A stretch of DNA of 57,637 nt from IMG/VR virus record IMGVR_UViG_3300042328_000814, positions 1-57,637 of that record. The stretch is one strand, 5' to 3'. Source of the DNA: a virus. Both the position numbers and the translations under genes were made by a program. The first letter of the stretch is position 1; each line of letters starts with the position of its first letter. Below are positions 1-57,637 of the stretch, one piece after another. The notes under the pieces are model-generated. The model did no database searches. It worked only from the letters and a program-made list of their open reading frames with translations, and had not been told where the DNA came from.

Positions 1-27
1 TGCATTCAGTAACCTTTCCTATTCTAG

Positions 28-44
28 GAATATTTACAATATTC
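28..44. promoter_or_regulatory. Operator-like palindrome upstream of the first gene
   Basis: A perfect inverted repeat, GAATATT-TAC-AATATTC, lies 53 bases before the first start codon. The size and symmetry fit a small operator or an mRNA hairpin. No binding protein can be assigned and the sequence is AT-rich, so chance is possible. Confidence 0.25.
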
Positions 45-96
45 TCTGAAAAGAAGAATATATCAGTTATCGAGTCTATTACTAAAAGGAAGTACA

Positions 97-342
97 ATGC
101 TTCGTGAAATTCGTTATACTAAAGTTAGTGGACAAATGAAAGAATACTCAGTTTATCCGTTAACAGAACCAGTAGATAGTATGATGGCTCTAGACGTATC
201 CGATTTAGATGTTGAAGAAATTGAATTAGTAGAGGAAAAGCTCAAAGACTTCTTTGAAAAGAGAGCTGAACTCTTTAAGAAGTATAAGTTAGATGTTTAT
301 CTTAAACGCTTCAAACTAAAAGGAGTAGACTGGATTGTTTAA
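97..342 (+). CDS. Hypothetical small protein (81 aa)
   Basis: Not recognised with confidence. The ATG follows a good ribosome binding site (AAAAGGAAGTACA). The first 35 residues (IRYTKVSGQMKEYSVYPL) faintly resemble the start of WYL-type domains, which bind nucleic acids or small ligands, but the length is too short to be sure. The second half is a charged, probably helical segment rich in Lys and Glu. Its stop codon directly abuts the next ATG, so it is probably cotranslated with the following early genes. Confidence 0.7.
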   Translation: MLREIRYTKVSGQMKEYSVYPLTEPVDSMMALDVSDLDVEEIELVEEKLKDFFEKRAELFKKYKLDVYLKRFKLKGVDWIV

Positions 343-585
343 ATGTACACAATTGTAGGTAAAGAAAATCTGGAAGCAGTAAATACTGTAGCAGATCGTG
401 CAATGCAAATTATGCGAGATGAGTCTGCTATTAAAGCACTAGAGGAAGACAAAGCAGTAGGTGTAAGAGCTGACCATTTAATGTCCTTAGCGACAGGTTA
501 TTTATTCTTATATCAAGCTGTACTAGACCACGGACTTTTGCCTAGTCAGAAGTCTGCTAAACATCAAATTTTTAAAGTTCATTAA
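343..585 (+). CDS. Hypothetical small protein (80 aa)
   Basis: Not recognised. The start codon follows the preceding TAA with no gap, which suggests translational coupling. The predicted protein is mainly helical, has no signal peptide or membrane segment, and carries a basic C-terminus (QKSAKHQIFKVH). It is part of a tight cluster of small genes ahead of the replication operon, so a regulatory or host-takeover role is possible, but the sequence does not show one. Confidence 0.68.
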   Translation: MYTIVGKENLEAVNTVADRAMQIMRDESAIKALEEDKAVGVRADHLMSLATGYLFLYQAVLDHGLLPSQKSAKHQIFKVH

Positions 586-597
586 GGAGTAACAAAT

Positions 598-981
598 ATG
601 GCATGGGATGACGACAAGAAAGCTAAAGTAATTAAGGCATATACCGATGCAAAGCCTACAGGTGCAAACTCTATTGAGATTGTTAAGCAATTAGCAGAAG
701 ATTTTGGCGAAACACCGAATGGTGTTCGCATGATTCTTAGCAAAGCAGAAGTCTATGTTAAGAAAGAAGAAGTTGCAGGTACTAAGAAAGCTGCAGCAAC
801 TAAAGAAGGTGCTACAGCTCGCGTATCAAAAGCTGATTCTCTATCTGCCCTAATCAAGGCAGTTGAAGAAGTTGGCTATACTGTTGATAACGATATTATC
901 GACAAACTAACTGGTAAGCAGGCAATCTACTTTACCAATGTAATCAAAGCTGCTCTAACCACTACTGAAGACGGAGAGTAA
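598..981 (+). CDS. Putative HTH DNA-binding protein (127 aa)
   Basis: The N-terminal 55 residues (MAWDDDKKAKVIKAY, then an IVKQLAEDFGETPNGVRMIL helix pair) look like a helix-turn-helix unit of the same general form repeated three times in the protein at 4042-4779. A Lys/Ala-rich linker follows (residues about 55-80), then a second small helical domain. The architecture suggests a two-domain DNA-binding regulator. The ATG has a strong AAGGAGT site. It sits two bases upstream of another HTH-like gene. The specific role is unknown. Confidence 0.72.
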   Translation: MAWDDDKKAKVIKAYTDAKPTGANSIEIVKQLAEDFGETPNGVRMILSKAEVYVKKEEVAGTKKAAATKEGATARVSKADSLSALIKAVEEVGYTVDNDIIDKLTGKQAIYFTNVIKAALTTTEDGE

Positions 982-983
982 TA

Positions 984-1607
984 ATGGCTGCTGCAAAGAA
1001 GTCAGTTAAAGTAAAAGATACGGAAGATTTATCCGATTCTAATATTGAGAAAGTAATTGCACTTCTTTCAGCAGAAAAGCCCTGTACTAAAAAAGAGGCT
1101 TGCAGTATTCTAAGAATCACTTACAATACTACTAGATTGCAGACTATTATTGACAACTTTCTAGAAAAGAAAGATAGAACTGCGAAGCTTAGGGCTGAGA
1201 AAGCACATAAACCTGCCACAGAAGCAGAGATTCAGTACTCTATTATGGAGTACCTGGGGGGTGCTACAGTTTCTGCAATTTCAGAGTCTCTTTATAGGTC
1301 AGCATCTTTTGTAGATAAAGTTCTAGAAAGATGTGGAGTACCACGTAGGGCTACAGGCTGGTCATACCAACGTCCTCAACTAATCCCCGAAGAAGCGATT
1401 AGAACTTCTTTTGAGATTGGAGAGAAAGTATGGTCAGCGCGTTATGAGTCACTAGCAACGATTAAATCAGAAGTAACAAACCAACCACATCCTTCTAAAG
1501 TATATCGTGTATACCTAGAAGATGAGTCTTGGCAGCAATCAGCGTACCAACCAGCCGAGGAATTAGCTTCCTTGCAACACTTAACTAAATATGGAGTTTC
1601 AATTTAA
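984..1607 (+). CDS. Putative DNA-binding regulator with HTH motifs (207 aa)
   Basis: No family is recognised with certainty. Residues about 25-55 (KKEACSILRITYNTTRLQTI) and about 88-115 (ISESLYRSASFVDKVLERCG) each look like a helix-turn-helix, the latter with a second helix suited to DNA reading. The C-terminal 90 residues are mixed alpha/beta and unassigned. The gene follows another HTH-like gene and precedes a PC4-like ssDNA-binding protein, so the group may control the switch between early, middle and late transcription. That role is inferred from context only. Confidence 0.68.
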   Translation: MAAAKKSVKVKDTEDLSDSNIEKVIALLSAEKPCTKKEACSILRITYNTTRLQTIIDNFLEKKDRTAKLRAEKAHKPATEAEIQYSIMEYLGGATVSAISESLYRSASFVDKVLERCGVPRRATGWSYQRPQLIPEEAIRTSFEIGEKVWSARYESLATIKSEVTNQPHPSKVYRVYLEDESWQQSAYQPAEELASLQHLTKYGVSI

Positions 1608-1907
1608 ATGAACAAAAATGCTTTTCTTCACTCTATGAATGAAGGTGGGGACTGTTACATCAACTATATTTCACCAGTCTCTAAGAAGCAGAAGTACCAT
1701 GTTGGTACTACAAACTTTTCTGTAGCAATTTCACCCTATATTGCTAAGAAACTAGACGAGTATACCTGGCCTCGAATGAATGAGAATCAGGTACTAGTAT
1801 TCTGTTATGATATGGATACATTCAAACCAGTAGATACTGCTTTGGTTATTAGTGTACTTCCGACTAATAAGGTAATTAGACAACCAGATGAGCAACAACG
1901 ATTCTGA
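1608..1907 (+). CDS. Hypothetical protein (99 aa)
   Basis: Not recognised. The start codon directly follows the TAA of the upstream gene, and the 3' end overlaps the next gene by 20 bases. The protein is mostly beta by composition, with several aromatic residues, no transmembrane segment and no cysteine cluster. Close packing suggests it is expressed with the PC4-like gene. No function is assigned. Confidence 0.66.
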   Translation: MNKNAFLHSMNEGGDCYINYISPVSKKQKYHVGTTNFSVAISPYIAKKLDEYTWPRMNENQVLVFCYDMDTFKPVDTALVISVLPTNKVIRQPDEQQRF

Positions 1908-2148
1908 GGTTTTATTTACTCATACCCTAAAAGAAAATCTGGATGACTTCTCTCAGTGGAGATTAACAGTTACCGAATTTAGGGGTGAGCAATATCTAAA
2001 TATACGAGAGTACTTTCTAGACTTTGATAGTGAGTTTCAACCTACTAAGAAAGGTATCTCAATTCCATTAGAGATGACCTTTACCGCAAATCTGCTAGAA
2101 GGTTTGAAACGCTTAGTATCAGAAGGGGAACAAGACGATGTGGAGTGA
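1888..2148 (+). CDS. PC4/p15-like ssDNA-binding protein
   Basis: This 86-residue protein matches the transcriptional coactivator p15 (PC4/YdbC-like) fold. Residues about 22-70 show the characteristic WRLTVTEFRGEQYLNIREYF strand pair, followed by PTKKGISIPLEM and a C-terminal helix with a leucine pattern (TANLLEGLKRLV). Family members bind single-stranded DNA as dimers and act in transcription, replication or recombination. The gene overlaps its neighbours on both sides. A role in phage transcription control or protection of melted DNA is likely, but the partner is not visible. Confidence 0.7.
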   Translation: MSNNDSEVLFTHTLKENLDDFSQWRLTVTEFRGEQYLNIREYFLDFDSEFQPTKKGISIPLEMTFTANLLEGLKRLVSEGEQDDVE

Positions 2149-2251
2149 TCAGTTTCTATCCGAAGCTGGAAACATACTTCTATGGATTATACTTGGTAGT
2201 TTCTTAACTGGTCTAGGTATAGGAATACTTTTAATTGGAGTATTGGGATGA
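2138..2251 (+). CDS. Small single-span membrane protein (37 aa)
   Basis: A short frame begins at an ATG inside the end of the PC4-like gene, with AGAAGGGGAA upstream as ribosome binding site, and ends in an ATGA overlap with the ligase start. After about 12 polar residues the rest is one hydrophobic stretch (ILLWIILGSFLTGLGIGILL), long enough to cross a membrane. Overlap with both neighbours and coherent hydrophobicity support it as real. Function unknown; an inner-membrane role during takeover is possible. Confidence 0.55.
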   Translation: MWSDQFLSEAGNILLWIILGSFLTGLGIGILLIGVLG

Positions 2252-3246
2252 AGTTTGAAGTAGCAAAAGCAGAGCTAATTGATGATTTACTAGTAAAGGC
2301 TTCTAAGGCTTACTACGATGGTGAACCAATTCTATCTGATGAACAGTTTGACTATTTAGCTGATTTAGTAGATTTTAAAGGTTTGGGTGCTAAACCTAGT
2401 GGAGATACTAAGAAACATTATAATCGGATGTTTTCTTTGCAGAAGTATTATGCAAATGAGGGTAAAGTACCTCTGTCAGATTATAAAGGGTTCAAGTACT
2501 TATCACCAAAGCTAGACGGTGCTGCTATCTCTGCACTTTATATTAATAAACAGTTAGTTCAAGTACTAACTCGTGGCGATGGTTTCGAAGGTACAGATAT
2601 TACTGAAAAGTTCTTATTTAGCACTAAACCAGTTCTGCCTAAATCTATCAATATAGATGGGATTGTTCAAGTAACGGGCGAAATCACTACTCTGTCAGAT
2701 GTAGAGAATGCTAGAAACTATGCTTCCGGTGCACTAAACTTGGGCAGTATTGATGAGTTTAATTCTAGGGATTTATACTTTACTGGATACGGATTATACC
2801 CACAGACTCAGACATATGAGTTAGACCTTGAGACACTACGCTTAAATGGTTTTAAGACTGTTGCTGATGAAGATTGGTGCAAACAGTTCGCCACAGATGG
2901 TATCGTTGTACGTATCAATGATACCGAAGACTATAACGCTCTAGGCTTTACAGCTAAACATCCTCGTGGAGCTTATGCTATCAAAGAGCGTAAATTCGGA
3001 GCTATTACTACTCTGCTAGATGTAGAATGGCAAGTAGGTAAGTCAGGCAAGGTGACTCCAGTAGCAATCCTAGAACCTTGTAAGATTGGAGACTCTACAG
3101 TAGCAAGAGCAACCCTAAACAATATAGCCTTTATCGAGTCTTTAGACTTAGAGATCGGTTGTAAAGTAGAGGTACAAAAAATGGGTGATATTATTCCCGG
3201 CATTGTTCGTAGAATCCATGAAAATGATATTGATTTTGTAGAGTAA
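2248..3246 (+). CDS. ligA: NAD-dependent DNA ligase, adenylation and OB domains (subunit A)
   Basis: This is the N-terminal half of a bacterial-type NAD-dependent ligase. Residues about 1-65 carry the NMN-binding domain Ia (YYDGEPILSDEQFDYL). The adenylation motif PKLDGAA places the nucleotidyl lysine at about residue 88, followed by LTRGDG. DGIVVRIN and AYAIKERK are further nucleotidyltransferase motifs, and the last 90 residues form the OB fold. The Zn-finger, HhH and BRCT parts are encoded by the next gene, as in the two-part ligase of phage T5. The two products probably associate to seal nicks in replicating DNA. Start is in an ATGA overlap with the 37-aa gene. Confidence 0.92.
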   Translation: MKFEVAKAELIDDLLVKASKAYYDGEPILSDEQFDYLADLVDFKGLGAKPSGDTKKHYNRMFSLQKYYANEGKVPLSDYKGFKYLSPKLDGAAISALYINKQLVQVLTRGDGFEGTDITEKFLFSTKPVLPKSINIDGIVQVTGEITTLSDVENARNYASGALNLGSIDEFNSRDLYFTGYGLYPQTQTYELDLETLRLNGFKTVADEDWCKQFATDGIVVRINDTEDYNALGFTAKHPRGAYAIKERKFGAITTLLDVEWQVGKSGKVTPVAILEPCKIGDSTVARATLNNIAFIESLDLEIGCKVEVQKMGDIIPGIVRRIHENDIDFVE

Positions 3247-3258
3247 CTACAGTATAAT
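3230..3258 (+). promoter_or_regulatory. Sigma70-like promoter within the end of the ligase subunit A gene
   Basis: TTGATT and TATAAT are separated by exactly 17 bases, and the -10 lies just after the ligase A stop. The block ACAGTATAATATT recurs at 11,641, with a similar downstream leader before another gene. The promoter would start transcription just upstream of the second ligase gene. Confidence 0.62.
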
Positions 3259-3283
3259 ATTTCCTTCTACAGTTGAAAAGCAA

Positions 3284-4045
3284 ATGAAAATAATCCAACC
3301 AGAAAATTGTCCTGTATGTAACTCCAAACTGATTTTGGTAAAAGATCAGTTATTTTGTAGAAATAAGGAGTGCTCAGCCCAAACAGCTAAAAAGCTGGAG
3401 CACTTCTGTAAGACTGTGAAGATGAAAGGTTTTGGGCCAGTAGCACTAAGTAAACTAGATTTTGAATCTATACTAGATATTTATACTTTTAGTGAATCAA
3501 CTTATAAGTTCTTACTTGGAGATACCATTGGAGTGAAACTCTTTAAAGAAGCTAGAATGAGTGAGAAGAACACTGATTTACAGCAAGTCTTAGCAGGATT
3601 AAGTATTCCGTTAGTAGGAGCAACTGCTTCCAGTAAACTTTGTGAGTTTATTGATAGTGTTGATGACATTAATGAGGATTCTTGTAAAGCAGCAGGACTC
3701 GGAGAGAAGGTCACAAACAATCTTCTAGAATATGTTAAATCCGAGGAATTTGGCAGTTTGCAAAAGCTTCTTAGGAAGTTTAAAGTAGGCAGTACCCAGA
3801 AAGTTGAAACACCATCATTAGGTTTGACCGTATGTATTACTGGAAAGCTAAATGATTTCAAGAATAGATCAGAAGCTGGTAAACATCTTACTAGCTTAGG
3901 GTTTACGGTAGTGGACAGTGTAACTAAAGCTACCAACATTTTAATTAACGAAGAAGATAGAGAAAGTTCAAAGCTAACAAAGGCTATATCCCTAGGAATT
4001 AGGGTAACTACTATCAAAGACTTAGAAAAGGAAATAAATAAATGA
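3284..4045 (+). CDS. ligB: NAD-dependent DNA ligase, Zn-finger/HhH/BRCT part (subunit B)
   Basis: This 253-residue protein supplies the C-terminal domains missing from the upstream ligase gene. Cys9, Cys12, Cys25 and Cys30 form the four-cysteine zinc finger. Residues about 40-160 contain helix-hairpin-helix segments (VKMKGFGPVALSKL, LAGLSIPLVGATAS), and residues about 178-253 are a BRCT domain (GLTVCITGKLNDFKNR). It is expected to bind DNA and pair with the adenylation subunit. Its ATG has no clear Shine-Dalgarno; a promoter lies just upstream, so transcripts may have a short leader of roughly 20 bases. Overlaps the next gene as ATGA. Confidence 0.9.
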   Translation: MKIIQPENCPVCNSKLILVKDQLFCRNKECSAQTAKKLEHFCKTVKMKGFGPVALSKLDFESILDIYTFSESTYKFLLGDTIGVKLFKEARMSEKNTDLQQVLAGLSIPLVGATASSKLCEFIDSVDDINEDSCKAAGLGEKVTNNLLEYVKSEEFGSLQKLLRKFKVGSTQKVETPSLGLTVCITGKLNDFKNRSEAGKHLTSLGFTVVDSVTKATNILINEEDRESSKLTKAISLGIRVTTIKDLEKEINK

Positions 4046-4779
4046 CAGTTCAAAAATGGACCGACGAACGTACCGCTATGCTAACCTCACTTGCTGGTGT
4101 TGCTACTCCAGTTAGCGCAGATACCGTAAAGGCCGCTGCCGTAGAATTAGTTTGTAGTGAGCGCTCTGTAGCTGCTAAACTACGTAAGATGGGTTACGAA
4201 GTCGCTTCAATGGCGAAGTCTAGTGCTCCTACCTTCACCGAAGACGAAGCTACTGCTCTAGGAGCTTTCGTTGAAGCCAACAGCGGTGTTCTAACGTATG
4301 CTCAGATCGCTGAAGCCTTCCAAGACGGTGACTTCTCAGCTAAGCAAGTACAAGGTAAGATTCTATCAATGGAACTTACTGCACATGTTAAGCCTACTGA
4401 AAAGGTTGAAGCAGTCCGTACTTACACCGAAGCCGAGGAAACTACTTTCATCAGCATGTGTGCTGGCGGTTCCTTCGTAGAAGACATTGCAACTGCTCTG
4501 AATAAGACTATTAATTCAGTTCGCGGAAAGGCACTTAGTTTACTTCGTAGCGGAGACATTGCAAAGATGCCTGCTCAGAAGGAATCTCATGCTAAGGCAG
4601 AAGCTGATGTTGTTGATACCCTAGGTGACCTAAGCAAACTAACAGTTGCTCAGATTGCTGAGAAGTCTGGAAAGACTGAACGTGGTATCAAGACTCTTCT
4701 AACTCGCCGTGGACTAGTTGCTAGTGACTATGATGGTGCAGCAAAGAAAGCAAAGAACACAGCTAAAGCAGCTGAGTAA
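4042..4779 (+). CDS. Multi-HTH DNA-binding protein, T5 D5-like by position
   Basis: The 245-residue protein is built from repeated helix-turn-helix units. Three begin with an acidic aromatic/Thr signature (KWTDERTAML, TFTEDEATAL, TYTEAEETTF), each followed by a helix pair and a basic recognition helix such as SVRGKALSLL. A fourth unit at the C-terminus reads TVAQIAEKSGKTERGIKTLL. T5 has an abundant DNA-binding protein, D5, at the same place between ligase and helicase. A role in coating DNA or controlling transcription is likely. A strong terminator follows directly, and the gene uses richer, more codon-biased sequence than its neighbours, which fits high expression. Confidence 0.75.
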   Translation: MTVQKWTDERTAMLTSLAGVATPVSADTVKAAAVELVCSERSVAAKLRKMGYEVASMAKSSAPTFTEDEATALGAFVEANSGVLTYAQIAEAFQDGDFSAKQVQGKILSMELTAHVKPTEKVEAVRTYTEAEETTFISMCAGGSFVEDIATALNKTINSVRGKALSLLRSGDIAKMPAQKESHAKAEADVVDTLGDLSKLTVAQIAEKSGKTERGIKTLLTRRGLVASDYDGAAKKAKNTAKAAE

Positions 4780-4796
4780 TACCTAAATAGGTAATT

Positions 4797-4832
4797 AAGG
4801 CGGTTTAGGGATTCCTCTAAATCGCCTTTTTT
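4797..4832 (+). terminator. Rho-independent terminator after the multi-HTH gene
   Basis: AGGCGGTTTAGGG and CTCTAAATCGCCT pair in a 13-bp stem with two G-U pairs and an ATTC loop, followed by six T residues. Position right after the multi-HTH gene indicates the end of a ligB-D5-like transcript, with some read-through into replication genes. Confidence 0.85.
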
Positions 4833-4845
4833 CATGGAGTAATAA

Positions 4846-5145
4846 ATGAAGGTAACAATAACTTATTATGACAACGACTCGCTTACTATCGAAGAAGTCG
4901 TTGCTCGCGCCAAACACGCTTACGGAGACTTTGTTGAAGTTTCCGTGCAACCAACAAGCAATAAGCCTTCAGATATGCTTTACTTTGCTTTGCAACAAAT
5001 GTTGACTCATGAACAGCTATCAATATTTTTTGATGACAAGAATCAGTATCCTGCTAGATTAAGTAATTTACGTTCTGAGACACTAGCTATAGTACAAAAG
5101 GAATTATCAGCAGTAATTAAGGATAATGAAATAAAGGTAACTTAG
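4846..5145 (+). CDS. Hypothetical protein (99 aa)
   Basis: Not recognised. The ATG follows ATGGAGTAATAA, a good ribosome binding site placed just after the terminator U-tract. The protein begins with a beta segment (KVTITYYDNDSLTI) and continues as mixed helix, with no cysteine or membrane segment. It ends one base before the helicase gene, so it could be a small helicase or primase partner, but nothing in the sequence proves this. Confidence 0.68.
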   Translation: MKVTITYYDNDSLTIEEVVARAKHAYGDFVEVSVQPTSNKPSDMLYFALQQMLTHEQLSIFFDDKNQYPARLSNLRSETLAIVQKELSAVIKDNEIKVT

Positions 5146-5146
5146 A

Positions 5147-6571
5147 ATGGCAGATATAGGCGCAATAGTACTACATAAAGTATTAGAGGGTAAAGATCTA
5201 TCTGCATTTTCGAGACTGAAGTTAGCTTTTTTCGACTCCTCTTACACTAGCGTATATAGTGCTATTACGAGCCATTACGATAAGTATGGGGCTATACCTA
5301 ATTTTGTTGAACTACTAACAACAGCTAGAAGTAGTGCATTAACGAACGCTTTAACAACACTTCAAAGTCTTGAAATTGAAGATGATATAGATATAGATGT
5401 AGCTGTCGATGCTTTAATAGATAGCTACACACAAAGTGAGGCATTAAAACTACTAGATAAATTCGTAGACAATATCACATTAATGGATAGTCAGGAGATT
5501 AAAGACTCACTATCCGCAGCAGTAATGCATCTAGATGAAAAGACTCATACTAGTGAGACTATTCTAAGTGCTAGCGATATTATGCTATTTAACTCAGTGG
5601 AAGATAAAGAACACTATAAGTTTCCTAGTGGTATATCGAACACAATTGACGCTAAATTGGGTGGATTGTTTAGACAAGAGACTATTCTACTTGGTGGTAA
5701 GCGTGGTGCTGGTAAATCTATTGTATGTGCTAATCTAGTGGAAGCACAGTATTCAATGGGTAACACTTCAGTATACTTTACTATTGAAATGACTGGTAGA
5801 GAAACATTTCAGCGTATCATGGGTATTAATGCTGGAATTCCTCATTCACTACTAAAGCAGGACGCTTTATCAGAAGCAGATATTCTCAAGCTAGTAAAAG
5901 CTAGAGCAGCCATGTACATGGATGCAGATGATTTAGTACAGGAATTTGTTATTAGTGGAGATAGTCTAAAGTTCGAAGGTGACCTAGTTAGAACTAAATT
6001 TCTAAAACCGGATAACCAAATCATTATTATTGATGATAGAGAACTTAGTATTACTGCTATCGACCTGCATATTCAGAAGTTAAAAGCTAAATTCGGAGAT
6101 AAGCTAAAACTAGCCGTTATCGACTACCTAAATCAGATTACAGTACCCGGTATTCCAGGTGGTATGTACGAGTGGACAACTCAGATTTTCGTAAGTAAAA
6201 AACTGAAAGAATTAGCTAGAAAGCACGATATATGCATTGTGTCTCCTTATCAAATTGATGATAATGGTGGTACGCGATTCGCTAAAGGTATTCTTGACTC
6301 TTGTGATATTGCTATGCTACTGGATGCACATGATAAGTCTGATAATACTATATCTTTCGACACTACTAAGATTCGTGGTGGTCCACCTCTTGCATTCAGT
6401 AATGGTATTAATTGGGAAACATTAAAGATTAATCCAGCAGAAACTGATAAGCCACAGAAGAAAGCTAAGAAAGAAAAGGAAGAGGAATCTTCTTATACTG
6501 GAAAAGAAGATGCAAACGATATTGACGCTCCATTCCCTGGAGGAACTAAAATACAAGGTGAAAAATGGTAG
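5147..6571 (+). CDS. Replicative DNA helicase, DnaB/gp41-like
   Basis: A RecA-fold helicase of 474 residues. The N-terminal 150 residues are helical, as in DnaB N-domains. The Walker A motif GGKRGAGKS lies at about residues 183-191, a YFTIEMTG segment follows (DnaB motif H1a), and Walker B KLAVIDYLNQ is near residue 321. SPYQIDDNGG and TKIRGGPP correspond to later DnaB motifs. The last 50 residues are a charged tail rich in Lys and Glu. It would form a ring that unwinds the fork ahead of the polymerase. The next gene encodes primase and overlaps by 7 bases, which suits a coupled primosome. Confidence 0.9.
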   Translation: MADIGAIVLHKVLEGKDLSAFSRLKLAFFDSSYTSVYSAITSHYDKYGAIPNFVELLTTARSSALTNALTTLQSLEIEDDIDIDVAVDALIDSYTQSEALKLLDKFVDNITLMDSQEIKDSLSAAVMHLDEKTHTSETILSASDIMLFNSVEDKEHYKFPSGISNTIDAKLGGLFRQETILLGGKRGAGKSIVCANLVEAQYSMGNTSVYFTIEMTGRETFQRIMGINAGIPHSLLKQDALSEADILKLVKARAAMYMDADDLVQEFVISGDSLKFEGDLVRTKFLKPDNQIIIIDDRELSITAIDLHIQKLKAKFGDKLKLAVIDYLNQITVPGIPGGMYEWTTQIFVSKKLKELARKHDICIVSPYQIDDNGGTRFAKGILDSCDIAMLLDAHDKSDNTISFDTTKIRGGPPLAFSNGINWETLKINPAETDKPQKKAKKEKEEESSYTGKEDANDIDAPFPGGTKIQGEKW

Positions 6572-7428
6572 ACGAAGTAAGAACACTACTCGATAATTTT
6601 GATATTAAGTATATCCCTAGTGGTAGGGATTACTTAATACACTGTTTAAACCCTGAGCATCCGGATAGGAATCCTTCACTTAGAATTGACAAATTGAAGG
6701 GTATAGGCCAGTGTTTATCTTGTGGCTATAAAGTAAACCTATTTAAGCATTTTAATGTCTTTACTGATGGTAAGTCTGCGCAAATTGCTTCCTTAAAGGA
6801 AAAGATTGCGAAATGTATGTCAGATAGTGTAGGACTAAAAATACCTGGTAAAGCTATTCCTTGGAGAGAAGATTACAGGAACATTAAGGCTAGTACGTTT
6901 AGAGAGTTTGATGCTTTCACATACCACGAGGATTTCGGCAATCGCTTAGTATTCCCAATGTATGCTGCCAGTGGCAAGATTGTTGCTTTCAATGGACGTG
7001 CCCTAGGTAACGAGTCTCCTAGATATGATATATATCCGTCACATGTAGAATTACCTATGTTTCCTGGCAGACCTAAACCAGTAAACTCTACTCTAGTACT
7101 AGTGGAAGGTATATTTGACTTCTTAAATCTGCATGATAAAGGATTGACAAACGCAGTAGCCCTTATGGGAGTAACTACTCTACATAACAAGAAAGGCTTG
7201 AATAAGAACAAAATAAACCTATTCAAAATGAGTGGGACTACTAGGATATTCCTATGCCTAGACGCTGATGATGCAGGTAGAAAAGCAACTGAAGAACTAA
7301 AACCATTATTAGAAGCTGAAGGTTTCTATGTTGGTGTAATAGAATTAGAAGACGATAGTGACCCAGGTGAATTAAGTAAATCTGAAGTAGAGTGGGTCAT
7401 TGATTATATAAATGGAAGGCAGTCCTAG
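6565..7428 (+). CDS. DNA primase (zinc-binding and Toprim domains)
   Basis: The N-terminus has a CHC2-like zinc-binding motif (HCLNPEHPDRNPSL followed by QCLSCG, residues about 25-55). Residues about 115-150 resemble the primase catalytic core start (RLVFPMYAASGKIVAFNGR), and the Toprim motifs are visible as LVEGIFDFLNL and LCLDADDAG (acidic metal-binding residues). At 287 residues it lacks room for a DnaG helicase-interaction domain, as usual for phage primases. It should make RNA primers for lagging-strand synthesis with the adjacent helicase. Confidence 0.9.
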   Translation: MVDEVRTLLDNFDIKYIPSGRDYLIHCLNPEHPDRNPSLRIDKLKGIGQCLSCGYKVNLFKHFNVFTDGKSAQIASLKEKIAKCMSDSVGLKIPGKAIPWREDYRNIKASTFREFDAFTYHEDFGNRLVFPMYAASGKIVAFNGRALGNESPRYDIYPSHVELPMFPGRPKPVNSTLVLVEGIFDFLNLHDKGLTNAVALMGVTTLHNKKGLNKNKINLFKMSGTTRIFLCLDADDAGRKATEELKPLLEAEGFYVGVIELEDDSDPGELSKSEVEWVIDYINGRQS

Positions 7429-7447
7429 CCTTAATAAAAGGAGTAAT

Positions 7448-9763
7448 ATGAGAATAGCAGTAATTGAAAAAGGCCCTAGTAATATAAGGTTTAACCAGTA
7501 CTTTCAATTTGAATTTGATCAGTATCAACTATGTAGTGTAAAACTACCTAAAGTTCTAAAGAAAGACGTAGATATTGTAATTGATGAGTCACAATATGAC
7601 TATATAATTACAGTAGGCAGTGAAGCAGCAAAGTACTTTGCCAAGATCACTAGTGTGACCGATTTAGCTGGACACTTAGTAGATGGTAAGTATATTCCAA
7701 TTATTAATCCTATGATGATTACCTTCAAACCAGAAGGTAAACCAGCATTTGAAAAGTCCTTAGAAAGGCTACATAAGGTAGTATCTGGGCAGAATCTAAT
7801 TAATACCACAGGTATTTGGATTGGTATTACAGATTCGGATGAGGCGCTAGAATACTTAAGAAAGATTGATGAGTGGGCTAGTTCAACTAAAGTAATCGCA
7901 CTCGATACTGAAACTACAGCACTTTATCCTACTGACGGCTACGTCCTAGGGATAAGTATCTGCGCGAAATTAGGTAACGCTGCCTATATCTCCACAGAGT
8001 GTGTAAACGAAGAAGTTGAAGCCTTCTTACAGTACTTATTCTATAAGTATACCATAGTATTCCATAACGCAAAATTCGATATTAAGATGTTACGTTATCA
8101 TTTTAATTTCAAATTCCCGTCATTTGAAGATACAATGGTTATCCATTATGTGCTTGATGAAACACAGGGTAGTCATGGCTTGAAGAGCCTAGCACTAAAG
8201 TATACAGATTTTGGTGCTTATGATGACGATCTAGATACCTATAAGAAAGAGTATTGCAGATCACATGGTATTCTAGAATCAGATTTTACGTATGATCTGA
8301 TACCTTTTGAAATCATGGTTCCATATGCTGCTAAAGATACAGGAGTAACTTTAGCACTATACGTTAAGTTTAAGCCAATTATAGATGCTAACCCCAAATT
8401 GTTAAATCTATACAATAATCTTCTTATTCCAGCTCTAACAGCTTTGATTAAGATTGAGCTATCTGGTGTTCCTTTCCATAGAGGTAGACTAGAGTTCGCT
8501 AAGGCTACGATTGATAAGGCTATTAAAGATGCGGAAACTCATCTATATAACCTTCCAGAAGTTAAACAGTTTGAAAAGGATCAGGGCAAAGAGTTTAACC
8601 CAAATAGCGTTCTTCAACTAAGAAAGCTACTATTTGATGCTCTGCAATTAGAACCACTAGCTAAGAAGACTGGAACTGGTCTACAGAGTACAGATGCTGA
8701 AGTTCTGGAAAGTTTGGAAGGTCAGCACGAAGTAGTTAATAGTATTATTGCGATCAGAAAACTTGGTAAAATCAAGAATACTTATGTTGATAATCTACTA
8801 CGTAATCTAGACTCAGATGGTAGAGTTAGAACTGGATTCAATATAACCAGTACAACTTCTGGTAGACTATCAAGTTCTGGTAAATTTAACGCTCAACAGC
8901 TTCCTCGTGATGAGAAGCGCGTAAAAGGAGCCATTAAAGGTTCTGGAAAGCACGAAGGTTGGAAGATAGTTTCTCAGGATTTGGCAACCGCTGAAATGTA
9001 CTATGCAGCGGTTCTATCGGGAGATAAGAAACTTCAGAAGGTTTTCCAAGACAAGGAAGACTTCCATAGTTCTATTGCTAAGCAAGTATTCTCTCTGCCA
9101 TGTTCTGTTGCTGAGGTAAAGAAATTCTTCAAAGATAAGCGTCAAGCTGCTAAGGCTATCTCATTCGGTATCCTTTACGGTTCGGGTGCTCGTAAAGTAT
9201 CTGATACAGTATCCAAGGACTCAGATACACACTTCTCTCTAGAAGATGCGCAGGAATCTATTGACTTATACTTCAGTACGTTTAGTCAGCTAAAGAAATG
9301 GCTGAAGGGTACGGAGGAACTTATTAAGAAGCAAGGTTTCTTATACACCTCTGTTGGCCGGAAGCGTAGGCTTAAGAACGTATTTAGTCCTGATAAAGGT
9401 ATTGCATCACATGAAATCAGAAGTGGTATTAATGCCGCAGTACAGTCCCTAGCCTCTGATATTAATCTATTTGCTGTTATTGATATGATGGCTGAGATTA
9501 AGAAGCATAAGCTACGTGCTGAGATTTTCATGATGGTGCATGACTCTATTGTGGCTATTGTACACCCGGACGATGTAGAGAAGTACTGTGAATTACTAGC
9601 TATGTGTACTCAGAAGGATAGAGGTTTCTCTATTCCAGGCTGCCCAATCGGTATTGACCAAGAAGTTGGTGATGACTACTCATTCGATAGCTGGGAGGAT
9701 GAGTGGAGGGAGTGCTACGATGATTTTATCCAAAGTAGTATGGCCGGTTTACCAACTGAGTAA
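7448..9763 (+). CDS. Family A DNA polymerase with 3'-5' exonuclease (T5 type)
   Basis: 771 residues from the ATG at 7448, chosen because AAAAGGAGTAAT sits right before it; an in-frame upstream ATG at 7412 overlaps primase and has no such site. The proofreading exonuclease shows DTETT (Asp153/Glu155), HNAKFD and YAAKD. The polymerase has motif A QDLATAEMYYAAVLSG (Asp511), motif B RQAAKAISFGILYGSG and motif C VHDS (Asp699). The DLATAE form, in place of the usual DYSQIE, and HDS in place of HDE are like T5 polymerase. No 5' nuclease domain is present; a separate flap endonuclease is encoded at 16,771. Confidence 0.95.
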   Translation: MRIAVIEKGPSNIRFNQYFQFEFDQYQLCSVKLPKVLKKDVDIVIDESQYDYIITVGSEAAKYFAKITSVTDLAGHLVDGKYIPIINPMMITFKPEGKPAFEKSLERLHKVVSGQNLINTTGIWIGITDSDEALEYLRKIDEWASSTKVIALDTETTALYPTDGYVLGISICAKLGNAAYISTECVNEEVEAFLQYLFYKYTIVFHNAKFDIKMLRYHFNFKFPSFEDTMVIHYVLDETQGSHGLKSLALKYTDFGAYDDDLDTYKKEYCRSHGILESDFTYDLIPFEIMVPYAAKDTGVTLALYVKFKPIIDANPKLLNLYNNLLIPALTALIKIELSGVPFHRGRLEFAKATIDKAIKDAETHLYNLPEVKQFEKDQGKEFNPNSVLQLRKLLFDALQLEPLAKKTGTGLQSTDAEVLESLEGQHEVVNSIIAIRKLGKIKNTYVDNLLRNLDSDGRVRTGFNITSTTSGRLSSSGKFNAQQLPRDEKRVKGAIKGSGKHEGWKIVSQDLATAEMYYAAVLSGDKKLQKVFQDKEDFHSSIAKQVFSLPCSVAEVKKFFKDKRQAAKAISFGILYGSGARKVSDTVSKDSDTHFSLEDAQESIDLYFSTFSQLKKWLKGTEELIKKQGFLYTSVGRKRRLKNVFSPDKGIASHEIRSGINAAVQSLASDINLFAVIDMMAEIKKHKLRAEIFMMVHDSIVAIVHPDDVEKYCELLAMCTQKDRGFSIPGCPIGIDQEVGDDYSFDSWEDEWRECYDDFIQSSMAGLPTE

Positions 9764-9791
9764 GTATATTGAGACCAAGGAGTATAATAAC

Positions 9792-10241
9792 ATGCTTCTT
9801 GGTCGTAATTCCGCAGAAGATGACTTTAGATTAATAGATGACAGATCAAGGGATTCACCTTCCCTTGGTTTGCGCCGTATTAAGTATGAATCAAGCCCAA
9901 GTATTGAAGGGTACAAATTATACAAGCTATCTACACCAATCTATAAATACTCTAGCTTAATACTACTAACCCACAAATCTAGTAAGTTTATAGATTTCTC
10001 TGGTAAAGTATTTAATTATGTAAAGAGTATGCGAGTACCTCTCAAATACCATAAGATTACTAGGTATACTCAGGTAGATCATGGCTATCTGGTTCACTTA
10101 TATGGAATTCATTGTTCCTTCTATATAAATTATGAGCCAGCTTTAGAGGTTAAATACGCTGGGCTTCTACATGTAGGTAGGGGGTATGTTCTTTATTCAT
10201 TAGAGGAGTCTAAGTTACCAGACACTAGGAGGATAATATGA
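9792..10241 (+). CDS. Hypothetical protein between polymerase and SF2 helicase (149 aa)
   Basis: Not recognised. The start at 9792 is chosen because CCAAGGAGTATAATAAC precedes it; longer in-frame starts would lie inside the polymerase gene. The protein is rich in Tyr, Ser and basic residues (for example SMRVPLKYHKITRYTQ), predicted mixed beta, without membrane segments or known motifs. It ends in an ATGA overlap with a tiny membrane-protein gene. A role tied to replication is suggested only by its position. Confidence 0.68.
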   Translation: MLLGRNSAEDDFRLIDDRSRDSPSLGLRRIKYESSPSIEGYKLYKLSTPIYKYSSLILLTHKSSKFIDFSGKVFNYVKSMRVPLKYHKITRYTQVDHGYLVHLYGIHCSFYINYEPALEVKYAGLLHVGRGYVLYSLEESKLPDTRRII

Positions 10242-10333
10242 TAGATTTGATGGTAAATATATTAGCTATTTTAGGTGGGTTACTTATAGCTTTGTATATA
10301 ATAAACATTGTTGGAGTTATTAGTGGCGCGTAA
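10238..10333 (+). CDS. Small single-span membrane protein (31 aa)
   Basis: A short frame with a perfect AGGAGG site (10,227-10,232) and an ATGA overlap with the upstream stop. Almost the whole product is hydrophobic (ILAILGGLLIALYIINIVG), enough for one transmembrane helix. Its end overlaps the helicase start by 11 bases. It resembles in plan the 37-aa product at 2138-2251. Function unknown; the strong ribosome binding site is the main support. Confidence 0.58.
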   Translation: MIDLMVNILAILGGLLIALYIINIVGVISGA

Positions 10334-11621
10334 AGCCGTTTTAAGTGATAGAATATATTTAGACAATGTAACTCCAGAAGAGATGGACATACTAGAGGCC
10401 CAGACTACTTATGAAATTGTAGCTAGAGCCGGTAATAATACCTTTAGAGAAATTATTAATAATTTCCGAAGAATAAGTCCTAATATGTGTTCTGTTCCTT
10501 CTGGTAGAGTTGATCTGATTAATATAGACTACGAAGTTATTGACAAAAGAATTTTAAAACCAGTAGTATTTCCAGAGTTTAGGGGTAAGTTAAGAGAATC
10601 ACAGCAAGAAGTATATGACGCAGTAGATGAGTCTTGTATGATTAATGCCTTTCCAAGTTGGGGGAAAACCTACTCTGCTTTAGCTATAGCAGCTAAGTTA
10701 GGACAAAAGACTTTAGTTATTACTCATACTACTGGACTTCGTGATCAGTGGATTTCTGAGATTGAGAAGGTATTTGGAATTGAAGCTGGTATAATTGGTA
10801 GTGGTAAGTATAATACTAAACCAATTATAGTTGTTGGAAATGTTCAGTCCATAGTTAAAGTAATTGACCAAGTTAGGGATGACTTTGGCACTCTAATACT
10901 AGATGAGATGCATCACGTTAGTGCAGCTACATTCTCTAAAATTGTAGATAGGTCTAAGGCTAGATATAAGATAGGATTATCTGGTACTCTTATACGTAAG
11001 GACAAGAAACATATTATATTCCAAGACTACTTTGGATTTAATGTGTTTAAACCAGAAAAGGAAAACTCTTTAACTCCACAGATCGTAATAGTTGATACTA
11101 ATATAGTATTGAAACCATCTGAACACTGGAGTAACCGAGTAACTGATCTAGAGGTTTATAATCACGAGTATAGGCATATGGTTGTAGACCTAGCTAATAA
11201 CGCTGCTAGCAAGGGTTACAAAGTGCTCGTAGTGGGGTCACGTGTTGAATTCCTAAAGTGGGCGGCCGAACAAAGTGAGAAAGCGATTAGTATTACTGGA
11301 GAAATGAAATCTACAGAAATGCGAGCGGCAGCATTAAAGAGTTTATCTACTCCAGACGTAGATATTCTATATGGTACTATGTCTATATTCTCAGAAGGTA
11401 TATCACAAAATGACTTAAGTTGTTTAATACTAGCAACACCTATTAATAATGAGCCATTACTTACACAGTTAATAGGTCGTATTATTAGAGAAGCTCCGGG
11501 TAAAAAGCAGCCATTAGTATTAGATATCCATTTAAAAGGTAATTCTACTAGAGCACAAGCCCAGACTAGAATGGGTCACTATATAAGACAAGGTTACCAA
11601 GTAAGAATATTGAAAAAGTGA
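10323..11621 (+). CDS. Superfamily 2 DNA/RNA helicase (T5 D10-like)
   Basis: 432 residues from a GTG at 10,323, preceded at 6 bases by GGAG; a TTG 15 bases upstream is less likely. SF2 motifs are clear: motif I AFPSWGKTYSA, motif Ia region TLVITHTTGLRDQW, motif II LILDEMHHV, motif III GLSGTL, and motif VI QLIGRIIREAPGK. The N-terminal 90 residues are unassigned and may bind DNA. T5 gene D10 encodes an SF2 helicase at the same place, active on branched DNA, so a role in recombination or fork remodelling is likely. Confidence 0.9.
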   Translation: MARKAVLSDRIYLDNVTPEEMDILEAQTTYEIVARAGNNTFREIINNFRRISPNMCSVPSGRVDLINIDYEVIDKRILKPVVFPEFRGKLRESQQEVYDAVDESCMINAFPSWGKTYSALAIAAKLGQKTLVITHTTGLRDQWISEIEKVFGIEAGIIGSGKYNTKPIIVVGNVQSIVKVIDQVRDDFGTLILDEMHHVSAATFSKIVDRSKARYKIGLSGTLIRKDKKHIIFQDYFGFNVFKPEKENSLTPQIVIVDTNIVLKPSEHWSNRVTDLEVYNHEYRHMVVDLANNAASKGYKVLVVGSRVEFLKWAAEQSEKAISITGEMKSTEMRAAALKSLSTPDVDILYGTMSIFSEGISQNDLSCLILATPINNEPLLTQLIGRIIREAPGKKQPLVLDIHLKGNSTRAQAQTRMGHYIRQGYQVRILKK

Positions 11622-11640
11622 GAGATTTTATTTTTCAATT

Positions 11641-11676
11641 ACAGTATAATATTATTTCTCAGTGAGAAATCAACCT
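11641..11676 (+). promoter_or_regulatory. Second copy of the ACAGTATAATATT promoter-leader block with a hairpin
   Basis: TATAAT at 11,645-11,650 lies in the same 13-base block seen at 3,248. No good -35 is visible at 17 bases. The leader contains a perfect 7-bp stem ATTTCTC-AGT-GAGAAAT ending 6 bases before the ATG at 11,677, and no Shine-Dalgarno. The aligned leaders (TTCT, CAGT, GA, CAA, ATGAAA in order) suggest common origin. Confidence 0.5.
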
Positions 11677-12036
11677 ATGAAACCTATATTTTTTGATTGG
11701 GACAAGGTTATAAAAACTAATAAGCATGACCATTATAAAATACTGGATATGTTTAAACAGTTTTCGAAAGAAGGTGTACCTACAAAACTGGCTGGAAACA
11801 GCTTTATCTTAAATGTACAGGACTTGATGAATCAAGGTGGTTTCGATTCTGAAAAGTTTGACTACATTATCTTAGCTGCAATCAGAAACTATTTCGATTA
11901 CGAGTATCAAGGTGAGCTTGGCTTATGGCTTCCGCAATCACCAATTGATACTGTTAAAATCTCTAAAAATAGGCTATTGCAAATTTGCGACAACTACATA
12001 CGATTTAAATACGAGGAAATACAAAATGGCACTTAA
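11677..12036 (+). CDS. Hypothetical protein upstream of SSB (119 aa)
   Basis: Not recognised. The ATG at 11,677 is preferred; a GTG at 11,662 lies in the loop of the leader hairpin. The protein is soluble, with an acidic C-terminal helix, and the last 11 bases overlap the SSB gene. Its promoter-leader block matches that of ligase subunit B, so it probably heads the SSB transcript. Its position between the D10-like helicase and SSB suggests a role in replication or recombination, by inference only. Confidence 0.68.
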   Translation: MKPIFFDWDKVIKTNKHDHYKILDMFKQFSKEGVPTKLAGNSFILNVQDLMNQGGFDSEKFDYIILAAIRNYFDYEYQGELGLWLPQSPIDTVKISKNRLLQICDNYIRFKYEEIQNGT

Positions 12037-12670
12037 ATTTGCTAATACTAAAGGCGCTGCAATTAAAGGCGCAGAAGCTTACACTTACAAAGATGGCGAG
12101 AATACTATTCGTATCTTTGGAGACGTTCTACCACGTTACCTATACTGGATTAAAGGCAAGAACAATAAAGATATTCCTCTAGAATGTCTTTCTTTTGATC
12201 GTGAGAAAGAAAAGTTCACCAATAAAGAAAAAGATTGGGTTAAAGAGTATAATCCAGAACTAAAGTGTGGTTGGGCTTACTGTGTAATGGGATACTCCCT
12301 AGCAGATAAGAAACCCGTAGTAGTTAATCTTAAGAAAAAGTTATTTGAACAGATTCTTAGTGCTGCTGAAGACTTAGGTGATCCTACCGATCTAGATACT
12401 GGTTGGGATATTGTCTTTAAGCGCGCAAAGACTGGAGCTCAGGCTTTCAATGTAGAATACACTCTAAGTGTACTACGTTGCAAAAATCGTCCTCTATCAG
12501 AAGAAGAACGTGCTCTAGTAGCCTCTGCTAAAACTGTTGATGAACTTGTTCCTCGTCTATCCCCTGACGAACAGAAGTCTTTCCTAGACAGTCTGAAGGC
12601 TGATTCTGATAGTGCTAACGAAGTACCTCCAGAAGTAGCTGCTGAACAGGTTGATGACATTCCGCAGTAA
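12026..12670 (+). CDS. ssb: Single-stranded DNA-binding protein
   Basis: 214 residues from the ATG at 12,026 (site GAGGAAATACAAA). The body has an OB-like pattern of strands (IRIFGDVLPRYLYWIKG, then GWAYCVMGYSLADKKPVVVN and a VEYTLSVLRC strand). The C-terminal 40 residues are acidic and unstructured, finishing in VDDIPQ, close to the DDIPF tail by which SSBs recruit partners. The position before the SbcD-like gene corresponds to the T5 D11 region. It would coat ssDNA at forks. A UUCG-loop terminator follows directly. Confidence 0.8.
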   Translation: MALKFANTKGAAIKGAEAYTYKDGENTIRIFGDVLPRYLYWIKGKNNKDIPLECLSFDREKEKFTNKEKDWVKEYNPELKCGWAYCVMGYSLADKKPVVVNLKKKLFEQILSAAEDLGDPTDLDTGWDIVFKRAKTGAQAFNVEYTLSVLRCKNRPLSEEERALVASAKTVDELVPRLSPDEQKSFLDSLKADSDSANEVPPEVAAEQVDDIPQ

Positions 12671-12676
12671 AAGATA

Positions 12677-12700
12677 TAAAAGCTCCTTCGGGAGCTTTTA
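12677..12700 (+). terminator. Rho-independent terminator with UUCG tetraloop
   Basis: TAAAAGCTCC and GGAGCTTTTA form a perfect 10-bp stem with the very stable C(UUCG)G loop, just 6 bases after the SSB stop. The T run is within the 3' arm, so termination may be partial and allow read-through into the recombination genes. Confidence 0.8.
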
Positions 12701-12715
12701 TTGCCTGGAGAACAT

Positions 12716-12907
12716 ATGAGAGAGCAAAAAATAACTTTTACTTATGGAGAATTGATTGAAGCATTCAATGAGTGGAATAAAATATTAGAGCAAGATAAAG
12801 TACCAGAAAGGCCTACAGGTAATACCTGGGGCGAAATGTTTACTAATTATCTTATTACTTCTGTCAATAAGATAAGGGCCGAGAAGCTTACTAGCTATAG
12901 ACAATGA
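12716..12907 (+). CDS. Hypothetical small protein (63 aa)
   Basis: Not recognised. The ATG at 12,716 follows CTGGAGAAC at good spacing; an in-frame TTG at 12,701 overlaps the terminator and is less likely. The protein is soluble and mostly helical, and includes an LIEAFNEWNKIL segment. It overlaps the SbcD-like gene by 4 bases and so is probably translated with the recombination nuclease. Confidence 0.64.
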   Translation: MREQKITFTYGELIEAFNEWNKILEQDKVPERPTGNTWGEMFTNYLITSVNKIRAEKLTSYRQ

Positions 12908-13854
12908 AAATACTATTCACAGCCGATTGGCATATTAAACTTAATCAGAAAAACGTACCTATCGACTGGCAAAGGAATAGGTATTTAGAATTAGTACAGC
13001 AACTTAATAAGATTATAGTTTATCAAGAAATTAAACTTGTAGTGATCGGTGGAGATATATTTGACAGGGTGCCAACTATTGAAGAATTAGAGCTTTATTT
13101 TGAACTTATAGAGGCTTTAAACTGTATGGTAGATATAATCATTTACCCCGGTAACCATGAGGCTGTAAAAAAGCATACTACTTTCTTATCTAGACTTATA
13201 GCTATAACTTCCACCATTAATTCTAGAATAATTATTCTAGATGACTATTACAATATAGATAATATGGACTTTATTCCATATAATAAGTTGAAAGATAAAT
13301 GGCCGGAGTTTAGTGGTAATATACTATTTACTCACGTTAGAGGTGAAATCCCTCCACACGTTAAGCCGGAAGTAGACTTAGATTTGTTTAATAGATGGGA
13401 GCTTGTATTAGCTGGTGATTTACATTCACATAGTAATTGTCAGCGTAATATTGCTTACCCAGGTTCTCCCTTAACTACAAGTTTCCATAGAAATGAAGTA
13501 GAGACTGGTGTAATAATTCTAGACTCTAAAACTGCTGACTGGCAATTTGAAAATCTTTGGCTACCACAACTATTAAGGAAGACTGTATCTAGTCCAGAAG
13601 AAATGATTCCTACAGATTATCATCATACTATATATGAAATCGAAGGCGATGTTGGTGATTTAGCTAATATCAAGAACTCTGAACTATTAGACAAAAAGAT
13701 TGTAAAACGCGAACATAAGTCAAGACTATCTCTCAATAATTTAAGTATAGAGGAGGAGCTTAGACTATACTTAGATCAGGTACTAGAAATATCAAATATT
13801 GATGAAATATTGAGAGGAGCAAATGATTACATTAAAGACATTAACTTGGAGTAA
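12904..13854 (+). CDS. SbcD/Mre11-like nuclease subunit (T5 D12-like)
   Basis: A calcineurin-type metallophosphoesterase of 316 residues. The metal-binding motifs appear in order: FTADWHIK, GGDIFDR, YPGNHE, a TH in LFTHVRG and AGDLHSHSN. The rest is a capping domain followed by a C-terminal acidic helix (IEEELRLYLDQV) likely to bind the ATPase subunit. It pairs with the next gene, whose start lies 32 bases inside this frame, and would process DNA ends and hairpins during phage recombination, as T5 D12 does with D13. Confidence 0.9.
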   Translation: MKILFTADWHIKLNQKNVPIDWQRNRYLELVQQLNKIIVYQEIKLVVIGGDIFDRVPTIEELELYFELIEALNCMVDIIIYPGNHEAVKKHTTFLSRLIAITSTINSRIIILDDYYNIDNMDFIPYNKLKDKWPEFSGNILFTHVRGEIPPHVKPEVDLDLFNRWELVLAGDLHSHSNCQRNIAYPGSPLTTSFHRNEVETGVIILDSKTADWQFENLWLPQLLRKTVSSPEEMIPTDYHHTIYEIEGDVGDLANIKNSELLDKKIVKREHKSRLSLNNLSIEEELRLYLDQVLEISNIDEILRGANDYIKDINLE

Positions 13855-15631
13855 CTTATTCTCCTATGGTGCAGGGAATACAATTTCATTAAGTGAAGAA
13901 CCAATTACACAGCTAGTTGGGTTAAATGGTCATGGAAAGTCAAGTATTCCACTTGTACTAGAAGAAGTCTTGTTTAATAAGAATTCTAAAGGTATTAAGA
14001 AAGGCGACGTAGTTAATAGGCAACTAGATACTAATAAGTACTCTGGTGCTTGTTCTTTCTCAATCTTTGATAAAGAATATCAAATGTCAATTGATAGGTC
14101 TGGTGCTACCCAAAAAGTAAAACTAGTTGAAGATGGGGTAGATATTTCTAGTCATACGGCTACAGCTACTTTTGCTCAGCTAGAGGATTTATTTGGTGTG
14201 GATGCTAAGACTTTTAGCCAGTTAGTGTATCAAAATAGTGGGTCATCTTTACAGTTTCTGACTGCTACAGATAGTAATAGAAAGAAGTTTCTAATTGATC
14301 TACTATCACTAGATAGGTACATAAGTATCTTTGAGCGAGTGAAAGTAGCACACAAAGAGGTATCTGATAAGCTATTACAACTTGGAGCCAAAGAAGCTAC
14401 TGTGCGCAGTTGGCTGGAGACTGCTGGTAAGACAGTCCTGACAGAAATTGCGTTAGCCACAGTACCGCCGTTAGATAGTACAAAAGCGACCCAATTGGGA
14501 ACATTAAAAGCACAGCTAGCAGAAATTAATAGTATAAATTCGAAAATTAGTGCCAATAATCTGTACAAAAAGAAAATTTCGTCTATTGATTCATCAGCAT
14601 TAGTAAGTACAAAAGCGATCATTTCTACAAAACAGTTAGAACAGCAACGTGCCGAAGTTCAGCTAGAAATAAAACAGTATGCTACCATTACTAAAAAATA
14701 TTCTGGATTAACTAGTGGTGAGTGTCCTACGTGTACGCAGCCAATTGATACTGAGCGAATTAAAGCTATTGTAGATGATGCTCATGCATTATCAGCTATT
14801 AAACAAGCCACAGAGAAACGTATTCTAGAAGAAATAGCTTTAGCAGAAGCTAATAATAAAGAAGTTTCTGCTCATCAAGCATTAGTTAAGGAGTTTGAGC
14901 AGTTATCAATACTAATTGATAAAACTCTACCAGAATTAACTTTAGATAAAGATGAACTTGATACTAAAATTGTTGAGTTGCAGGAATATATAACCTCTAT
15001 AAATGATAGTATAGCTAAGGTTACTAAGTTTAATAATGTTGCCTCTGCGACTAATGCTAAGGTTGCTGCAATTAAAGAACAGTTAGCTAATTATACGAGT
15101 GAGCTAGAAGTGATTTCTACTGATATAGCTAAATTAGAGAAATCCTTCTCTGTACTAGAAGTTTTGAAGAAAGCTTTTAGTACTACTGGGCTAATTGCAT
15201 ATAAGATTGAGAATTCTGTAAAAGAGCTAGAGGCTCTTACAAATGAGTACTTGTCTGAACTTAGTGATGGTCGTTTTGAACTACTATTTGTTCTAGAAAA
15301 GGATAAACTTAATATAGTAATTGTAGACAATGGCAAAGAAATTGAAATTACTGCACTTTCTGCAGGTGAGCTTGCTAGAGTAACTACTAGCACACTTCTT
15401 GCTATTAGAAAGTTAATGTCTAGCCTATCTAAGTCACGTATCAATATATTGTTTCTTGATGAAGTCATTGATGTGCTCGATACCTATGGTAAGGAAAAGT
15501 TGATTGAAGTTCTTCTAAAAGAAGATGGTCTTAATACCTTCCTAATATCACACTCATACTCCCACCCTCTAGTAAAAAGATTAGAAGTTATAAAAGAAGA
15601 AGGTATTTCGAGGTTGAATTATGGTTCCTAA
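13823..15631 (+). CDS. SbcC/Rad50-like ATPase subunit (T5 D13-like)
   Basis: 602 residues with the split ATPase of the SMC/Rad50 family. Walker A GLNGHGKSS is near residue 35, the signature LSAGELARV and Walker B ILFLDEVIDVLD are near the C-terminus, and long coiled-coil arms lie between. The zinc hook is CPTC at about residue 304-307. The arms are short compared with cellular SbcC, as typical of phage forms. The start at 13,823 has a GAGAGGAGC site. It forms the end-processing nuclease with the upstream subunit. Confidence 0.9.
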   Translation: MITLKTLTWSNLFSYGAGNTISLSEEPITQLVGLNGHGKSSIPLVLEEVLFNKNSKGIKKGDVVNRQLDTNKYSGACSFSIFDKEYQMSIDRSGATQKVKLVEDGVDISSHTATATFAQLEDLFGVDAKTFSQLVYQNSGSSLQFLTATDSNRKKFLIDLLSLDRYISIFERVKVAHKEVSDKLLQLGAKEATVRSWLETAGKTVLTEIALATVPPLDSTKATQLGTLKAQLAEINSINSKISANNLYKKKISSIDSSALVSTKAIISTKQLEQQRAEVQLEIKQYATITKKYSGLTSGECPTCTQPIDTERIKAIVDDAHALSAIKQATEKRILEEIALAEANNKEVSAHQALVKEFEQLSILIDKTLPELTLDKDELDTKIVELQEYITSINDSIAKVTKFNNVASATNAKVAAIKEQLANYTSELEVISTDIAKLEKSFSVLEVLKKAFSTTGLIAYKIENSVKELEALTNEYLSELSDGRFELLFVLEKDKLNIVIVDNGKEIEITALSAGELARVTTSTLLAIRKLMSSLSKSRINILFLDEVIDVLDTYGKEKLIEVLLKEDGLNTFLISHSYSHPLVKRLEVIKEEGISRLNYGS

Positions 15632-16151
15632 TATATTAACTCAAGAGAGTCTGAAAGGTATATTGTACTATGATGAGAATACCGGGGAGTTTATTAATAA
15701 AACTAGTAGGGGTAGGTCTAAAAAAGGTAGTAAAGCTGGCTCTGTAAAAAAAGATAGTGGATATATAACTATAAGTATAGACAGCAAAGGTTATTATGCT
15801 CATAGATTGGCTTGGTTATACATTTATGGTGAAATTCCGAATGGTGAGCTAGATCATATAGATGGTAATAAGACTAATAACAGAATTGGTAATTTAAGAT
15901 TATGTACTCATCGTAATAATGTATTCAATTCTATTAAAGGAAATACTACCTATTATAGAGGAGTAGCTAAGAATAGATCCAGGTATAGAGCGCGTATACA
16001 AGTAGATGGTAATTATATAGATTTAGGTACTTATAATACTCCAGAAGAAGCTTCTATGGCTTATGAGATAAAAGCAAAGGAACTACATGGAGAATTCTAC
16101 TTAAATCCTAAGTATACCTATAATATAGAAGAGGTTATTAATGGCAGTTGA
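15621..16151 (+). CDS. HNH homing endonuclease with AP2 domain
   Basis: 176 residues. The central HNH core reads AHRLAWLYIYGEIP, then LDHIDGNKTNNRIGNLR and THRNN, which supply the metal- and DNA-binding residues. The C-terminal part (about 110-155) is an AP2-type DNA-binding domain (YYRGVAKNRSRYRARIQV). Such free-standing endonucleases spread by cutting alleles that lack them. It sits between the D13-like and D14-like genes, which are adjacent in T5, overlapping both neighbours by about 11 bases, so it was inserted without disrupting them. Confidence 0.9.
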   Translation: MVPNILTQESLKGILYYDENTGEFINKTSRGRSKKGSKAGSVKKDSGYITISIDSKGYYAHRLAWLYIYGEIPNGELDHIDGNKTNNRIGNLRLCTHRNNVFNSIKGNTTYYRGVAKNRSRYRARIQVDGNYIDLGTYNTPEEASMAYEIKAKELHGEFYLNPKYTYNIEEVINGS

Positions 16152-16599
16152 TAGTAGAGCAAAGGGCGCGAGGGCTGAGACAGTTGTTAGGGATGAGCTA
16201 CGAAAGTTAACAGGATTGCAATGGGAGCGTATTCCTGCTTCTGGAGCACTTTCGGCAGTTCACCAACTTAAAGGTGATTTATACATACCGGGGGAGTATA
16301 ATCATTACTGCGTAGAAGTCAAACATTACGCAGAAGATCAATTATCTTCTACTTATCTAACTGGTGTGAATCCGCAGCTTTCTCAATTTTGGGAACAAAC
16401 AGTTAGAGAATCTGGTCAGGTTAATAAGAAACCTTTATTAATTTATAAGTATGATAGATCTAAACTATATGCCTGTATGGACGATTTATTAGTAGATCAG
16501 AAAAGTTACCCTCACCGCTATTTGTATAGTCATGAAGGATTTTATATTACTAGGCTAGAACAATGGATTGACTTTTGTAAACCGGAGTGGATTAAATGA
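16141..16599 (+). CDS. PD-(D/E)XK nuclease, Holliday-junction resolvase-like (T5 D14-like)
   Basis: 152 residues. The N-terminal helix has KGARAETVV with the family Glu, followed by PASGA, KGDLYIP (Asp) and CVEVKHY (the E-x-K pair). This is the PD-(D/E)XK arrangement found in Hjc-type resolvases and Vsr-like nucleases. It lies at the position of T5 D14, between SbcC and the flap endonuclease genes. Resolution of branched DNA before packaging is a likely role, but the exact substrate cannot be read from sequence. Confidence 0.74.
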   Translation: MAVDSRAKGARAETVVRDELRKLTGLQWERIPASGALSAVHQLKGDLYIPGEYNHYCVEVKHYAEDQLSSTYLTGVNPQLSQFWEQTVRESGQVNKKPLLIYKYDRSKLYACMDDLLVDQKSYPHRYLYSHEGFYITRLEQWIDFCKPEWIK

Positions 16600-16778
16600 G
16601 TTATAAACTACTTGATCAGGATTCTTTTGAATATAGAAAATTACTTGAAGAATTCCCAAATAATGCTCCTTTTTACTACTATGAATCTGAAGGCGACTAT
16701 TATAATAGAGCATTTACAGAGTTTTTCAATAGATACCAAAAATCAATTAAAGTAAAGGTACACGACTATTATGGTTGA
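16596..16778 (+). CDS. Hypothetical small protein (60 aa)
   Basis: Not recognised. The frame overlaps both neighbours (4 and 8 bases). It is aromatic-rich, with Tyr/Phe clusters such as APFYYYESEGDYYNRAF, and ends with a basic segment. No membrane segment is visible. Overlap with the resolvase-like and flap nuclease genes suggests cotranslation. Confidence 0.62.
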   Translation: MSYKLLDQDSFEYRKLLEEFPNNAPFYYYESEGDYYNRAFTEFFNRYQKSIKVKVHDYYG

Positions 16779-17640
16779 AGAAATTGACGAATTAGACCAA
16801 CTTAGTACTAAATCTACTAAATCCTTTGCATCAATGTCTAAGAAGAATGAAAATATAGTTATGGTTGTAGATGCTTTGAACTTAGCTTTTCGCTATTTAC
16901 ATAGTGGTCAACTTGACTTTGCTAATGAATATTTAAAAACTGTACAAAGTTTAGCACAAAGCTATGCTGCTGGTAAAATAATTATAGCATGTGATAAAGG
17001 TTCTTCTTCTTATAGAAAAGCTATATATCCAGAATATAAAGCTAATAGAAAAGAAAAGTATGAGGTTCAAACTGAAGAAGAAAAAGCTAAGTTTGATAGA
17101 TTCTTCAAAGATTTTGAAGATACATTAACCTTATTATCAGAATATTATGAGGTTTTACGATATGAAAATGTTGAAGCAGATGATATTGCAGCTTATATTG
17201 TTGCTAATTATAATCATGAGCATATTTGGCTTATATCTTCTGATAAAGACTGGGACTTACTCGTATCCCCTTCCGTTTCAAGGTTTAGTTACGTAACTAG
17301 AAAAGAAATAACGGAAGATAATTGGCCATATGATTGTAGTAAAGAAAATTATCTTGGACTTAAATGTTTACAAGGTGATTCTGGTGATAATATAAAAGGC
17401 ATAGAGGGCATTGGCCCAAAGCGAGCAACTACTCTATTAGAACAATATGATGATATTTTTAGTATTATTGACCTATTACCATTACCTGGTAAACAAAAAT
17501 TTATACAAAACCTCAATGCGTCTAGTTCGTTGCTAGAACTTAACTTAAAACTTATGGATTTACCAACTTATTGTGAAGAAGCTATTGGTGAAGAAAACTT
17601 GCAAGATATCAACAGGAGACTAAAAATTGTTATTAATTGA
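16771..17640 (+). CDS. 5'-3' flap endonuclease/exonuclease (T5 D15-like)
   Basis: 289 residues of the FEN family. Acidic metal-binding motifs are VVDALN, IIACDKGSSSYRKAIYPEYK (with the conserved basic helical arch following), VEADDIAAYI and SSDKDWDLL. An H3TH DNA-binding segment reads QGDSGDNIKGIEGIGPKRA. The polymerase at 7,448 lacks this domain, so this enzyme should remove primers and flaps, as T5 D15 does. The first 22 residues are a Ser/Thr-rich extension; a later ATG at residue 22 is possible. Overlaps dUTPase by 14 bases. Confidence 0.92.
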   Translation: MVEEIDELDQLSTKSTKSFASMSKKNENIVMVVDALNLAFRYLHSGQLDFANEYLKTVQSLAQSYAAGKIIIACDKGSSSYRKAIYPEYKANRKEKYEVQTEEEKAKFDRFFKDFEDTLTLLSEYYEVLRYENVEADDIAAYIVANYNHEHIWLISSDKDWDLLVSPSVSRFSYVTRKEITEDNWPYDCSKENYLGLKCLQGDSGDNIKGIEGIGPKRATTLLEQYDDIFSIIDLLPLPGKQKFIQNLNASSSLLELNLKLMDLPTYCEEAIGEENLQDINRRLKIVIN

Positions 17641-18055
17641 ATATAATACAGAAGATATTAACTTAATGCCATCTAGAGCACACGCTACAGATGCTGGAGC
17701 AGATTTGAAGGCTGCGGAAGCATATACTATTAGACCACATACAGCAGAACTAGTAGATACTGGTGTTAGAGTGGCAGTACCCCATGGGTACTTTGGATTG
17801 CTGGTTAGCAGGTCTGGTCATGGAAAACAACGCATTTCACTAGCTAATCGTGTTGGTATTATTGATTCTGACTATCGTGGTAATATTATGGTTAGACTAG
17901 AAAACTTAGGAGATAATGACTTTGTTATTAATCGTCTAGATCGTATTGCTCAATTAATAATTATTCCTTGTTTGCTACCAGACTTTGTTTTATCTGATAC
18001 ATTAGATGAAACTGAGCGTGGTGAAAATGGATTTGGTAGTACTGGAGTATCTTAA
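17627..18055 (+). CDS. dut: dUTPase (dUTP diphosphatase)
   Basis: 142 residues, the usual size for trimeric dUTPase. All five family motifs are visible: HATDAGADLKA, SRSGHG, GIIDSDYRGNI, DRIAQLII and the C-terminal RGENGFGSTG that closes over the active site. It converts dUTP to dUMP and PPi, keeping uracil out of DNA and feeding thymidylate synthesis. It abuts the ribonucleotide reductase gene as TAATG, so the two nucleotide enzymes are probably cotranslated. T5 also has dut right after D15. Confidence 0.95.
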   Translation: MLLIEYNTEDINLMPSRAHATDAGADLKAAEAYTIRPHTAELVDTGVRVAVPHGYFGLLVSRSGHGKQRISLANRVGIIDSDYRGNIMVRLENLGDNDFVINRLDRIAQLIIIPCLLPDFVLSDTLDETERGENGFGSTGVS

Positions 18056-20022
18056 TGTATCAAGCATCAACTAGAGCGGCCGTTATAACTAGAAGAACCT
18101 ATAACCGTCCATTAAATGACGAAGGAACAGTATTTGAGACTTGGAAGCTTACTGTAGCGCGTGTTATTGACCATCAACAATGGTTATGGGAACGTGCCAA
18201 AGGTTCAGAACTAAACGATGCAGAATTTGCAGAATTATATGAACTAGAAGAACTAATGCTAGACCGTAAAGTTTCTATGAGTGGTCGTACTTTATGGCTT
18301 GGTGGCACACAAATATCAAAATATAGAGAGGCTAGTCAGTTTAATTGTTCCTATACTAATATTGAAACAGTATATGACATAGTAGACAGTCTATGGCTAC
18401 TACTACAAGGGTGTGGTTTAGGTGTAAGACCTATTGTAGGTACTTTAAATGGCTTCGTTAACCCTATAGAAGATATCCAGATAATTCCTAGTACTAGAAC
18501 GACCAAGGGTGGATTAGAGTATAATGAAGAATTTTGGGATGTAGAAACTGGTATTTGGCGTATTAAAATTGGTGACTCAGCAGAAGCATGGGCTAAATCA
18601 ATTGGTAAGTTAATTGCTGGTAAGTATCCAGCAAAGACATTAATTCTAGACTTCTCAGAGTTACGTCCTGCAGGTGAAAGATTAAAAGGTTATGGATGGA
18701 TTAGCTCTGGTTATTTTGCCATAGCTAAAGCATATAAAGCTATTGCAGAGATTCTATCATCTAAGGCAGATTCCTTATTATCTAGAATAGATATTATGGA
18801 CATTATTAACTGGCTAGGTACTATTCTTAGTAGTCGTAGAAGTGCTGAAATTGTTATTTTTGAATATGGTCAGCCAGAGTGGGAAGAGTTTGCAGTAGCT
18901 AAGAAAGATTGGTGGTTACATGATAATGCTCATAGAACACAATCTAATAACTCTCTATTGTTCAAAGAAAAACCTACTATTAAGGAACTTACTAAGCTAT
19001 TCCAAATTATGGAAGAAGCAGGTGGTTCTGAGCCAGGTTTTATTAATGGTGAAGAGGCTTTGCGCCGAGCTCCCTGGTTCCAAGGTTGTAATCCATGTGT
19101 AGAGATTTTACTTGGATCTAAATCTTTCTGTAACCTTACAGAGATTGACATTGGTAAATTTAAAAAGAATGCTTCTGGTCTACATAGAGCAGCATATCTA
19201 GCTGCTAGAGCTAATTATAGGCAGACTTGTGTAAACTTAAAAGATGGTATTCTACAAGAATCATGGCATCTTAATAATGCTTTCTTAAGGTTATGTGGTG
19301 TTGGTCTAACTGGTATTGCTAAGCGTCCAGACATGAAGGCGTATGATTATCAATATCTACAGCGTACTGCTACTTCTGCTGCAATCGGTATGGCAGATGA
19401 ACTTAAGCTACCACATCCAAAGAATGTAACAACAGTGAAACCTTCAGGAACCTTATCCAAGATTATGGATACAACAGAAGGTGCTCATATGCCATTAGGT
19501 AAGTACATTTTTAATAATGTACAGTTTAGTAAGTTTGATCCTGTAGTAGAAAAGCTACGTAATGCAAATTACAATGTAATTAATCATCCAACAGATGATT
19601 CAGGAGTTCTAGTTACTTTCCCTGTTAAATGGGATGATGTACCTTTTCATAAAGCAAATGGAAAAGAAGTTAATTTAGAGTCTGCTATCGATCAGTTAGA
19701 AAGGTACAAATTACTACAGAAAAACTGGACTCAGCAAAATACTTCTGTGACCATTAGTTATGATCCATCTGAAGTAGAAGGAATTGTTCAGTGGTTATAT
19801 GATAATTGGGATATTTATGTAGGTGTTAGTTTCTTATATAGAACTGACCCAACTAAGACAGCTAAAGACTTAGGATACTTATATTTACCTCAAGAAGTAG
19901 TAACTGAAGATGAGTATAATAGGTATGTAGCAACATTACTAGAAGTAGACTTAGAGGATGCTAACTCCTTTGAAGAATTAAGAGATGAAGGATGTGCCAC
20001 TGGTGCATGCCCAATTAGGTAA
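18055..20022 (+). CDS. Class II ribonucleoside-triphosphate reductase (B12-dependent)
   Basis: 655 residues of the monomeric adenosylcobalamin-dependent type. Cys98 (FNCSYTN), Cys348 with Glu350 (NPCVEIL) and Cys359 (SFCNLTE) match, in spacing, the substrate-site and radical cysteines of the Lactobacillus leichmannii enzyme. The tail pair Cys647/Cys652 (GCATGACPIR) has the same 5-residue spacing as its re-reducing cysteines. TVKPSGTLSKI is the phosphate-binding loop. It is shorter than that enzyme (739 residues), so some surface or allosteric segments are missing. Unlike T5, which has NrdA/NrdB, this phage uses an oxygen-independent enzyme that needs host cobalamin. Confidence 0.92.
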   Translation: MYQASTRAAVITRRTYNRPLNDEGTVFETWKLTVARVIDHQQWLWERAKGSELNDAEFAELYELEELMLDRKVSMSGRTLWLGGTQISKYREASQFNCSYTNIETVYDIVDSLWLLLQGCGLGVRPIVGTLNGFVNPIEDIQIIPSTRTTKGGLEYNEEFWDVETGIWRIKIGDSAEAWAKSIGKLIAGKYPAKTLILDFSELRPAGERLKGYGWISSGYFAIAKAYKAIAEILSSKADSLLSRIDIMDIINWLGTILSSRRSAEIVIFEYGQPEWEEFAVAKKDWWLHDNAHRTQSNNSLLFKEKPTIKELTKLFQIMEEAGGSEPGFINGEEALRRAPWFQGCNPCVEILLGSKSFCNLTEIDIGKFKKNASGLHRAAYLAARANYRQTCVNLKDGILQESWHLNNAFLRLCGVGLTGIAKRPDMKAYDYQYLQRTATSAAIGMADELKLPHPKNVTTVKPSGTLSKIMDTTEGAHMPLGKYIFNNVQFSKFDPVVEKLRNANYNVINHPTDDSGVLVTFPVKWDDVPFHKANGKEVNLESAIDQLERYKLLQKNWTQQNTSVTISYDPSEVEGIVQWLYDNWDIYVGVSFLYRTDPTKTAKDLGYLYLPQEVVTEDEYNRYVATLLEVDLEDANSFEELRDEGCATGACPIR

Positions 20023-20252
20023 TGGATAAGTTACTTGAAGATTTAAAACCAAGACAGTTAAGGCCAAAAGCCTTATACTGTACAGCTAACAGTAACTGTT
20101 GGTGTTTTAAACTAGAGACTAGACTACCTAGTCATAATGGGTACGATGTATGTATGACACCAAAAGAATTATTAGAAATGTATAGTGCTGAACTAACTTC
20201 TAATGATATTAATTATTTAAAAAGTGTTGAATCAAGGGAGTGTATATGGTAG
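20022..20252 (+). CDS. Small cysteine-rich protein (76 aa)
   Basis: Cys20, Cys26 and Cys28 form a C-x5-C-W-C cluster (CTANSNCWCFKL), with further cysteines at about 44 and 73. This recalls small cysteine-rich CWC proteins, which may bind metal. The helical middle reads LLEMYSAELTSNDINYL. The start overlaps the reductase stop as TAATG, so it is cotranslated with it. A role linked to redox or the reductase is possible but not shown. Confidence 0.66.
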   Translation: MDKLLEDLKPRQLRPKALYCTANSNCWCFKLETRLPSHNGYDVCMTPKELLEMYSAELTSNDINYLKSVESRECIW

Positions 20253-20428
20253 ATTTTAAATTTGAGATTGGTAATGAAGTATATCATGGTCGTACTGGTA
20301 TTGGTGGTCATGTAATTGGTCTATTTATAGGTAGAGATTTAGTTAAATATGTTTTAGTAGAGTACACTACGGAAAGTGGTAGTGTACAAAATAATTATTG
20401 GCCTGAACCCGAACTTGAGTTAATGTAA
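20246..20428 (+). CDS. Hypothetical SH3/KOW-like small protein (60 aa)
   Basis: The ATG at 20,246 follows AAGGGAGTGT; a GTG 6 bases upstream is in frame but lacks spacing. The product is all beta by pattern (FEIGNEVYHGRTGIGGHVIG, KYVLVEYTTESG), like small SH3-type barrels found in KOW or PRC-like proteins, and has no membrane segment. It is the last rightward gene; the terminator begins just after its stop. Confidence 0.66.
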   Translation: MVDFKFEIGNEVYHGRTGIGGHVIGLFIGRDLVKYVLVEYTTESGSVQNNYWPEPELELM

Positions 20429-20430
20429 TA

Positions 20431-20468
20431 AAAAAAGCCCTAACAGATTTCTCTGTTAGGGCTTTTTT
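20431..20468. terminator. Bidirectional terminator between convergent transcripts
   Basis: A perfect 17-bp stem, AAAAAAGCCCTAACAGA paired with TCTGTTAGGGCTTTTTT, around a TTTC loop. A-runs and T-runs on both sides make it act for both the rightward replication genes and the leftward late genes, whose last gene (endolysin) stop lies in the stem. Confidence 0.92.
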
Positions 20469-20919
20469 ATGCTACTAATCCTACCTTATAAATTGTTTTA
20501 CCATTTTCTTTAACAGCAGTTAGTACTTGCTGCTTGCTACCATAAGATATATGTACCCAACCAGAATCTAGATTACCAGGAGTATAGAACTCTAAAATAA
20601 GTTGCTTGAATTTTAAATGTTGTTCACACCATTTTGCTAGCATATAGTTTGATAGGTTAGTTACTTCTATATCTGCAGCTAGACCTAACACATGATCAGA
20701 TGTTTTTGATCCACCAATTGCTACATTTAATTGTGGACTTCTATACCCACTATTAATAATTACAGTACCAAATTCATCTCTAATAGGTTGTAAAATTTTT
20801 ACTGCTAGTAGAGATAAGTTACTAATTATTAAACTAGAAGGAGTATTATCAATACTATTTCTGATAGCATACTCACTTTTAATTAGTTCTTCTAGTGAAA
20901 AGTTTTTACTTAGTAGCAT
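20467..20919 (-). CDS. Endolysin, M15 family peptidase
   Basis: 150 residues, without signal peptide. The zinc-binding motif SDHVLGLAADIE gives His76 and Asp83, GWVHIS gives His123, and LILEF offers the candidate catalytic Glu110. The SGYRSPQLN segment is typical of M15 D-Ala-D-Ala carboxypeptidase/L-Ala-D-Glu endopeptidase folds; the T5 endolysin belongs to the same family. It should cut the peptidoglycan peptide after release through the holin. It is the last late gene and overlaps the o-spanin-like gene by 14 bases. Confidence 0.87.
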   Translation of the reverse strand: MLLSKNFSLEELIKSEYAIRNSIDNTPSSLIISNLSLLAVKILQPIRDEFGTVIINSGYRSPQLNVAIGGSKTSDHVLGLAADIEVTNLSNYMLAKWCEQHLKFKQLILEFYTPGNLDSGWVHISYGSKQQVLTAVKENGKTIYKVGLVA

Positions 20920-21166
20920 TGAATTCCTTTAAATAATTTTTATAAGAGTTAGATAAAGCCTCTTGTTTTCCATAACACTCCTCAAAAGCCTTTTTGTCTT
21001 TAGCTTTTTGTGCAATAACATCTTCCCAACTAGAAAATGGTTTTTCTAGAACTGATACGGTACACTTTGATGTTATATAGTCTGAGAATTGAGGGGCTTT
21101 TGGTACTGGTGAACAACACCCAGTTATTAATATACAACTACTAACTATTAGGCTTTTTAGTAACAT
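20906..21166 (-). CDS. Putative o-spanin lipoprotein (Rz1-like)
   Basis: 86 residues with a short basic start, a hydrophobic stretch and a lipobox ending at Cys17 (LITGC). The mature part is polar, has Cys residues at about 35 and 64 and a helical C-terminus. The start lies 26 bases inside the upstream membrane-protein gene, the arrangement of Rz/Rz1 pairs. It would sit in the outer membrane and, with the i-spanin, fuse the two membranes at lysis. Sequence identity to known Rz1 is not visible, so this rests on signal, size and context. Confidence 0.72.
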   Translation of the reverse strand: MLLKSLIVSSCILITGCCSPVPKAPQFSDYITSKCTVSVLEKPFSSWEDVIAQKAKDKKAFEECYGKQEALSNSYKNYLKEFNATK

Positions 21167-21491
21167 TATCTATCTCCATCCATGCTTTTGAGAAGTCCTC
21201 TGAAGGAGTACATGGTACATTAGAAAGTGGTTTTTGTTTTATTTTACCAATAATAATATTTAATCTAGCATCTATTTCTGACATATTATTTTTAGCATTA
21301 TTTGCTGCATTCTCAGAAAATTCTTTTACTTTATCAAGTTTACCTTGTATTTTCTCAAATTGTTGTAGTCTTTCTAATTCTACTTTATCTGCTTTATAAC
21401 TATACCCACTAGCAAATCCAAATATTAAAGCAGCTAAAGCCGCTAGTAATATCTGGAAATACTTATTTTTCAGTATTGTTATTAGTTCCAT
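21141..21491 (-). CDS. Putative i-spanin (Rz-like)
   Basis: 116 residues with one N-terminal transmembrane helix (about residues 13-31, FQILLAALAALIFGFASGY) and then a long charged coiled-coil-like region (LERLQQFEKIQGKLDKVKEF). This is the standard type II inner-membrane layout of a spanin. The C-terminal SNVPCTPSEDFSKAW region is similar to other phage spanin endings. It precedes and overlaps the lipoprotein gene and overlaps the holin gene by 29 bases. Confidence 0.75.
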   Translation of the reverse strand: MELITILKNKYFQILLAALAALIFGFASGYSYKADKVELERLQQFEKIQGKLDKVKEFSENAANNAKNNMSEIDARLNIIIGKIKQKPLSNVPCTPSEDFSKAWMEIDNVTKKPNS

Positions 21492-21717
21492 ACTTAGCTC
21501 CTAAAAACTTATTAGCAAATTTATTGCCAGTTACTATTCCCATGTAGGATAAAGTATACCAAGCTAGACCTTCTAAATCTACTGCTTGTGCTTTTGCTGC
21601 ATGATAAGAAGCATATACAAATACAGCCGTAGCGGCTGTATTTGCTATGTTAAACCAAACCCTTGAACTAGAAAGCTTACCATCTTGGCTATCTTGAACT
21701 AATTCTTTTAACCTCAT
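21463..21717 (-). CDS. Putative holin
   Basis: 84 residues. After a charged N-terminus with SSSRVWFNIANTAATAVFVY, the first transmembrane helix runs to about residue 44. A second weakly hydrophobic helix (LAWYTLSYMGIVTGNKF) follows, then a basic tail (KFLGAKYGTNNN). Size and layout fit a two-helix holin that permeabilises the inner membrane and times lysis. Placement just ahead of spanins and endolysin supports this. Start has a GAACCTC-complement/AGGTT-like site; the ATG is the first in frame. Confidence 0.75.
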   Translation of the reverse strand: MRLKELVQDSQDGKLSSSRVWFNIANTAATAVFVYASYHAAKAQAVDLEGLAWYTLSYMGIVTGNKFANKFLGAKYGTNNNTEK

Positions 21718-21718
21718 A

Positions 21719-22207
21719 TTACCATCTAACTACAAATCTAGAATAGTCAGCTTCCATAGCAACTGTGCTAGCAGCAACAATTCTTTTTAACCAGACAATT
21801 AGGTAGCTTCCAGCTGGTATAGTAGTTAAACTAAGTGGAGAAGCACTAGTTGGAATACTAAAGGTAATGCCGGCTGGTGCAGTAGATTCATCTGCAATTG
21901 CTGGGTTTAGTGCCATAGTTAACGAAGTAACTACTGCTCCCAAACCGAAAGATAATGTAACAGTACCACTAGTAGGTTCTGTTTGTAAAAATAGCTCCGC
22001 AGAGATTAAACTCTCTGTAGTGCTTTCATTTTTAATATAAATACACCTATACTCAATATCACCCGCCGAAGCTTCTGCCGTAGTTACAGCATCAAATAGT
22101 GCATTTACAGAACTAGATACTGCTACAGTTGTTGGGTTATCTACAGTTGCTCCAATACTAGGATTGGTAAGGGTTTTTAATATTACTATTTCTGCTAATT
22201 CAGGCAT
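21719..22207 (-). CDS. Putative virion surface protein (162 aa)
   Basis: No family assigned. The protein is rich in Ser, Thr and Ala with alternating hydrophobic residues, as expected for a beta-sandwich. Segments such as YRCIYIKNESTTESLISAEL and AGSYLIVWLKRIV are typical of small phage structural or fibre-associated proteins. The start follows GAATAGGAAAAAA. It lies between the LamG-like fibre gene and holin, so it may be a fibre component or decoration. Confidence 0.68.
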   Translation of the reverse strand: MPELAEIVILKTLTNPSIGATVDNPTTVAVSSSVNALFDAVTTAEASAGDIEYRCIYIKNESTTESLISAELFLQTEPTSGTVTLSFGLGAVVTSLTMALNPAIADESTAPAGITFSIPTSASPLSLTTIPAGSYLIVWLKRIVAASTVAMEADYSRFVVRW

Positions 22208-22214
22208 TTTTTTC

Positions 22215-25200
22215 CTATTCTACTTCCCAAGATATATCTTGAGGATTCCATTGTCTTATAGACCAGTTTAAATCACTAACTACACTATTATTAGTTATAT
22301 ACCAGGTTAAACTGCAGGGTACTATATTAGCTATAGTCCAGTTTAATTCTTTACTTAGTATAGTTCCTATACTCCAATTAACATCTATAACTTTAGTCGG
22401 AGCTAAATCCCATAGAATATCTTGTACAATATATTGTGTTATACTATAATTAATTTCTACTCTTTTCTCGATATAAGGTCTAGTGCCCCAATTTAGTTCT
22501 TGTTGAAGTACTTGGATTGGAGTAGTTGACCAGTTTAGATTAGTAGCAATATTATATGAATTTGGGCCGATGACCCAATTTAGGTCCTGTTCTTTATTAA
22601 TAGTTGATTTACCTATAGACCAGTTTAATTCTTGATACTTTGTAATTATAGGTGGAGCACTAAGCATCGTAAATGCTTTAGTTGGTGGTGTAAAGTTACT
22701 AGTATAACGAGCTGCTTTGGTAACACGTAATTCATCTACTTTAAAGTTATTAGCAGTTGAATTAGAGTAAGGATACCAAAATGGGGACGTAAAATTATAA
22801 GTAAGGGCATTACTCCATTGCTTAATACCAGCTAAGAAAGCAGATAATATACCATCTTTTCGTACATAAGCAATATGTACCCATTGATTTAATGGTACTG
22901 GATCACCTCCAGTAATGGCTCCTGCATTATACGCTGAAAGTCTTCTGGTAGAAGATTGAATTTCAGCTGGTATGGCAGCTTGATTAGTTTGCCATATTCT
23001 AATATCTTGAGTAGCATCTATTAAAAATACTAATGCTTCCATTGTAAAGTCACCAGTGCCTAGTATAAAATCACTAGAATCAACCGAGAATAAACTTCCA
23101 AAGCAATTATTAGAGATTAGAGACCCTACTCCATAACAACTAGCTGTAGTTATTCTAGGTATAGAAGATGTTGTTGTTACAGTATGACCTTTTTCATCGA
23201 TAAATCTTTCTTGCTTACCATAACCTACCCATGTAGTATATAAAGAATTATCGGAATCATTATATACTTGACAAGAATCAGTGGATGTATTATGTATACC
23301 ATGCTTCCCCCTAACGTATGCCTCTATCACACCAAGTGAACAAGCTAGCTCTTTGGTCTCATGCCATTTAGCGGATGCAAAACTAGGTACATGGTATAAA
23401 GGTAAATCATCAAAATGCATTAATAATATAGTACTATCCAAATAAGGGTCATAATTACTAGATATAATAGGTATAGCAGTGCACTGTTTATTATAAAATG
23501 CTTCGGTAGGTATTACACAACTATCTGTAACATTTAAACCAGTACTAATCTTTAACTCATCCATATAACCTTCAAAAAAGCTATCTGTTGGAGGATTATT
23601 GAAAGTCCCTATTCGCCAATCATTCCCTGGTGGCATATAGATGTTGCCTGCTTGAGTTACAGATACTAACTGCACACAGTTAGCTTTTATAGAATAAATA
23701 TTACCAACTCTAGAATACGTTAAAAATACCCACTGTTCTTGAGGAATAGTTGTAGGGCTACTGACTGAAAAATAAGCAGTACCATCTGAAGATATTGTCA
23801 TGTAGGGTTTATCATTATTATCAATACCTATAACAATACCTCTTGAACCAGAACTATTCCATCTACCTAATATATAATGATGATTCCCTACAAAGTCTAA
23901 TCGTACAAAAGCAGATACTTTCCAGTTACCAGTCGCGAGTGAAAGAGCAGCTTCTGGGAAAGTTAAATAACTAGCCCCATTAAGTCTTAAACTTGAGACC
24001 CCAAATTTACTTTGTGCTGTACTTATATATGCACCAGTACTACTTCGCGTTACAGTATGACCTTTTTCATCTATAAAAATATTATTATTATAACTTACTG
24101 ATACGGATCCACCGTAATAACCAGTAAAATTTATAGTACCAGTACTATCACCATTATCATATATAACAGGTATTAGTTGGCTACTACCACTTATAGTGGG
24201 GCAGCCACTCCAATCAGCACTGGGTTGACACCCATTCGCATCACGAATAAAATTAGTAATCTGTATACGAATATCCTCTACAGAATTATATATTCCAGCT
24301 GGTGTATACGTACCACTAACTACATTATAAGCACCAACCGGAGAAATACCATCAAAATGCATAGCAAGCACTACATCATCCCAATAAGGATCACAAAAAT
24401 CACTACCAATACAACTAACATCCATAATCTTAGTCAAATTAGGATACATGCCAGTTGTATAAATTTTAAGTTTACCCTCCCAAGTAGATGCAGGTATAGA
24501 GTATGGAATTTTGTAAGTTCCAGTAGTTAAACCGTCCAGACTCTTTGTATGAACTATGTTGCCTGAGCTATCTTCTATTACTAGCTGTTTAGTAAAAGGT
24601 TCAAAACTTTCAGTTGGTGGAGTAAAATTAGCTGTGTATCTAGCAATACCTTTAGTGATTCTAAAAGAATCGATATATCCGCCAGCTCCTAGTATAGTGC
24701 TACCATATAACTCATAGGAACCAATACAAAATGAAGTTATATATTCTATTAAATCTCTATCAAAGTATCTTATGGATGCTTTATACCCATTTGGGTTAGA
24801 TTCACTTAGTATACCATTACAAAATAAACGTACATTATTACTACTATCTCTTGTAATAGCTACATGATTCCAAGTATTAGTAAATATATTATTATTATAT
24901 ATTGTTTCTGTAGCAAGTATACTAGAAGGTGTTTTATGTTCTAAAGAGACTCCTAGAAATCCATTATATATATGCATGGCTATTCTATTAGTATTAAGTG
25001 CTGTTCCTCCAACTATAGCTAGATTACCCGCACCGAAAATAGAGCCATTAGTGGTGATATCTGATGTATAAAAGAAAAATTCTATAGTCATTTCATTTTC
25101 AAAATGGAAATCACTATTAACATCAGTACATCTTATATATCCTGCTTCACCATAATTTCTACTAGTAGATAGGAGGCTACTAGCCCCAAACTTATGCTGT

Positions 25201-25328
25201 GCTGTAGAAATACTAATATAGCTATTACCTACAGCTACAAATTGGTGATTTTTAGCCGAGTCCGTATAGCCATTATCAAAGTTACATAATAGAGTTACAT
25301 TAGCCCAATATGGATCATAAGTTGGCAT
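22215..25328 (-). CDS. Tail fibre/adhesin with LamG-like domains and Trp-containing repeats
   Basis: 1,037 residues. Three LamG/concanavalin-like units occur, each starting with a DPYW or DPYL segment and LLCNFD, AMHFDG or LMHFDD strands, and each carrying FGASSL- or FGVSSL-type strands. Such jelly-rolls bind sugars. The last 140 residues hold about nine irregular repeats with a QELNW or DLNWSIG core. The protein is probably part of the receptor-binding fibre complex encoded downstream of the tip gene. The start has TAGGAAATTAA upstream. It may be a virion or a fibre-tip lectin; its partner is unknown. Confidence 0.74.
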   Translation of the reverse strand: MPTYDPYWANVTLLCNFDNGYTDSAKNHQFVAVGNSYISISTAQHKFGASSLLSTSRNYGEAGYIRCTDVNSDFHFENEMTIEFFFYTSDITTNGSIFGAGNLAIVGGTALNTNRIAMHIYNGFLGVSLEHKTPSSILATETIYNNNIFTNTWNHVAITRDSSNNVRLFCNGILSESNPNGYKASIRYFDRDLIEYITSFCIGSYELYGSTILGAGGYIDSFRITKGIARYTANFTPPTESFEPFTKQLVIEDSSGNIVHTKSLDGLTTGTYKIPYSIPASTWEGKLKIYTTGMYPNLTKIMDVSCIGSDFCDPYWDDVVLAMHFDGISPVGAYNVVSGTYTPAGIYNSVEDIRIQITNFIRDANGCQPSADWSGCPTISGSSQLIPVIYDNGDSTGTINFTGYYGGSVSVSYNNNIFIDEKGHTVTRSSTGAYISTAQSKFGVSSLRLNGASYLTFPEAALSLATGNWKVSAFVRLDFVGNHHYILGRWNSSGSRGIVIGIDNNDKPYMTISSDGTAYFSVSSPTTIPQEQWVFLTYSRVGNIYSIKANCVQLVSVTQAGNIYMPPGNDWRIGTFNNPPTDSFFEGYMDELKISTGLNVTDSCVIPTEAFYNKQCTAIPIISSNYDPYLDSTILLMHFDDLPLYHVPSFASAKWHETKELACSLGVIEAYVRGKHGIHNTSTDSCQVYNDSDNSLYTTWVGYGKQERFIDEKGHTVTTTSSIPRITTASCYGVGSLISNNCFGSLFSVDSSDFILGTGDFTMEALVFLIDATQDIRIWQTNQAAIPAEIQSSTRRLSAYNAGAITGGDPVPLNQWVHIAYVRKDGILSAFLAGIKQWSNALTYNFTSPFWYPYSNSTANNFKVDELRVTKAARYTSNFTPPTKAFTMLSAPPIITKYQELNWSIGKSTINKEQDLNWVIGPNSYNIATNLNWSTTPIQVLQQELNWGTRPYIEKRVEINYSITQYIVQDILWDLAPTKVIDVNWSIGTILSKELNWTIANIVPCSLTWYITNNSVVSDLNWSIRQWNPQDISWEVE
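22221..22640 (-). repeat. C-terminal LNW repeat block in the LamG-like fibre gene
   Basis: The final part encodes about nine units of 14 to 18 residues centred on LNW or a variant (LNWSIG, LNWVIG, LNWSTT, LNWGTR, VNWSIG, LNWTIA, LTWYIT, LNWSIR). The spacing is irregular, unlike the exact tandem arrays elsewhere. Related W-x-repeats occur at the ends of phage fibre proteins. Confidence 0.7.
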
Positions 25329-25340
25329 TTAATTTCCTAA

Positions 25341-27368
25341 TCATAAGTATAATCCTTCCCAAGACCCTTGTTGCACATTCCAGCCAAAATTAGCATCAAT
25401 GTAAGTGCACCTAATACTACCACCAACATAATCTAATTCTACATTACCAGGAAGTACAGGGTAGGTAGTTCCACCTACTTTTACACTACCAGGTACAATA
25501 GTAACCATATTTGTCCACCAACTATCATCATGCCTAAACCATATCTCATCTCCTATAGAAGGATTCAATGGTAAGCTTAGTCTAATTGGTCCACTAGTGG
25601 TAATAGGCCATATTCTATCTCCAGAAGAAGCAGAGTAGTTACTATATACTTTAATCCAATCAATTGTTGGTGTAGGTAGCACTATTATAGGTTCTTCACC
25701 AGGTTGAGGAGTATCAACTGGTGGGACTGGAACTCCTGGTTCTGAGTACTCTCCAATTCTAAGCTCTACCTCGAAGTTTATACTATCTTTTTGTTCTACT
25801 GAGAAGTAAGATTCAATGCTGGTTTCTCCATTTGTATTAATAAACCCATTAACTGACCATACTGTACCATTTTTACCGAACCAAGTATCTTCTCCGAAAT
25901 TATTACAAAACTCACCAACACTACTTAATAATTGACACTTATAGTGACTTTTTATACGTTCACTACTTAATGGATAGTCATAAAACACTACTTCATCTAT
26001 AGTACCATGAAATCTTGTTCTATATTGTCCACTAGGTTCTCCAGGGTATTCATCTGAACCGCCAATTCTCCATAGTAAACTAGATGCATTAATGGCAAAA
26101 TTTATAGTTTTTGATTCTATCAAGTATCCATTTATCCAAAGCTCACAGCTAGCACTTGGTCTATATACAAATATTAAGTTATACACAGTATCTTTAGCTA
26201 TTAAAAAAGTAAAAATATTATCAGAGTTATAGTCATCACCCTTAGATAGTGCTACAGATACTTCACTAGTTATATTATTATATCTAATACCAAAAGGATG
26301 CTCTGTCCACGTTCCAGCATAATACCTTCTTTGTGCTACTATAGTATAATCTCTACTTATAGAAGTATTAATGTTAGCATCTACTTTAAATGTAACTTCT
26401 ATAGTAAGTCCACTAGTAAAATGAGTGTTAAACCCAGTATTAATATTTGGTGCAGAATAAGAAGTAGTATCACCTGAAAAATATGTTGCTTTGCTCGTAG
26501 GATCAGATGCTAGTAAACCAGTTACAGATGTTGCAGAGAAATTTTCATAACCACCGTGTCTATTGTTTCCACTATAGTCAATTGCAGAAGTTCCAGAAAT
26601 TTCTCCAAGCTTATAATAAGCATATGGATTATCAGCTAATATTTCTTCTTGACAACTAGGTAATACTTGTGCACAATTTGTGAAACCTAGATTAGCATTA
26701 GCAATAGATGTTGCTGAATCTAAATTATTAGTATACTTTGGAAATAGTTCTGCTTTAATAGATGTAGTATTGATTAAAGTGCCTACATCTTTTTTATATA
26801 TAAGCTGAAGTCTATTTTCTAGTGTCATGCCTACATTCATTATTCTACCAGAAGGCACTGAGGCAGAAAGTGTATATTCTATTGTGAATCTATCGCGTTG
26901 TTGTCTATAGTATATTCCTCCAGCTCTTATATAAAATAGCATTATATCACTATTAGTTGTTTCTGACTCACGCTTATCATCGTAACATAACATAGGCGAA
27001 GTACACCCAGCATAACTTAAAGTAGTATAACCAGGTATTATGGCATCATACCAATATAGATTAGTTGTTGTACCTACTAAATATGCAATAACAGGTACCA
27101 TAGAACCATCAAATGTGATAGATAATTCCAATACATTTGATAGCCCACTATTAACTAAAATAGGGATAGCATCAGCTTCATTATTTAGATAAACATTTCC
27201 ACTGGTATACCACCCCTTCCATACTTGTGTATATCTACCTTGTGATGCATCACTTAGTGCTACTCCTCCAAGCTCAAAATCTTCTAATAAATTTAATCTA
27301 TTAGCAGCATCACCTATATTATATACTGTAGGCGACACTGAAGAAGCAAGTACGCCATCTGGTAACAT
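25341..27368 (-). CDS. Putative tail fibre protein with one LamG-like domain (675 aa)
   Basis: The central part (about residues 245-480) is a LamG/Concanavalin-like domain (IDYSGNNRHGG, FSGDTTSY, IEVTFKVD, LWINGYLIE, GTIDEVVFYDYPLSSERIKSHY). The N-terminal 240 residues are beta-rich and unassigned, and the C-terminus contains a Pro-rich linker (PVPPVDTPQPGEEP) and a small beta domain. Gene start overlaps the upstream stop as TAATG. Likely part of the receptor-binding or fibre apparatus, in a run of related proteins. Confidence 0.7.
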   Translation of the reverse strand: MLPDGVLASSVSPTVYNIGDAANRLNLLEDFELGGVALSDASQGRYTQVWKGWYTSGNVYLNNEADAIPILVNSGLSNVLELSITFDGSMVPVIAYLVGTTTNLYWYDAIIPGYTTLSYAGCTSPMLCYDDKRESETTNSDIMLFYIRAGGIYYRQQRDRFTIEYTLSASVPSGRIMNVGMTLENRLQLIYKKDVGTLINTTSIKAELFPKYTNNLDSATSIANANLGFTNCAQVLPSCQEEILADNPYAYYKLGEISGTSAIDYSGNNRHGGYENFSATSVTGLLASDPTSKATYFSGDTTSYSAPNINTGFNTHFTSGLTIEVTFKVDANINTSISRDYTIVAQRRYYAGTWTEHPFGIRYNNITSEVSVALSKGDDYNSDNIFTFLIAKDTVYNLIFVYRPSASCELWINGYLIESKTINFAINASSLLWRIGGSDEYPGEPSGQYRTRFHGTIDEVVFYDYPLSSERIKSHYKCQLLSSVGEFCNNFGEDTWFGKNGTVWSVNGFINTNGETSIESYFSVEQKDSINFEVELRIGEYSEPGVPVPPVDTPQPGEEPIIVLPTPTIDWIKVYSNYSASSGDRIWPITTSGPIRLSLPLNPSIGDEIWFRHDDSWWTNMVTIVPGSVKVGGTTYPVLPGNVELDYVGGSIRCTYIDANFGWNVQQGSWEGLYL

Positions 27369-28471
27369 TATAGTGTTTTCCTAGCCCAAGATATTGATGC
27401 ACTTAATGTCATTGTCTTTGTATTATCTTTAGGAATTGGTGGAGAAAAGCTTACTTGAAATGCAGCTCCGAAAGATGACTGAAATAGTATTGCAGATATA
27501 TTACCATTTTGTTGAGAAACTGAATAATTGAAAGTACCACTACAAGTATAAGATCCTGGCACATAAGCATGAGCAGTAAATGTATTCTGACTACTACCTA
27601 TGTTAGAAGTTGGTATTCCAGTTATTGCTCCTAAGGAGCCACTATAGCAATTAGCATAATCATACAGTTTCATATATGAATAACTACCAGAACCAGGTGT
27701 CCAATAACTTGTACTGCCTGCGCCAGCAGCTCTAAGAACAGTAGTATAAGTTATACCACCAATTACTACAGAGCCATTAACATCTGTGAGAGGCGGATAT
27801 AATCTTATTTCATAACTAACATCCAAGATTTCATCTGATAAAATTGTAATAGATCCAGGGGAGCCAATTACAGTAGAAGTCATAGATGCAGATGCAGCAG
27901 TACTACTTGCAGATAGCTGATAAGTACCAGTTCCTCCTGTACCTGTTAAAAATGCTACTACTACTGAACCACTTTCTACATTAGGTCCATCAATAACAGC
28001 ACCTAAAACTATAGATCCTGAGCCTACTGCTGTTACTGTAAGTGTTGTGTTTGAAATACTACCAGTTATTGTAGATTGAGAACCTCCTTGCATAATTAGT
28101 GCACGAGAGAACATATGGGTTGAATCCCAGCCTACTCCTACCTCTCTAAGTGTACCCGCAGCTACACCAACAGCAAATCTAAAATTATAGCGTCTCCATG
28201 CGTAGTAGGGGGGAGATGTTACAGCACCATAGCTATTACCTGTTGGAGCTGCAGTTGCTGAATAAGCTATTGGGGCTACTAATGAAGTCTGTAATACACT
28301 TACAGCTGTTGCACTTGTACCTATAGAACAACCATAAATTGGTTGTGCTGTACCAAGTTTATCTAAGCCAGCATCTAAGATTTCATTGCTAAACCAGTCT
28401 GCTACTAGCCTTTTACTTCCATCTGGCTTAATAGCCTCTATTTTAAATCTTCCTGATAATTCGTTAAGCAA
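27368..28471 (-). CDS. Putative tail protein with inserted beta repeat domain (367 aa)
   Basis: The N-terminal 60 residues (LNELSGRFKIEAIKP, LVADWFSNEILDAGLDKLG) match the typical start of short fibre proteins encoded after the tip gene. Residues about 155-195 (TLTVTAVGSGSIVLGAVIDG, GTGGTGTYQLSASS) form a small beta domain that recurs in phage and virus surface proteins and looks inserted. The rest is beta-rich. The gene overlaps the next upstream gene by 8 bases. Confidence 0.7.
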   Translation of the reverse strand: MLNELSGRFKIEAIKPDGSKRLVADWFSNEILDAGLDKLGTAQPIYGCSIGTSATAVSVLQTSLVAPIAYSATAAPTGNSYGAVTSPPYYAWRRYNFRFAVGVAAGTLREVGVGWDSTHMFSRALIMQGGSQSTITGSISNTTLTVTAVGSGSIVLGAVIDGPNVESGSVVVAFLTGTGGTGTYQLSASSTAASASMTSTVIGSPGSITILSDEILDVSYEIRLYPPLTDVNGSVVIGGITYTTVLRAAGAGSTSYWTPGSGSYSYMKLYDYANCYSGSLGAITGIPTSNIGSSQNTFTAHAYVPGSYTCSGTFNYSVSQQNGNISAILFQSSFGAAFQVSFSPPIPKDNTKTMTLSASISWARKTL

Positions 28472-29636
28472 GTGTGCCTCCTAATATTTGAGCAGAGACA
28501 TCCATTGCCTCTGGTGAATAATAACTATTACTTCTATAAGCTAATACTACCTGGATTGTTCCAGCTAGAAATTGTGCAGAAGTATCTATAGCTTCTGGTT
28601 GATAAAAACTATTACTTACATAACCTACTACTCTCTGAAGTGTTCCAGACAGAAGTTGAGCAGAGGCATCTATAGCTTCTGGTTGATAAAAACTATTACT
28701 TACATAACCTAATACTCTTTGTAGTGTACCAGATAGAAGTTGTGCAGAAGTATCCATAGCTTCTGGTGTCCAATTGTTATTATAAGTTTGTACTGATGCT
28801 CTTAAAGTACCTGATAAAAGTACTCCAGATATATCTAATGCTTCAGCTTTATCATATGGATTTACTAGCATTCTACCACCTATAATGGTGGCAGATATAC
28901 TCAGTGCTTCTTTATTAACTAAAGGATAAGGCTTACTAGCAAAGTATAGTTTATCATCGTATAGTGGTAATTCTACTGTGACTTCACTCTCATTTATAAA
29001 AGAATAGTATAGTGGTTCATAACTACTTCCTGATAGATATGATATTTTAAATCTACCAGCATATGCCTCTAGAAAATTAAAAGATGAAAAGGTGATGGTT
29101 TCACCCCCTGGGCTATTACATAAATCTAGTGGGCCTGTAGGGTTTACTTGTATTGAGTATTCTGTTGATGGTGTTATAGTTCCACCAGTGCCACCAGACG
29201 CTTTATCATAATAATAGAATATATTTTGAATAAGGAGATCACATGGATTATTATTTTGTATAAATACTACATGTATTCTACCTTGCCACTGTCTAGTATA
29301 GTTAAATACTTGAGCAGTTACTGTACTAGTGCCTATCGGTAATCCTGATATATCTACTTCCGTTACATTAAGTATTCCGCCATCATCATATATTATTATT
29401 GCTGATAATGGATTAAGTATATTTAATACTTTGATATCAAAACGCAAATTAATAATATCACCAACATCACTTAAAGATTCAGTAGATACTAAAGTTAAAT
29501 CATCATAATTTGTACAATTCTTATAGCCACCATTTATTGTATCCCACACACCTGGTGGTGTTACTACCCAACCTCCAGGATCAAAAATTTGAGGGGGAGG
29601 ACTAACCCCTTCTACATACTTCTCCCAAAATTGCAT
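28464..29636 (-). CDS. Putative tail fibre protein with 28-residue repeats (390 aa)
   Basis: The first 250 residues are beta-rich and unassigned. The C-terminus has about five repeats of 28 residues with the pattern PEAMDTSAQLLSGTLQ, then a variable stretch with Tyr/Asn-rich spacer. This type of repeat is found in phage tail and fibre proteins. It lies between a DUF4376-like protein and other fibre genes. The ribosome binding site is weak. A function in host contact is inferred. Confidence 0.7.
   Translation of the reverse strand: MQFWEKYVEGVSPPPQIFDPGGWVVTPPGVWDTINGGYKNCTNYDDLTLVSTESLSDVGDIINLRFDIKVLNILNPLSAIIIYDDGGILNVTEVDISGLPIGTSTVTAQVFNYTRQWQGRIHVVFIQNNNPCDLLIQNIFYYYDKASGGTGGTITPSTEYSIQVNPTGPLDLCNSPGGETITFSSFNFLEAYAGRFKISYLSGSSYEPLYYSFINESEVTVELPLYDDKLYFASKPYPLVNKEALSISATIIGGRMLVNPYDKAEALDISGVLLSGTLRASVQTYNNNWTPEAMDTSAQLLSGTLQRVLGYVSNSFYQPEAIDASAQLLSGTLQRVVGYVSNSFYQPEAIDTSAQFLAGTIQVVLAYRSNSYYSPEAMDVSAQILGGTLA
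28471..28900 (-). repeat. 84-bp tandem repeats at the end of a fibre gene
   Basis: GCTTCTGG-like anchors occur at 28,507, 28,591, 28,675 and 28,759, each exactly 84 bases apart, with a more diverged unit near 28,840. The unit encodes 28 residues in frame. Two central copies are nearly identical, so recent expansion or recombination is likely. Confidence 0.8.
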
Positions 29637-29645
29637 AATTAGTCC

Positions 29646-30218
29646 TTATAGTGGCCAGATAATTTGATCAAGCTCTTTTTTACTATTACAGTTATTAATC
29701 ATAGCCCTTAAGTCTCCTGCTACTTTATAAACATAACTAATATGTTCACTAAGTTTAGAAGAAAATAAGGCTATATTCTCTTTTGCCAATACTATATAGC
29801 TATTATCTTGTGCATACCATTTCTCCGTATGTGTTTGATTAATAGCTATAGTATTAAGTAGTCCATTGATTTTGATTTGATCAGATAAAGTACTATTAAA
29901 TACTTTACCATCAAATTTAAATCCACCAAGCTCACTATTACTTCTAGATACTTTTATTTCTTCCCATTTAGAAGTTTTTAGCTCTTCCAAATCTCGAAGG
30001 TCTATCCAACGTAATGTTTCACTATCAAAAGTATGATTAACATTAGGAGGTACTTTTGATATGCCAGTATCTATAACCTTTCCATTATTAAATATACATA
30101 TATTTTTTACATTTACTTCCTGAGTACCAATATCAATAAATCCAGATAATAGCTCAGTACTAGATGATATGTTGTATTCTATAATTAAACCATAGTTATC
30201 TATTTTTATTGACTTCAT
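29646..30218 (-). CDS. DUF4376-like tail fibre-associated protein
   Basis: 190 residues. The second half has the DUF4376 pattern: WEEIKVSRSNSELGGFKFDG, VFNSTLSDQIKINGLLN, then an acidic helical region. Such proteins are frequent next to tail tip and fibre genes and may assist fibre assembly or be part of the tip. The N-terminal half is beta-rich. The start has GTAAGAGGTAAAT before it. It follows the tip gene directly. Confidence 0.8.
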   Translation of the reverse strand: MKSIKIDNYGLIIEYNISSSTELLSGFIDIGTQEVNVKNICIFNNGKVIDTGISKVPPNVNHTFDSETLRWIDLRDLEELKTSKWEEIKVSRSNSELGGFKFDGKVFNSTLSDQIKINGLLNTIAINQTHTEKWYAQDNSYIVLAKENIALFSSKLSEHISYVYKVAGDLRAMINNCNSKKELDQIIWPL

Positions 30219-30220
30219 AT

Positions 30221-33200
30221 TTACCTCTTACTTAGAAGTGTTGTTACATGAGAGTGGAAATAATATGGAAAAGTTTTACTACCTTTTATACCTATTCTAA
30301 CTCTACCATTAGTACCACTTAAAGTACTAAATGCTGTAGCAAACTCAGAACGTCCAGAACCACTAGCAGTAAAAGCTGCATCCATCTTCCATACTTCATC
30401 TATATAAATAGTAAATGTAGCAGTCGCCGATGTATTAGTTGCAGGATAACACTCAAAATTAGCTAATACTATAAACCCACCATTTTGTGGAGAACTAAAA
30501 AATGTTTTGTCAAATATAGTTTGCTCAGTAGGAGTTACATTAGCAGATCCCCACTGTTGCTCTAAATAATTAGATATTGTAACAGCATTTCCTGCAATTT
30601 GTAAAGTATCTACAGCTAAATCGCCAATTACACCAGAAGCTGCCGTAATAGTCTTAGTAGACAATTTACTAGCAGTAATAGTATTTTCTACTATTAAACT
30701 ACCATTCATTCTTAAGATTTGCTGTATCCAACCAGTTGGTAAATACTCATAAATTCTATATTCGCCAGTACTAATTTGTACAGTAGCTAAATCCCCCACC
30801 ATAGGAAGCCTACCAAGTTTAGCAGTTACTTCTACATTAGTAGGTGCATATATATCTACCTTTTGTAGTATAAAAGATACTGGTGAGTTGCCATTAGTAC
30901 CAGGAGGACCAGCGGGTCCTATAGGACCTATTTCTCCGTTCTTAGCTATAGATACAATATCATAAGCTACGTTAGTCCAGTCCAAATTAGAATTAACTGT
31001 TGTAGCAGCTACTGTTAGAGGTATTGTTATTCTCCATAGTATACTACCAGGAGTTAAGTTTGTTGGTGCTTCTACACCCCAAGTACTTGGTGCTGTATAC
31101 GCGCCGGTAGCCCATATGTAGCTAGACTGAGTAGTTGGTCTAGTTGGTGGAGTTGTAGTTGTTGTCCATTTATATATTGTTGGGAAAGCACTCATCATGC
31201 CGTGTTGTCCGGCCTGACCAGGAACCCCACTATATACTACTGGCATAGTAACGGTTTTAACTATTGGAGATACTAATGTGATACCATTAGTATCTTTTCC
31301 ATTAATTGTTAATGTTACCTCTATTGAAGTGATATTAGCTGTAGGTACTATTGTAGCAGATATTAAGTTATTAGCAGAAGTTAAACATGCTCCTGGAGTA
31401 ACTGTCCATAAATAGGTTGGATCTATAATATTCTGTGTACTAGCAGTAAGTGTAGCGGAAGTAGGTGTTGGTAATCCACCAGCATTGACACTGAATCCAG
31501 TGAATCCTAATATATCAACTATAGGAGTTAGGGCTGGTTTTAATAAAGCAATACCATATACACCACTAGTTGTACCAGAAGGATACCATACTGATTTTAG
31601 GCCTAACTTATCTACTGTTCTACCCCAGTAATAAAATTCATGAATAGCAGGATTTGTTAATGTATGTAAGTAAGACTTTAGAGGAGCATTGGTTATTGAT
31701 AATAATTGAGCTATAGCCCTATTATTAGTAGTAGAATAGTATATCTCAGTACTAACTATATCATCAGCCGGTACTGGTAGTGTCCAATCAAGTAAAATAC
31801 TTTCTGTAGCACTAGTAGTAGTAAGAGTACTAATTCCTGCTGGTCCAACAATAGTTACAGATATCATTGTTGGAGCACTTTTTATACCTAAGCTATTAAC
31901 AGCAACAAACCAAAATTTATATACATCATCTAGGTTGTCATCTATTAAATCTTTAGTATAATAATCTAAGAATTTAGTAGTTATATCAGTATATCCTAAA
32001 ACTGAAGTAGCAAAAGTTTCATTTACTGTAACTTCATAATGACTAAAGTTAGGGTCACTACTTGGTCCTTCCCACTCAAAATGTATATAGCTCTTCTCTA
32101 CTAAGTATGTAATTGCAGATACTGCTGGTAGAGGTGCTTCTGATATATAAATTAGTATATCAGTAAAGGTTGTAGAGGGACCTTTCTGATTAAGTGAATT
32201 AATTGGAGTTACTCTAATACTATAGTATTCTTGCGAAACTAGATTATATATAGTATGTTCTAATGCAGTTATTCCAGTTGCTGAATACTCCCAATTACCA
32301 TTTGATCTTTTTATCTCTATATCAAATTTAGTAGCATACTTTGGAGCTTTATAGCTAACAGTTAAATAAGGGCTCTTTACTTTTGTAAGTGGATCAGTTT
32401 TTATACCTTGAAAGTATGATATATCTGTGTAAGGTATGGCAAATGGTATACCTGTTACAGATGAATAGTTACTTTCATCAAAGGCTATATCATTTTCTAT
32501 GTAGTCAAACTTACCTGGTTTATGCTTCATAGCAGATATATCATATATACCTACTTGATCAGATTCTCTTAAACTAACTATTCTATATAAGTCTTCATCT
32601 AGTATTGAACTAGAAATGGACCATACAGTATTTGGTCCAATAGATGCATGTAAACTACCAGATATACTTATAGTAGTAGTAGGACTATTAGTTACACCAA
32701 CTACTAAGTACTCTACAGTATTTACTGACTCTACAGTTCCAGTATCTTCAATAATATTAAATCTAATATTATAAATATTTGAAGTACTTAATGTAACTTC
32801 TCTATCTAAGGTTACTAGTGTTGAATTATTCTTATTAATTAGCCTACCACTATAAGGTATATAGGCCATCCCCTCATCAAATACTTTAATTATTTGACCA
32901 GGTTTACAAAAACCAGCCTCTAGTCCAGCTTTAAATGATACGATATTAGATTCTACTTTTTCTGTATATAGTAGCCACTTTCCAAGTCTATGCGCTTGCC
33001 CTCTTGAAGTACATCCAAAAGCTATTATCTCAGAGGGGTTATATCCATATCTTGATATTGCTTCTCTATCTTCTATATATTCTATTTTTTGAGCATATAA
33101 CGCTTTGGGGTCATTCCAGCTAACTAAAGCTGCTGTGTGTATTACTTTTCTTGATGCCCCGGCATACTCAAATGCTCCATTAACTACGTTACTATTAGTA

Positions 33201-34762
33201 AACTGTATTGCTGATGAGTCTGAGTTAGAATCTTGTGCTACACTAATTCCACCTTCTGCATAGTAAACCATACCTCTGAAAACACTAGCCATATCCATTA
33301 CTAATTTTATAGCATCTTCTTTAGTTTGAATATATGTATTAAGTGTAAATCTAGGTTCGTATCCTCCGCTGCCATCTGGTACTAAAGTGTCGCAGTATTG
33401 ACTTATACTATATAAGGCCCATTTATCAACTAGGCTTGCTGGTATATACTCGCCTAATCCATATCTTGAATTAGTTAATAAGTCATAAAAACACCATGCT
33501 GGATTATTTGTCCAACCATAATTAGTTAATTGCCCATCCCATATACCAGTATATGTTCTAGTATCTGCGTCATAGTTACTAGGCATTTTAACTTTCATAA
33601 GTTTAAGATGATATCCCCTTGAAGGTACAGAACTAAATTGTTCTGAAGCAATTTTTACACCGCATAAAGCAGTATGAGGATAGACTAATTTAGTATCAGT
33701 TATTAATGTGCTACCATCTAACCAAATCTCATTTTGTATCTTTAGACTTGTAGAATCATCTGATAGTCTTGTTATTCTTATATCAAAGTAATCAGTGTCT
33801 AAACTTCTATTTAGAATTATGATGTGAGAAAACTGGTATCTAGTAGAACATTTTCCTGATAAAGTTTTTTCTATCTCTTTTACGTAAGCACCACCATTTT
33901 TTGATATTTCAATAGAATACCTTACCTCACTACCAGTAGTATCACCATTATCTTTATACTCAGATAATGAAGGGATACCTAATGTAATACGTACTCTATC
34001 TACTATAACCGCTGGTATGGATACTACTTTAGGTATATCTTTTGAAATTTTACCGTTCGGTGCAGAGTTACCTGGAGATTCAACTGAATCAAATCCTGGT
34101 ATGTAACTTTGATTAGGAGTACCATTTCTTAATGTATACTCATAGTCTGTAAAATTATATGTTCCTGTAGAGTTTTTTAGTGGTGTATTATTAATATATA
34201 TACATTGGTCAGCATCATCTTTAGCAAACCCATGAATTTCACCCTCACAAATAGCATCCAAAACATGTGCATAAGAAGTAGATCTTAGAGTATCTGGGGA
34301 ATTAATAGGGGTTTTACTACCCTTACCTCCACCACCATTATGAACTCTAATGTTATTAGCTATATATGTATGATAAGTTTTTACAGTTAAGTTATAAACA
34401 GTACCTTTACCAATATACTTATAACCAATAATAGGTACTAATAAACCACTAGTATTAATTAGAGATAAACTTTCATTAATACTAGCTAATTCACAGAAGA
34501 AGTTCTCACTAGTTAAAACCCAGTGATTGGGTGTTGCATATAGTTTATTACCGCCCCATAGAGAATACTCGTATATATCTAAGTTATCATGTATATGTGT
34601 ATTCTCTACAGTAGAAGTATGTAGTATACCTTTATCATCAAAAGCTATTATTTCTTGACCTACTTTAATATCTTCAATATTAGTGTAACCAAATGGAGTA
34701 AGTACTGTAGTACCTTTTCTAAAACATCCACCACTTCCAGAAATAATATTATTAATACTCAT
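30221..34762 (-). CDS. Tail tip protein J with N-terminal Hint (intein-like) domain
   Basis: 1,513 residues from an ATG at 34,762 (site GGGGAACT, ATGA overlap with gpI); an in-frame GTG four codons earlier is less likely. Residues 13-142 are a Hint domain. Then comes GGGGKGSKTP and a lambda gpJ-like body (LRSTSYAHVLDAICEGEI, VRITLGIPSL, WLDGSTLI, YGLGEYIPASLVDKWALY, QYCDTLVPDG). Fn3-like domains occupy the middle, a short collagen-like GEIGPIGPAGPPGTNG lies near residue 1,280, and the C-terminus continues with the usual ENTITASKLSTKTI region. It should sit at the tail end and touch the host receptor. The Hint domain probably is removed or cut from the chain. Confidence 0.9.
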   Translation of the reverse strand: MSINNIISGSGGCFRKGTTVLTPFGYTNIEDIKVGQEIIAFDDKGILHTSTVENTHIHDNLDIYEYSLWGGNKLYATPNHWVLTSENFFCELASINESLSLINTSGLLVPIIGYKYIGKGTVYNLTVKTYHTYIANNIRVHNGGGGKGSKTPINSPDTLRSTSYAHVLDAICEGEIHGFAKDDADQCIYINNTPLKNSTGTYNFTDYEYTLRNGTPNQSYIPGFDSVESPGNSAPNGKISKDIPKVVSIPAVIVDRVRITLGIPSLSEYKDNGDTTGSEVRYSIEISKNGGAYVKEIEKTLSGKCSTRYQFSHIIILNRSLDTDYFDIRITRLSDDSTSLKIQNEIWLDGSTLITDTKLVYPHTALCGVKIASEQFSSVPSRGYHLKLMKVKMPSNYDADTRTYTGIWDGQLTNYGWTNNPAWCFYDLLTNSRYGLGEYIPASLVDKWALYSISQYCDTLVPDGSGGYEPRFTLNTYIQTKEDAIKLVMDMASVFRGMVYYAEGGISVAQDSNSDSSAIQFTNSNVVNGAFEYAGASRKVIHTAALVSWNDPKALYAQKIEYIEDREAISRYGYNPSEIIAFGCTSRGQAHRLGKWLLYTEKVESNIVSFKAGLEAGFCKPGQIIKVFDEGMAYIPYSGRLINKNNSTLVTLDREVTLSTSNIYNIRFNIIEDTGTVESVNTVEYLVVGVTNSPTTTISISGSLHASIGPNTVWSISSSILDEDLYRIVSLRESDQVGIYDISAMKHKPGKFDYIENDIAFDESNYSSVTGIPFAIPYTDISYFQGIKTDPLTKVKSPYLTVSYKAPKYATKFDIEIKRSNGNWEYSATGITALEHTIYNLVSQEYYSIRVTPINSLNQKGPSTTFTDILIYISEAPLPAVSAITYLVEKSYIHFEWEGPSSDPNFSHYEVTVNETFATSVLGYTDITTKFLDYYTKDLIDDNLDDVYKFWFVAVNSLGIKSAPTMISVTIVGPAGISTLTTTSATESILLDWTLPVPADDIVSTEIYYSTTNNRAIAQLLSITNAPLKSYLHTLTNPAIHEFYYWGRTVDKLGLKSVWYPSGTTSGVYGIALLKPALTPIVDILGFTGFSVNAGGLPTPTSATLTASTQNIIDPTYLWTVTPGACLTSANNLISATIVPTANITSIEVTLTINGKDTNGITLVSPIVKTVTMPVVYSGVPGQAGQHGMMSAFPTIYKWTTTTTPPTRPTTQSSYIWATGAYTAPSTWGVEAPTNLTPGSILWRITIPLTVAATTVNSNLDWTNVAYDIVSIAKNGEIGPIGPAGPPGTNGNSPVSFILQKVDIYAPTNVEVTAKLGRLPMVGDLATVQISTGEYRIYEYLPTGWIQQILRMNGSLIVENTITASKLSTKTITAASGVIGDLAVDTLQIAGNAVTISNYLEQQWGSANVTPTEQTIFDKTFFSSPQNGGFIVLANFECYPATNTSATATFTIYIDEVWKMDAAFTASGSGRSEFATAFSTLSGTNGRVRIGIKGSKTFPYYFHSHVTTLLSKR
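34337..34726 (-). other. Hint/mini-intein-like domain at the N-terminus of gpJ
   Basis: 130 residues. It begins with Cys (CFRKGTTVLTPFGYTNIEDI, block A), has block B YATPNHWVLT (Thr and His), block F VYNLTVKTYHTYIANNI and ends RVHN (block G). All residues for N-S acyl shift and Asn cyclisation are present, without a homing endonuclease. The residue after the last Asn is Gly, not Cys/Ser/Thr, so standard splicing is not expected. The N-terminal flank is only 12 residues, MSINNIISGSGG, and the C-terminal flank GGGGKGSK matches the usual start of J proteins. It may act by self-cleavage, like bacterial intein-like domains. Confidence 0.85.
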
Positions 34763-35754
34763 ATAGTTCCCCACTCCGCAGGTTTTACACTACTACCGTT
34801 TGTAGAACAGTAATTATCCTTATTCATACTACTTGAATATCTCCAACCTACATTACAATCTGGGGCAGTACGTTTAAACATTCCAGTTATAGGATTATAC
34901 TCATATTCATATAGCTGTTCTGATGATGGTTTAGATACGCCATTTCCATCAGCATCCCAACACATTTCTTCGTTATCACTATTAATAGAACAAGTTATAC
35001 CAAAGAATGAAGGATCTACATTTTTCATAGTAGAATGATAATACTTATTAGTTACATGGTTATACCAAATATTTGTAGTAGTATTCTTGTAAAAATTTGG
35101 ACTAGCAACTACCCAACCATCAGTATCTAAAGTAGTAAACATCCATGCAGCATTACCAGTACCTATTGAATCTACTGATATACCAGCACTTATAACTGCT
35201 GAGCCAACAATTAATTCACCATATCCTATAGGAACTGGGTTTCCTTGAGCAATCGTATTTACAGCACCATTAAAATAAGTATTCGGAGTATTTTCTTCTT
35301 TTTGATTAACAGTAGCTTTTGGTGGTGCAAATAATAGTGCAGAAATACCAGAGAGTACTAAACCTACTCCAATTTGGGATGCTATGGCAGCACCAGTCCA
35401 TCCAGCAGCAAATCCAGTTGGTGCTACTCCAGCTATTGCTGTAGCTCCAATACCCCAAGTTGCCCATATAAGAAAGGCACCAAGAATAATAGTTCCAAAT
35501 TTGCCAGAACCAGCAATAGCCGGTATAATATGTATATCTTCACTATTGCCTATAATGTCATTTATTTCATTCTTTTCTTTAAATATGTCACCTATTTTAA
35601 TATGGAATCCTGGAGTATAATTCTGTATATAATCAGCAAATCCTTTAAAATTAGCCTTTAAAGCACGTATAGCTTCACCTACAGAGTGTATATCTAATAC
35701 TACTTTGTCAGTAAATTTTAAGCCTAATTCACCATGTAAGTAAACTGTTTTCAT
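34759..35754 (-). CDS. Tail assembly protein I with C-terminal extension
   Basis: 331 residues. The first 200 match lambda gpI: a ubiquitin-like start (VYLHGELGLKF, SVGEAIRALKANF), AGSGKFGTIILGA, a hydrophobic Gly/Ala stretch and NTYFNGAVNTIAQGNPVPIG with GSAVISAGIS. Lambda gpI ends near there; here another 130 residues follow, with WYNHVTNKYYHS, a SINSDNEEMC cysteine and a pair spaced DCNVGWRY/YCSTNG. The extension may be a small disulfide- or metal-stabilised beta domain. gpI helps place gpJ and gpK in the tail tip. ATG overlaps the gpK stop. Confidence 0.85.
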   Translation of the reverse strand: MKTVYLHGELGLKFTDKVVLDIHSVGEAIRALKANFKGFADYIQNYTPGFHIKIGDIFKEKNEINDIIGNSEDIHIIPAIAGSGKFGTIILGAFLIWATWGIGATAIAGVAPTGFAAGWTGAAIASQIGVGLVLSGISALLFAPPKATVNQKEENTPNTYFNGAVNTIAQGNPVPIGYGELIVGSAVISAGISVDSIGTGNAAWMFTTLDTDGWVVASPNFYKNTTTNIWYNHVTNKYYHSTMKNVDPSFFGITCSINSDNEEMCWDADGNGVSKPSSEQLYEYEYNPITGMFKRTAPDCNVGWRYSSSMNKDNYCSTNGSSVKPAEWGTI

Positions 35755-36449
35755 ACTAAGTCCTTATGTCTATATACTGCTACTGCACATTTATTCCAAT
35801 AGCCACCAAAAGCGTCTCTAGTGGATAACCTATTTTCACAGTGATGTAAGAAAGTACCATTATCATGTAAAATACCAACATGATTTGGTACCTTAGATTT
35901 TCCAGATTTAAAAAGTATTATATCATACTTTTTAGCCTCAGAAAAATTAATTTTCTTAAATCCGTATTCTTCAGAATGTTCCTCTAGAATATTTAAACCA
36001 TTAGTATACCACTCTTTAGAGGTTACTAATAATCTACCTACATTTATATTTTTTTCATATTTGAGGACATCTGAAATAAGCCCCCAGCAATCAGTAGTAC
36101 CAAAACTATACTCCCTACCTAGTAGTGGTATTTCTATGCTATTAGGTACTAAATAATATATATCTCTAGATACAGCTGAACATATAGCCCACGTAGTACT
36201 ACCAGCGTTACAACTATGTATATCTGCCTGTGTTGGTCTACACGATATTCCTAGATGACTATGACATATTAAGTCTATAGTACCTAAACTAGAATACTTT
36301 GCATAATCTATAGGATCCATAATAAAATTATGTGGATCTTCTGATATATTTGAGCAAGGATAATACTTATCATTTATAACTAGACCACATATTTCCTTAT
36401 CAGTACTACTTTGACTATGATTTATAAAATCAAGTGTATAATCCTGCAC
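35751..36449 (-). CDS. Tail tip peptidase gpK (JAMM + NlpC/P60)
   Basis: 232 residues from a GTG at 36,449 that follows GGAGG by 8 bases; a TTG at 36,464 in the upstream gene is in frame but less likely. The N-terminal JAMM (Mov34/MPN) part has EICGLV, HSHLG and PTQADIH, with Thr where Ser is usual. The C-terminal NlpC/P60 peptidase has TDCWGLI (Cys121), VPNHVGI (His190) and FLHHC. In lambda this protein sits in the tail tip and is thought to help cut peptidoglycan during entry. Frame overlaps gpI by 4 bases. Confidence 0.9.
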   Translation of the reverse strand: MQDYTLDFINHSQSSTDKEICGLVINDKYYPCSNISEDPHNFIMDPIDYAKYSSLGTIDLICHSHLGISCRPTQADIHSCNAGSTTWAICSAVSRDIYYLVPNSIEIPLLGREYSFGTTDCWGLISDVLKYEKNINVGRLLVTSKEWYTNGLNILEEHSEEYGFKKINFSEAKKYDIILFKSGKSKVPNHVGILHDNGTFLHHCENRLSTRDAFGGYWNKCAVAVYRHKDLV

Positions 36450-37149
36450 CAGGAAATCCTCCAAAATTTAATATCTTTGTAGTCTGATTAAAACGTAATT
36501 TACAGTCTGATAATCGTTTACCACATACATCCTCTAATACATTAGGTGTGACTGTACCATCTGCTTTATAATAAATAGGAGATACTGCGTATGAATAATT
36601 ACATGTTGTAGCATCTTTATACCTCCAAGGACATAAATTTTGCAAAATAGTTCTTCTAGGTAATTGAACTGAACTAACGTCTAGTGCTGATACTAATTCA
36701 TATTCAGAGTAGTATGCTGTTTGTACTACTTTTCTATCCACATAATAAATATCTGGTGGAAATGACGCAGTAGGATCAGCATATGTATTTATACCAGAAT
36801 CAAAATTAACAGCATCTATAAATTTAATCATAGTGCGTATTCGAGTTATTTTTAACCCTAACATATCTTGATACTGACTGTTTAGGACTGTAAGAAATCC
36901 ATCTACGTTAGCTACTTTAAATTTAGGTGTTGGTAGTTGGCCTGCGCCGGACCACTCTATATCAGTCATTTCACATGGTATACTATTATACTCATGCGAG
37001 TTCCAAAATATATTATCCCCTAACTCATTAGTATCACTAAAAAATCTAAGTATAGTAGGCTGACCTAAACTATTAAAGTCAGCCTCATATAGGTCTATAA
37101 TTCTACTTGGAGAACTTTTTAATGCTTCTGTAAGAATTGGATTACTCAT
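36430..37149 (-). CDS. Minor tail protein L, Fe-S cysteine motif
   Basis: 239 residues. The body matches lambda gpL (DLYEADFNSL, WSGAGQLPTPKFKVANVDG). The C-terminal part has four cysteines in the spacing C-x9-C and C-x6-C (LCPWRYKDATTC and VCGKRLSDC), the arrangement that binds an iron-sulfur cluster in lambda gpL. The protein caps the tail tube under the tip. It overlaps the gpK gene and, as ATGA, the second gpM gene. Confidence 0.87.
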   Translation of the reverse strand: MSNPILTEALKSSPSRIIDLYEADFNSLGQPTILRFFSDTNELGDNIFWNSHEYNSIPCEMTDIEWSGAGQLPTPKFKVANVDGFLTVLNSQYQDMLGLKITRIRTMIKFIDAVNFDSGINTYADPTASFPPDIYYVDRKVVQTAYYSEYELVSALDVSSVQLPRRTILQNLCPWRYKDATTCNYSYAVSPIYYKADGTVTPNVLEDVCGKRLSDCKLRFNQTTKILNFGGFPGAGLYT

Positions 37150-37493
37150 ATTGTTTTATCATATACTCTTTTAAATGTAGCAGTTATAGTTCTACTAAAA
37201 TGGGCTACATATTCTTCGCTCCACTCTGTACATATAACCTTTACAGAACTAGAGGCACCTTCTGGTGTAAATAAAAAATATTCGGACCCACCTTTAGACT
37301 CAAGAAATGCTATTATTTGAGAAGCCTGAACTAAAGTTTGATTTATAAAACTTAAATTCCAGGTACTAGTTAGTGTATTAGTACTATAGGATACTCTTTG
37401 TGAGTAACCATCACCAAAAGTTAAAGTACTAACTTTTGGCTTTGATTGTTCAGAATATCCTATAGATGGTTTCCATGTAAATGTATCAGTCAT
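37146..37493 (-). CDS. Minor tail protein M paralogue 2
   Basis: 115 residues resembling lambda gpM (TFTWKPSIGYSEQSKPKV, TLTFGDGYSQRV, ESKGGSEYFLFTPEG, FKRVYD). It is the downstream of two tandem copies. Both products have the same length and share the TFTW start, the GG..F.FTP segment and a WS/WD strand, but differ much in the middle, so the duplication is old. They may form alternate rings at the tail tip base or have divided roles. Confidence 0.85.
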   Translation of the reverse strand: MTDTFTWKPSIGYSEQSKPKVSTLTFGDGYSQRVSYSTNTLTSTWNLSFINQTLVQASQIIAFLESKGGSEYFLFTPEGASSSVKVICTEWSEEYVAHFSRTITATFKRVYDKTI

Positions 37494-37837
37494 AGTATAT
37501 CATTAACTTTAGTAAACTTTGTATTAATTGTAATACTAATATGTGATTCATACTTAATATCCCATTCACTAGCTATTACTAAATATGTAGTAGTAGAGCC
37601 GGGTGGTGTGAAATAAAAAGATTCACACCCACCTCTAGCCTTTAAAAAATTAATAATTTCATTAGCTTCAGCAATAGGTTTATTACTGAAAGCTAACTCC
37701 CACTCTAAATTTAATAAATTTATACCAGTACGTTTTCTATACTCAAGAGGACTATTATCATATTGAATAACGTTAACTCTTGGAGACGACTTCTTAGTGA
37801 AATTTAATGAAGGGTTCCAGGTAAAAGTACTAGGCAT
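37490..37837 (-). CDS. Minor tail protein M paralogue 1
   Basis: 115 residues. STFTWNPSLNFTKKSSPRV matches the paralogue start, ARGGCESFYFTPPGS matches the core, but the GDGYSQR segment typical of gpM is replaced by a divergent DNSPLEYRKRTG. The overlap with the following copy is 4 bases (ATGA) and with the tape measure 8 bases. One copy is probably the main gpM and the other specialised; which one is not clear. Confidence 0.82.
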   Translation of the reverse strand: MPSTFTWNPSLNFTKKSSPRVNVIQYDNSPLEYRKRTGINLLNLEWELAFSNKPIAEANEIINFLKARGGCESFYFTPPGSTTTYLVIASEWDIKYESHISITINTKFTKVNDIL

Positions 37838-40800
37838 TTAATAGGCCCCTTGGACGCATCTGTTTAATTAGTTCTTCTTGAACTGTGGCTTTAACTGCTG
37901 CAGCCATAGAAACACTAAACTTTTTAGATTGTTCAACATCAACAGTACTACTACTTCCGCTTTCACTATTATTAATTTTTACAGTAACGATAGTATCCCC
38001 ATTAGTAATAGAAGCCCCACCACCTCCTGATAAAGTAACTGGAATAGTCCTATTATCTGGTAGTGGAACATAAGCTTCATTCTTTCTACCTTCTCCAAAC
38101 ATTGCAATTTGGGGTGAATTAGCTATACCACCTCTAGCATACTTGTGCAAAGGTATATCACCCATTTGTCCAACTATACCACCCTTTGCTTTTGCAAAAA
38201 TACTAGGGAAAGCGTTAGTTAATCCGCCTGTTATACCCCCACTAATAACACTAGTGGCTACCCCCATTAGTATTCCACCGAGAGCCCCTTTAGCACTACC
38301 TCCAGTAGCAAGTGCACCAACTAAAGCACCTACTGCTCCATGCATAACAGTAGTAGCCATGTTAAACTTATCAGCAGCTACGTCTATTTTTGTTCCACCC
38401 TTCTCAATATTAGTAGTGGCTGTCTTATTCAGAGTAGGTATACTACTATCTTGCATAGCTGGTGGTTGCATAACATCCGGTACGGGTATACTGCCTGGGT
38501 TAATCTTTTGTGCTATCTCGTTAAGAAGTCTATTAGTTTCTTTAGCGGAAGCTGCTGTAGAACTAACTGGCTGTACTAAAGGATCGTAAGTTCCAGCTGG
38601 TGCGCTAGTAGCGCCAATACTAGATACACCATCTAGTTGCCTAGACATAATAGATGCACTAGTTGGATATGGATATGGGGATGTTCTAACTCCAGTATCA
38701 TTAGCTTTATTAGCTTTCTCCCAATCAAGGTTATACTGTTTATCCAAATCTATGCCTTGTTGAGCTATAGGATCTATCTTACCTGGTACTAATGCCTGTA
38801 GTAAAGCCCTCATATCCTGTTGAATTAACTTTAGTTGATCAAGAGAACTATTAGCAGTAATCTGTAGTGCACTAGCCGCTTTTTCTTGGTTAGTACGAGT
38901 ATCATACCCAAAATTTGCTGCTAGTAACTTGATTCCACTCTTCATAGCATTTTTAAATGCGTCTGAGGCCATATCCCTAAACATGTCGCTTAAAGTATTT
39001 CTGACCATATCACTAAAAGCTTTGAAAGTTAATTTTGTCTCATCCATTTTCTGTATCATAGTAGTAAAACTATCTACTATTATATCTGCAGAATCTACAA
39101 TTCCAGTAGCCAGTTGAGACATAACAGACTTAGATTTACCTGTAGTTTCCTCTATTCTATCCATGGCTATAGTTATAGCCTCTTGTAGTCCTTCAGTACC
39201 AAAAATATCTGAAGCTCTACCAGACTGCTCTCTTATTTTTAAGCTGAGCTCAGTTTCCTTTTTAAATAGATCAGTTAATTTTTGATGAGTATCTAATTTA
39301 AAAGCTAAGTGTTGCTGTTGTAAGTCTACTATCTTCTGTTCTGCTTCTATATCTCCAACTTTAGATTTTTCAATAGCTATTTGAGCTTCAAGTATTCTCT
39401 CTTGTATTGAATATTGTTCTAGTAGTGTTTGAGTACTTACTGTATTAAACTCAGCAATTTTACTATAGTTAGTAGATACACTAAGTAAATAATCAGAGTA
39501 GGAAGAGGCTAGGTCTACTTGTTCACTTAAATTATCAGAAAGTTTTTCAGTTATTTCTAGGTTAGTTTTTCTAATTCTTAAATTTTCTTCGTCTTGTATA
39601 ACCTTGGGTAGGTCACGTAGTGGTTCACCTTTTTTGAAAGCTTCATCCCTAGCCCTAGCTTTACCAACTACAGCTTCTCCTATAGATACATTAGTAGGAT
39701 CTTTTATTAATTGTTCTACAAGAGTATTATACTCCCCTATCTTTATTGCTAAATCTTTCTCATATTGTAATATATCAGCTTTTGCTTTAATAAGATTAAT
39801 TTCACTATCTACTCTAGCAGATAAGTAAGATGAATCTAGTAATGCAATACTTTGTGATTTTTTCTCTAGATTATTGAGCTCTTCGAATAGTTTATCTTCT
39901 TCAGGTTTAAATTTCTTATCAGCTTCAGCATCAGTTTCCTTAAATTCTGCTCTAGCCTCGGATTCTCTAGCTTTGCCTAGGGAGGCTCTGATTGAGTCTA
40001 TTTTTAGAGTTGCAATTACACTAGCAGCCCCTAAGGACTCTAAACTATTAACTAAGGATAGAATTTGAGATGCTATAGACCCATCAAGTTCTTTTACTGA
40101 TAAAGCTTGGATAGCTTGATCTTTTACAGATCCTGTACCTAGAGGACTAGGATTATTGCTTTTGCTATTCTTAAATAGTTCTTTTGAGGCTAAAGATAGA
40201 GCAGTTCTTAATTGTTGCTCTGTATTTGATTTTTGAGCATCTATAGCTGCTGCATTAGTTTTTTCTGCTTTTATTTGAATATTTGCTATTTTTTCTTCAG
40301 TTTTACGTGCTTCTCTAATAGCTCTAGCTTCTCCTTCTTTTGAAAAACTACCATAAAATTGAGTTTCTTTAAGCTTAGCGGATAGACTAGTTTGTGCCAA
40401 GGATGCGCGTCCGGCTGCAGTAGCTAAGTCTGCTAAACTTTTTGAAGCTTTTAATGAATATCCGATATAGTCCTGTTGTACTTTTTCAATTCCACCGTAT
40501 GAGCCTAGTAGTGAACTAGTACCTTGACTAAGAGATTTTGCTCTATCATCCTCTGCTTTTTTCTGAAGATCTTTATCAGACCCAGCCAATTCCATAGCTG
40601 TTTTATAGTTATTATTTACATCTTCTTGTAATCTATTTAGCCTAGTACGTAATAATTCTAGATCCGCTGGTAGACTTATACCAGACATTTCTTCAAATTG
40701 ATCTGTAATGCCAGATAAAAATTCTTGAATATTAGCACCAGATTTAGTAAGATCATTTTTATCTAGAAGTTTAATAGCTTGTGCACTAGAAGTACTAAAA

Positions 40801-43205
40801 GCATTAAGAGCCTTTAACTCTTTTGATTGATTAGTAATAGAAATAATATAATCACTAGAAATATCATTAAGTTCTTTTAGATTCTTTGACATTCCTGAAG
40901 CGGTATCGGCGTACTCTTTGGCCTCTTTTCTCAATTTGGGGTCATTTAGAGCGCTGAATACTTTTCTTACTACGTCTTCTGTATCACCAAGTCCTAGTGC
41001 ATTAGCTCTTCTAAAAGATGCTGCAGCTGTGGTACTGGCCCCTTTAATATTGGTTGTGAAAGTATCTTTATTAGCAGCAGCAAATTTCTTATCTGTAGCC
41101 ATCCTCCTATCAAATTCTTCCATGATAGGATCCATAGCAATTTTACCGCCACTACCTCCATACCCAAGAGTAAACATATTAGCCATGTCATCAAAGTACG
41201 ATGTTAGTAGTCCAGCATTAGCTTTAAAGTCATTATACTTTTTCATTGCTTCACTTACTGCACCTAATGATTCTGCGAAGCTCATAGCAGACGAAGCATT
41301 TAGCTCAAATATAGTATGAAAGTCACCAGCTACCTTTAAATCTTCACTAATTTTTTTACTTAGATCTAGCTTACTATTTAGAGAAGTCATGCTTTCTTCT
41401 AACTTAGCCGCATGATCTGTAGTTAATCCTAATGCATTAGTTATACCACCTAATATAGGTAGTAATATTGCTGCGGTGGCACCCCAGACAGAAAAAGTAC
41501 CTAATAGCCTTCCTACACTTATAGTTAGTGCACCTAATCCACCACGTAGTCTTAACATACCGGCTTCAAAAGGACTTAAATTAAGTTTAGCAATCTCTTT
41601 ATTTAGATCTGCGAAACCATTGCGAAAGCCTAATAATTCTGTTTTTTCATATACTGCTGATAAAGCTTTTCTTTTATTAGCTACATGCTCTAGTGCCTGC
41701 CCCTCTATTTTTAGACTTTGTAAAGCCTTCTCATGTGCATGCGTAGTAGCATTAGCCGAGGCAGCTTGACCTGCTGAAGTAGATGTCTGCTGTATTAATC
41801 CATTATCCCCTTGTAGGCTTTGTAGTGCAGTACGTTGAGTTTCTAGTTTTTTTAGCTCTTTATCACCACTTTTACCTATTCTAGCTAACTCAGCTTGTTT
41901 TTGTTTTATTTTTTTATCTATGTCTTTTAGAGCACTATCAACAGAAGCTAAAGCTAGGTCTCTATTTTTATTTATGTCTTCGGGTTTGCCCCATAATAAA
42001 GAATTAATATTAGTATTTAAACTATCAAATTGTTTTCCACTTAGTGTTTTCTTTAAACCCTTCTCTAAGTTAGATTGAGTTTCTTTAAGGGCTACTTGTG
42101 ATAATCTTTTTTCTTCATTTTTTGCATCTATCAAAGCTTTTTGCTTTGCCTCAATAGCGGCTATTTGTGACTCTACCGCATCTTGCGCAGCTTTACTAGA
42201 AGCAATCCATGCCTCCCTCATATTACCTATAGCAGGTATAGCTTGCTTAAGTAATAAACCTACTATAGCAATCATACCAAGTAGCAAGGCAGTAGGACTC
42301 TGAGAAAGCATATTCACAAATGGGCCTAATACTGAGTTCATAGTAGTTAGTACACCAGTACTTAGATCTTTAATTGTAGAAAATAGTTTAGAGAAGGGAT
42401 TAGCGGCTTGATCTGCTAGTTCTTTGTACTTATTTATACCTTGAGTAGTTACTGCATTAACGAAAGCTTGTCTACGCTCATAGTCTGTTAGTACTGATAC
42501 AGTTTTACCTAGAGTTTTTGCGTAAGCTTTATTTGCATCATCTACTTTTACCATTAAACCTAATTCATCTAATAGTTCTGGTTCGATCTTAATAGTACCA
42601 CGGAATACGCGTTGTAAGGCATCAGTCATATCGCGACCTAGCGCAATAGAGGCACCTTTGGCAACAGTAGTTAATTCTTTAATCTGAGTAGTTGTTAATC
42701 CCGCAGAACTAGCTAATGAGGCGGAACCTAGGGCGTCAGCCATAGATATAGCTCCGTCGGTTAGATCCTTCATATCTTTAGCTAGGCCATTAATACTTGC
42801 ACCTACTTTTCTAGATAGTATATCTGCTGCTTTTTCCATATTAGTGAAATCAGCGGCTTTTGATAAGGCGTTGAATGCAGCACTTACAGCGTATACGTTA
42901 GCTGCGAATGTAGCATATAAGTGAACTAGGCCACCTAGCCCTTGGGCTTGTCTGCCGAAGTCACGCGCGTCACCCCTACCTTGTGCACCTGCAGTTCCGC
43001 GGCCCAGGCCCTCTGTGGTTGGAGGAATGGCTCCTCCGCCTATACCACCAGACGCAGAAAGGGCAGCCGAAGCCGCCCGTGTTTGCACTTTTCTAGGTTG
43101 TGCGGTACGGTCTAATACATCGTTTAGCTTGCGTGCCTCGCCTGCTACTTGTTTTAAAGTACCATTATCTGTTACTTCTACCGTTACTTTTCTAGTATCA
43201 GCCAT
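37830..43205 (-). CDS. Tape measure protein H (1,791 aa)
   Basis: The protein is mostly helical with long charged coiled coils and Gly/Ala-rich segments. Residues about 120-250 show the conserved tape-measure core (DILSRKVGASINGL, ASLASSAGLTTTQIKEL, GRDMTDALQRVFRG). Hydrophobic segments near 305-325 and 555-580 could span a membrane, as expected for DNA delivery. The C-terminal KATVQEELIKQMRPRGLL resembles the lambda gpH end. By the usual 1.5 angstrom per residue, the tail should be roughly 260-280 nm. The gene follows the chaperone pair, as in lambda. Confidence 0.92.
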   Translation of the reverse strand: MADTRKVTVEVTDNGTLKQVAGEARKLNDVLDRTAQPRKVQTRAASAALSASGGIGGGAIPPTTEGLGRGTAGAQGRGDARDFGRQAQGLGGLVHLYATFAANVYAVSAAFNALSKAADFTNMEKAADILSRKVGASINGLAKDMKDLTDGAISMADALGSASLASSAGLTTTQIKELTTVAKGASIALGRDMTDALQRVFRGTIKIEPELLDELGLMVKVDDANKAYAKTLGKTVSVLTDYERRQAFVNAVTTQGINKYKELADQAANPFSKLFSTIKDLSTGVLTTMNSVLGPFVNMLSQSPTALLLGMIAIVGLLLKQAIPAIGNMREAWIASSKAAQDAVESQIAAIEAKQKALIDAKNEEKRLSQVALKETQSNLEKGLKKTLSGKQFDSLNTNINSLLWGKPEDINKNRDLALASVDSALKDIDKKIKQKQAELARIGKSGDKELKKLETQRTALQSLQGDNGLIQQTSTSAGQAASANATTHAHEKALQSLKIEGQALEHVANKRKALSAVYEKTELLGFRNGFADLNKEIAKLNLSPFEAGMLRLRGGLGALTISVGRLLGTFSVWGATAAILLPILGGITNALGLTTDHAAKLEESMTSLNSKLDLSKKISEDLKVAGDFHTIFELNASSAMSFAESLGAVSEAMKKYNDFKANAGLLTSYFDDMANMFTLGYGGSGGKIAMDPIMEEFDRRMATDKKFAAANKDTFTTNIKGASTTAAASFRRANALGLGDTEDVVRKVFSALNDPKLRKEAKEYADTASGMSKNLKELNDISSDYIISITNQSKELKALNAFSTSSAQAIKLLDKNDLTKSGANIQEFLSGITDQFEEMSGISLPADLELLRTRLNRLQEDVNNNYKTAMELAGSDKDLQKKAEDDRAKSLSQGTSSLLGSYGGIEKVQQDYIGYSLKASKSLADLATAAGRASLAQTSLSAKLKETQFYGSFSKEGEARAIREARKTEEKIANIQIKAEKTNAAAIDAQKSNTEQQLRTALSLASKELFKNSKSNNPSPLGTGSVKDQAIQALSVKELDGSIASQILSLVNSLESLGAASVIATLKIDSIRASLGKARESEARAEFKETDAEADKKFKPEEDKLFEELNNLEKKSQSIALLDSSYLSARVDSEINLIKAKADILQYEKDLAIKIGEYNTLVEQLIKDPTNVSIGEAVVGKARARDEAFKKGEPLRDLPKVIQDEENLRIRKTNLEITEKLSDNLSEQVDLASSYSDYLLSVSTNYSKIAEFNTVSTQTLLEQYSIQERILEAQIAIEKSKVGDIEAEQKIVDLQQQHLAFKLDTHQKLTDLFKKETELSLKIREQSGRASDIFGTEGLQEAITIAMDRIEETTGKSKSVMSQLATGIVDSADIIVDSFTTMIQKMDETKLTFKAFSDMVRNTLSDMFRDMASDAFKNAMKSGIKLLAANFGYDTRTNQEKAASALQITANSSLDQLKLIQQDMRALLQALVPGKIDPIAQQGIDLDKQYNLDWEKANKANDTGVRTSPYPYPTSASIMSRQLDGVSSIGATSAPAGTYDPLVQPVSSTAASAKETNRLLNEIAQKINPGSIPVPDVMQPPAMQDSSIPTLNKTATTNIEKGGTKIDVAADKFNMATTVMHGAVGALVGALATGGSAKGALGGILMGVATSVISGGITGGLTNAFPSIFAKAKGGIVGQMGDIPLHKYARGGIANSPQIAMFGEGRKNEAYVPLPDNRTIPVTLSGGGGASITNGDTIVTVKINNSESGSSSTVDVEQSKKFSVSMAAAVKATVQEELIKQMRPRGLLNA

Positions 43206-43214
43206 ACACAGCCC

Positions 43215-43577
43215 TCATTTCTTTTTCTTACTATTTATTTGTTCGGTTTCCTGACGGTCAAATAGAGTAACTATCTTTAATACAGATACTCTATCTGTTA
43301 TACCAAACAGTTCGAATAAATTTGATATGTTCTCAATAGCTTTTCCAAAATAGTGTCCACTGAAGGAATCATACCTATCAGGTAAATAACAATAAATTGT
43401 CCAAGCCTCTTGAGCTTCGTCAGGTAAGTCTCCTAGCTCAATAGGGATTTCATCCTCTAAAGGTTCGGAGCCTAACTGCTCACACATATCAAAGTACATA
43501 TCCCTAGACATGTTAGCATGTCTATTTTGGGAGAAGTTCTTTATCTTACTAATTAGTTCTTCGAACTGAATTTCTGA
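43215..43577 (-). CDS. T domain of the tail assembly chaperone, made by -1 frameshift
   Basis: This frame has no necessary start of its own; it is open from the -1 position of the slippery site (43,577-43,583) through the G stop codon to 43,215. It adds 120 residues (SEIQFEELISKIKNFSQNRH onward) to the first 133 residues of G, giving a predicted fusion of 253 residues. An internal ATG at 43,511 could give a 98-residue form but this is less likely. gpGT binds the tape measure and recruits tail subunits in lambda. A KKKK tail ends the product. Confidence 0.8.
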   Translation of the reverse strand, partial: SEIQFEELISKIKNFSQNRHANMSRDMYFDMCEQLGSEPLEDEIPIELGDLPDEAQEAWTIYCYLPDRYDSFSGHYFGKAIENISNLFELFGITDRVSVLKIVTLFDRQETEQINSKKKK

Positions 43578-43975
43578 AAATTTGATAGATCACTCGTAAC
43601 ATCGGAGATAAAATTATCAAATTCTGTTGAATTCTTCATAAGTACTAGAGCGTTTTCTTCTGAATACTCTAATTCTTCATTTAAATCTTTAATACTAGAT
43701 AGATCCACCAGCATTAGGTCTTGCAGATACTCATACTTAAGACCAGTCCATCCTTTTACAACGGAGGCTACGTAGTTCTTAGTAAATAGTTCGTCATTTA
43801 GTTCTTCGATAGGTTGACGAGTTTTTCTATCAAATTTTGTAGTAACGCAAGCTTTGCGCAACTTAATTAGTTCTTCTCTTGAAAGGAAAGCGACTTTAAC
43901 TTTGAAACCAATCTTGTCTTGAAAATCAACCTCAACTACTTTAGAAGGGGTCAATAGTGATTGTAGTGAAACCAT
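43553..43975 (-). CDS. Tail assembly chaperone G
   Basis: 140 residues, the same size as lambda gpG, with a similar position between the major tail protein and tape-measure genes. Helical segments (SREELIKLRKACVTTKFD, DLNEELEYSEENALVLM) and a start LLTPSKVVEVDFQDKIGFKV are seen. The frameshift site lies near its 3' end. It coats the tape measure with GT during tail assembly and is absent from the mature virion. Ribosome binding site GGAG is 10 bases ahead of ATG. Confidence 0.82.
   Translation of the reverse strand: MVSLQSLLTPSKVVEVDFQDKIGFKVKVAFLSREELIKLRKACVTTKFDRKTRQPIEELNDELFTKNYVASVVKGWTGLKYEYLQDLMLVDLSSIKDLNEELEYSEENALVLMKNSTEFDNFISDVTSDLSNFQKFSSKN
43577..43583 (-). promoter_or_regulatory. 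Programmed -1 frameshift slippery site AAATTTT
   Basis: In the G frame it reads A-AAT-TTT, a perfect X-XXY-YYZ heptamer. The -1 frame has a TGA just upstream (about 43,591-43,593) and G stops at 43,553-43,555, so the shift must occur in this short interval, and this is the only heptamer of that type in it. Confidence 0.82.
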
Positions 43976-43993
43976 TAAATTATTTCTCCAAAT

Positions 43994-44014
43994 AGGAGGG
44001 CATAAAGCCCTCCT
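43994..44014 (-). other. Stable hairpin between the major tail protein and G genes
   Basis: A perfect 8-bp stem AGGAGGGC/GCCCTCCT with a 5-base loop lies directly downstream of the major tail protein stop in the leftward mRNA. The T-tract on the leftward side is poor, so it may be an attenuator, RNase block or stability element lowering chaperone expression relative to the major tail protein. Confidence 0.55.
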
Positions 44015-44020
44015 CTTTTA

Positions 44021-45370
44021 TTATAGGATACCGTAGTAGGAAACTACTAGGTTATTTGTCTTCTCAATATTATAGTCGGTGCCTTGGTAACCTTGAGCAG
44101 TAAATCCAATAGTTGTGGAAACTACGTCTTGAATGTCTACAGTAGGTACTTGTAATTGGCAGCCATCCATCAACATCTCAACTCTAGTTTGGTTAGAAAT
44201 ACCACCAATTTCAATCTGAAGTTTAAACTTAGTTTCAGAAGTAGTAGTAAGACCTGCTAGAATATCGGTTAGTAGCTTTGCTGACTCAAAAGAACCAGTT
44301 TTTAGGTAAGCATTTAAACTTCCAGTAATGGAACGTGTACCTGTGAAGTAACCAATAGAGTTATTAACAACACCCATATTTTCAGGAGTTAGATACTCAA
44401 TATTATTATTAATAGTTAAATTACCACCAGTAATTGGTAAACTATAAGTATTCCCTGCTGTACCACTAATATTACTAACTAAAGTAGTAGTACTTAGTTT
44501 ATTGGTAATGTAATATTTAGCATCATTGGTTGGGAAGGGGGTATAGTTACTACCAGTCCATGTTTGTAAGGTAGCCGGGGAAGTTAGTGTAGTACCAAAT
44601 CCACTCCATGCAATCATTGCAATACCTTGTAAATCAAAAGTGATCTCTGCTTGGTTAACCGCAGCATTTGCAACCTTATAGATTGTATTATCTACTTTGA
44701 AGATAAGAGTAAACTTCTGTAGTTCATTCTTATTTGAACCTAGAGTAGAAGATACTGCTTTACTTGCTTCTTCGTGCCACTGACCGGTAAATATAGATGA
44801 GGATGTAACTGTACCATTAGGTCCTGTTGGGGCTACTGTAGTTTCTAAGTCTACAATTATATCATTACCGCTTTTTCCTACTACTCTGAAGTAACCATTA
44901 CCAGTAGAACTACCTGTTAATCCAGTTGTTCCTGTAATTCTGACCATGTCCCCTAAAGCTACAGTATTTGCTGCCTTAGTTAAGGTCATAGCATAAGAAC
45001 CGTTGACTAGAGCTACTGTACCTCCCGTCCATCCGGTTACTGCTGTGGAACTGATAGATGCACTACCCATTAAAGCATTCCATAAATACTTTTCTGGGGC
45101 TGTTACTACTGCTGCTGGTTTGTATGGTCTAATATATGTACTCATACTCCAATCTACTGGATTTAGTTTACTATTGAAAGCACGTTCACCACGAATTGGA
45201 GCAGTTCCTGCTTCTGATAATGTAATAGTTTGTTGTTCTGTATTCTGACTAAAGCTATAGCCATCTAATACTTGAATTTCGAAAGTATTAGCCGCGGTAT
45301 AGTCACCTAGAACATCAGTAGTAGCTGTGCTGAAGAATACCTTTGTATTTCTACTTAAATTTACTGCCAT
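44021..45370 (-). CDS. Major tail (tube) protein
   Basis: 449 residues. The N-terminus (NLSRNTKVFFSTATTDVLGD, YSFSQNTEQQTITLSEAG, NPVDWSMSTYIRP) matches siphovirus tube proteins, and a further beta-rich segment with DGCQLQVPTVDIQDV near the end closes the fold. Residues about 110-200 (WTGGTVALVNGSYAMTL, GNGYFRVVGKSGNDIIVD) appear to be an inserted beta domain, absent from the shortest relatives. It forms the tail tube. A strong ATAGGAGAATTTT site and a candidate promoter just upstream suit high expression. Confidence 0.85.
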   Translation of the reverse strand: MAVNLSRNTKVFFSTATTDVLGDYTAANTFEIQVLDGYSFSQNTEQQTITLSEAGTAPIRGERAFNSKLNPVDWSMSTYIRPYKPAAVVTAPEKYLWNALMGSASISSTAVTGWTGGTVALVNGSYAMTLTKAANTVALGDMVRITGTTGLTGSSTGNGYFRVVGKSGNDIIVDLETTVAPTGPNGTVTSSSIFTGQWHEEASKAVSSTLGSNKNELQKFTLIFKVDNTIYKVANAAVNQAEITFDLQGIAMIAWSGFGTTLTSPATLQTWTGSNYTPFPTNDAKYYITNKLSTTTLVSNISGTAGNTYSLPITGGNLTINNNIEYLTPENMGVVNNSIGYFTGTRSITGSLNAYLKTGSFESAKLLTDILAGLTTTSETKFKLQIEIGGISNQTRVEMLMDGCQLQVPTVDIQDVVSTTIGFTAQGYQGTDYNIEKTNNLVVSYYGIL

Positions 45371-45383
45371 AAAATTCTCCTAT

Positions 45384-45437
45384 ATACGAAATTAATAACG
45401 TAGTCAGTATTTACTAGCATTGTACTAAATTTCGTAT
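45384..45437 (-). repeat. 10-bp inverted repeat in the major tail protein leader
   Basis: ATACGAAATT at 45,384-45,393 and AATTTCGTAT at 45,428-45,437 are exact inverse arms 34 bases apart. The arms flank the start of the tail-tube leader; the outer arm is in the end of the upstream coding region. An mRNA hairpin that stabilises this very active transcript is likely. Confidence 0.5.
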
Positions 45438-45448
45438 CTTATTGATAA
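45419..45448 (-). promoter_or_regulatory. Candidate promoter for the major tail protein
   Basis: Leftward TTATCA, 18-base spacing and TACAAT followed by GCTAGT lie at the end of the tail terminator gene. The -10 is near-consensus, the -35 weak. It is about 50 bases from the tail-tube ATG. Confidence 0.4.
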
Positions 45449-45856
45449 ATTCATTTCACCAACACCAAATGGTGCTAGTAGTCCTTCATCTGTGGTTATT
45501 GAAGTGATAAGAATCTCTGTTGTACTCTTACCAGTTTCATATTCTAGCAGTTCATTATCTGTAACAACCTGCTCTACATCTTGTAGAAGATCCTCTAGCT
45601 TACTAGTTGGGTCTTCTGAGTTGACATATAATTTAAGGGAGACATTTAAAAATCCCCACTTAAATCCTCCTGGGTGATATTCTCTAGTTTCACTACCCGG
45701 AACTATACATACTGCTGGAAAGTCTGAGAGCTCGTCCCAGAATACCAGTCTAGTAAGTATGTTGCTAGGAAACAGAGTACTTTTAAATGGAGAGGCCCCA
45801 TTTATACTTTTGATCTTTTCAGCTAGTTTTTTAGCTATGGAGCTTCTTGCACTCAT
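45425..45856 (-). CDS. Tail terminator protein (lambda gpU-like)
   Basis: 143 residues, close in size to lambda gpU (131). The typical features are a central LYVNSEDPTSKLEDLLQDVE helix pair and a C-terminal beta strand GEMNLSIRYEI. Similar sequences occupy the same place before the tube protein in many siphoviruses. It would form a hexamer at the head-proximal end of the tail and stop tube growth. A strong promoter lies just upstream. Sequence identity with gpU is low, so identity relies on size, pattern and position. Confidence 0.75.
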   Translation of the reverse strand: MSARSSIAKKLAEKIKSINGASPFKSTLFPSNILTRLVFWDELSDFPAVCIVPGSETREYHPGGFKWGFLNVSLKLYVNSEDPTSKLEDLLQDVEQVVTDNELLEYETGKSTTEILITSITTDEGLLAPFGVGEMNLSIRYEI

Positions 45857-45885
45857 AATTCCTCTCTTTTTATATTAACCCACAC

Positions 45886-45914
45886 ATTATATAATAGTAG
45901 AAAAATAATTTCAA
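45886..45914 (-). promoter_or_regulatory. Consensus-like leftward promoter upstream of the tail terminator
   Basis: On the minus strand TTGAAA (45,909-45,914) and TATAAT (45,886-45,891) are separated by exactly 17 bases. It lies in the 72-base intergenic gap and would start transcription of the tail genes independently from upstream head genes. Confidence 0.68.
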
Positions 45915-45928
45915 CTATATTTTCCAGT

Positions 45929-47461
45929 CTATACTATTACCGTTCTCATCCTAGACTTAGTTAGTTGTGCTGCTATTTCTCTTACTGACCTATCTATTAA
46001 AGCTACAGGACTCTTATCTATGCTACCTTGGTCACCCCCTGGTTCAAAAGTTGCATAAGGATACTTCATGTAGCTTAAAAAAGCAGTTAGTGCGTTTTGT
46101 CTACTATCAAACTGCACAGAGTTTAATTTAACTGACTCTGCAAATCTACCAGTTTGATAAGTTAGCGCCGGAGGCGCCATATTCTTACGTATTACTTCCT
46201 GAAGCCGTGCGGATAGAAGACCCTGTAGATTTACTACTGACTGGAAAGCTCCTGAAGTTGAGCGAAGTCTACTAGTATTTTTTGCTTTAACTATTAGTGA
46301 AGACTGGTTATTTATTCTATTGGAAGCAGTATTTGTATTTAATTTATGAGATACTTGTTTTGTGACCCTAGATATAGTATTAGTACTTTTAGTATTTTTG
46401 CTGCCTAGTATAGTATCTACTATATGGTCAGTTATTTGTTCTCTGAATGACTTAGAACCGTGTAGATCTATAGTACCTGTATAATCCTTACCTAGTTTTT
46501 TATTATTGCGAATAGTAGAAAATAGAGATTCCATTACTAATCGTTTAAACTCATTAGTAATTCTAGACTCTGAATCTCCACCTTGATTTCTAGGAGAGGA
46601 TTCTATAAATACTGTTACTGCTCCTCTACGCTTTTTTATATCAAATTCTGTTTTTTCTACTGTGAAGTTGTGCTTAACTACAGTTTCTTTTGCTTTTGAT
46701 ATTGCAGCTTTTTGTATGCCAGTAACTAGTTTCTTGATTTCTGCTTCTGTTAGTGTTTTTCCTGGTTTATTTAATTGAGGTATCTGGGCTATGGTATCCC
46801 TTACTAATCTATCTAGTAAATCTTTATTAGAGGCGATTAATTCTATTTTCTTATAAGCAACCGGTATATTATGTCCTACGTCAAAACCTAGATCAAGTTC
46901 CTTGCTATATAGCTTGGCATGTAGGGCCTGTGCTTCTTTACCCCCATTCTTTAAAATAGATAGTATAGTTTTGAATTCTTTTGGTTGGCTAAATATAGCC
47001 TCACCTACTCCGGATAACCTTATAAATTCTTCCTTAATACTATTATTATCTTTTACATAATTAAGTATACTAGTATCTCTATCTAGTAGGTTTATTGAAC
47101 TAATAAAAGATCTAACTTGATCAAATGAATCAAAAGTTAATATATGGCCCTTTTCACCAGTACTACTTATAGTCCTATGAGGTACTCTGCCAGATCTATG
47201 CTTCCTAGTTTTCCTATACGCGGCTAATATTGCGTATACTGCACTTTTATCTTTAGTTGCTAATTTATCTATAGATTGTGGAGCTAAAGACTTTAGTAGC
47301 TCTTCACTTATTACTAGTACATGTACTGTTTTGTTTAAATTAGTTCTTAGATCGGAAGTAGTTGTTCTCTCTTTACTACCAACTACCTTGTTACCTAGCT
47401 CATTAATAGGTATTGCTGCTGTAATCTCATCTAATAATTCACCAAGAGCTTTCTTACTCAT
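45929..47461 (-). CDS. Neck/tail completion protein with long N-terminal region (510 aa)
   Basis: The last 110 residues resemble phage neck/tail-completion proteins (ALTYQTGRFAESVKL, LSYMKYPYATFEPGG, LIDRSVREIA). The first 390 residues are basic, helical and unassigned, more than twice the usual total size (150-200). A Lys-rich KKLGKDYTGTIDLHG segment and several Ser/Asn-rich linkers lie between. It may be a fusion of a neck protein with another structural domain, possibly DNA-binding. It abuts the connector gene as TAATG. Confidence 0.7.
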   Translation of the reverse strand: MSKKALGELLDEITAAIPINELGNKVVGSKERTTTSDLRTNLNKTVHVLVISEELLKSLAPQSIDKLATKDKSAVYAILAAYRKTRKHRSGRVPHRTISSTGEKGHILTFDSFDQVRSFISSINLLDRDTSILNYVKDNNSIKEEFIRLSGVGEAIFSQPKEFKTILSILKNGGKEAQALHAKLYSKELDLGFDVGHNIPVAYKKIELIASNKDLLDRLVRDTIAQIPQLNKPGKTLTEAEIKKLVTGIQKAAISKAKETVVKHNFTVEKTEFDIKKRRGAVTVFIESSPRNQGGDSESRITNEFKRLVMESLFSTIRNNKKLGKDYTGTIDLHGSKSFREQITDHIVDTILGSKNTKSTNTISRVTKQVSHKLNTNTASNRINNQSSLIVKAKNTSRLRSTSGAFQSVVNLQGLLSARLQEVIRKNMAPPALTYQTGRFAESVKLNSVQFDSRQNALTAFLSYMKYPYATFEPGGDQGSIDKSPVALIDRSVREIAAQLTKSRMRTVIV

Positions 47462-48030
47462 TATCTAATAACCCTATATAAATCTAGGACACGCTTAATG
47501 TGATGAGGGAAATCAGAACTACGAATGTACTCAATACTAACAGAACCTTGGGTTTTTCTAGGAGATGCTTCACGCTTCATATAGTATTCTAGTAAATCTA
47601 GAGCTGCTATATACAAGTCACCTGGAAGTACTGAGTAACCAGCTCTATATGTAATCTTGAAGTAGTTTGGATAATTAATATCAGCAGCACCAAATATGAC
47701 TAGTCTATCATTTTGTCTATCAATTAGATAATCAGTATACTCTGCTAGTGGTATATATGTTTGACCACTGTCTTCTGAATAAGCAACCTCTTCTACACTA
47801 AGTATAGGAAATTCCTCTGTATATAGATAGTCATCTCCTCCATTATAATATTGTACAATATCTAAAAATTCCTCAGTATCAGCATCATAGCTATCAATGA
47901 AACTTCTAGTACAATAATTTTTAATTAACTGACTAATATAAGGTATTAATAGCTCAATGCGCTCATCTTGATCTGTACTGCTAATATTTGTATAGAGCTT
48001 ATAATCGTCGACTGTAATTAGGTTTCTCAT
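47461..48030 (-). CDS. Head-tail connector (HK97 gp6-like adaptor)
   Basis: 189 residues. The start LITVDDYKLYTNISSTDQDE, the helix RIELLIPYISQLIKNYCTRSF and the later PPNYFKITYRAGY-type strand are typical of gp6/gp15 adaptors. The family forms a ring below the portal. Here it is encoded between a fibre-tail adaptor-like protein and the neck protein. Confidence 0.8.
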   Translation of the reverse strand: MRNLITVDDYKLYTNISSTDQDERIELLIPYISQLIKNYCTRSFIDSYDADTEEFLDIVQYYNGGDDYLYTEEFPILSVEEVAYSEDSGQTYIPLAEYTDYLIDRQNDRLVIFGAADINYPNYFKITYRAGYSVLPGDLYIAALDLLEYYMKREASPRKTQGSVSIEYIRSSDFPHHIKRVLDLYRVIR

Positions 48031-48353
48031 TTATTCACCACCTGGATTTTTACACTTCTATCATCTTCTCTACCTAAAGATGTTACAATAGATACTACTA
48101 CTATGTACTCTTTCCCAACTAAACCACCATCTAACCAGAATAGTACTGAAGTATTACTATCTGATATAGTTGAAGATACTACTACTAACTCAGCTGGTTT
48201 GCTAGATACTACTGTGGCTGATACTATAGTTTCCGAATCTAATACTTGTAAATAATCTGTAGTAGCTCCAGGTCTATTATTTGTTTTTGATGCGAAATCC
48301 ATTAAGTAGTCTAACTTAGCTTCTGGATCTTTCTGAAGTTTTTTTATTGCCAT
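48027..48353 (-). CDS. Fibre-tail adaptor-like structural protein (108 aa)
   Basis: The sequence has the common small virion-protein pattern KLDYLMDFASKTNNRP, DYLQVLDSETIVSATVVSS and WLDGGLVGKEYIVVVSIVTS with GREDDRSVKIQV, i.e. an Ig-like beta fold. Such proteins are found near connector genes and fibre genes. It probably attaches an appendage to the neck or decorates it. Overlaps the connector gene by 4 bases. Confidence 0.72.
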   Translation of the reverse strand: MAIKKLQKDPEAKLDYLMDFASKTNNRPGATTDYLQVLDSETIVSATVVSSKPAELVVVSSTISDSNTSVLFWLDGGLVGKEYIVVVSIVTSLGREDDRSVKIQVVNK

Positions 48354-48468
48354 ATGTACTCCTATCTGTGGGTGACCACTATTATCCTACTTAGAGGAAC
48401 TCTTCTGAATGAAACTACTATATATTTCCAAGAAGAACCCCAGGATTTACCCCAGGAGTTTTTCCACA
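48354..48468. other. Non-coding gap with short direct repeat
   Basis: This 115-base gap holds a CCCCAGGA repeat 13 bases apart (CCCCAGGATTTACCCCAGGA) and AT-rich sequence. TATAAT occurs at the right edge on the minus strand, but without a good -35. No hairpin with a T-tract is seen. Confidence 0.35.
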
Positions 48469-49005
48469 TTATATAGGCCCCCAAGGATTAAGTTCAGTAC
48501 CTATTCCGGTAACTTCTATATTATTAACTTTTTGTATATCTGCATGTATTGGTGTAACTTGTGCAGCAGCTAATACTGCAGCAGCGTTTTCATTAGCAGT
48601 AGGGGCAGGTGTTCCAGTAGTAGATAAAGCCTGAGTCATTTGCGAAACTCTAGACTGTATTATTGTAGTTGCCATGGGCCAAGGTATAAAAAATGGTAGG
48701 TTTGGATCTGTTGGATAAAAATTACCATCTATTACTACTTGTACATTACCTACATCTGGAGGAACTCCTCTCCAACCTAAATCATTTCTAATAAAGACAT
48801 ATGCCCCTAGAAAAGTTCCGCCACCTAAGGAGTCTCCACCAGCCGTGGAAAAGGCTGGTGGATACTTTAAATTATCTCCTTGAATAGTCCAATCTACCCA
48901 CTCAGAGTACAACTCCTGAGCAGTAAACTGGAATACTCCACCTACTACAGCAAGCGGGTCACCTTCAATACTCAAAGTTGGTCCATCAAAGATGAACTTG
49001 CTCAC
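48469..49005 (-). CDS. Putative virion structural protein (178 aa)
   Basis: Not assigned to a named family with certainty. The pattern FIFDGPTLSIEGDPLAVVGG, LYSEWVDWTIQGDN, NDLGWRGVPPDVGNVQVVID is seen in structural proteins of many phages, next to connector genes. The C-terminal part is helical with AAAVLAAAQVTPI. The next gene is a 460-residue beta-rich structural protein. A head or neck appendage role is inferred from position. A 115-base gap follows with no obvious gene. Confidence 0.68.
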   Translation of the reverse strand: MSKFIFDGPTLSIEGDPLAVVGGVFQFTAQELYSEWVDWTIQGDNLKYPPAFSTAGGDSLGGGTFLGAYVFIRNDLGWRGVPPDVGNVQVVIDGNFYPTDPNLPFFIPWPMATTIIQSRVSQMTQALSTTGTPAPTANENAAAVLAAAQVTPIHADIQKVNNIEVTGIGTELNPWGPI

Positions 49006-49014
49006 AATATCTCC

Positions 49015-50397
49015 TTATGCGTATACGCGGTCGGTTTCAGCAACCAATGATAGACTAATACCTTTAGTACGTGATAGAGTACCACTAGCAACAGCGAACT
49101 TACCAGTACCTGGCTTAATACCGATTAGAGTAACTGCTCTATCAGTACCTCCTGCAAATCCACCCTGTACATTACCATCATAATCGTAATCAAAGTCAAT
49201 ACTACCGGCAGATATAGTTCCAGTAATTGGAGTACCAGCAGCATTATTAACTGTAATAGCCCCAGTCTCACCATAGTCATTACCGGCACCAGGTGGTGTA
49301 GTAAACATTAAGCGATAGCTGGATCCAGCACCTACTAGTACTGAATTGAAAGACATTGTACCTGCTGCTGTATATGGGTTAGTACGTAGAGTATTAGAAT
49401 CATCGTAGAACTCAATTCTATTACTATCTGCGGATAGAACATCATCAATATAAACTGAAGGTGAAGTTACTAAAATGTCACCAACGAAGCGTAGTAACTC
49501 ATCTTGGATTTTACCAATTTTAGTACCTGCTGTTCCACTAGTATTAATATCAGTACCTTGGCGCAATAGATATTGAACCTTAGCGTAAATCTGCTCTAAA
49601 GTACCACCATTGCCTTCGATAATAATCTTGAAGTTTCTTGAAGCCCCTGCAATAGTACGAGTTTGATTAACTGTATAGTAGGCAACTGTAATACCGTTAT
49701 AAGGTGCACCAGTCATAGCTGTATCAGCTGTAGCTTGTACATCACCTAATAATCCAGTAATCTTTAAGTCATCCTCATTAGATACTAGAAAGTTCTGTTT
49801 ATTAGCCCCGGTAGCAGTAGCACCGGTATCTGCTAGAATAGAAGATTTGAACTTTTTTCCATACTCACGTGCGAATGTCTTTGCATAAGTACGTTTATCA
49901 AAGTTACCATGAGTAGCATCACCAAATACTTTAATACCAACGTTGAATTGATCAGTAAAGGGGAAGTTAGTTGGTGCATCTGTTGGTGCTAGATGATAAT
50001 ATGGTTGTACAGTACTAGCCGGAGTAATACTACCAAGACCTACGAAACCTGAATACTGCTGCAATAGTACTCCAGCAGCTGAATACTCTGACCAACCACC
50101 ATCTCGCAGCATGTTACGCGTTGCATCAGAATTGAAAGTCCATCCAGAGAAGGTTGCACCATCTGTACCAATCTGGAACTGACCAGACAGCGCATCAATG
50201 GCGTAGAATGGAAACGGACTATCTTGATAAGTTGGGGTTGCCCATAAGTCAACAAAGAAGGAGTAAAGTGCCTGCCAAGTGACACCATCCTTGGCCACTA
50301 AATCCCCAGCTACATTCAATGTTATTACACGATTTGGTTCATCAATACTAACTTCTGTTCCTACAGCTAGTAATGTTTTTGAAGTAATTTTTGCCAT
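49015..50397 (-). CDS. Putative virion structural protein (460 aa)
   Basis: Unassigned. The N-terminus ITSKTLLAVGTEVSIDEPNR is followed by WQALYSFFVDLWATP, a Trp/aromatic motif, and DALSGQFQIGTDGATFSGWT. The rest is beta-rich with Gly/Thr loops and a C-terminal GFAGGTDRAVTLIGIKPG. Sequences of this pattern lie near head-neck genes in several phages. It is neither a typical capsid nor tube protein. A head fibre or neck appendage is possible. Ribosome binding site TAAGGAAATAT precedes ATG. Confidence 0.66.
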   Translation of the reverse strand: MAKITSKTLLAVGTEVSIDEPNRVITLNVAGDLVAKDGVTWQALYSFFVDLWATPTYQDSPFPFYAIDALSGQFQIGTDGATFSGWTFNSDATRNMLRDGGWSEYSAAGVLLQQYSGFVGLGSITPASTVQPYYHLAPTDAPTNFPFTDQFNVGIKVFGDATHGNFDKRTYAKTFAREYGKKFKSSILADTGATATGANKQNFLVSNEDDLKITGLLGDVQATADTAMTGAPYNGITVAYYTVNQTRTIAGASRNFKIIIEGNGGTLEQIYAKVQYLLRQGTDINTSGTAGTKIGKIQDELLRFVGDILVTSPSVYIDDVLSADSNRIEFYDDSNTLRTNPYTAAGTMSFNSVLVGAGSSYRLMFTTPPGAGNDYGETGAITVNNAAGTPITGTISAGSIDFDYDYDGNVQGGFAGGTDRAVTLIGIKPGTGKFAVASGTLSRTKGISLSLVAETDRVYA

Positions 50398-50405
50398 ATA
50401 TTTCC

Positions 50406-53400
50406 TTAAATATAGTTACGATCTTGGATGAGGGAAACAGGAATAGTCGAACTGGTCAGCCCTAGCGTCAGATTGCGAATGAATTGCACCTGATACCCCG
50501 GCTTAATGAATCCCACATCAATCGTGGGCGTGCCTGCGTAGGCATAGGCGTAGGAAGTCCCTACGTTCTGATCAACCTGATCAATGATGGTGTTTGTGCC
50601 AGCGGTCAGAATCACAATGTCACAACCAGACGGCAAGCCAGTGAATGTCACCGTGGTCATGTCATCAGGATAAGTAGCGGTCTGATCTACCGTGGTCCAG
50701 AGGTACAGACCTTGGATGTAACTATTGAACGATGGGCCAAGAGCAAAAGACGTGTTGACGTAAACGATATTGGCTCTTGCTTGGCTATCTGAGTCCCTGA
50801 CAATGGCGGAGTTGGTTGTCCAATTACCTACTACTTCATCAATCACACAAACGCCCGCAACCCCGCCGGATGGGAAATCAGCAACGATCCTAGCCGTGCC
50901 TCCGCCAGCAACATGGCGCACCGTTTCACCCACTACGAAGTTGTTGGTTCTGGACGAGTAGCGGAAGAACTGACGTGCAGTCAGCTTGATCTTGATATTG
51001 AAACCAGTGGTTGCTGATACAGACAACGCAGCCATGTTGGCAGGCGTAGCCTCAATCCAGCTTCCATAACCTGAGCCAGTATCAATCTGAACCTCGATCA
51101 GCAGAGCTTGGGGAACGTCTACATAGTTACTGGAATACTCAAGGTCGGCTGTGAGGACTTTGGGCAGAATTGACCTAAAGCCACTCACCCCATAAATCTT
51201 ATGCGGCCAAGTGTAAGTTACAGAGTCCCCTGCTTGCTGAAGATATAGCCTGCCGGTATTGGAGAAGGTAGCTAGACCAGTGAGTTCATAGGGCTTGACA
51301 GCTTGAGTAGAGGCGGTAAATACCAGCCCTAGCGCACCCGTAGTTGGGGTGTGATACATCTCGGTAAAGTGAGTGTCGAACACACCTAAGCCGCTTTGCG
51401 TTAAACCATCTATAGTGCTACCAATATTCCAAAGAGGCGTAGTCGCCGCCCCATCTGCCTTAGATGCACCACCGCCTCCTACACCTTTGAAAATCATGCC
51501 GTTGTTATAGGTATATAAGGCAGCACTTCCGAATTCAGTTCTTACATTTTCCAAAATTGTATCGTTGGCGGTATTCAACGTATAAACAACTGGATTGCTA
51601 GCCTCTCTCGCCATATTGCCATCTATTTGAATATTCTTAAAACGGTTTCTGTTTGAGTCAAGCTGAATATCTATATTAGCGAATGTGCCACTTAAATACC
51701 CAGTGCCTAATTTCAGATCAATATTACGAATATAGTTATCTGAACTTGAAGCGGTTAGATTAAAGGCCATCTGAATAGCCCCGCCCCATCCAGATTGTGT
51801 TACGTTTTCTAATACATTTCTATTTGAGGATGTAGTAAATACAAAGAATGGCGTTGCGGCAGAGTTCCAATACAAAATGTTTTCCTTGCTGGGTACAAAG
51901 TCAGGATCAGTGCCAATGCACCATACATTCCACACCAAGTTAGAAGACCCATTAAGAATTATTCCTTGGTTGCGAGTTTCACCTCCACCCGTATAACCCC
52001 TAGAACCCGCATAACTCATACCAATATCTGGAGTGACTGCGCTAGCGCCGGTTCCTTGCGTAAATACAGGAACAGATGTGGCTGTTACAAATACACCTTC
52101 ATAAGCAATAACGTCAGCCGATCTATTCATTCGTATAACTAAATCATGGCTTGTTGCAGTAGCCACAAAAGTGACATACTTTACTTCTAGCGTATCTGTC
52201 AGTGTGAAATCAGTAAATGCTGTACCAAAGGTAATCCTACCGGCCACCGTTGGGTAAAGCGTATTCGTTGCCTTGCGTGGAACTGCCCGCATCAGTATAG
52301 ATGCGGTATAGGTAGTCGCTATCGTTAGACCAGTAACGGAGAGTGTTGCCGTTCCATTATCTGCCGTTGCAAGCAGTTGTCTGATTGACGTACCTGTATT
52401 TCCATCCATACCAGAGGCAGGCCATGCTGCTGTAGACCCCGCTGTGATATTGGACTTAACCCATGTTGAACTACTAATTTCGTGGGAGTATCTGGCGAAG
52501 TTCGTATATCCATTAGCCGCTGATGGAGTCGCCCTTAATGCGGGAGTGTCAACATAAACGCCAGCAGAAGAATATTTACGCAACACATAGTAATAAGTGG
52601 TTCCATTGACTGCCGTAGCGTCTGCCGCAGTAACAATAGTTACCGTATTTGTTGTAAATACCCGAGTGCCAGCATCTCTTACAGGAACCGCAGGATCAGT
52701 AGACCGATAGACCTCATAAGCTGGAGATGTGTGTGTTGGATCGAGTCTAGTCCAGCTTACAGAAACCGTATTGTTTCCCGGTGTTACCCAAACTTGAGGA
52801 ACGCCATCTGTAGGCATAAGGTGCGGAACAGCAGAGTGCTCACGCCAATTACCATAGAAGCCGGTGTAGCCCCTATTGGCATACTCTTGCCAGAATGGCT
52901 TAATATAGTACCGTGTATTTTCAGCTAACGGATTACCTGTTACCGGATCATATTGTGCCGACAGAGTGTACCTAGTGTAATCGTAAGAAACACCTTCTGA
53001 ATACACACTCATTCCAAACACTACGTTACTTACTTTGTTATCAGAAGAAGTGACAAAACGAATGGGTGGGCCACCATACGTTTCTACACCATCAATAATT
53101 GAGTTATTGACATAATATAGCGCAAGCATGGATTGAGCATTTCTGCCACCCTGACAAATAAGACGAGTGTCTTCTAAAGTAAGTCCATCGCAATAGTCGA
53201 AGCGCAGAATGCTGGAAGTACCACCACCAATCTGTTTAGTGGCGGCTATGTGTATTTTTTTAACTGAACCGGTAATGTAGCTAATAGCCCAAAGCGTGCC
53301 GTTGCTTCCAGCGTTGGTTGCAGTAGTATCAAGTACAGGTGTAGTTGCTCCCCAATGATTACGGAAGGGACGTACCGCCACACACATATCATCAATATCA

Positions 53401-54428
53401 ATGCCGTAAACCTTACTGAGCGTTGGCGGATAACTACAACCAATACGTTTCAGTGAAAGTTTCTCTGCTCCGGTATAGTTACCCGGCGCTACATCAAATA
53501 GGCAAGTATCGGCAGTCAAACTACCTGAGTTTGTCAGCGTGATATAGGTTCCAGAACCCGCTCCATTGTGTATATTCTCTCCGCATACATGTGTCACCAT
53601 GATGTTCGGGATTCTGATCTTGCAACCGTTCGGCGGAATTGCACCGTCGAAGTCATCACCGAATACCACTTGGTTTGTATGCTGCACTTCCCAAGTGGTG
53701 TAGATGGTTAGCGTCACTATTCCTAATGACGTGCCAATAGCGTTAGCATTCACTTCAAACTGTGTGGCTGACAACACTCTCTCAACTACCGAATTTGCTG
53801 CAAGGGTGGTCCCGGTAACGTGTGCGCCAGGGGATATGTCGGTAGTGTCACTCACCTCAATTATTCTGCTTCCGACCAAACATGAACAGTTGGTCAGGAC
53901 AATATTGCGATGCTGTGCGGTATTAGGTGTCTGTTTGAACACCATACCCTTGCGACCTTTACCAAACGCAGCAAGACCAGACAGCAGCCATTTAGGCACC
54001 ATGCCGTAAGGTTCACCAGCATTGGCCCAGGACTCATAGACGCCAGAACTAGGCGCAGTCTCTACCCACAACGCAGCCACATAGTCACGGTAAGGCACAG
54101 TGAAGGTCTGGCCTGCTGTGCCGTTACTTGTACCCACTTCAATCCAGTTACCTGCAATCTCGATTGATCCCAATCCAGAAGAAGGCGTGATGGTTGCGGC
54201 TGAAGTTCCTGTCACTCGCCCCATTATGAAACGAATGGCATCAGTCGTACTGGTATTCTCAATTCGTAACTTACCATTATTGATAGTAATGCTATTCCAG
54301 AACTTATCTTGATTCGTATTGACCGTAACCACTGCACCATCATTGATGGTCAATCCGTCATTGGAACGCCATGCACCCGATGCAATCGCATCAGCATTCA
54401 CGTTGGCTGTAACTGTCTGGACAGCCAT
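50406..54428 (-). CDS. Large adhesin/tailspike-like fibre (1,340 aa)
   Basis: The sequence is beta-helix-like in pattern (repeated Asn/Gly turns, LTINDGAVVTVNTNQD, ITINNGKLRIENTS) with a Fn3-type part (GVPQVWVTPGNNTVSVSWTR, residues about 545-640) and a carbohydrate-binding-like middle. A small domain with DTTDISPGAHVTGTT occurs near residue 200. No catalytic residues can be assigned. The gene is much richer in GC and in CTG codons than the rest of the window, so it is likely a recent acquisition. It starts in a TAATG overlap with a 162-residue gene. Confidence 0.75.
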   Translation of the reverse strand: MAVQTVTANVNADAIASGAWRSNDGLTINDGAVVTVNTNQDKFWNSITINNGKLRIENTSTTDAIRFIMGRVTGTSAATITPSSGLGSIEIAGNWIEVGTSNGTAGQTFTVPYRDYVAALWVETAPSSGVYESWANAGEPYGMVPKWLLSGLAAFGKGRKGMVFKQTPNTAQHRNIVLTNCSCLVGSRIIEVSDTTDISPGAHVTGTTLAANSVVERVLSATQFEVNANAIGTSLGIVTLTIYTTWEVQHTNQVVFGDDFDGAIPPNGCKIRIPNIMVTHVCGENIHNGAGSGTYITLTNSGSLTADTCLFDVAPGNYTGAEKLSLKRIGCSYPPTLSKVYGIDIDDMCVAVRPFRNHWGATTPVLDTTATNAGSNGTLWAISYITGSVKKIHIAATKQIGGGTSSILRFDYCDGLTLEDTRLICQGGRNAQSMLALYYVNNSIIDGVETYGGPPIRFVTSSDNKVSNVVFGMSVYSEGVSYDYTRYTLSAQYDPVTGNPLAENTRYYIKPFWQEYANRGYTGFYGNWREHSAVPHLMPTDGVPQVWVTPGNNTVSVSWTRLDPTHTSPAYEVYRSTDPAVPVRDAGTRVFTTNTVTIVTAADATAVNGTTYYYVLRKYSSAGVYVDTPALRATPSAANGYTNFARYSHEISSSTWVKSNITAGSTAAWPASGMDGNTGTSIRQLLATADNGTATLSVTGLTIATTYTASILMRAVPRKATNTLYPTVAGRITFGTAFTDFTLTDTLEVKYVTFVATATSHDLVIRMNRSADVIAYEGVFVTATSVPVFTQGTGASAVTPDIGMSYAGSRGYTGGGETRNQGIILNGSSNLVWNVWCIGTDPDFVPSKENILYWNSAATPFFVFTTSSNRNVLENVTQSGWGGAIQMAFNLTASSSDNYIRNIDLKLGTGYLSGTFANIDIQLDSNRNRFKNIQIDGNMAREASNPVVYTLNTANDTILENVRTEFGSAALYTYNNGMIFKGVGGGGASKADGAATTPLWNIGSTIDGLTQSGLGVFDTHFTEMYHTPTTGALGLVFTASTQAVKPYELTGLATFSNTGRLYLQQAGDSVTYTWPHKIYGVSGFRSILPKVLTADLEYSSNYVDVPQALLIEVQIDTGSGYGSWIEATPANMAALSVSATTGFNIKIKLTARQFFRYSSRTNNFVVGETVRHVAGGGTARIVADFPSGGVAGVCVIDEVVGNWTTNSAIVRDSDSQARANIVYVNTSFALGPSFNSYIQGLYLWTTVDQTATYPDDMTTVTFTGLPSGCDIVILTAGTNTIIDQVDQNVGTSYAYAYAGTPTIDVGFIKPGYQVQFIRNLTLGLTSSTIPVSLIQDRNYI

Positions 54429-54916
54429 TAGCGAGCCTTCAAGTGTTTGATGTGCTGCATGATGGCAGCAGTCATTTCAGCTTCAGAAGGTACTCGGTCG
54501 AAGATAAATTCTTCAGTAACAACCTCGCCCTTGGTGTCATTCAGGAAATCAACCTTGGTGTAATAGTTACTGCCACGCATTTCAGCGCCGTAGCGATTCG
54601 CTTCGGTAATCTCATCCTGAGCCAGAATGTTGACCGTGAATGAATCCAGTTCAGGGGTGTCAGGCGTCGCATGAATGGCAGCAGCTTTCTCAGCCGAGAT
54701 AACACCGTAGCCTTGCAGCACAGATACCAGTGCCTGCACTTGAGGCAGACCCACATCCACACCATTCGTCCAGTCGAACTTCTGCTTCTCCAGCTTCAGC
54801 GTAGTGAGCAAAGGTTCTTGAACCCCGAATTGAGCAGGGTCCATCATGAATGCAGTAAAGGCGCTTGCTTCATCATCTAGGAGGGTGAGCAAGTCACCTT
54901 TAGTGAGATATTTCAT
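54428..54916 (-). CDS. Small fibre-associated protein/possible chaperone (162 aa)
   Basis: Unassigned. The product is acidic, soluble and helical (LTKGDLLTLLDDEASAFTAF, VQALVSVLQGYGVISAEKAA), without repeats. Its high GC matches the adhesin that follows, with which it overlaps by 1 base, so both moved as one unit. A fibre assembly or attachment role is likely. Ribosome binding site GGAGTTTAAAA lies upstream. Confidence 0.66.
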   Translation of the reverse strand: MKYLTKGDLLTLLDDEASAFTAFMMDPAQFGVQEPLLTTLKLEKQKFDWTNGVDVGLPQVQALVSVLQGYGVISAEKAAAIHATPDTPELDSFTVNILAQDEITEANRYGAEMRGSNYYTKVDFLNDTKGEVVTEEFIFDRVPSEAEMTAAIMQHIKHLKAR

Positions 54917-54918
54917 TT

Positions 54919-57637
54919 TTAAACTCCAAATAAAGTTCTATCGTCCTTAGCTATTAGTAAGAACCTATTTTCTATAGGTATTAAAACATACCTATTATCA
55001 GTACTTGTTACTATTATTCTAGCTTCTGGAATAATATTATTAATCCAAATGATATTATTTATAAAACTACTATGAAGAATATCAGATATAATTAACTGTG
55101 CTTGTGTACCTAATTCTAAATTATCAGTAAAAGAACTTACATCTAAGTAGTCAACTAATAATACATTACTCTGGTTTAATTCTATAGTGCTATTAGTATT
55201 TGATACTAATAGATTTAGTAAACTTATAGTTATGCCTTGTGAAAGTGCAAACTCTTCTATACTAGAATTTATATTTAGACTATCAATTAGTAAACTATGT
55301 GCTTGGTATAATAATACTGGGCTAATTGAATTTGAAGAAGCTAAACTATGTAGTATTAGACTATTAGCTTGAATTAAATCAGCTGTAGTAATTAAATTAC
55401 TGTTAGCTAAATGATTAACTAGAAGATTTAATCCTTGACTTAGTAGTACATTATCAATTATTTTTGCATTAGTTAAGTTCTGAACTGTTAATGTATATGC
55501 TTGGTATAGTAATACTGAACTTATTGAGTTTGAAGAAGCTAAACTCTGTAGTATTAGACTATTAGCTTGAATTAAATCAGCTGTAGTGAGTAAACTACTA
55601 TTAGCTAAATGATTAACTAGAAGATTTAATCCTTGGCTTAGTAGTATATTATCAATTGTTTTTGCACTAAGCAGATTATTAACCGTTAGTACATAAGCTT
55701 GGTATAGTAATACTGAGCTTATTGAATTACCAGTAGCTAGACTTTGTAATATTAAAGTATTAGCTTGAATTAAATCAGCTGTAGTAAGTAAATTACTATT
55801 AGCTAAATGATTAACTAGAAGATTTAATCCTTGGCTTAGTAGTATATTATCAATTGTTTTTGCACTAAGCAGATTATTAACCGTTAGTACATAAGCTTGG
55901 TATAGTAATACTACACTAATTGAGTTTGAAGAAGCTAAACTCTGTAGTATTAAACTATTAGCTTGAATTAAATCAGCTATAGTAAGTAAACTACTATTAG
56001 CTAAATGATTAACTAGAAGATTTAATCCTTGGCTTAGTAGTATATTATCAATTGTTTTTGCACTAAGTAGATTATTAACCGTTAGTACATAAGCTTGATA
56101 TAGTAATACTGCACTAATTGAGTTTGAAGACGCTAAACTCTGTAGTATTAAACTATTAGTTTGAATTAAATCAGCTGTAGTAACACTATTAGAAACTAAA
56201 ATACTATTTAGTAATAATGCTATATGCATACTAATATCAGCACTACTAACTGTATTAGTATTAATAATATTAGCAAGTTGAATCAGATTTTGCTGAATTA
56301 AACTGAAAGTTTCAGATGAAGTGGAATTTATTAGATTTGCTAGGTTTAGGGTTAATGAGCCACCTAATGTTGTCCATATTCCATTTGCCTCTACGACGTT
56401 AGAATATTTTGTACCATCAAATACTACAGCAGCAGAATCATACTCAGTTCCAGGTAAAAGCCCAGTAACTTCTAAATACTGCCCTGGGCCAGACCATACT
56501 GCATTGCCCGCCCAAGATGCTGGTGTACCTAATGCATTCTGCTCCGCTACTATCTGAGCCGCTGATGGTGTACCCATACCTGCTGGATAGGTAACAATAA
56601 GTAAAGTCTGTAAATCGGAACGTTTGAATGCCCCAACAATCAAGCCGTGACGTGATGAGACCCCCGCTGTGGTTTGCAGCGTACCCGTAGCACCCGCTGT
56701 GACCTTGACAGCGTGTGCGAAGGTATTAGTAGTGTCCGCACCTGTTGCTGTGTTTCTTTCGTCAACCTCGCCCCAGAAGTTAGGGTTGGGTATGTGTGCC
56801 CCACCCGTTGCTGAGGACTGATTATTGGGGCTTGTGGCTGCGGTGAAGAGTGACGCGGTAGTGTTATCCGCACCAAAGAAAAACGAGATTAGAAGCTCGC
56901 CGTCCTCAGCGACCGTGATAGATGTGGCGGTTACTGTGGTGCTATTCGCACCTAGCGTGTTCGCACTGCCTGTGTCGTAAGTTACAGGTATTGCATATCC
57001 ATACTCCTCTCGGTACACAGCCAAGCGACCGAAAGCCACATCACCGCCTGACCGTGTAAACGTGTAACCAGGAGGTGAAGCGGCGTCATAGACACAATAG
57101 GCCATCAAGCCGGAACCAATAGAGCTCGCTGCCGTTGTGGATATGTTACCTGAACTCTGCTGTGTGGCGACTAGGTTCCAACCCGAAGGTAGCGTGAATG
57201 CTGCAGTGCTGCGGTAGGCGATCATAGCGACGAAAAGATCGCCGGTTTTCAGTACAGGGCACGTCCATGTCGTTCCATCAGGCGAAGTGATGACAGTACC
57301 TGACACACCTACAGCGACGAAGAGATCTGATGAGCAAGTGACTCCGAACAGCGAGTTAGCCGTACCGCTAGTCCGCGTTGCCCATGTAGTACCATCAGGT
57401 GAAGTGATGACGGTGCCCCAAGCACCTACAGCGACGAAGAGATCTGATGAGCAAGTGACCGCGGCCAGCGCGTTAGTCGTTCCGCTCGTCCGAGTCGTCC
57501 ATGTTGTAGAGTCAGGCGAGGTGATGACTGTGCCTGACAAGCCTACCGCTACGAAGAGGTCTTCGGTGGATGAGTAGGTGACGCCGGTCAAGTAATTAGT
57601 CGTACCGGAAGTACGAGTTGTCCATGTAATCCCATCA
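54919..57637 (-). CDS. Large repeat-rich adhesin, 5' end outside the window
   Basis: The frame is open to the right edge of the window, reading DGITWTTRTSGTTNY upstream of a TTG at 57,591, so the gene is partial; that TTG is not the start. Visible product is about 905 residues. The N-terminal part has 39-residue repeats (TTWTTRTSGTTN, LFVAVGVSGTVITSP) like beta-propeller-type repeats, then a beta-rich domain. The second half has a PAGMGTPSAAQ segment followed by five 66-residue repeats. The 5' part is GC-rich and the 3' part AT-rich, so this is a mosaic. Location upstream of neck genes suggests a head/neck-linked fibre. Confidence 0.76.
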   Translation of the reverse strand, partial: DGITWTTRTSGTTNYLTGVTYSSTEDLFVAVGLSGTVITSPDSTTWTTRTSGTTNALAAVTCSSDLFVAVGAWGTVITSPDGTTWATRTSGTANSLFGVTCSSDLFVAVGVSGTVITSPDGTTWTCPVLKTGDLFVAMIAYRSTAAFTLPSGWNLVATQQSSGNISTTAASSIGSGLMAYCVYDAASPPGYTFTRSGGDVAFGRLAVYREEYGYAIPVTYDTGSANTLGANSTTVTATSITVAEDGELLISFFFGADNTTASLFTAATSPNNQSSATGGAHIPNPNFWGEVDERNTATGADTTNTFAHAVKVTAGATGTLQTTAGVSSRHGLIVGAFKRSDLQTLLIVTYPAGMGTPSAAQIVAEQNALGTPASWAGNAVWSGPGQYLEVTGLLPGTEYDSAAVVFDGTKYSNVVEANGIWTTLGGSLTLNLANLINSTSSETFSLIQQNLIQLANIINTNTVSSADISMHIALLLNSILVSNSVTTADLIQTNSLILQSLASSNSISAVLLYQAYVLTVNNLLSAKTIDNILLSQGLNLLVNHLANSSLLTIADLIQANSLILQSLASSNSISVVLLYQAYVLTVNNLLSAKTIDNILLSQGLNLLVNHLANSNLLTTADLIQANTLILQSLATGNSISSVLLYQAYVLTVNNLLSAKTIDNILLSQGLNLLVNHLANSSLLTTADLIQANSLILQSLASSNSISSVLLYQAYTLTVQNLTNAKIIDNVLLSQGLNLLVNHLANSNLITTADLIQANSLILHSLASSNSISPVLLYQAHSLLIDSLNINSSIEEFALSQGITISLLNLLVSNTNSTIELNQSNVLLVDYLDVSSFTDNLELGTQAQLIISDILHSSFINNIIWINNIIPEARIIVTSTDNRYVLIPIENRFLLIAKDDRTLFGV
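55202..56191 (-). repeat. 198-bp tandem repeat array (five copies)
   Basis: The anchor TTAGCTAAAT recurs at 55,403, 55,601, 55,799 and 55,997, exactly 198 bases apart. Each copy encodes 66 residues made of three 22-residue subunits (LLTTADLIQANSLILQSL, SISSVLLYQAYVLTVNNL, TIDNILLSQGLNLLVNHL). The last copy (55,202-55,399) is degenerate. The high identity indicates recent amplification. Confidence 0.9.
57255..57637 (-). repeat. 117-bp tandem repeats running to the window edge
   Basis: Anchors GCGACGA at 57,314 and 57,431 and GCTACGA at 57,548 are exactly 117 bases apart; the unit encodes 39 residues with SPDGTTWTTRTSG and DLFVAVG. The array continues beyond the right edge. Confidence 0.85.

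Follow-up and report, generated by a model that had tools for sequence, protein, structure and literature searches.

In T5-like phages, the pre-early genes A1, A2 and dmp, which serve two-step DNA entry, are a hallmark of the group. The p140/p132 collar has been called a landmark of Demerecviridae (PMC10038345), the family of Escherichia phage T5, and T5 p143 has been found on the tail tip by cryo-EM, where its position was left unexplained (PMC11784142). In structures of T5 and of lambda-type phages, the C-terminus of the tape measure sits in the tip. Our analysis of a metagenomic fragment of an uncultivated virus of bacteria (IMG/VR record IMGVR_UViG_3300042328_000814; one strand, 57,637 nt, hereafter the window) indicates that it very probably combines a T5-type backbone with a lambda-type tip, and that recombination exchanges the tip genes as a single cassette together with the C-terminal end of the tape measure.

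Replisome and early region

An earlier note on this DNA had recognised a T5-type replisome, and comparison with PHROGs and with T5 confirms both the genes and their order. All lie on the plus strand: a split NAD-dependent DNA ligase in two genes (2248-3246 and 3284-4045; 43.6% and 37.5% identical to T5 ligA and ligB), a D5-like transcription regulator (4042..4779; phrog_323, 52.6% to T5 ORF109), a replicative DnaB-type helicase (5147-6571), a primase (6565-7428), a family-A DNA polymerase (7412..9763; 45.9% to the T5 polymerase, with its DLATAE motif at residue 523), D10-5', D10 helicase, D10-3' and D11-like genes (9654..12670), the D12/D13 (SbcD/SbcC-like) exonuclease subunits (12904..15631), and D14-like (RusA-like), D15 flap exonuclease and dUTPase genes (16141..18055). 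The suggested polymerase phylogeny agrees: the window's polymerase groups with T5 relatives, and an IMG clade (95/97) has as its sister group (85/90) four polymerases from Demerecviridae or T5-like phages. Synteny with T5 extends upstream of the ligase to position 598, through homologues of ORF104, ORF102, ORF105 and ORF106 (598..2148, plus strand; blastp to T5 4.8e-19, 1.8e-28, 3e-7 and 7e-14), those of ORF104 and ORF102 being in swapped order. At the nucleotide level, megablast of positions 8000-20000 against phages returned zero matches.

The last gene that had been counted in this T5-type region does not belong to it. It encodes a class II ribonucleotide reductase (18055..20022, plus strand; phrog_367), for which the best named matches, at 60-70% identity, come from phages of marine and spring water and not from T5. 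Two candidate relatives were rejected: the Manatee Spring phages, of which ctwe8250 has a matching reductase but is a podovirus record, and phiPMW, which has a lambda-type tip and lacks a T5 tube match. The genes A1, A2, dmp and obp were undetected in the window and in nine relatives (G001-G008 and G021), all of them incomplete contigs.

A T5-type tail shaft and a lambda-type tip

The neck and tail genes lie on the minus strand. By their matches to T5, they begin with a head completion protein of the ORF137 type (47461..48030; phrog_442), followed by a p143-like protein (45929..47461) that joins the conserved C-terminal domain (Pfam PF25747 5e-10; HMM) to a long extra N-terminal part, a tail terminator of the p142 type (45425..45856; PDB p142, E 6e-21), a major tail (tube) protein of the pb6 type (44021..45370; PDB pb6, E 1.4e-43) and two tail assembly chaperones of the ORF131/ORF132 type (43215..43975; also PHROGs). 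Because the gap between the tube and chaperone genes is only 45 bases, there is no room in it for p140, to which the window has no match. A 460-aa gene at 49015-50397 was rejected as the major capsid protein, since sequence support and credible fold support were both missing (top Foldseek hits had a TM of about 0.14); a T5-type major capsid protein lies further right on the contig of a close relative, G001.

Beyond the tape measure, the genes are of lambda type: M (37146..37493; phrog_14 2.9e-28), the distal tail protein; L (36430..37149; PHROGs, lambda comparison and trees), the tip hub protein; the NlpC/P60 tip protein K (35751..36464) and the tip protein I (34759..35754), both by PHROGs and lambda comparison; and J (30221..34774; phrog_31 2.8e-255, lambda J 7e-120), the central tail fibre or host specificity protein. 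A second M-like protein, M' (37490..37837; phrog_14, Pfam Phage_min_tail 6.7e-19), adjoins the tape measure; it is also present in contig L228, and was not found in G001 or in L142-L146. Genes of tail-fibre type (22215..30218; PHROGs tail families) lie inside the exchanged block, and similarity of the window to G001 ends at 21717.

The earlier note had instead taken the whole late tail (U, V, G/T, H, M, L, K, I, J) to follow lambda and not T5, so that an entire lambda-type module, U to J, would have been joined to a T5 replisome. The order terminator, tube, chaperones, tape measure, M, L, K, I, J is indeed that of lambda, and the tip genes match lambda; however, T5 and lambda have the first four in common in this arrangement, and the genes called U, V, G/T and H are by match T5 p142, pb6, ORF132/ORF131 and pb2, with no match to lambda at E 1e-3. 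Only M-L-K-I-J (37837 to 30221) match lambda. A fully lambda-derived tail is thus refuted for the proximal part and extremely improbable as an explanation of the locus: the shaft is more like T5 than lambda, and the tip is not. Modular exchange itself stands, and a T5-type replisome does occur alongside lambda-type genes; the boundary does not separate replication from tail.

The chimeric tape measure and recombinant contigs

The tape measure itself (37830..43205, minus strand) is chimeric by sequence. Its first ~330 residues match T5 pb2, and its last ~140 (residues about 1647-1789) match those of phages whose tip is lambda-type. The T5 front was found in 63/63 tape measures, a count that is partly circular, the genes having been found by queries with whole tape measures. 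Among 25 T5-tube loci in which the tape measure is complete and at least 2 kb of sequence follows it, 15 had both the lambda tip and the C-terminal domain, ten had neither, and none was discordant. Outside the T5-tube set, the domain was detected in 29 of 53 lambda-tip loci, and a T5 front or tube in none of them. Since the domain was undetectable in the other 24 and has no match in lambda gpH, the idea of a docking domain rests on a single tape-measure family.

Five contigs (L142-L146), from five different metagenome numbers, follow the window across tube and tape measure and then carry the tip of another contig, all breaking at the same place, and they look like natural recombinants. In L146, identity to the window through the tube gives way to identity to G001 through the tip within 120 bases (38240..38360, minus strand; tape-measure residues about 1616-1656). 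A further relative, G004, has a polymerase 94% identical to that of the window and a DUF2460/Gp84/NlpC tip, similarity being lost inside the tape measure (the tip labels 'GTA', 'DUF2460', 'X3' and 'NlpC-fused' are working names of this analysis). It could be argued that no recombination took place and that tip genes merely evolve faster under host-range selection, and J and tail fibres are expected to vary. But M, L, K and I switch in L146 together with J, and the narrow step refutes the argument for this contig unless it is itself chimeric; we give rate variation next to no credence.

All relatives are metagenomic contigs, and metagenomic assembly might have fused T5-type and lambda-type pieces, the more so because contigs of these phages share identical tape-measure stretches of ~2 kb. 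For the join in the window itself, near 38.24 kb, there is no independent copy: exact 60- and 43-base strings of the window's tip were found in no other IMG/VR contig (near-identical records may be omitted there). However, the combination of T5 tube and lambda tip occurs in 20/80 tube loci from many metagenomes and on the whole contigs G001, G002 and G003, and the break shared by five contigs with different metagenome numbers also speaks against an artefact, which we consider very unlikely.

Probable tip exchange and comparison with known systems

On the tube-protein tree, from which near-identical tubes were omitted, as were loci where no tip was recognised, the lambda tip changes at least six times (eight changes are needed, six of them forced), and its placement as a single clade is rejected (p-AU 0.00024). 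The gpL of T5-tube loci could, by contrast, form one clade (p-AU 0.093; the first gpL tree omits near-copies and short rows, and the second omits L228, L197 and 40 rows with tube unknown or flagged, including SSU5 and Vibrio phage P2), and for this reason we make no claim as to the number of acquisitions from outside. Conceivably, the direction is the reverse: the T5-tube lineage would have had the lambda-type tip since early times, the pb9/pb3 tip being a later gain of Demerecviridae that makes T5 the derived hybrid. The possible single origin of T5-tube gpL would fit, as would the many IMG/VR T5-tube phages with other tips. So would the pb6-type matches listed from the phage collection (the best 60 and a spread of 60 among 903 records), which are T5-like phages some 90-130 kb long and a few short fragments. 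Against this, a pb9+pb3 tip is also found on one IMG/VR contig, L198, and tip types are so scattered on the tube tree that the ancestral state is unreadable. We regard reversal as possible but rather unlikely.

Returning to the exchange of tip cassettes, we lean, with moderate confidence, towards the tape measure being a general adaptor of siphophage tails. Its N-terminal part, paired with chaperones and tube of T5 type, would specify the tube; the ~140 residues at its C-terminus, docked in the tip hub, would specify the tip, so that a tip could be replaced only together with its matching docking end. Through crossovers at the boundary, one T5-type tube could be fitted with four or more unrelated tip machines (T5, lambda, DUF2460/GTA-like and others), traded among co-occurring phages. 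The M hexamer may cap the pseudo-sixfold pb6 rings as the pb9 hexamer does in T5, which bears on how a threefold, pseudo-sixfold tube can accept it. Among the loci listed, the p143 domain is present in 29/31 with non-T5 tips, where the T5 hub under p143 is missing; p143 would follow the tube and not the tip, suggesting a tip-independent core role and bearing on its unexplained position in T5. By such joins phages may exchange their tips and, with them, perhaps their hosts. Phage mosaicism is thereby narrowed to a testable structural rule on the point at which a tail can be severed and rejoined, and on the part of the tape measure that has to accompany the tip.

With T5 the window shares, by sequence, replisome order, head completion protein, p143, p142, pb6, both chaperones and the tape-measure front; relatives add the T5-type capsid protein (G001) and T5-type portal, protease and TerL (other contigs). 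It differs in having no match to pb9, pb3, pb4, p140 or pb5 and in the class II reductase after dut, and five relatives have protease and capsid protein in one ORF. The Demerecviridae features of polymerase, replisome order, pb6 tube and p142 are present, and the p140/p132 collar and pb9-pb3 tip are without a match in the window. Lambda-type tips (lambda, T1, SSU5) have M, L, K, I and J in the same order, whereas here they follow a pb6-type tube in place of lambda-type U, V, G, T and H, M is duplicated, and the tape-measure end resembles that of SSU5 and is unmatched by lambda gpH. In Salmonella phage SSU5, Stenotrophomonas phages ANB28/BUCTxx99, Pseudomonas phage nickie and Rhizobium phage L338C, a tape-measure C-terminus 43-52% identical to that of the window likewise precedes a lambda-type tip, but the stretches examined have no T5 tape-measure front and no pb6-type tube, the weak pb6 matches in SSU5 being put down to annotated Ig domains. 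Modular evolution of phages is already known; what is new is the pairing of a pb6-type tube with a lambda-type tip, and the precise join between them.

T5-type replication genes and a divided tail

Searches by blastp and phmmer against T5 proteins translated from AY587007 bear out the T5-type replisome in T5 gene order that the earlier note had proposed, with matches from ligA through ligB, D5, helicase, primase, polymerase, D10-5' (phmmer only, 8e-6), D10 helicase, D10-3', D11, D12, D13, D14 and D15 to dut. Homologues of ORF104, ORF102, ORF105 and ORF106 lie directly upstream, the order of ORF104 and ORF102 being swapped relative to T5. The best 60 cultured matches of the polymerase (45.9% to T5 polymerase) are T5-like phages at about 45-46%, and in a 50-row spread identity drops from 39-46% in the T5-like rows to 31% or less in those below them. 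The polymerase phylogeny suggested earlier as a check agrees: in a 16-row tree with three distant, long-branched outgroups, the window's polymerase is one of nine from IMG/VR that group together (95/97), and this clade has T5 with three T5-like phages as its sister group (85/90). Unlike T5, the window has a class II RNR gene after dut, whose best named matches come from a Manatee Spring phage (69.6%), from two phages derived from oysters and from roseophages.

D13 and D14 are separated by an HNH endonuclease gene (15621-16151), which is probably mobile and of homing type; it was not found there in the close relative G001, and in G004, a related contig whose polymerase shares 94% identity with the window's, an HNH gene adjoins D12. 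Insertions of about 1.2-1.4 kb split the RNR gene of G004 (L115; contig 25276-28406) and the polymerase gene of another relative, G021 (L137; contig 42027-45543), which suggests introns or inteins.

The lambda-type tail claimed earlier, from U to J, held only for its distal part. M, L, K, I and J match lambda, as does M', a second M-like protein adjoining the tape measure; lambda U, V, G, T and H found no match in the window by blastp at E 1e-3, and T5 matches were found instead: ORF137 (47461-48030), the C-terminal part of p143 (45929-47461; Pfam), the terminator p142 (45425-45856; PDB), the tube protein pb6 (44021-45370; PDB), the chaperones ORF132 (43553-43975) and ORF131 (43215-43511), and the tape measure pb2 (37830-43205). 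The original observation is partly confirmed and its interpretation corrected; a boundary between tube and tip says more, and says it more precisely, than one between replication and tail genes.

The 57,637-base IMG/VR virus record appears to be a fragment, because G001 (77,048 bases) extends past the point where the window stops on the right and there reaches a T5-type capsid gene (75882-77048, E 1e-45). Between the neck and capsid genes, 48469-54916 holds genes of 178, 460 and 1340 aa and adjoining genes of 162 and 890 aa, perhaps a mobile virion-fibre cassette. The 460-aa gene is present in 62 IMG/VR loci, many without a T5 polymerase or pb6 tube and some adjoining terminase/portal genes of lambda type; a search of G004 for the 178, 460, 1340 and 162 genes found none of them. 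At the right end, a large minus-strand ORF contains a tandem array (55301-56183; 198-base unit, 4.5 copies, 91% matches) whose copy number may differ between window and G001. Five related contigs have a single ORF (638-660 aa) with matches to the prohead protease as well as the major capsid protein of T5, where these are separate genes (G002, 40191-42125; G003, 55130-57064; G007, 55752-57734; G008, 39821-41737; G021, 89857-91776).

A switch within the tape measure

Alignments to T5 pb2 or to the compared T5-tube relatives cover tape-measure residues about 67-363; residues about 1647-1789, beyond the near relative G001, align only with G002, G003 and G005 among the relatives compared, and these three have tips of lambda type. 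Matches to the last 180 residues occur in 26 named records, including SSU5, nickie, ANB28 and L338C; in four of these an annotated lambda-type tip comes after the tape measure, and in nickie the tip queries gave matches to J and a single other tip gene only.

Five related contigs, L142-L146, whose five different metagenome numbers may belong to one study, are 96.7-98.9% identical to the window in nucleotides down to 37,819, beyond which identity in the tip is about 64-66%. Between 50.4 kb and about 38.7 kb L146 is the same as the window (1.00 in 500-base steps), and it is 98.5% identical to G001 over 7,442 bases, from tape measure through tip, versus mostly 0.4-0.9 in neck, tube and tape-measure front. 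Fine steps place its change from window-like to G001-like between 38,360 and 38,240, that is, at residues about 1616-1656. By their sequences, these contigs look like natural recombinants. Another contig, L228, has a window-like tip including M' (77.7% from 38,165 on). Since window-G001 similarity resumes at 21,717 on the far side of the tip, the exchanged block, as judged from these alignments, spans about 21.7 to 38.3 kb. Similarity between G004 and the window stops at 42,181, inside the tape measure, and the G004 tip genes are DUF2460, phiJL001_Gp84_N/BR0599 and NlpC/P60, a set that we take to resemble gene transfer agents.

Tubes and tips across related loci

A profile scan of viral contigs with a seven-sequence pb6-type alignment found at least 567 relatives. 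Among the best 80, many of which end too early for a tip call, 20 have lambda-type M or L downstream of the tube, and others carry DUF2460/NlpC-type, T5-type pb9/pb3 or unclassified tips. Twenty-five T5-tube loci include the whole tape measure and 2 kb or more beyond it: the lambda-tip-type C-domain (the last ~140 residues) and a lambda tip occur together in 15 of them, are both absent in 10 and are discordant in none, the loci not being independent. Outside the T5-tube set, 53 lambda-tip loci have 4 kb or more of sequence upstream of L; the C-domain occurs in 29 of them and a T5 front or tube in none.

On a 28-row tube-protein tree the lambda state needs eight changes, at least six of them forced by starred branches; one group for the 15 lambda rows is rejected (p-AU 0.00024), and L197, with a lambda tip, has as its sister L198, which carries a T5 tip (100/100). 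On a 55-row gpL tree the 16 T5-tube rows need five changes, but a test does not reject placing them in a single clade (p-AU 0.093). Lambda-type tips from a restricted pool may have passed repeatedly between phages with T5-type tubes.

With a profile grown from T5 p143, the p143 domain was found in 19/20 lambda-tip, 3/3 DUF2460-type, 3/4 NlpC-fused, 4/4 'X3' and 2/2 T5-tip loci listed (G001/L147 are one contig, as are G004/L154), a distribution indicating that p143 goes with the tube. The long N-terminal part of the window's p143-like protein is strongly divergent among near relatives (about 0.4 nucleotide identity versus G001), its C-terminal domain being conserved nonetheless.

Relation to known tails

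The T5 tube is described as ending in a pb6 trimer, p140 trimer, pb9 hexamer and pb3 trimer, the pb2 C-terminus being seated in pb3. PMC11784142 puts p143 at the base of pb3 and reports a tight interaction between the hub and a trimeric C-terminus of the tape measure in T5, lambda and 80alpha; for the lambda-like tip of T1, PMC11945409 describes a hexameric distal protein that mediates the change from sixfold to threefold. M would take the place of pb9 on the pseudo-sixfold pb6 ring, the tape-measure end would have to match the hub, and M' might, more speculatively, add a second ring.

Judged by titles and abstract openings, no description of a T5-type tube with a lambda-type tip was found among the papers that literature searches listed. 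The 40 best gpL matches in the phage collection (of 1,487 in total) include none that is evidently a T5-like phage by name, and the pb6-type matches listed are, judged by their records, T5-like phages or fragments. Mosaicism of phages at the protein level, which extends to tape measures, is already published (PMC10684548), and the rearranged boundary is a variant of this known mosaicism.
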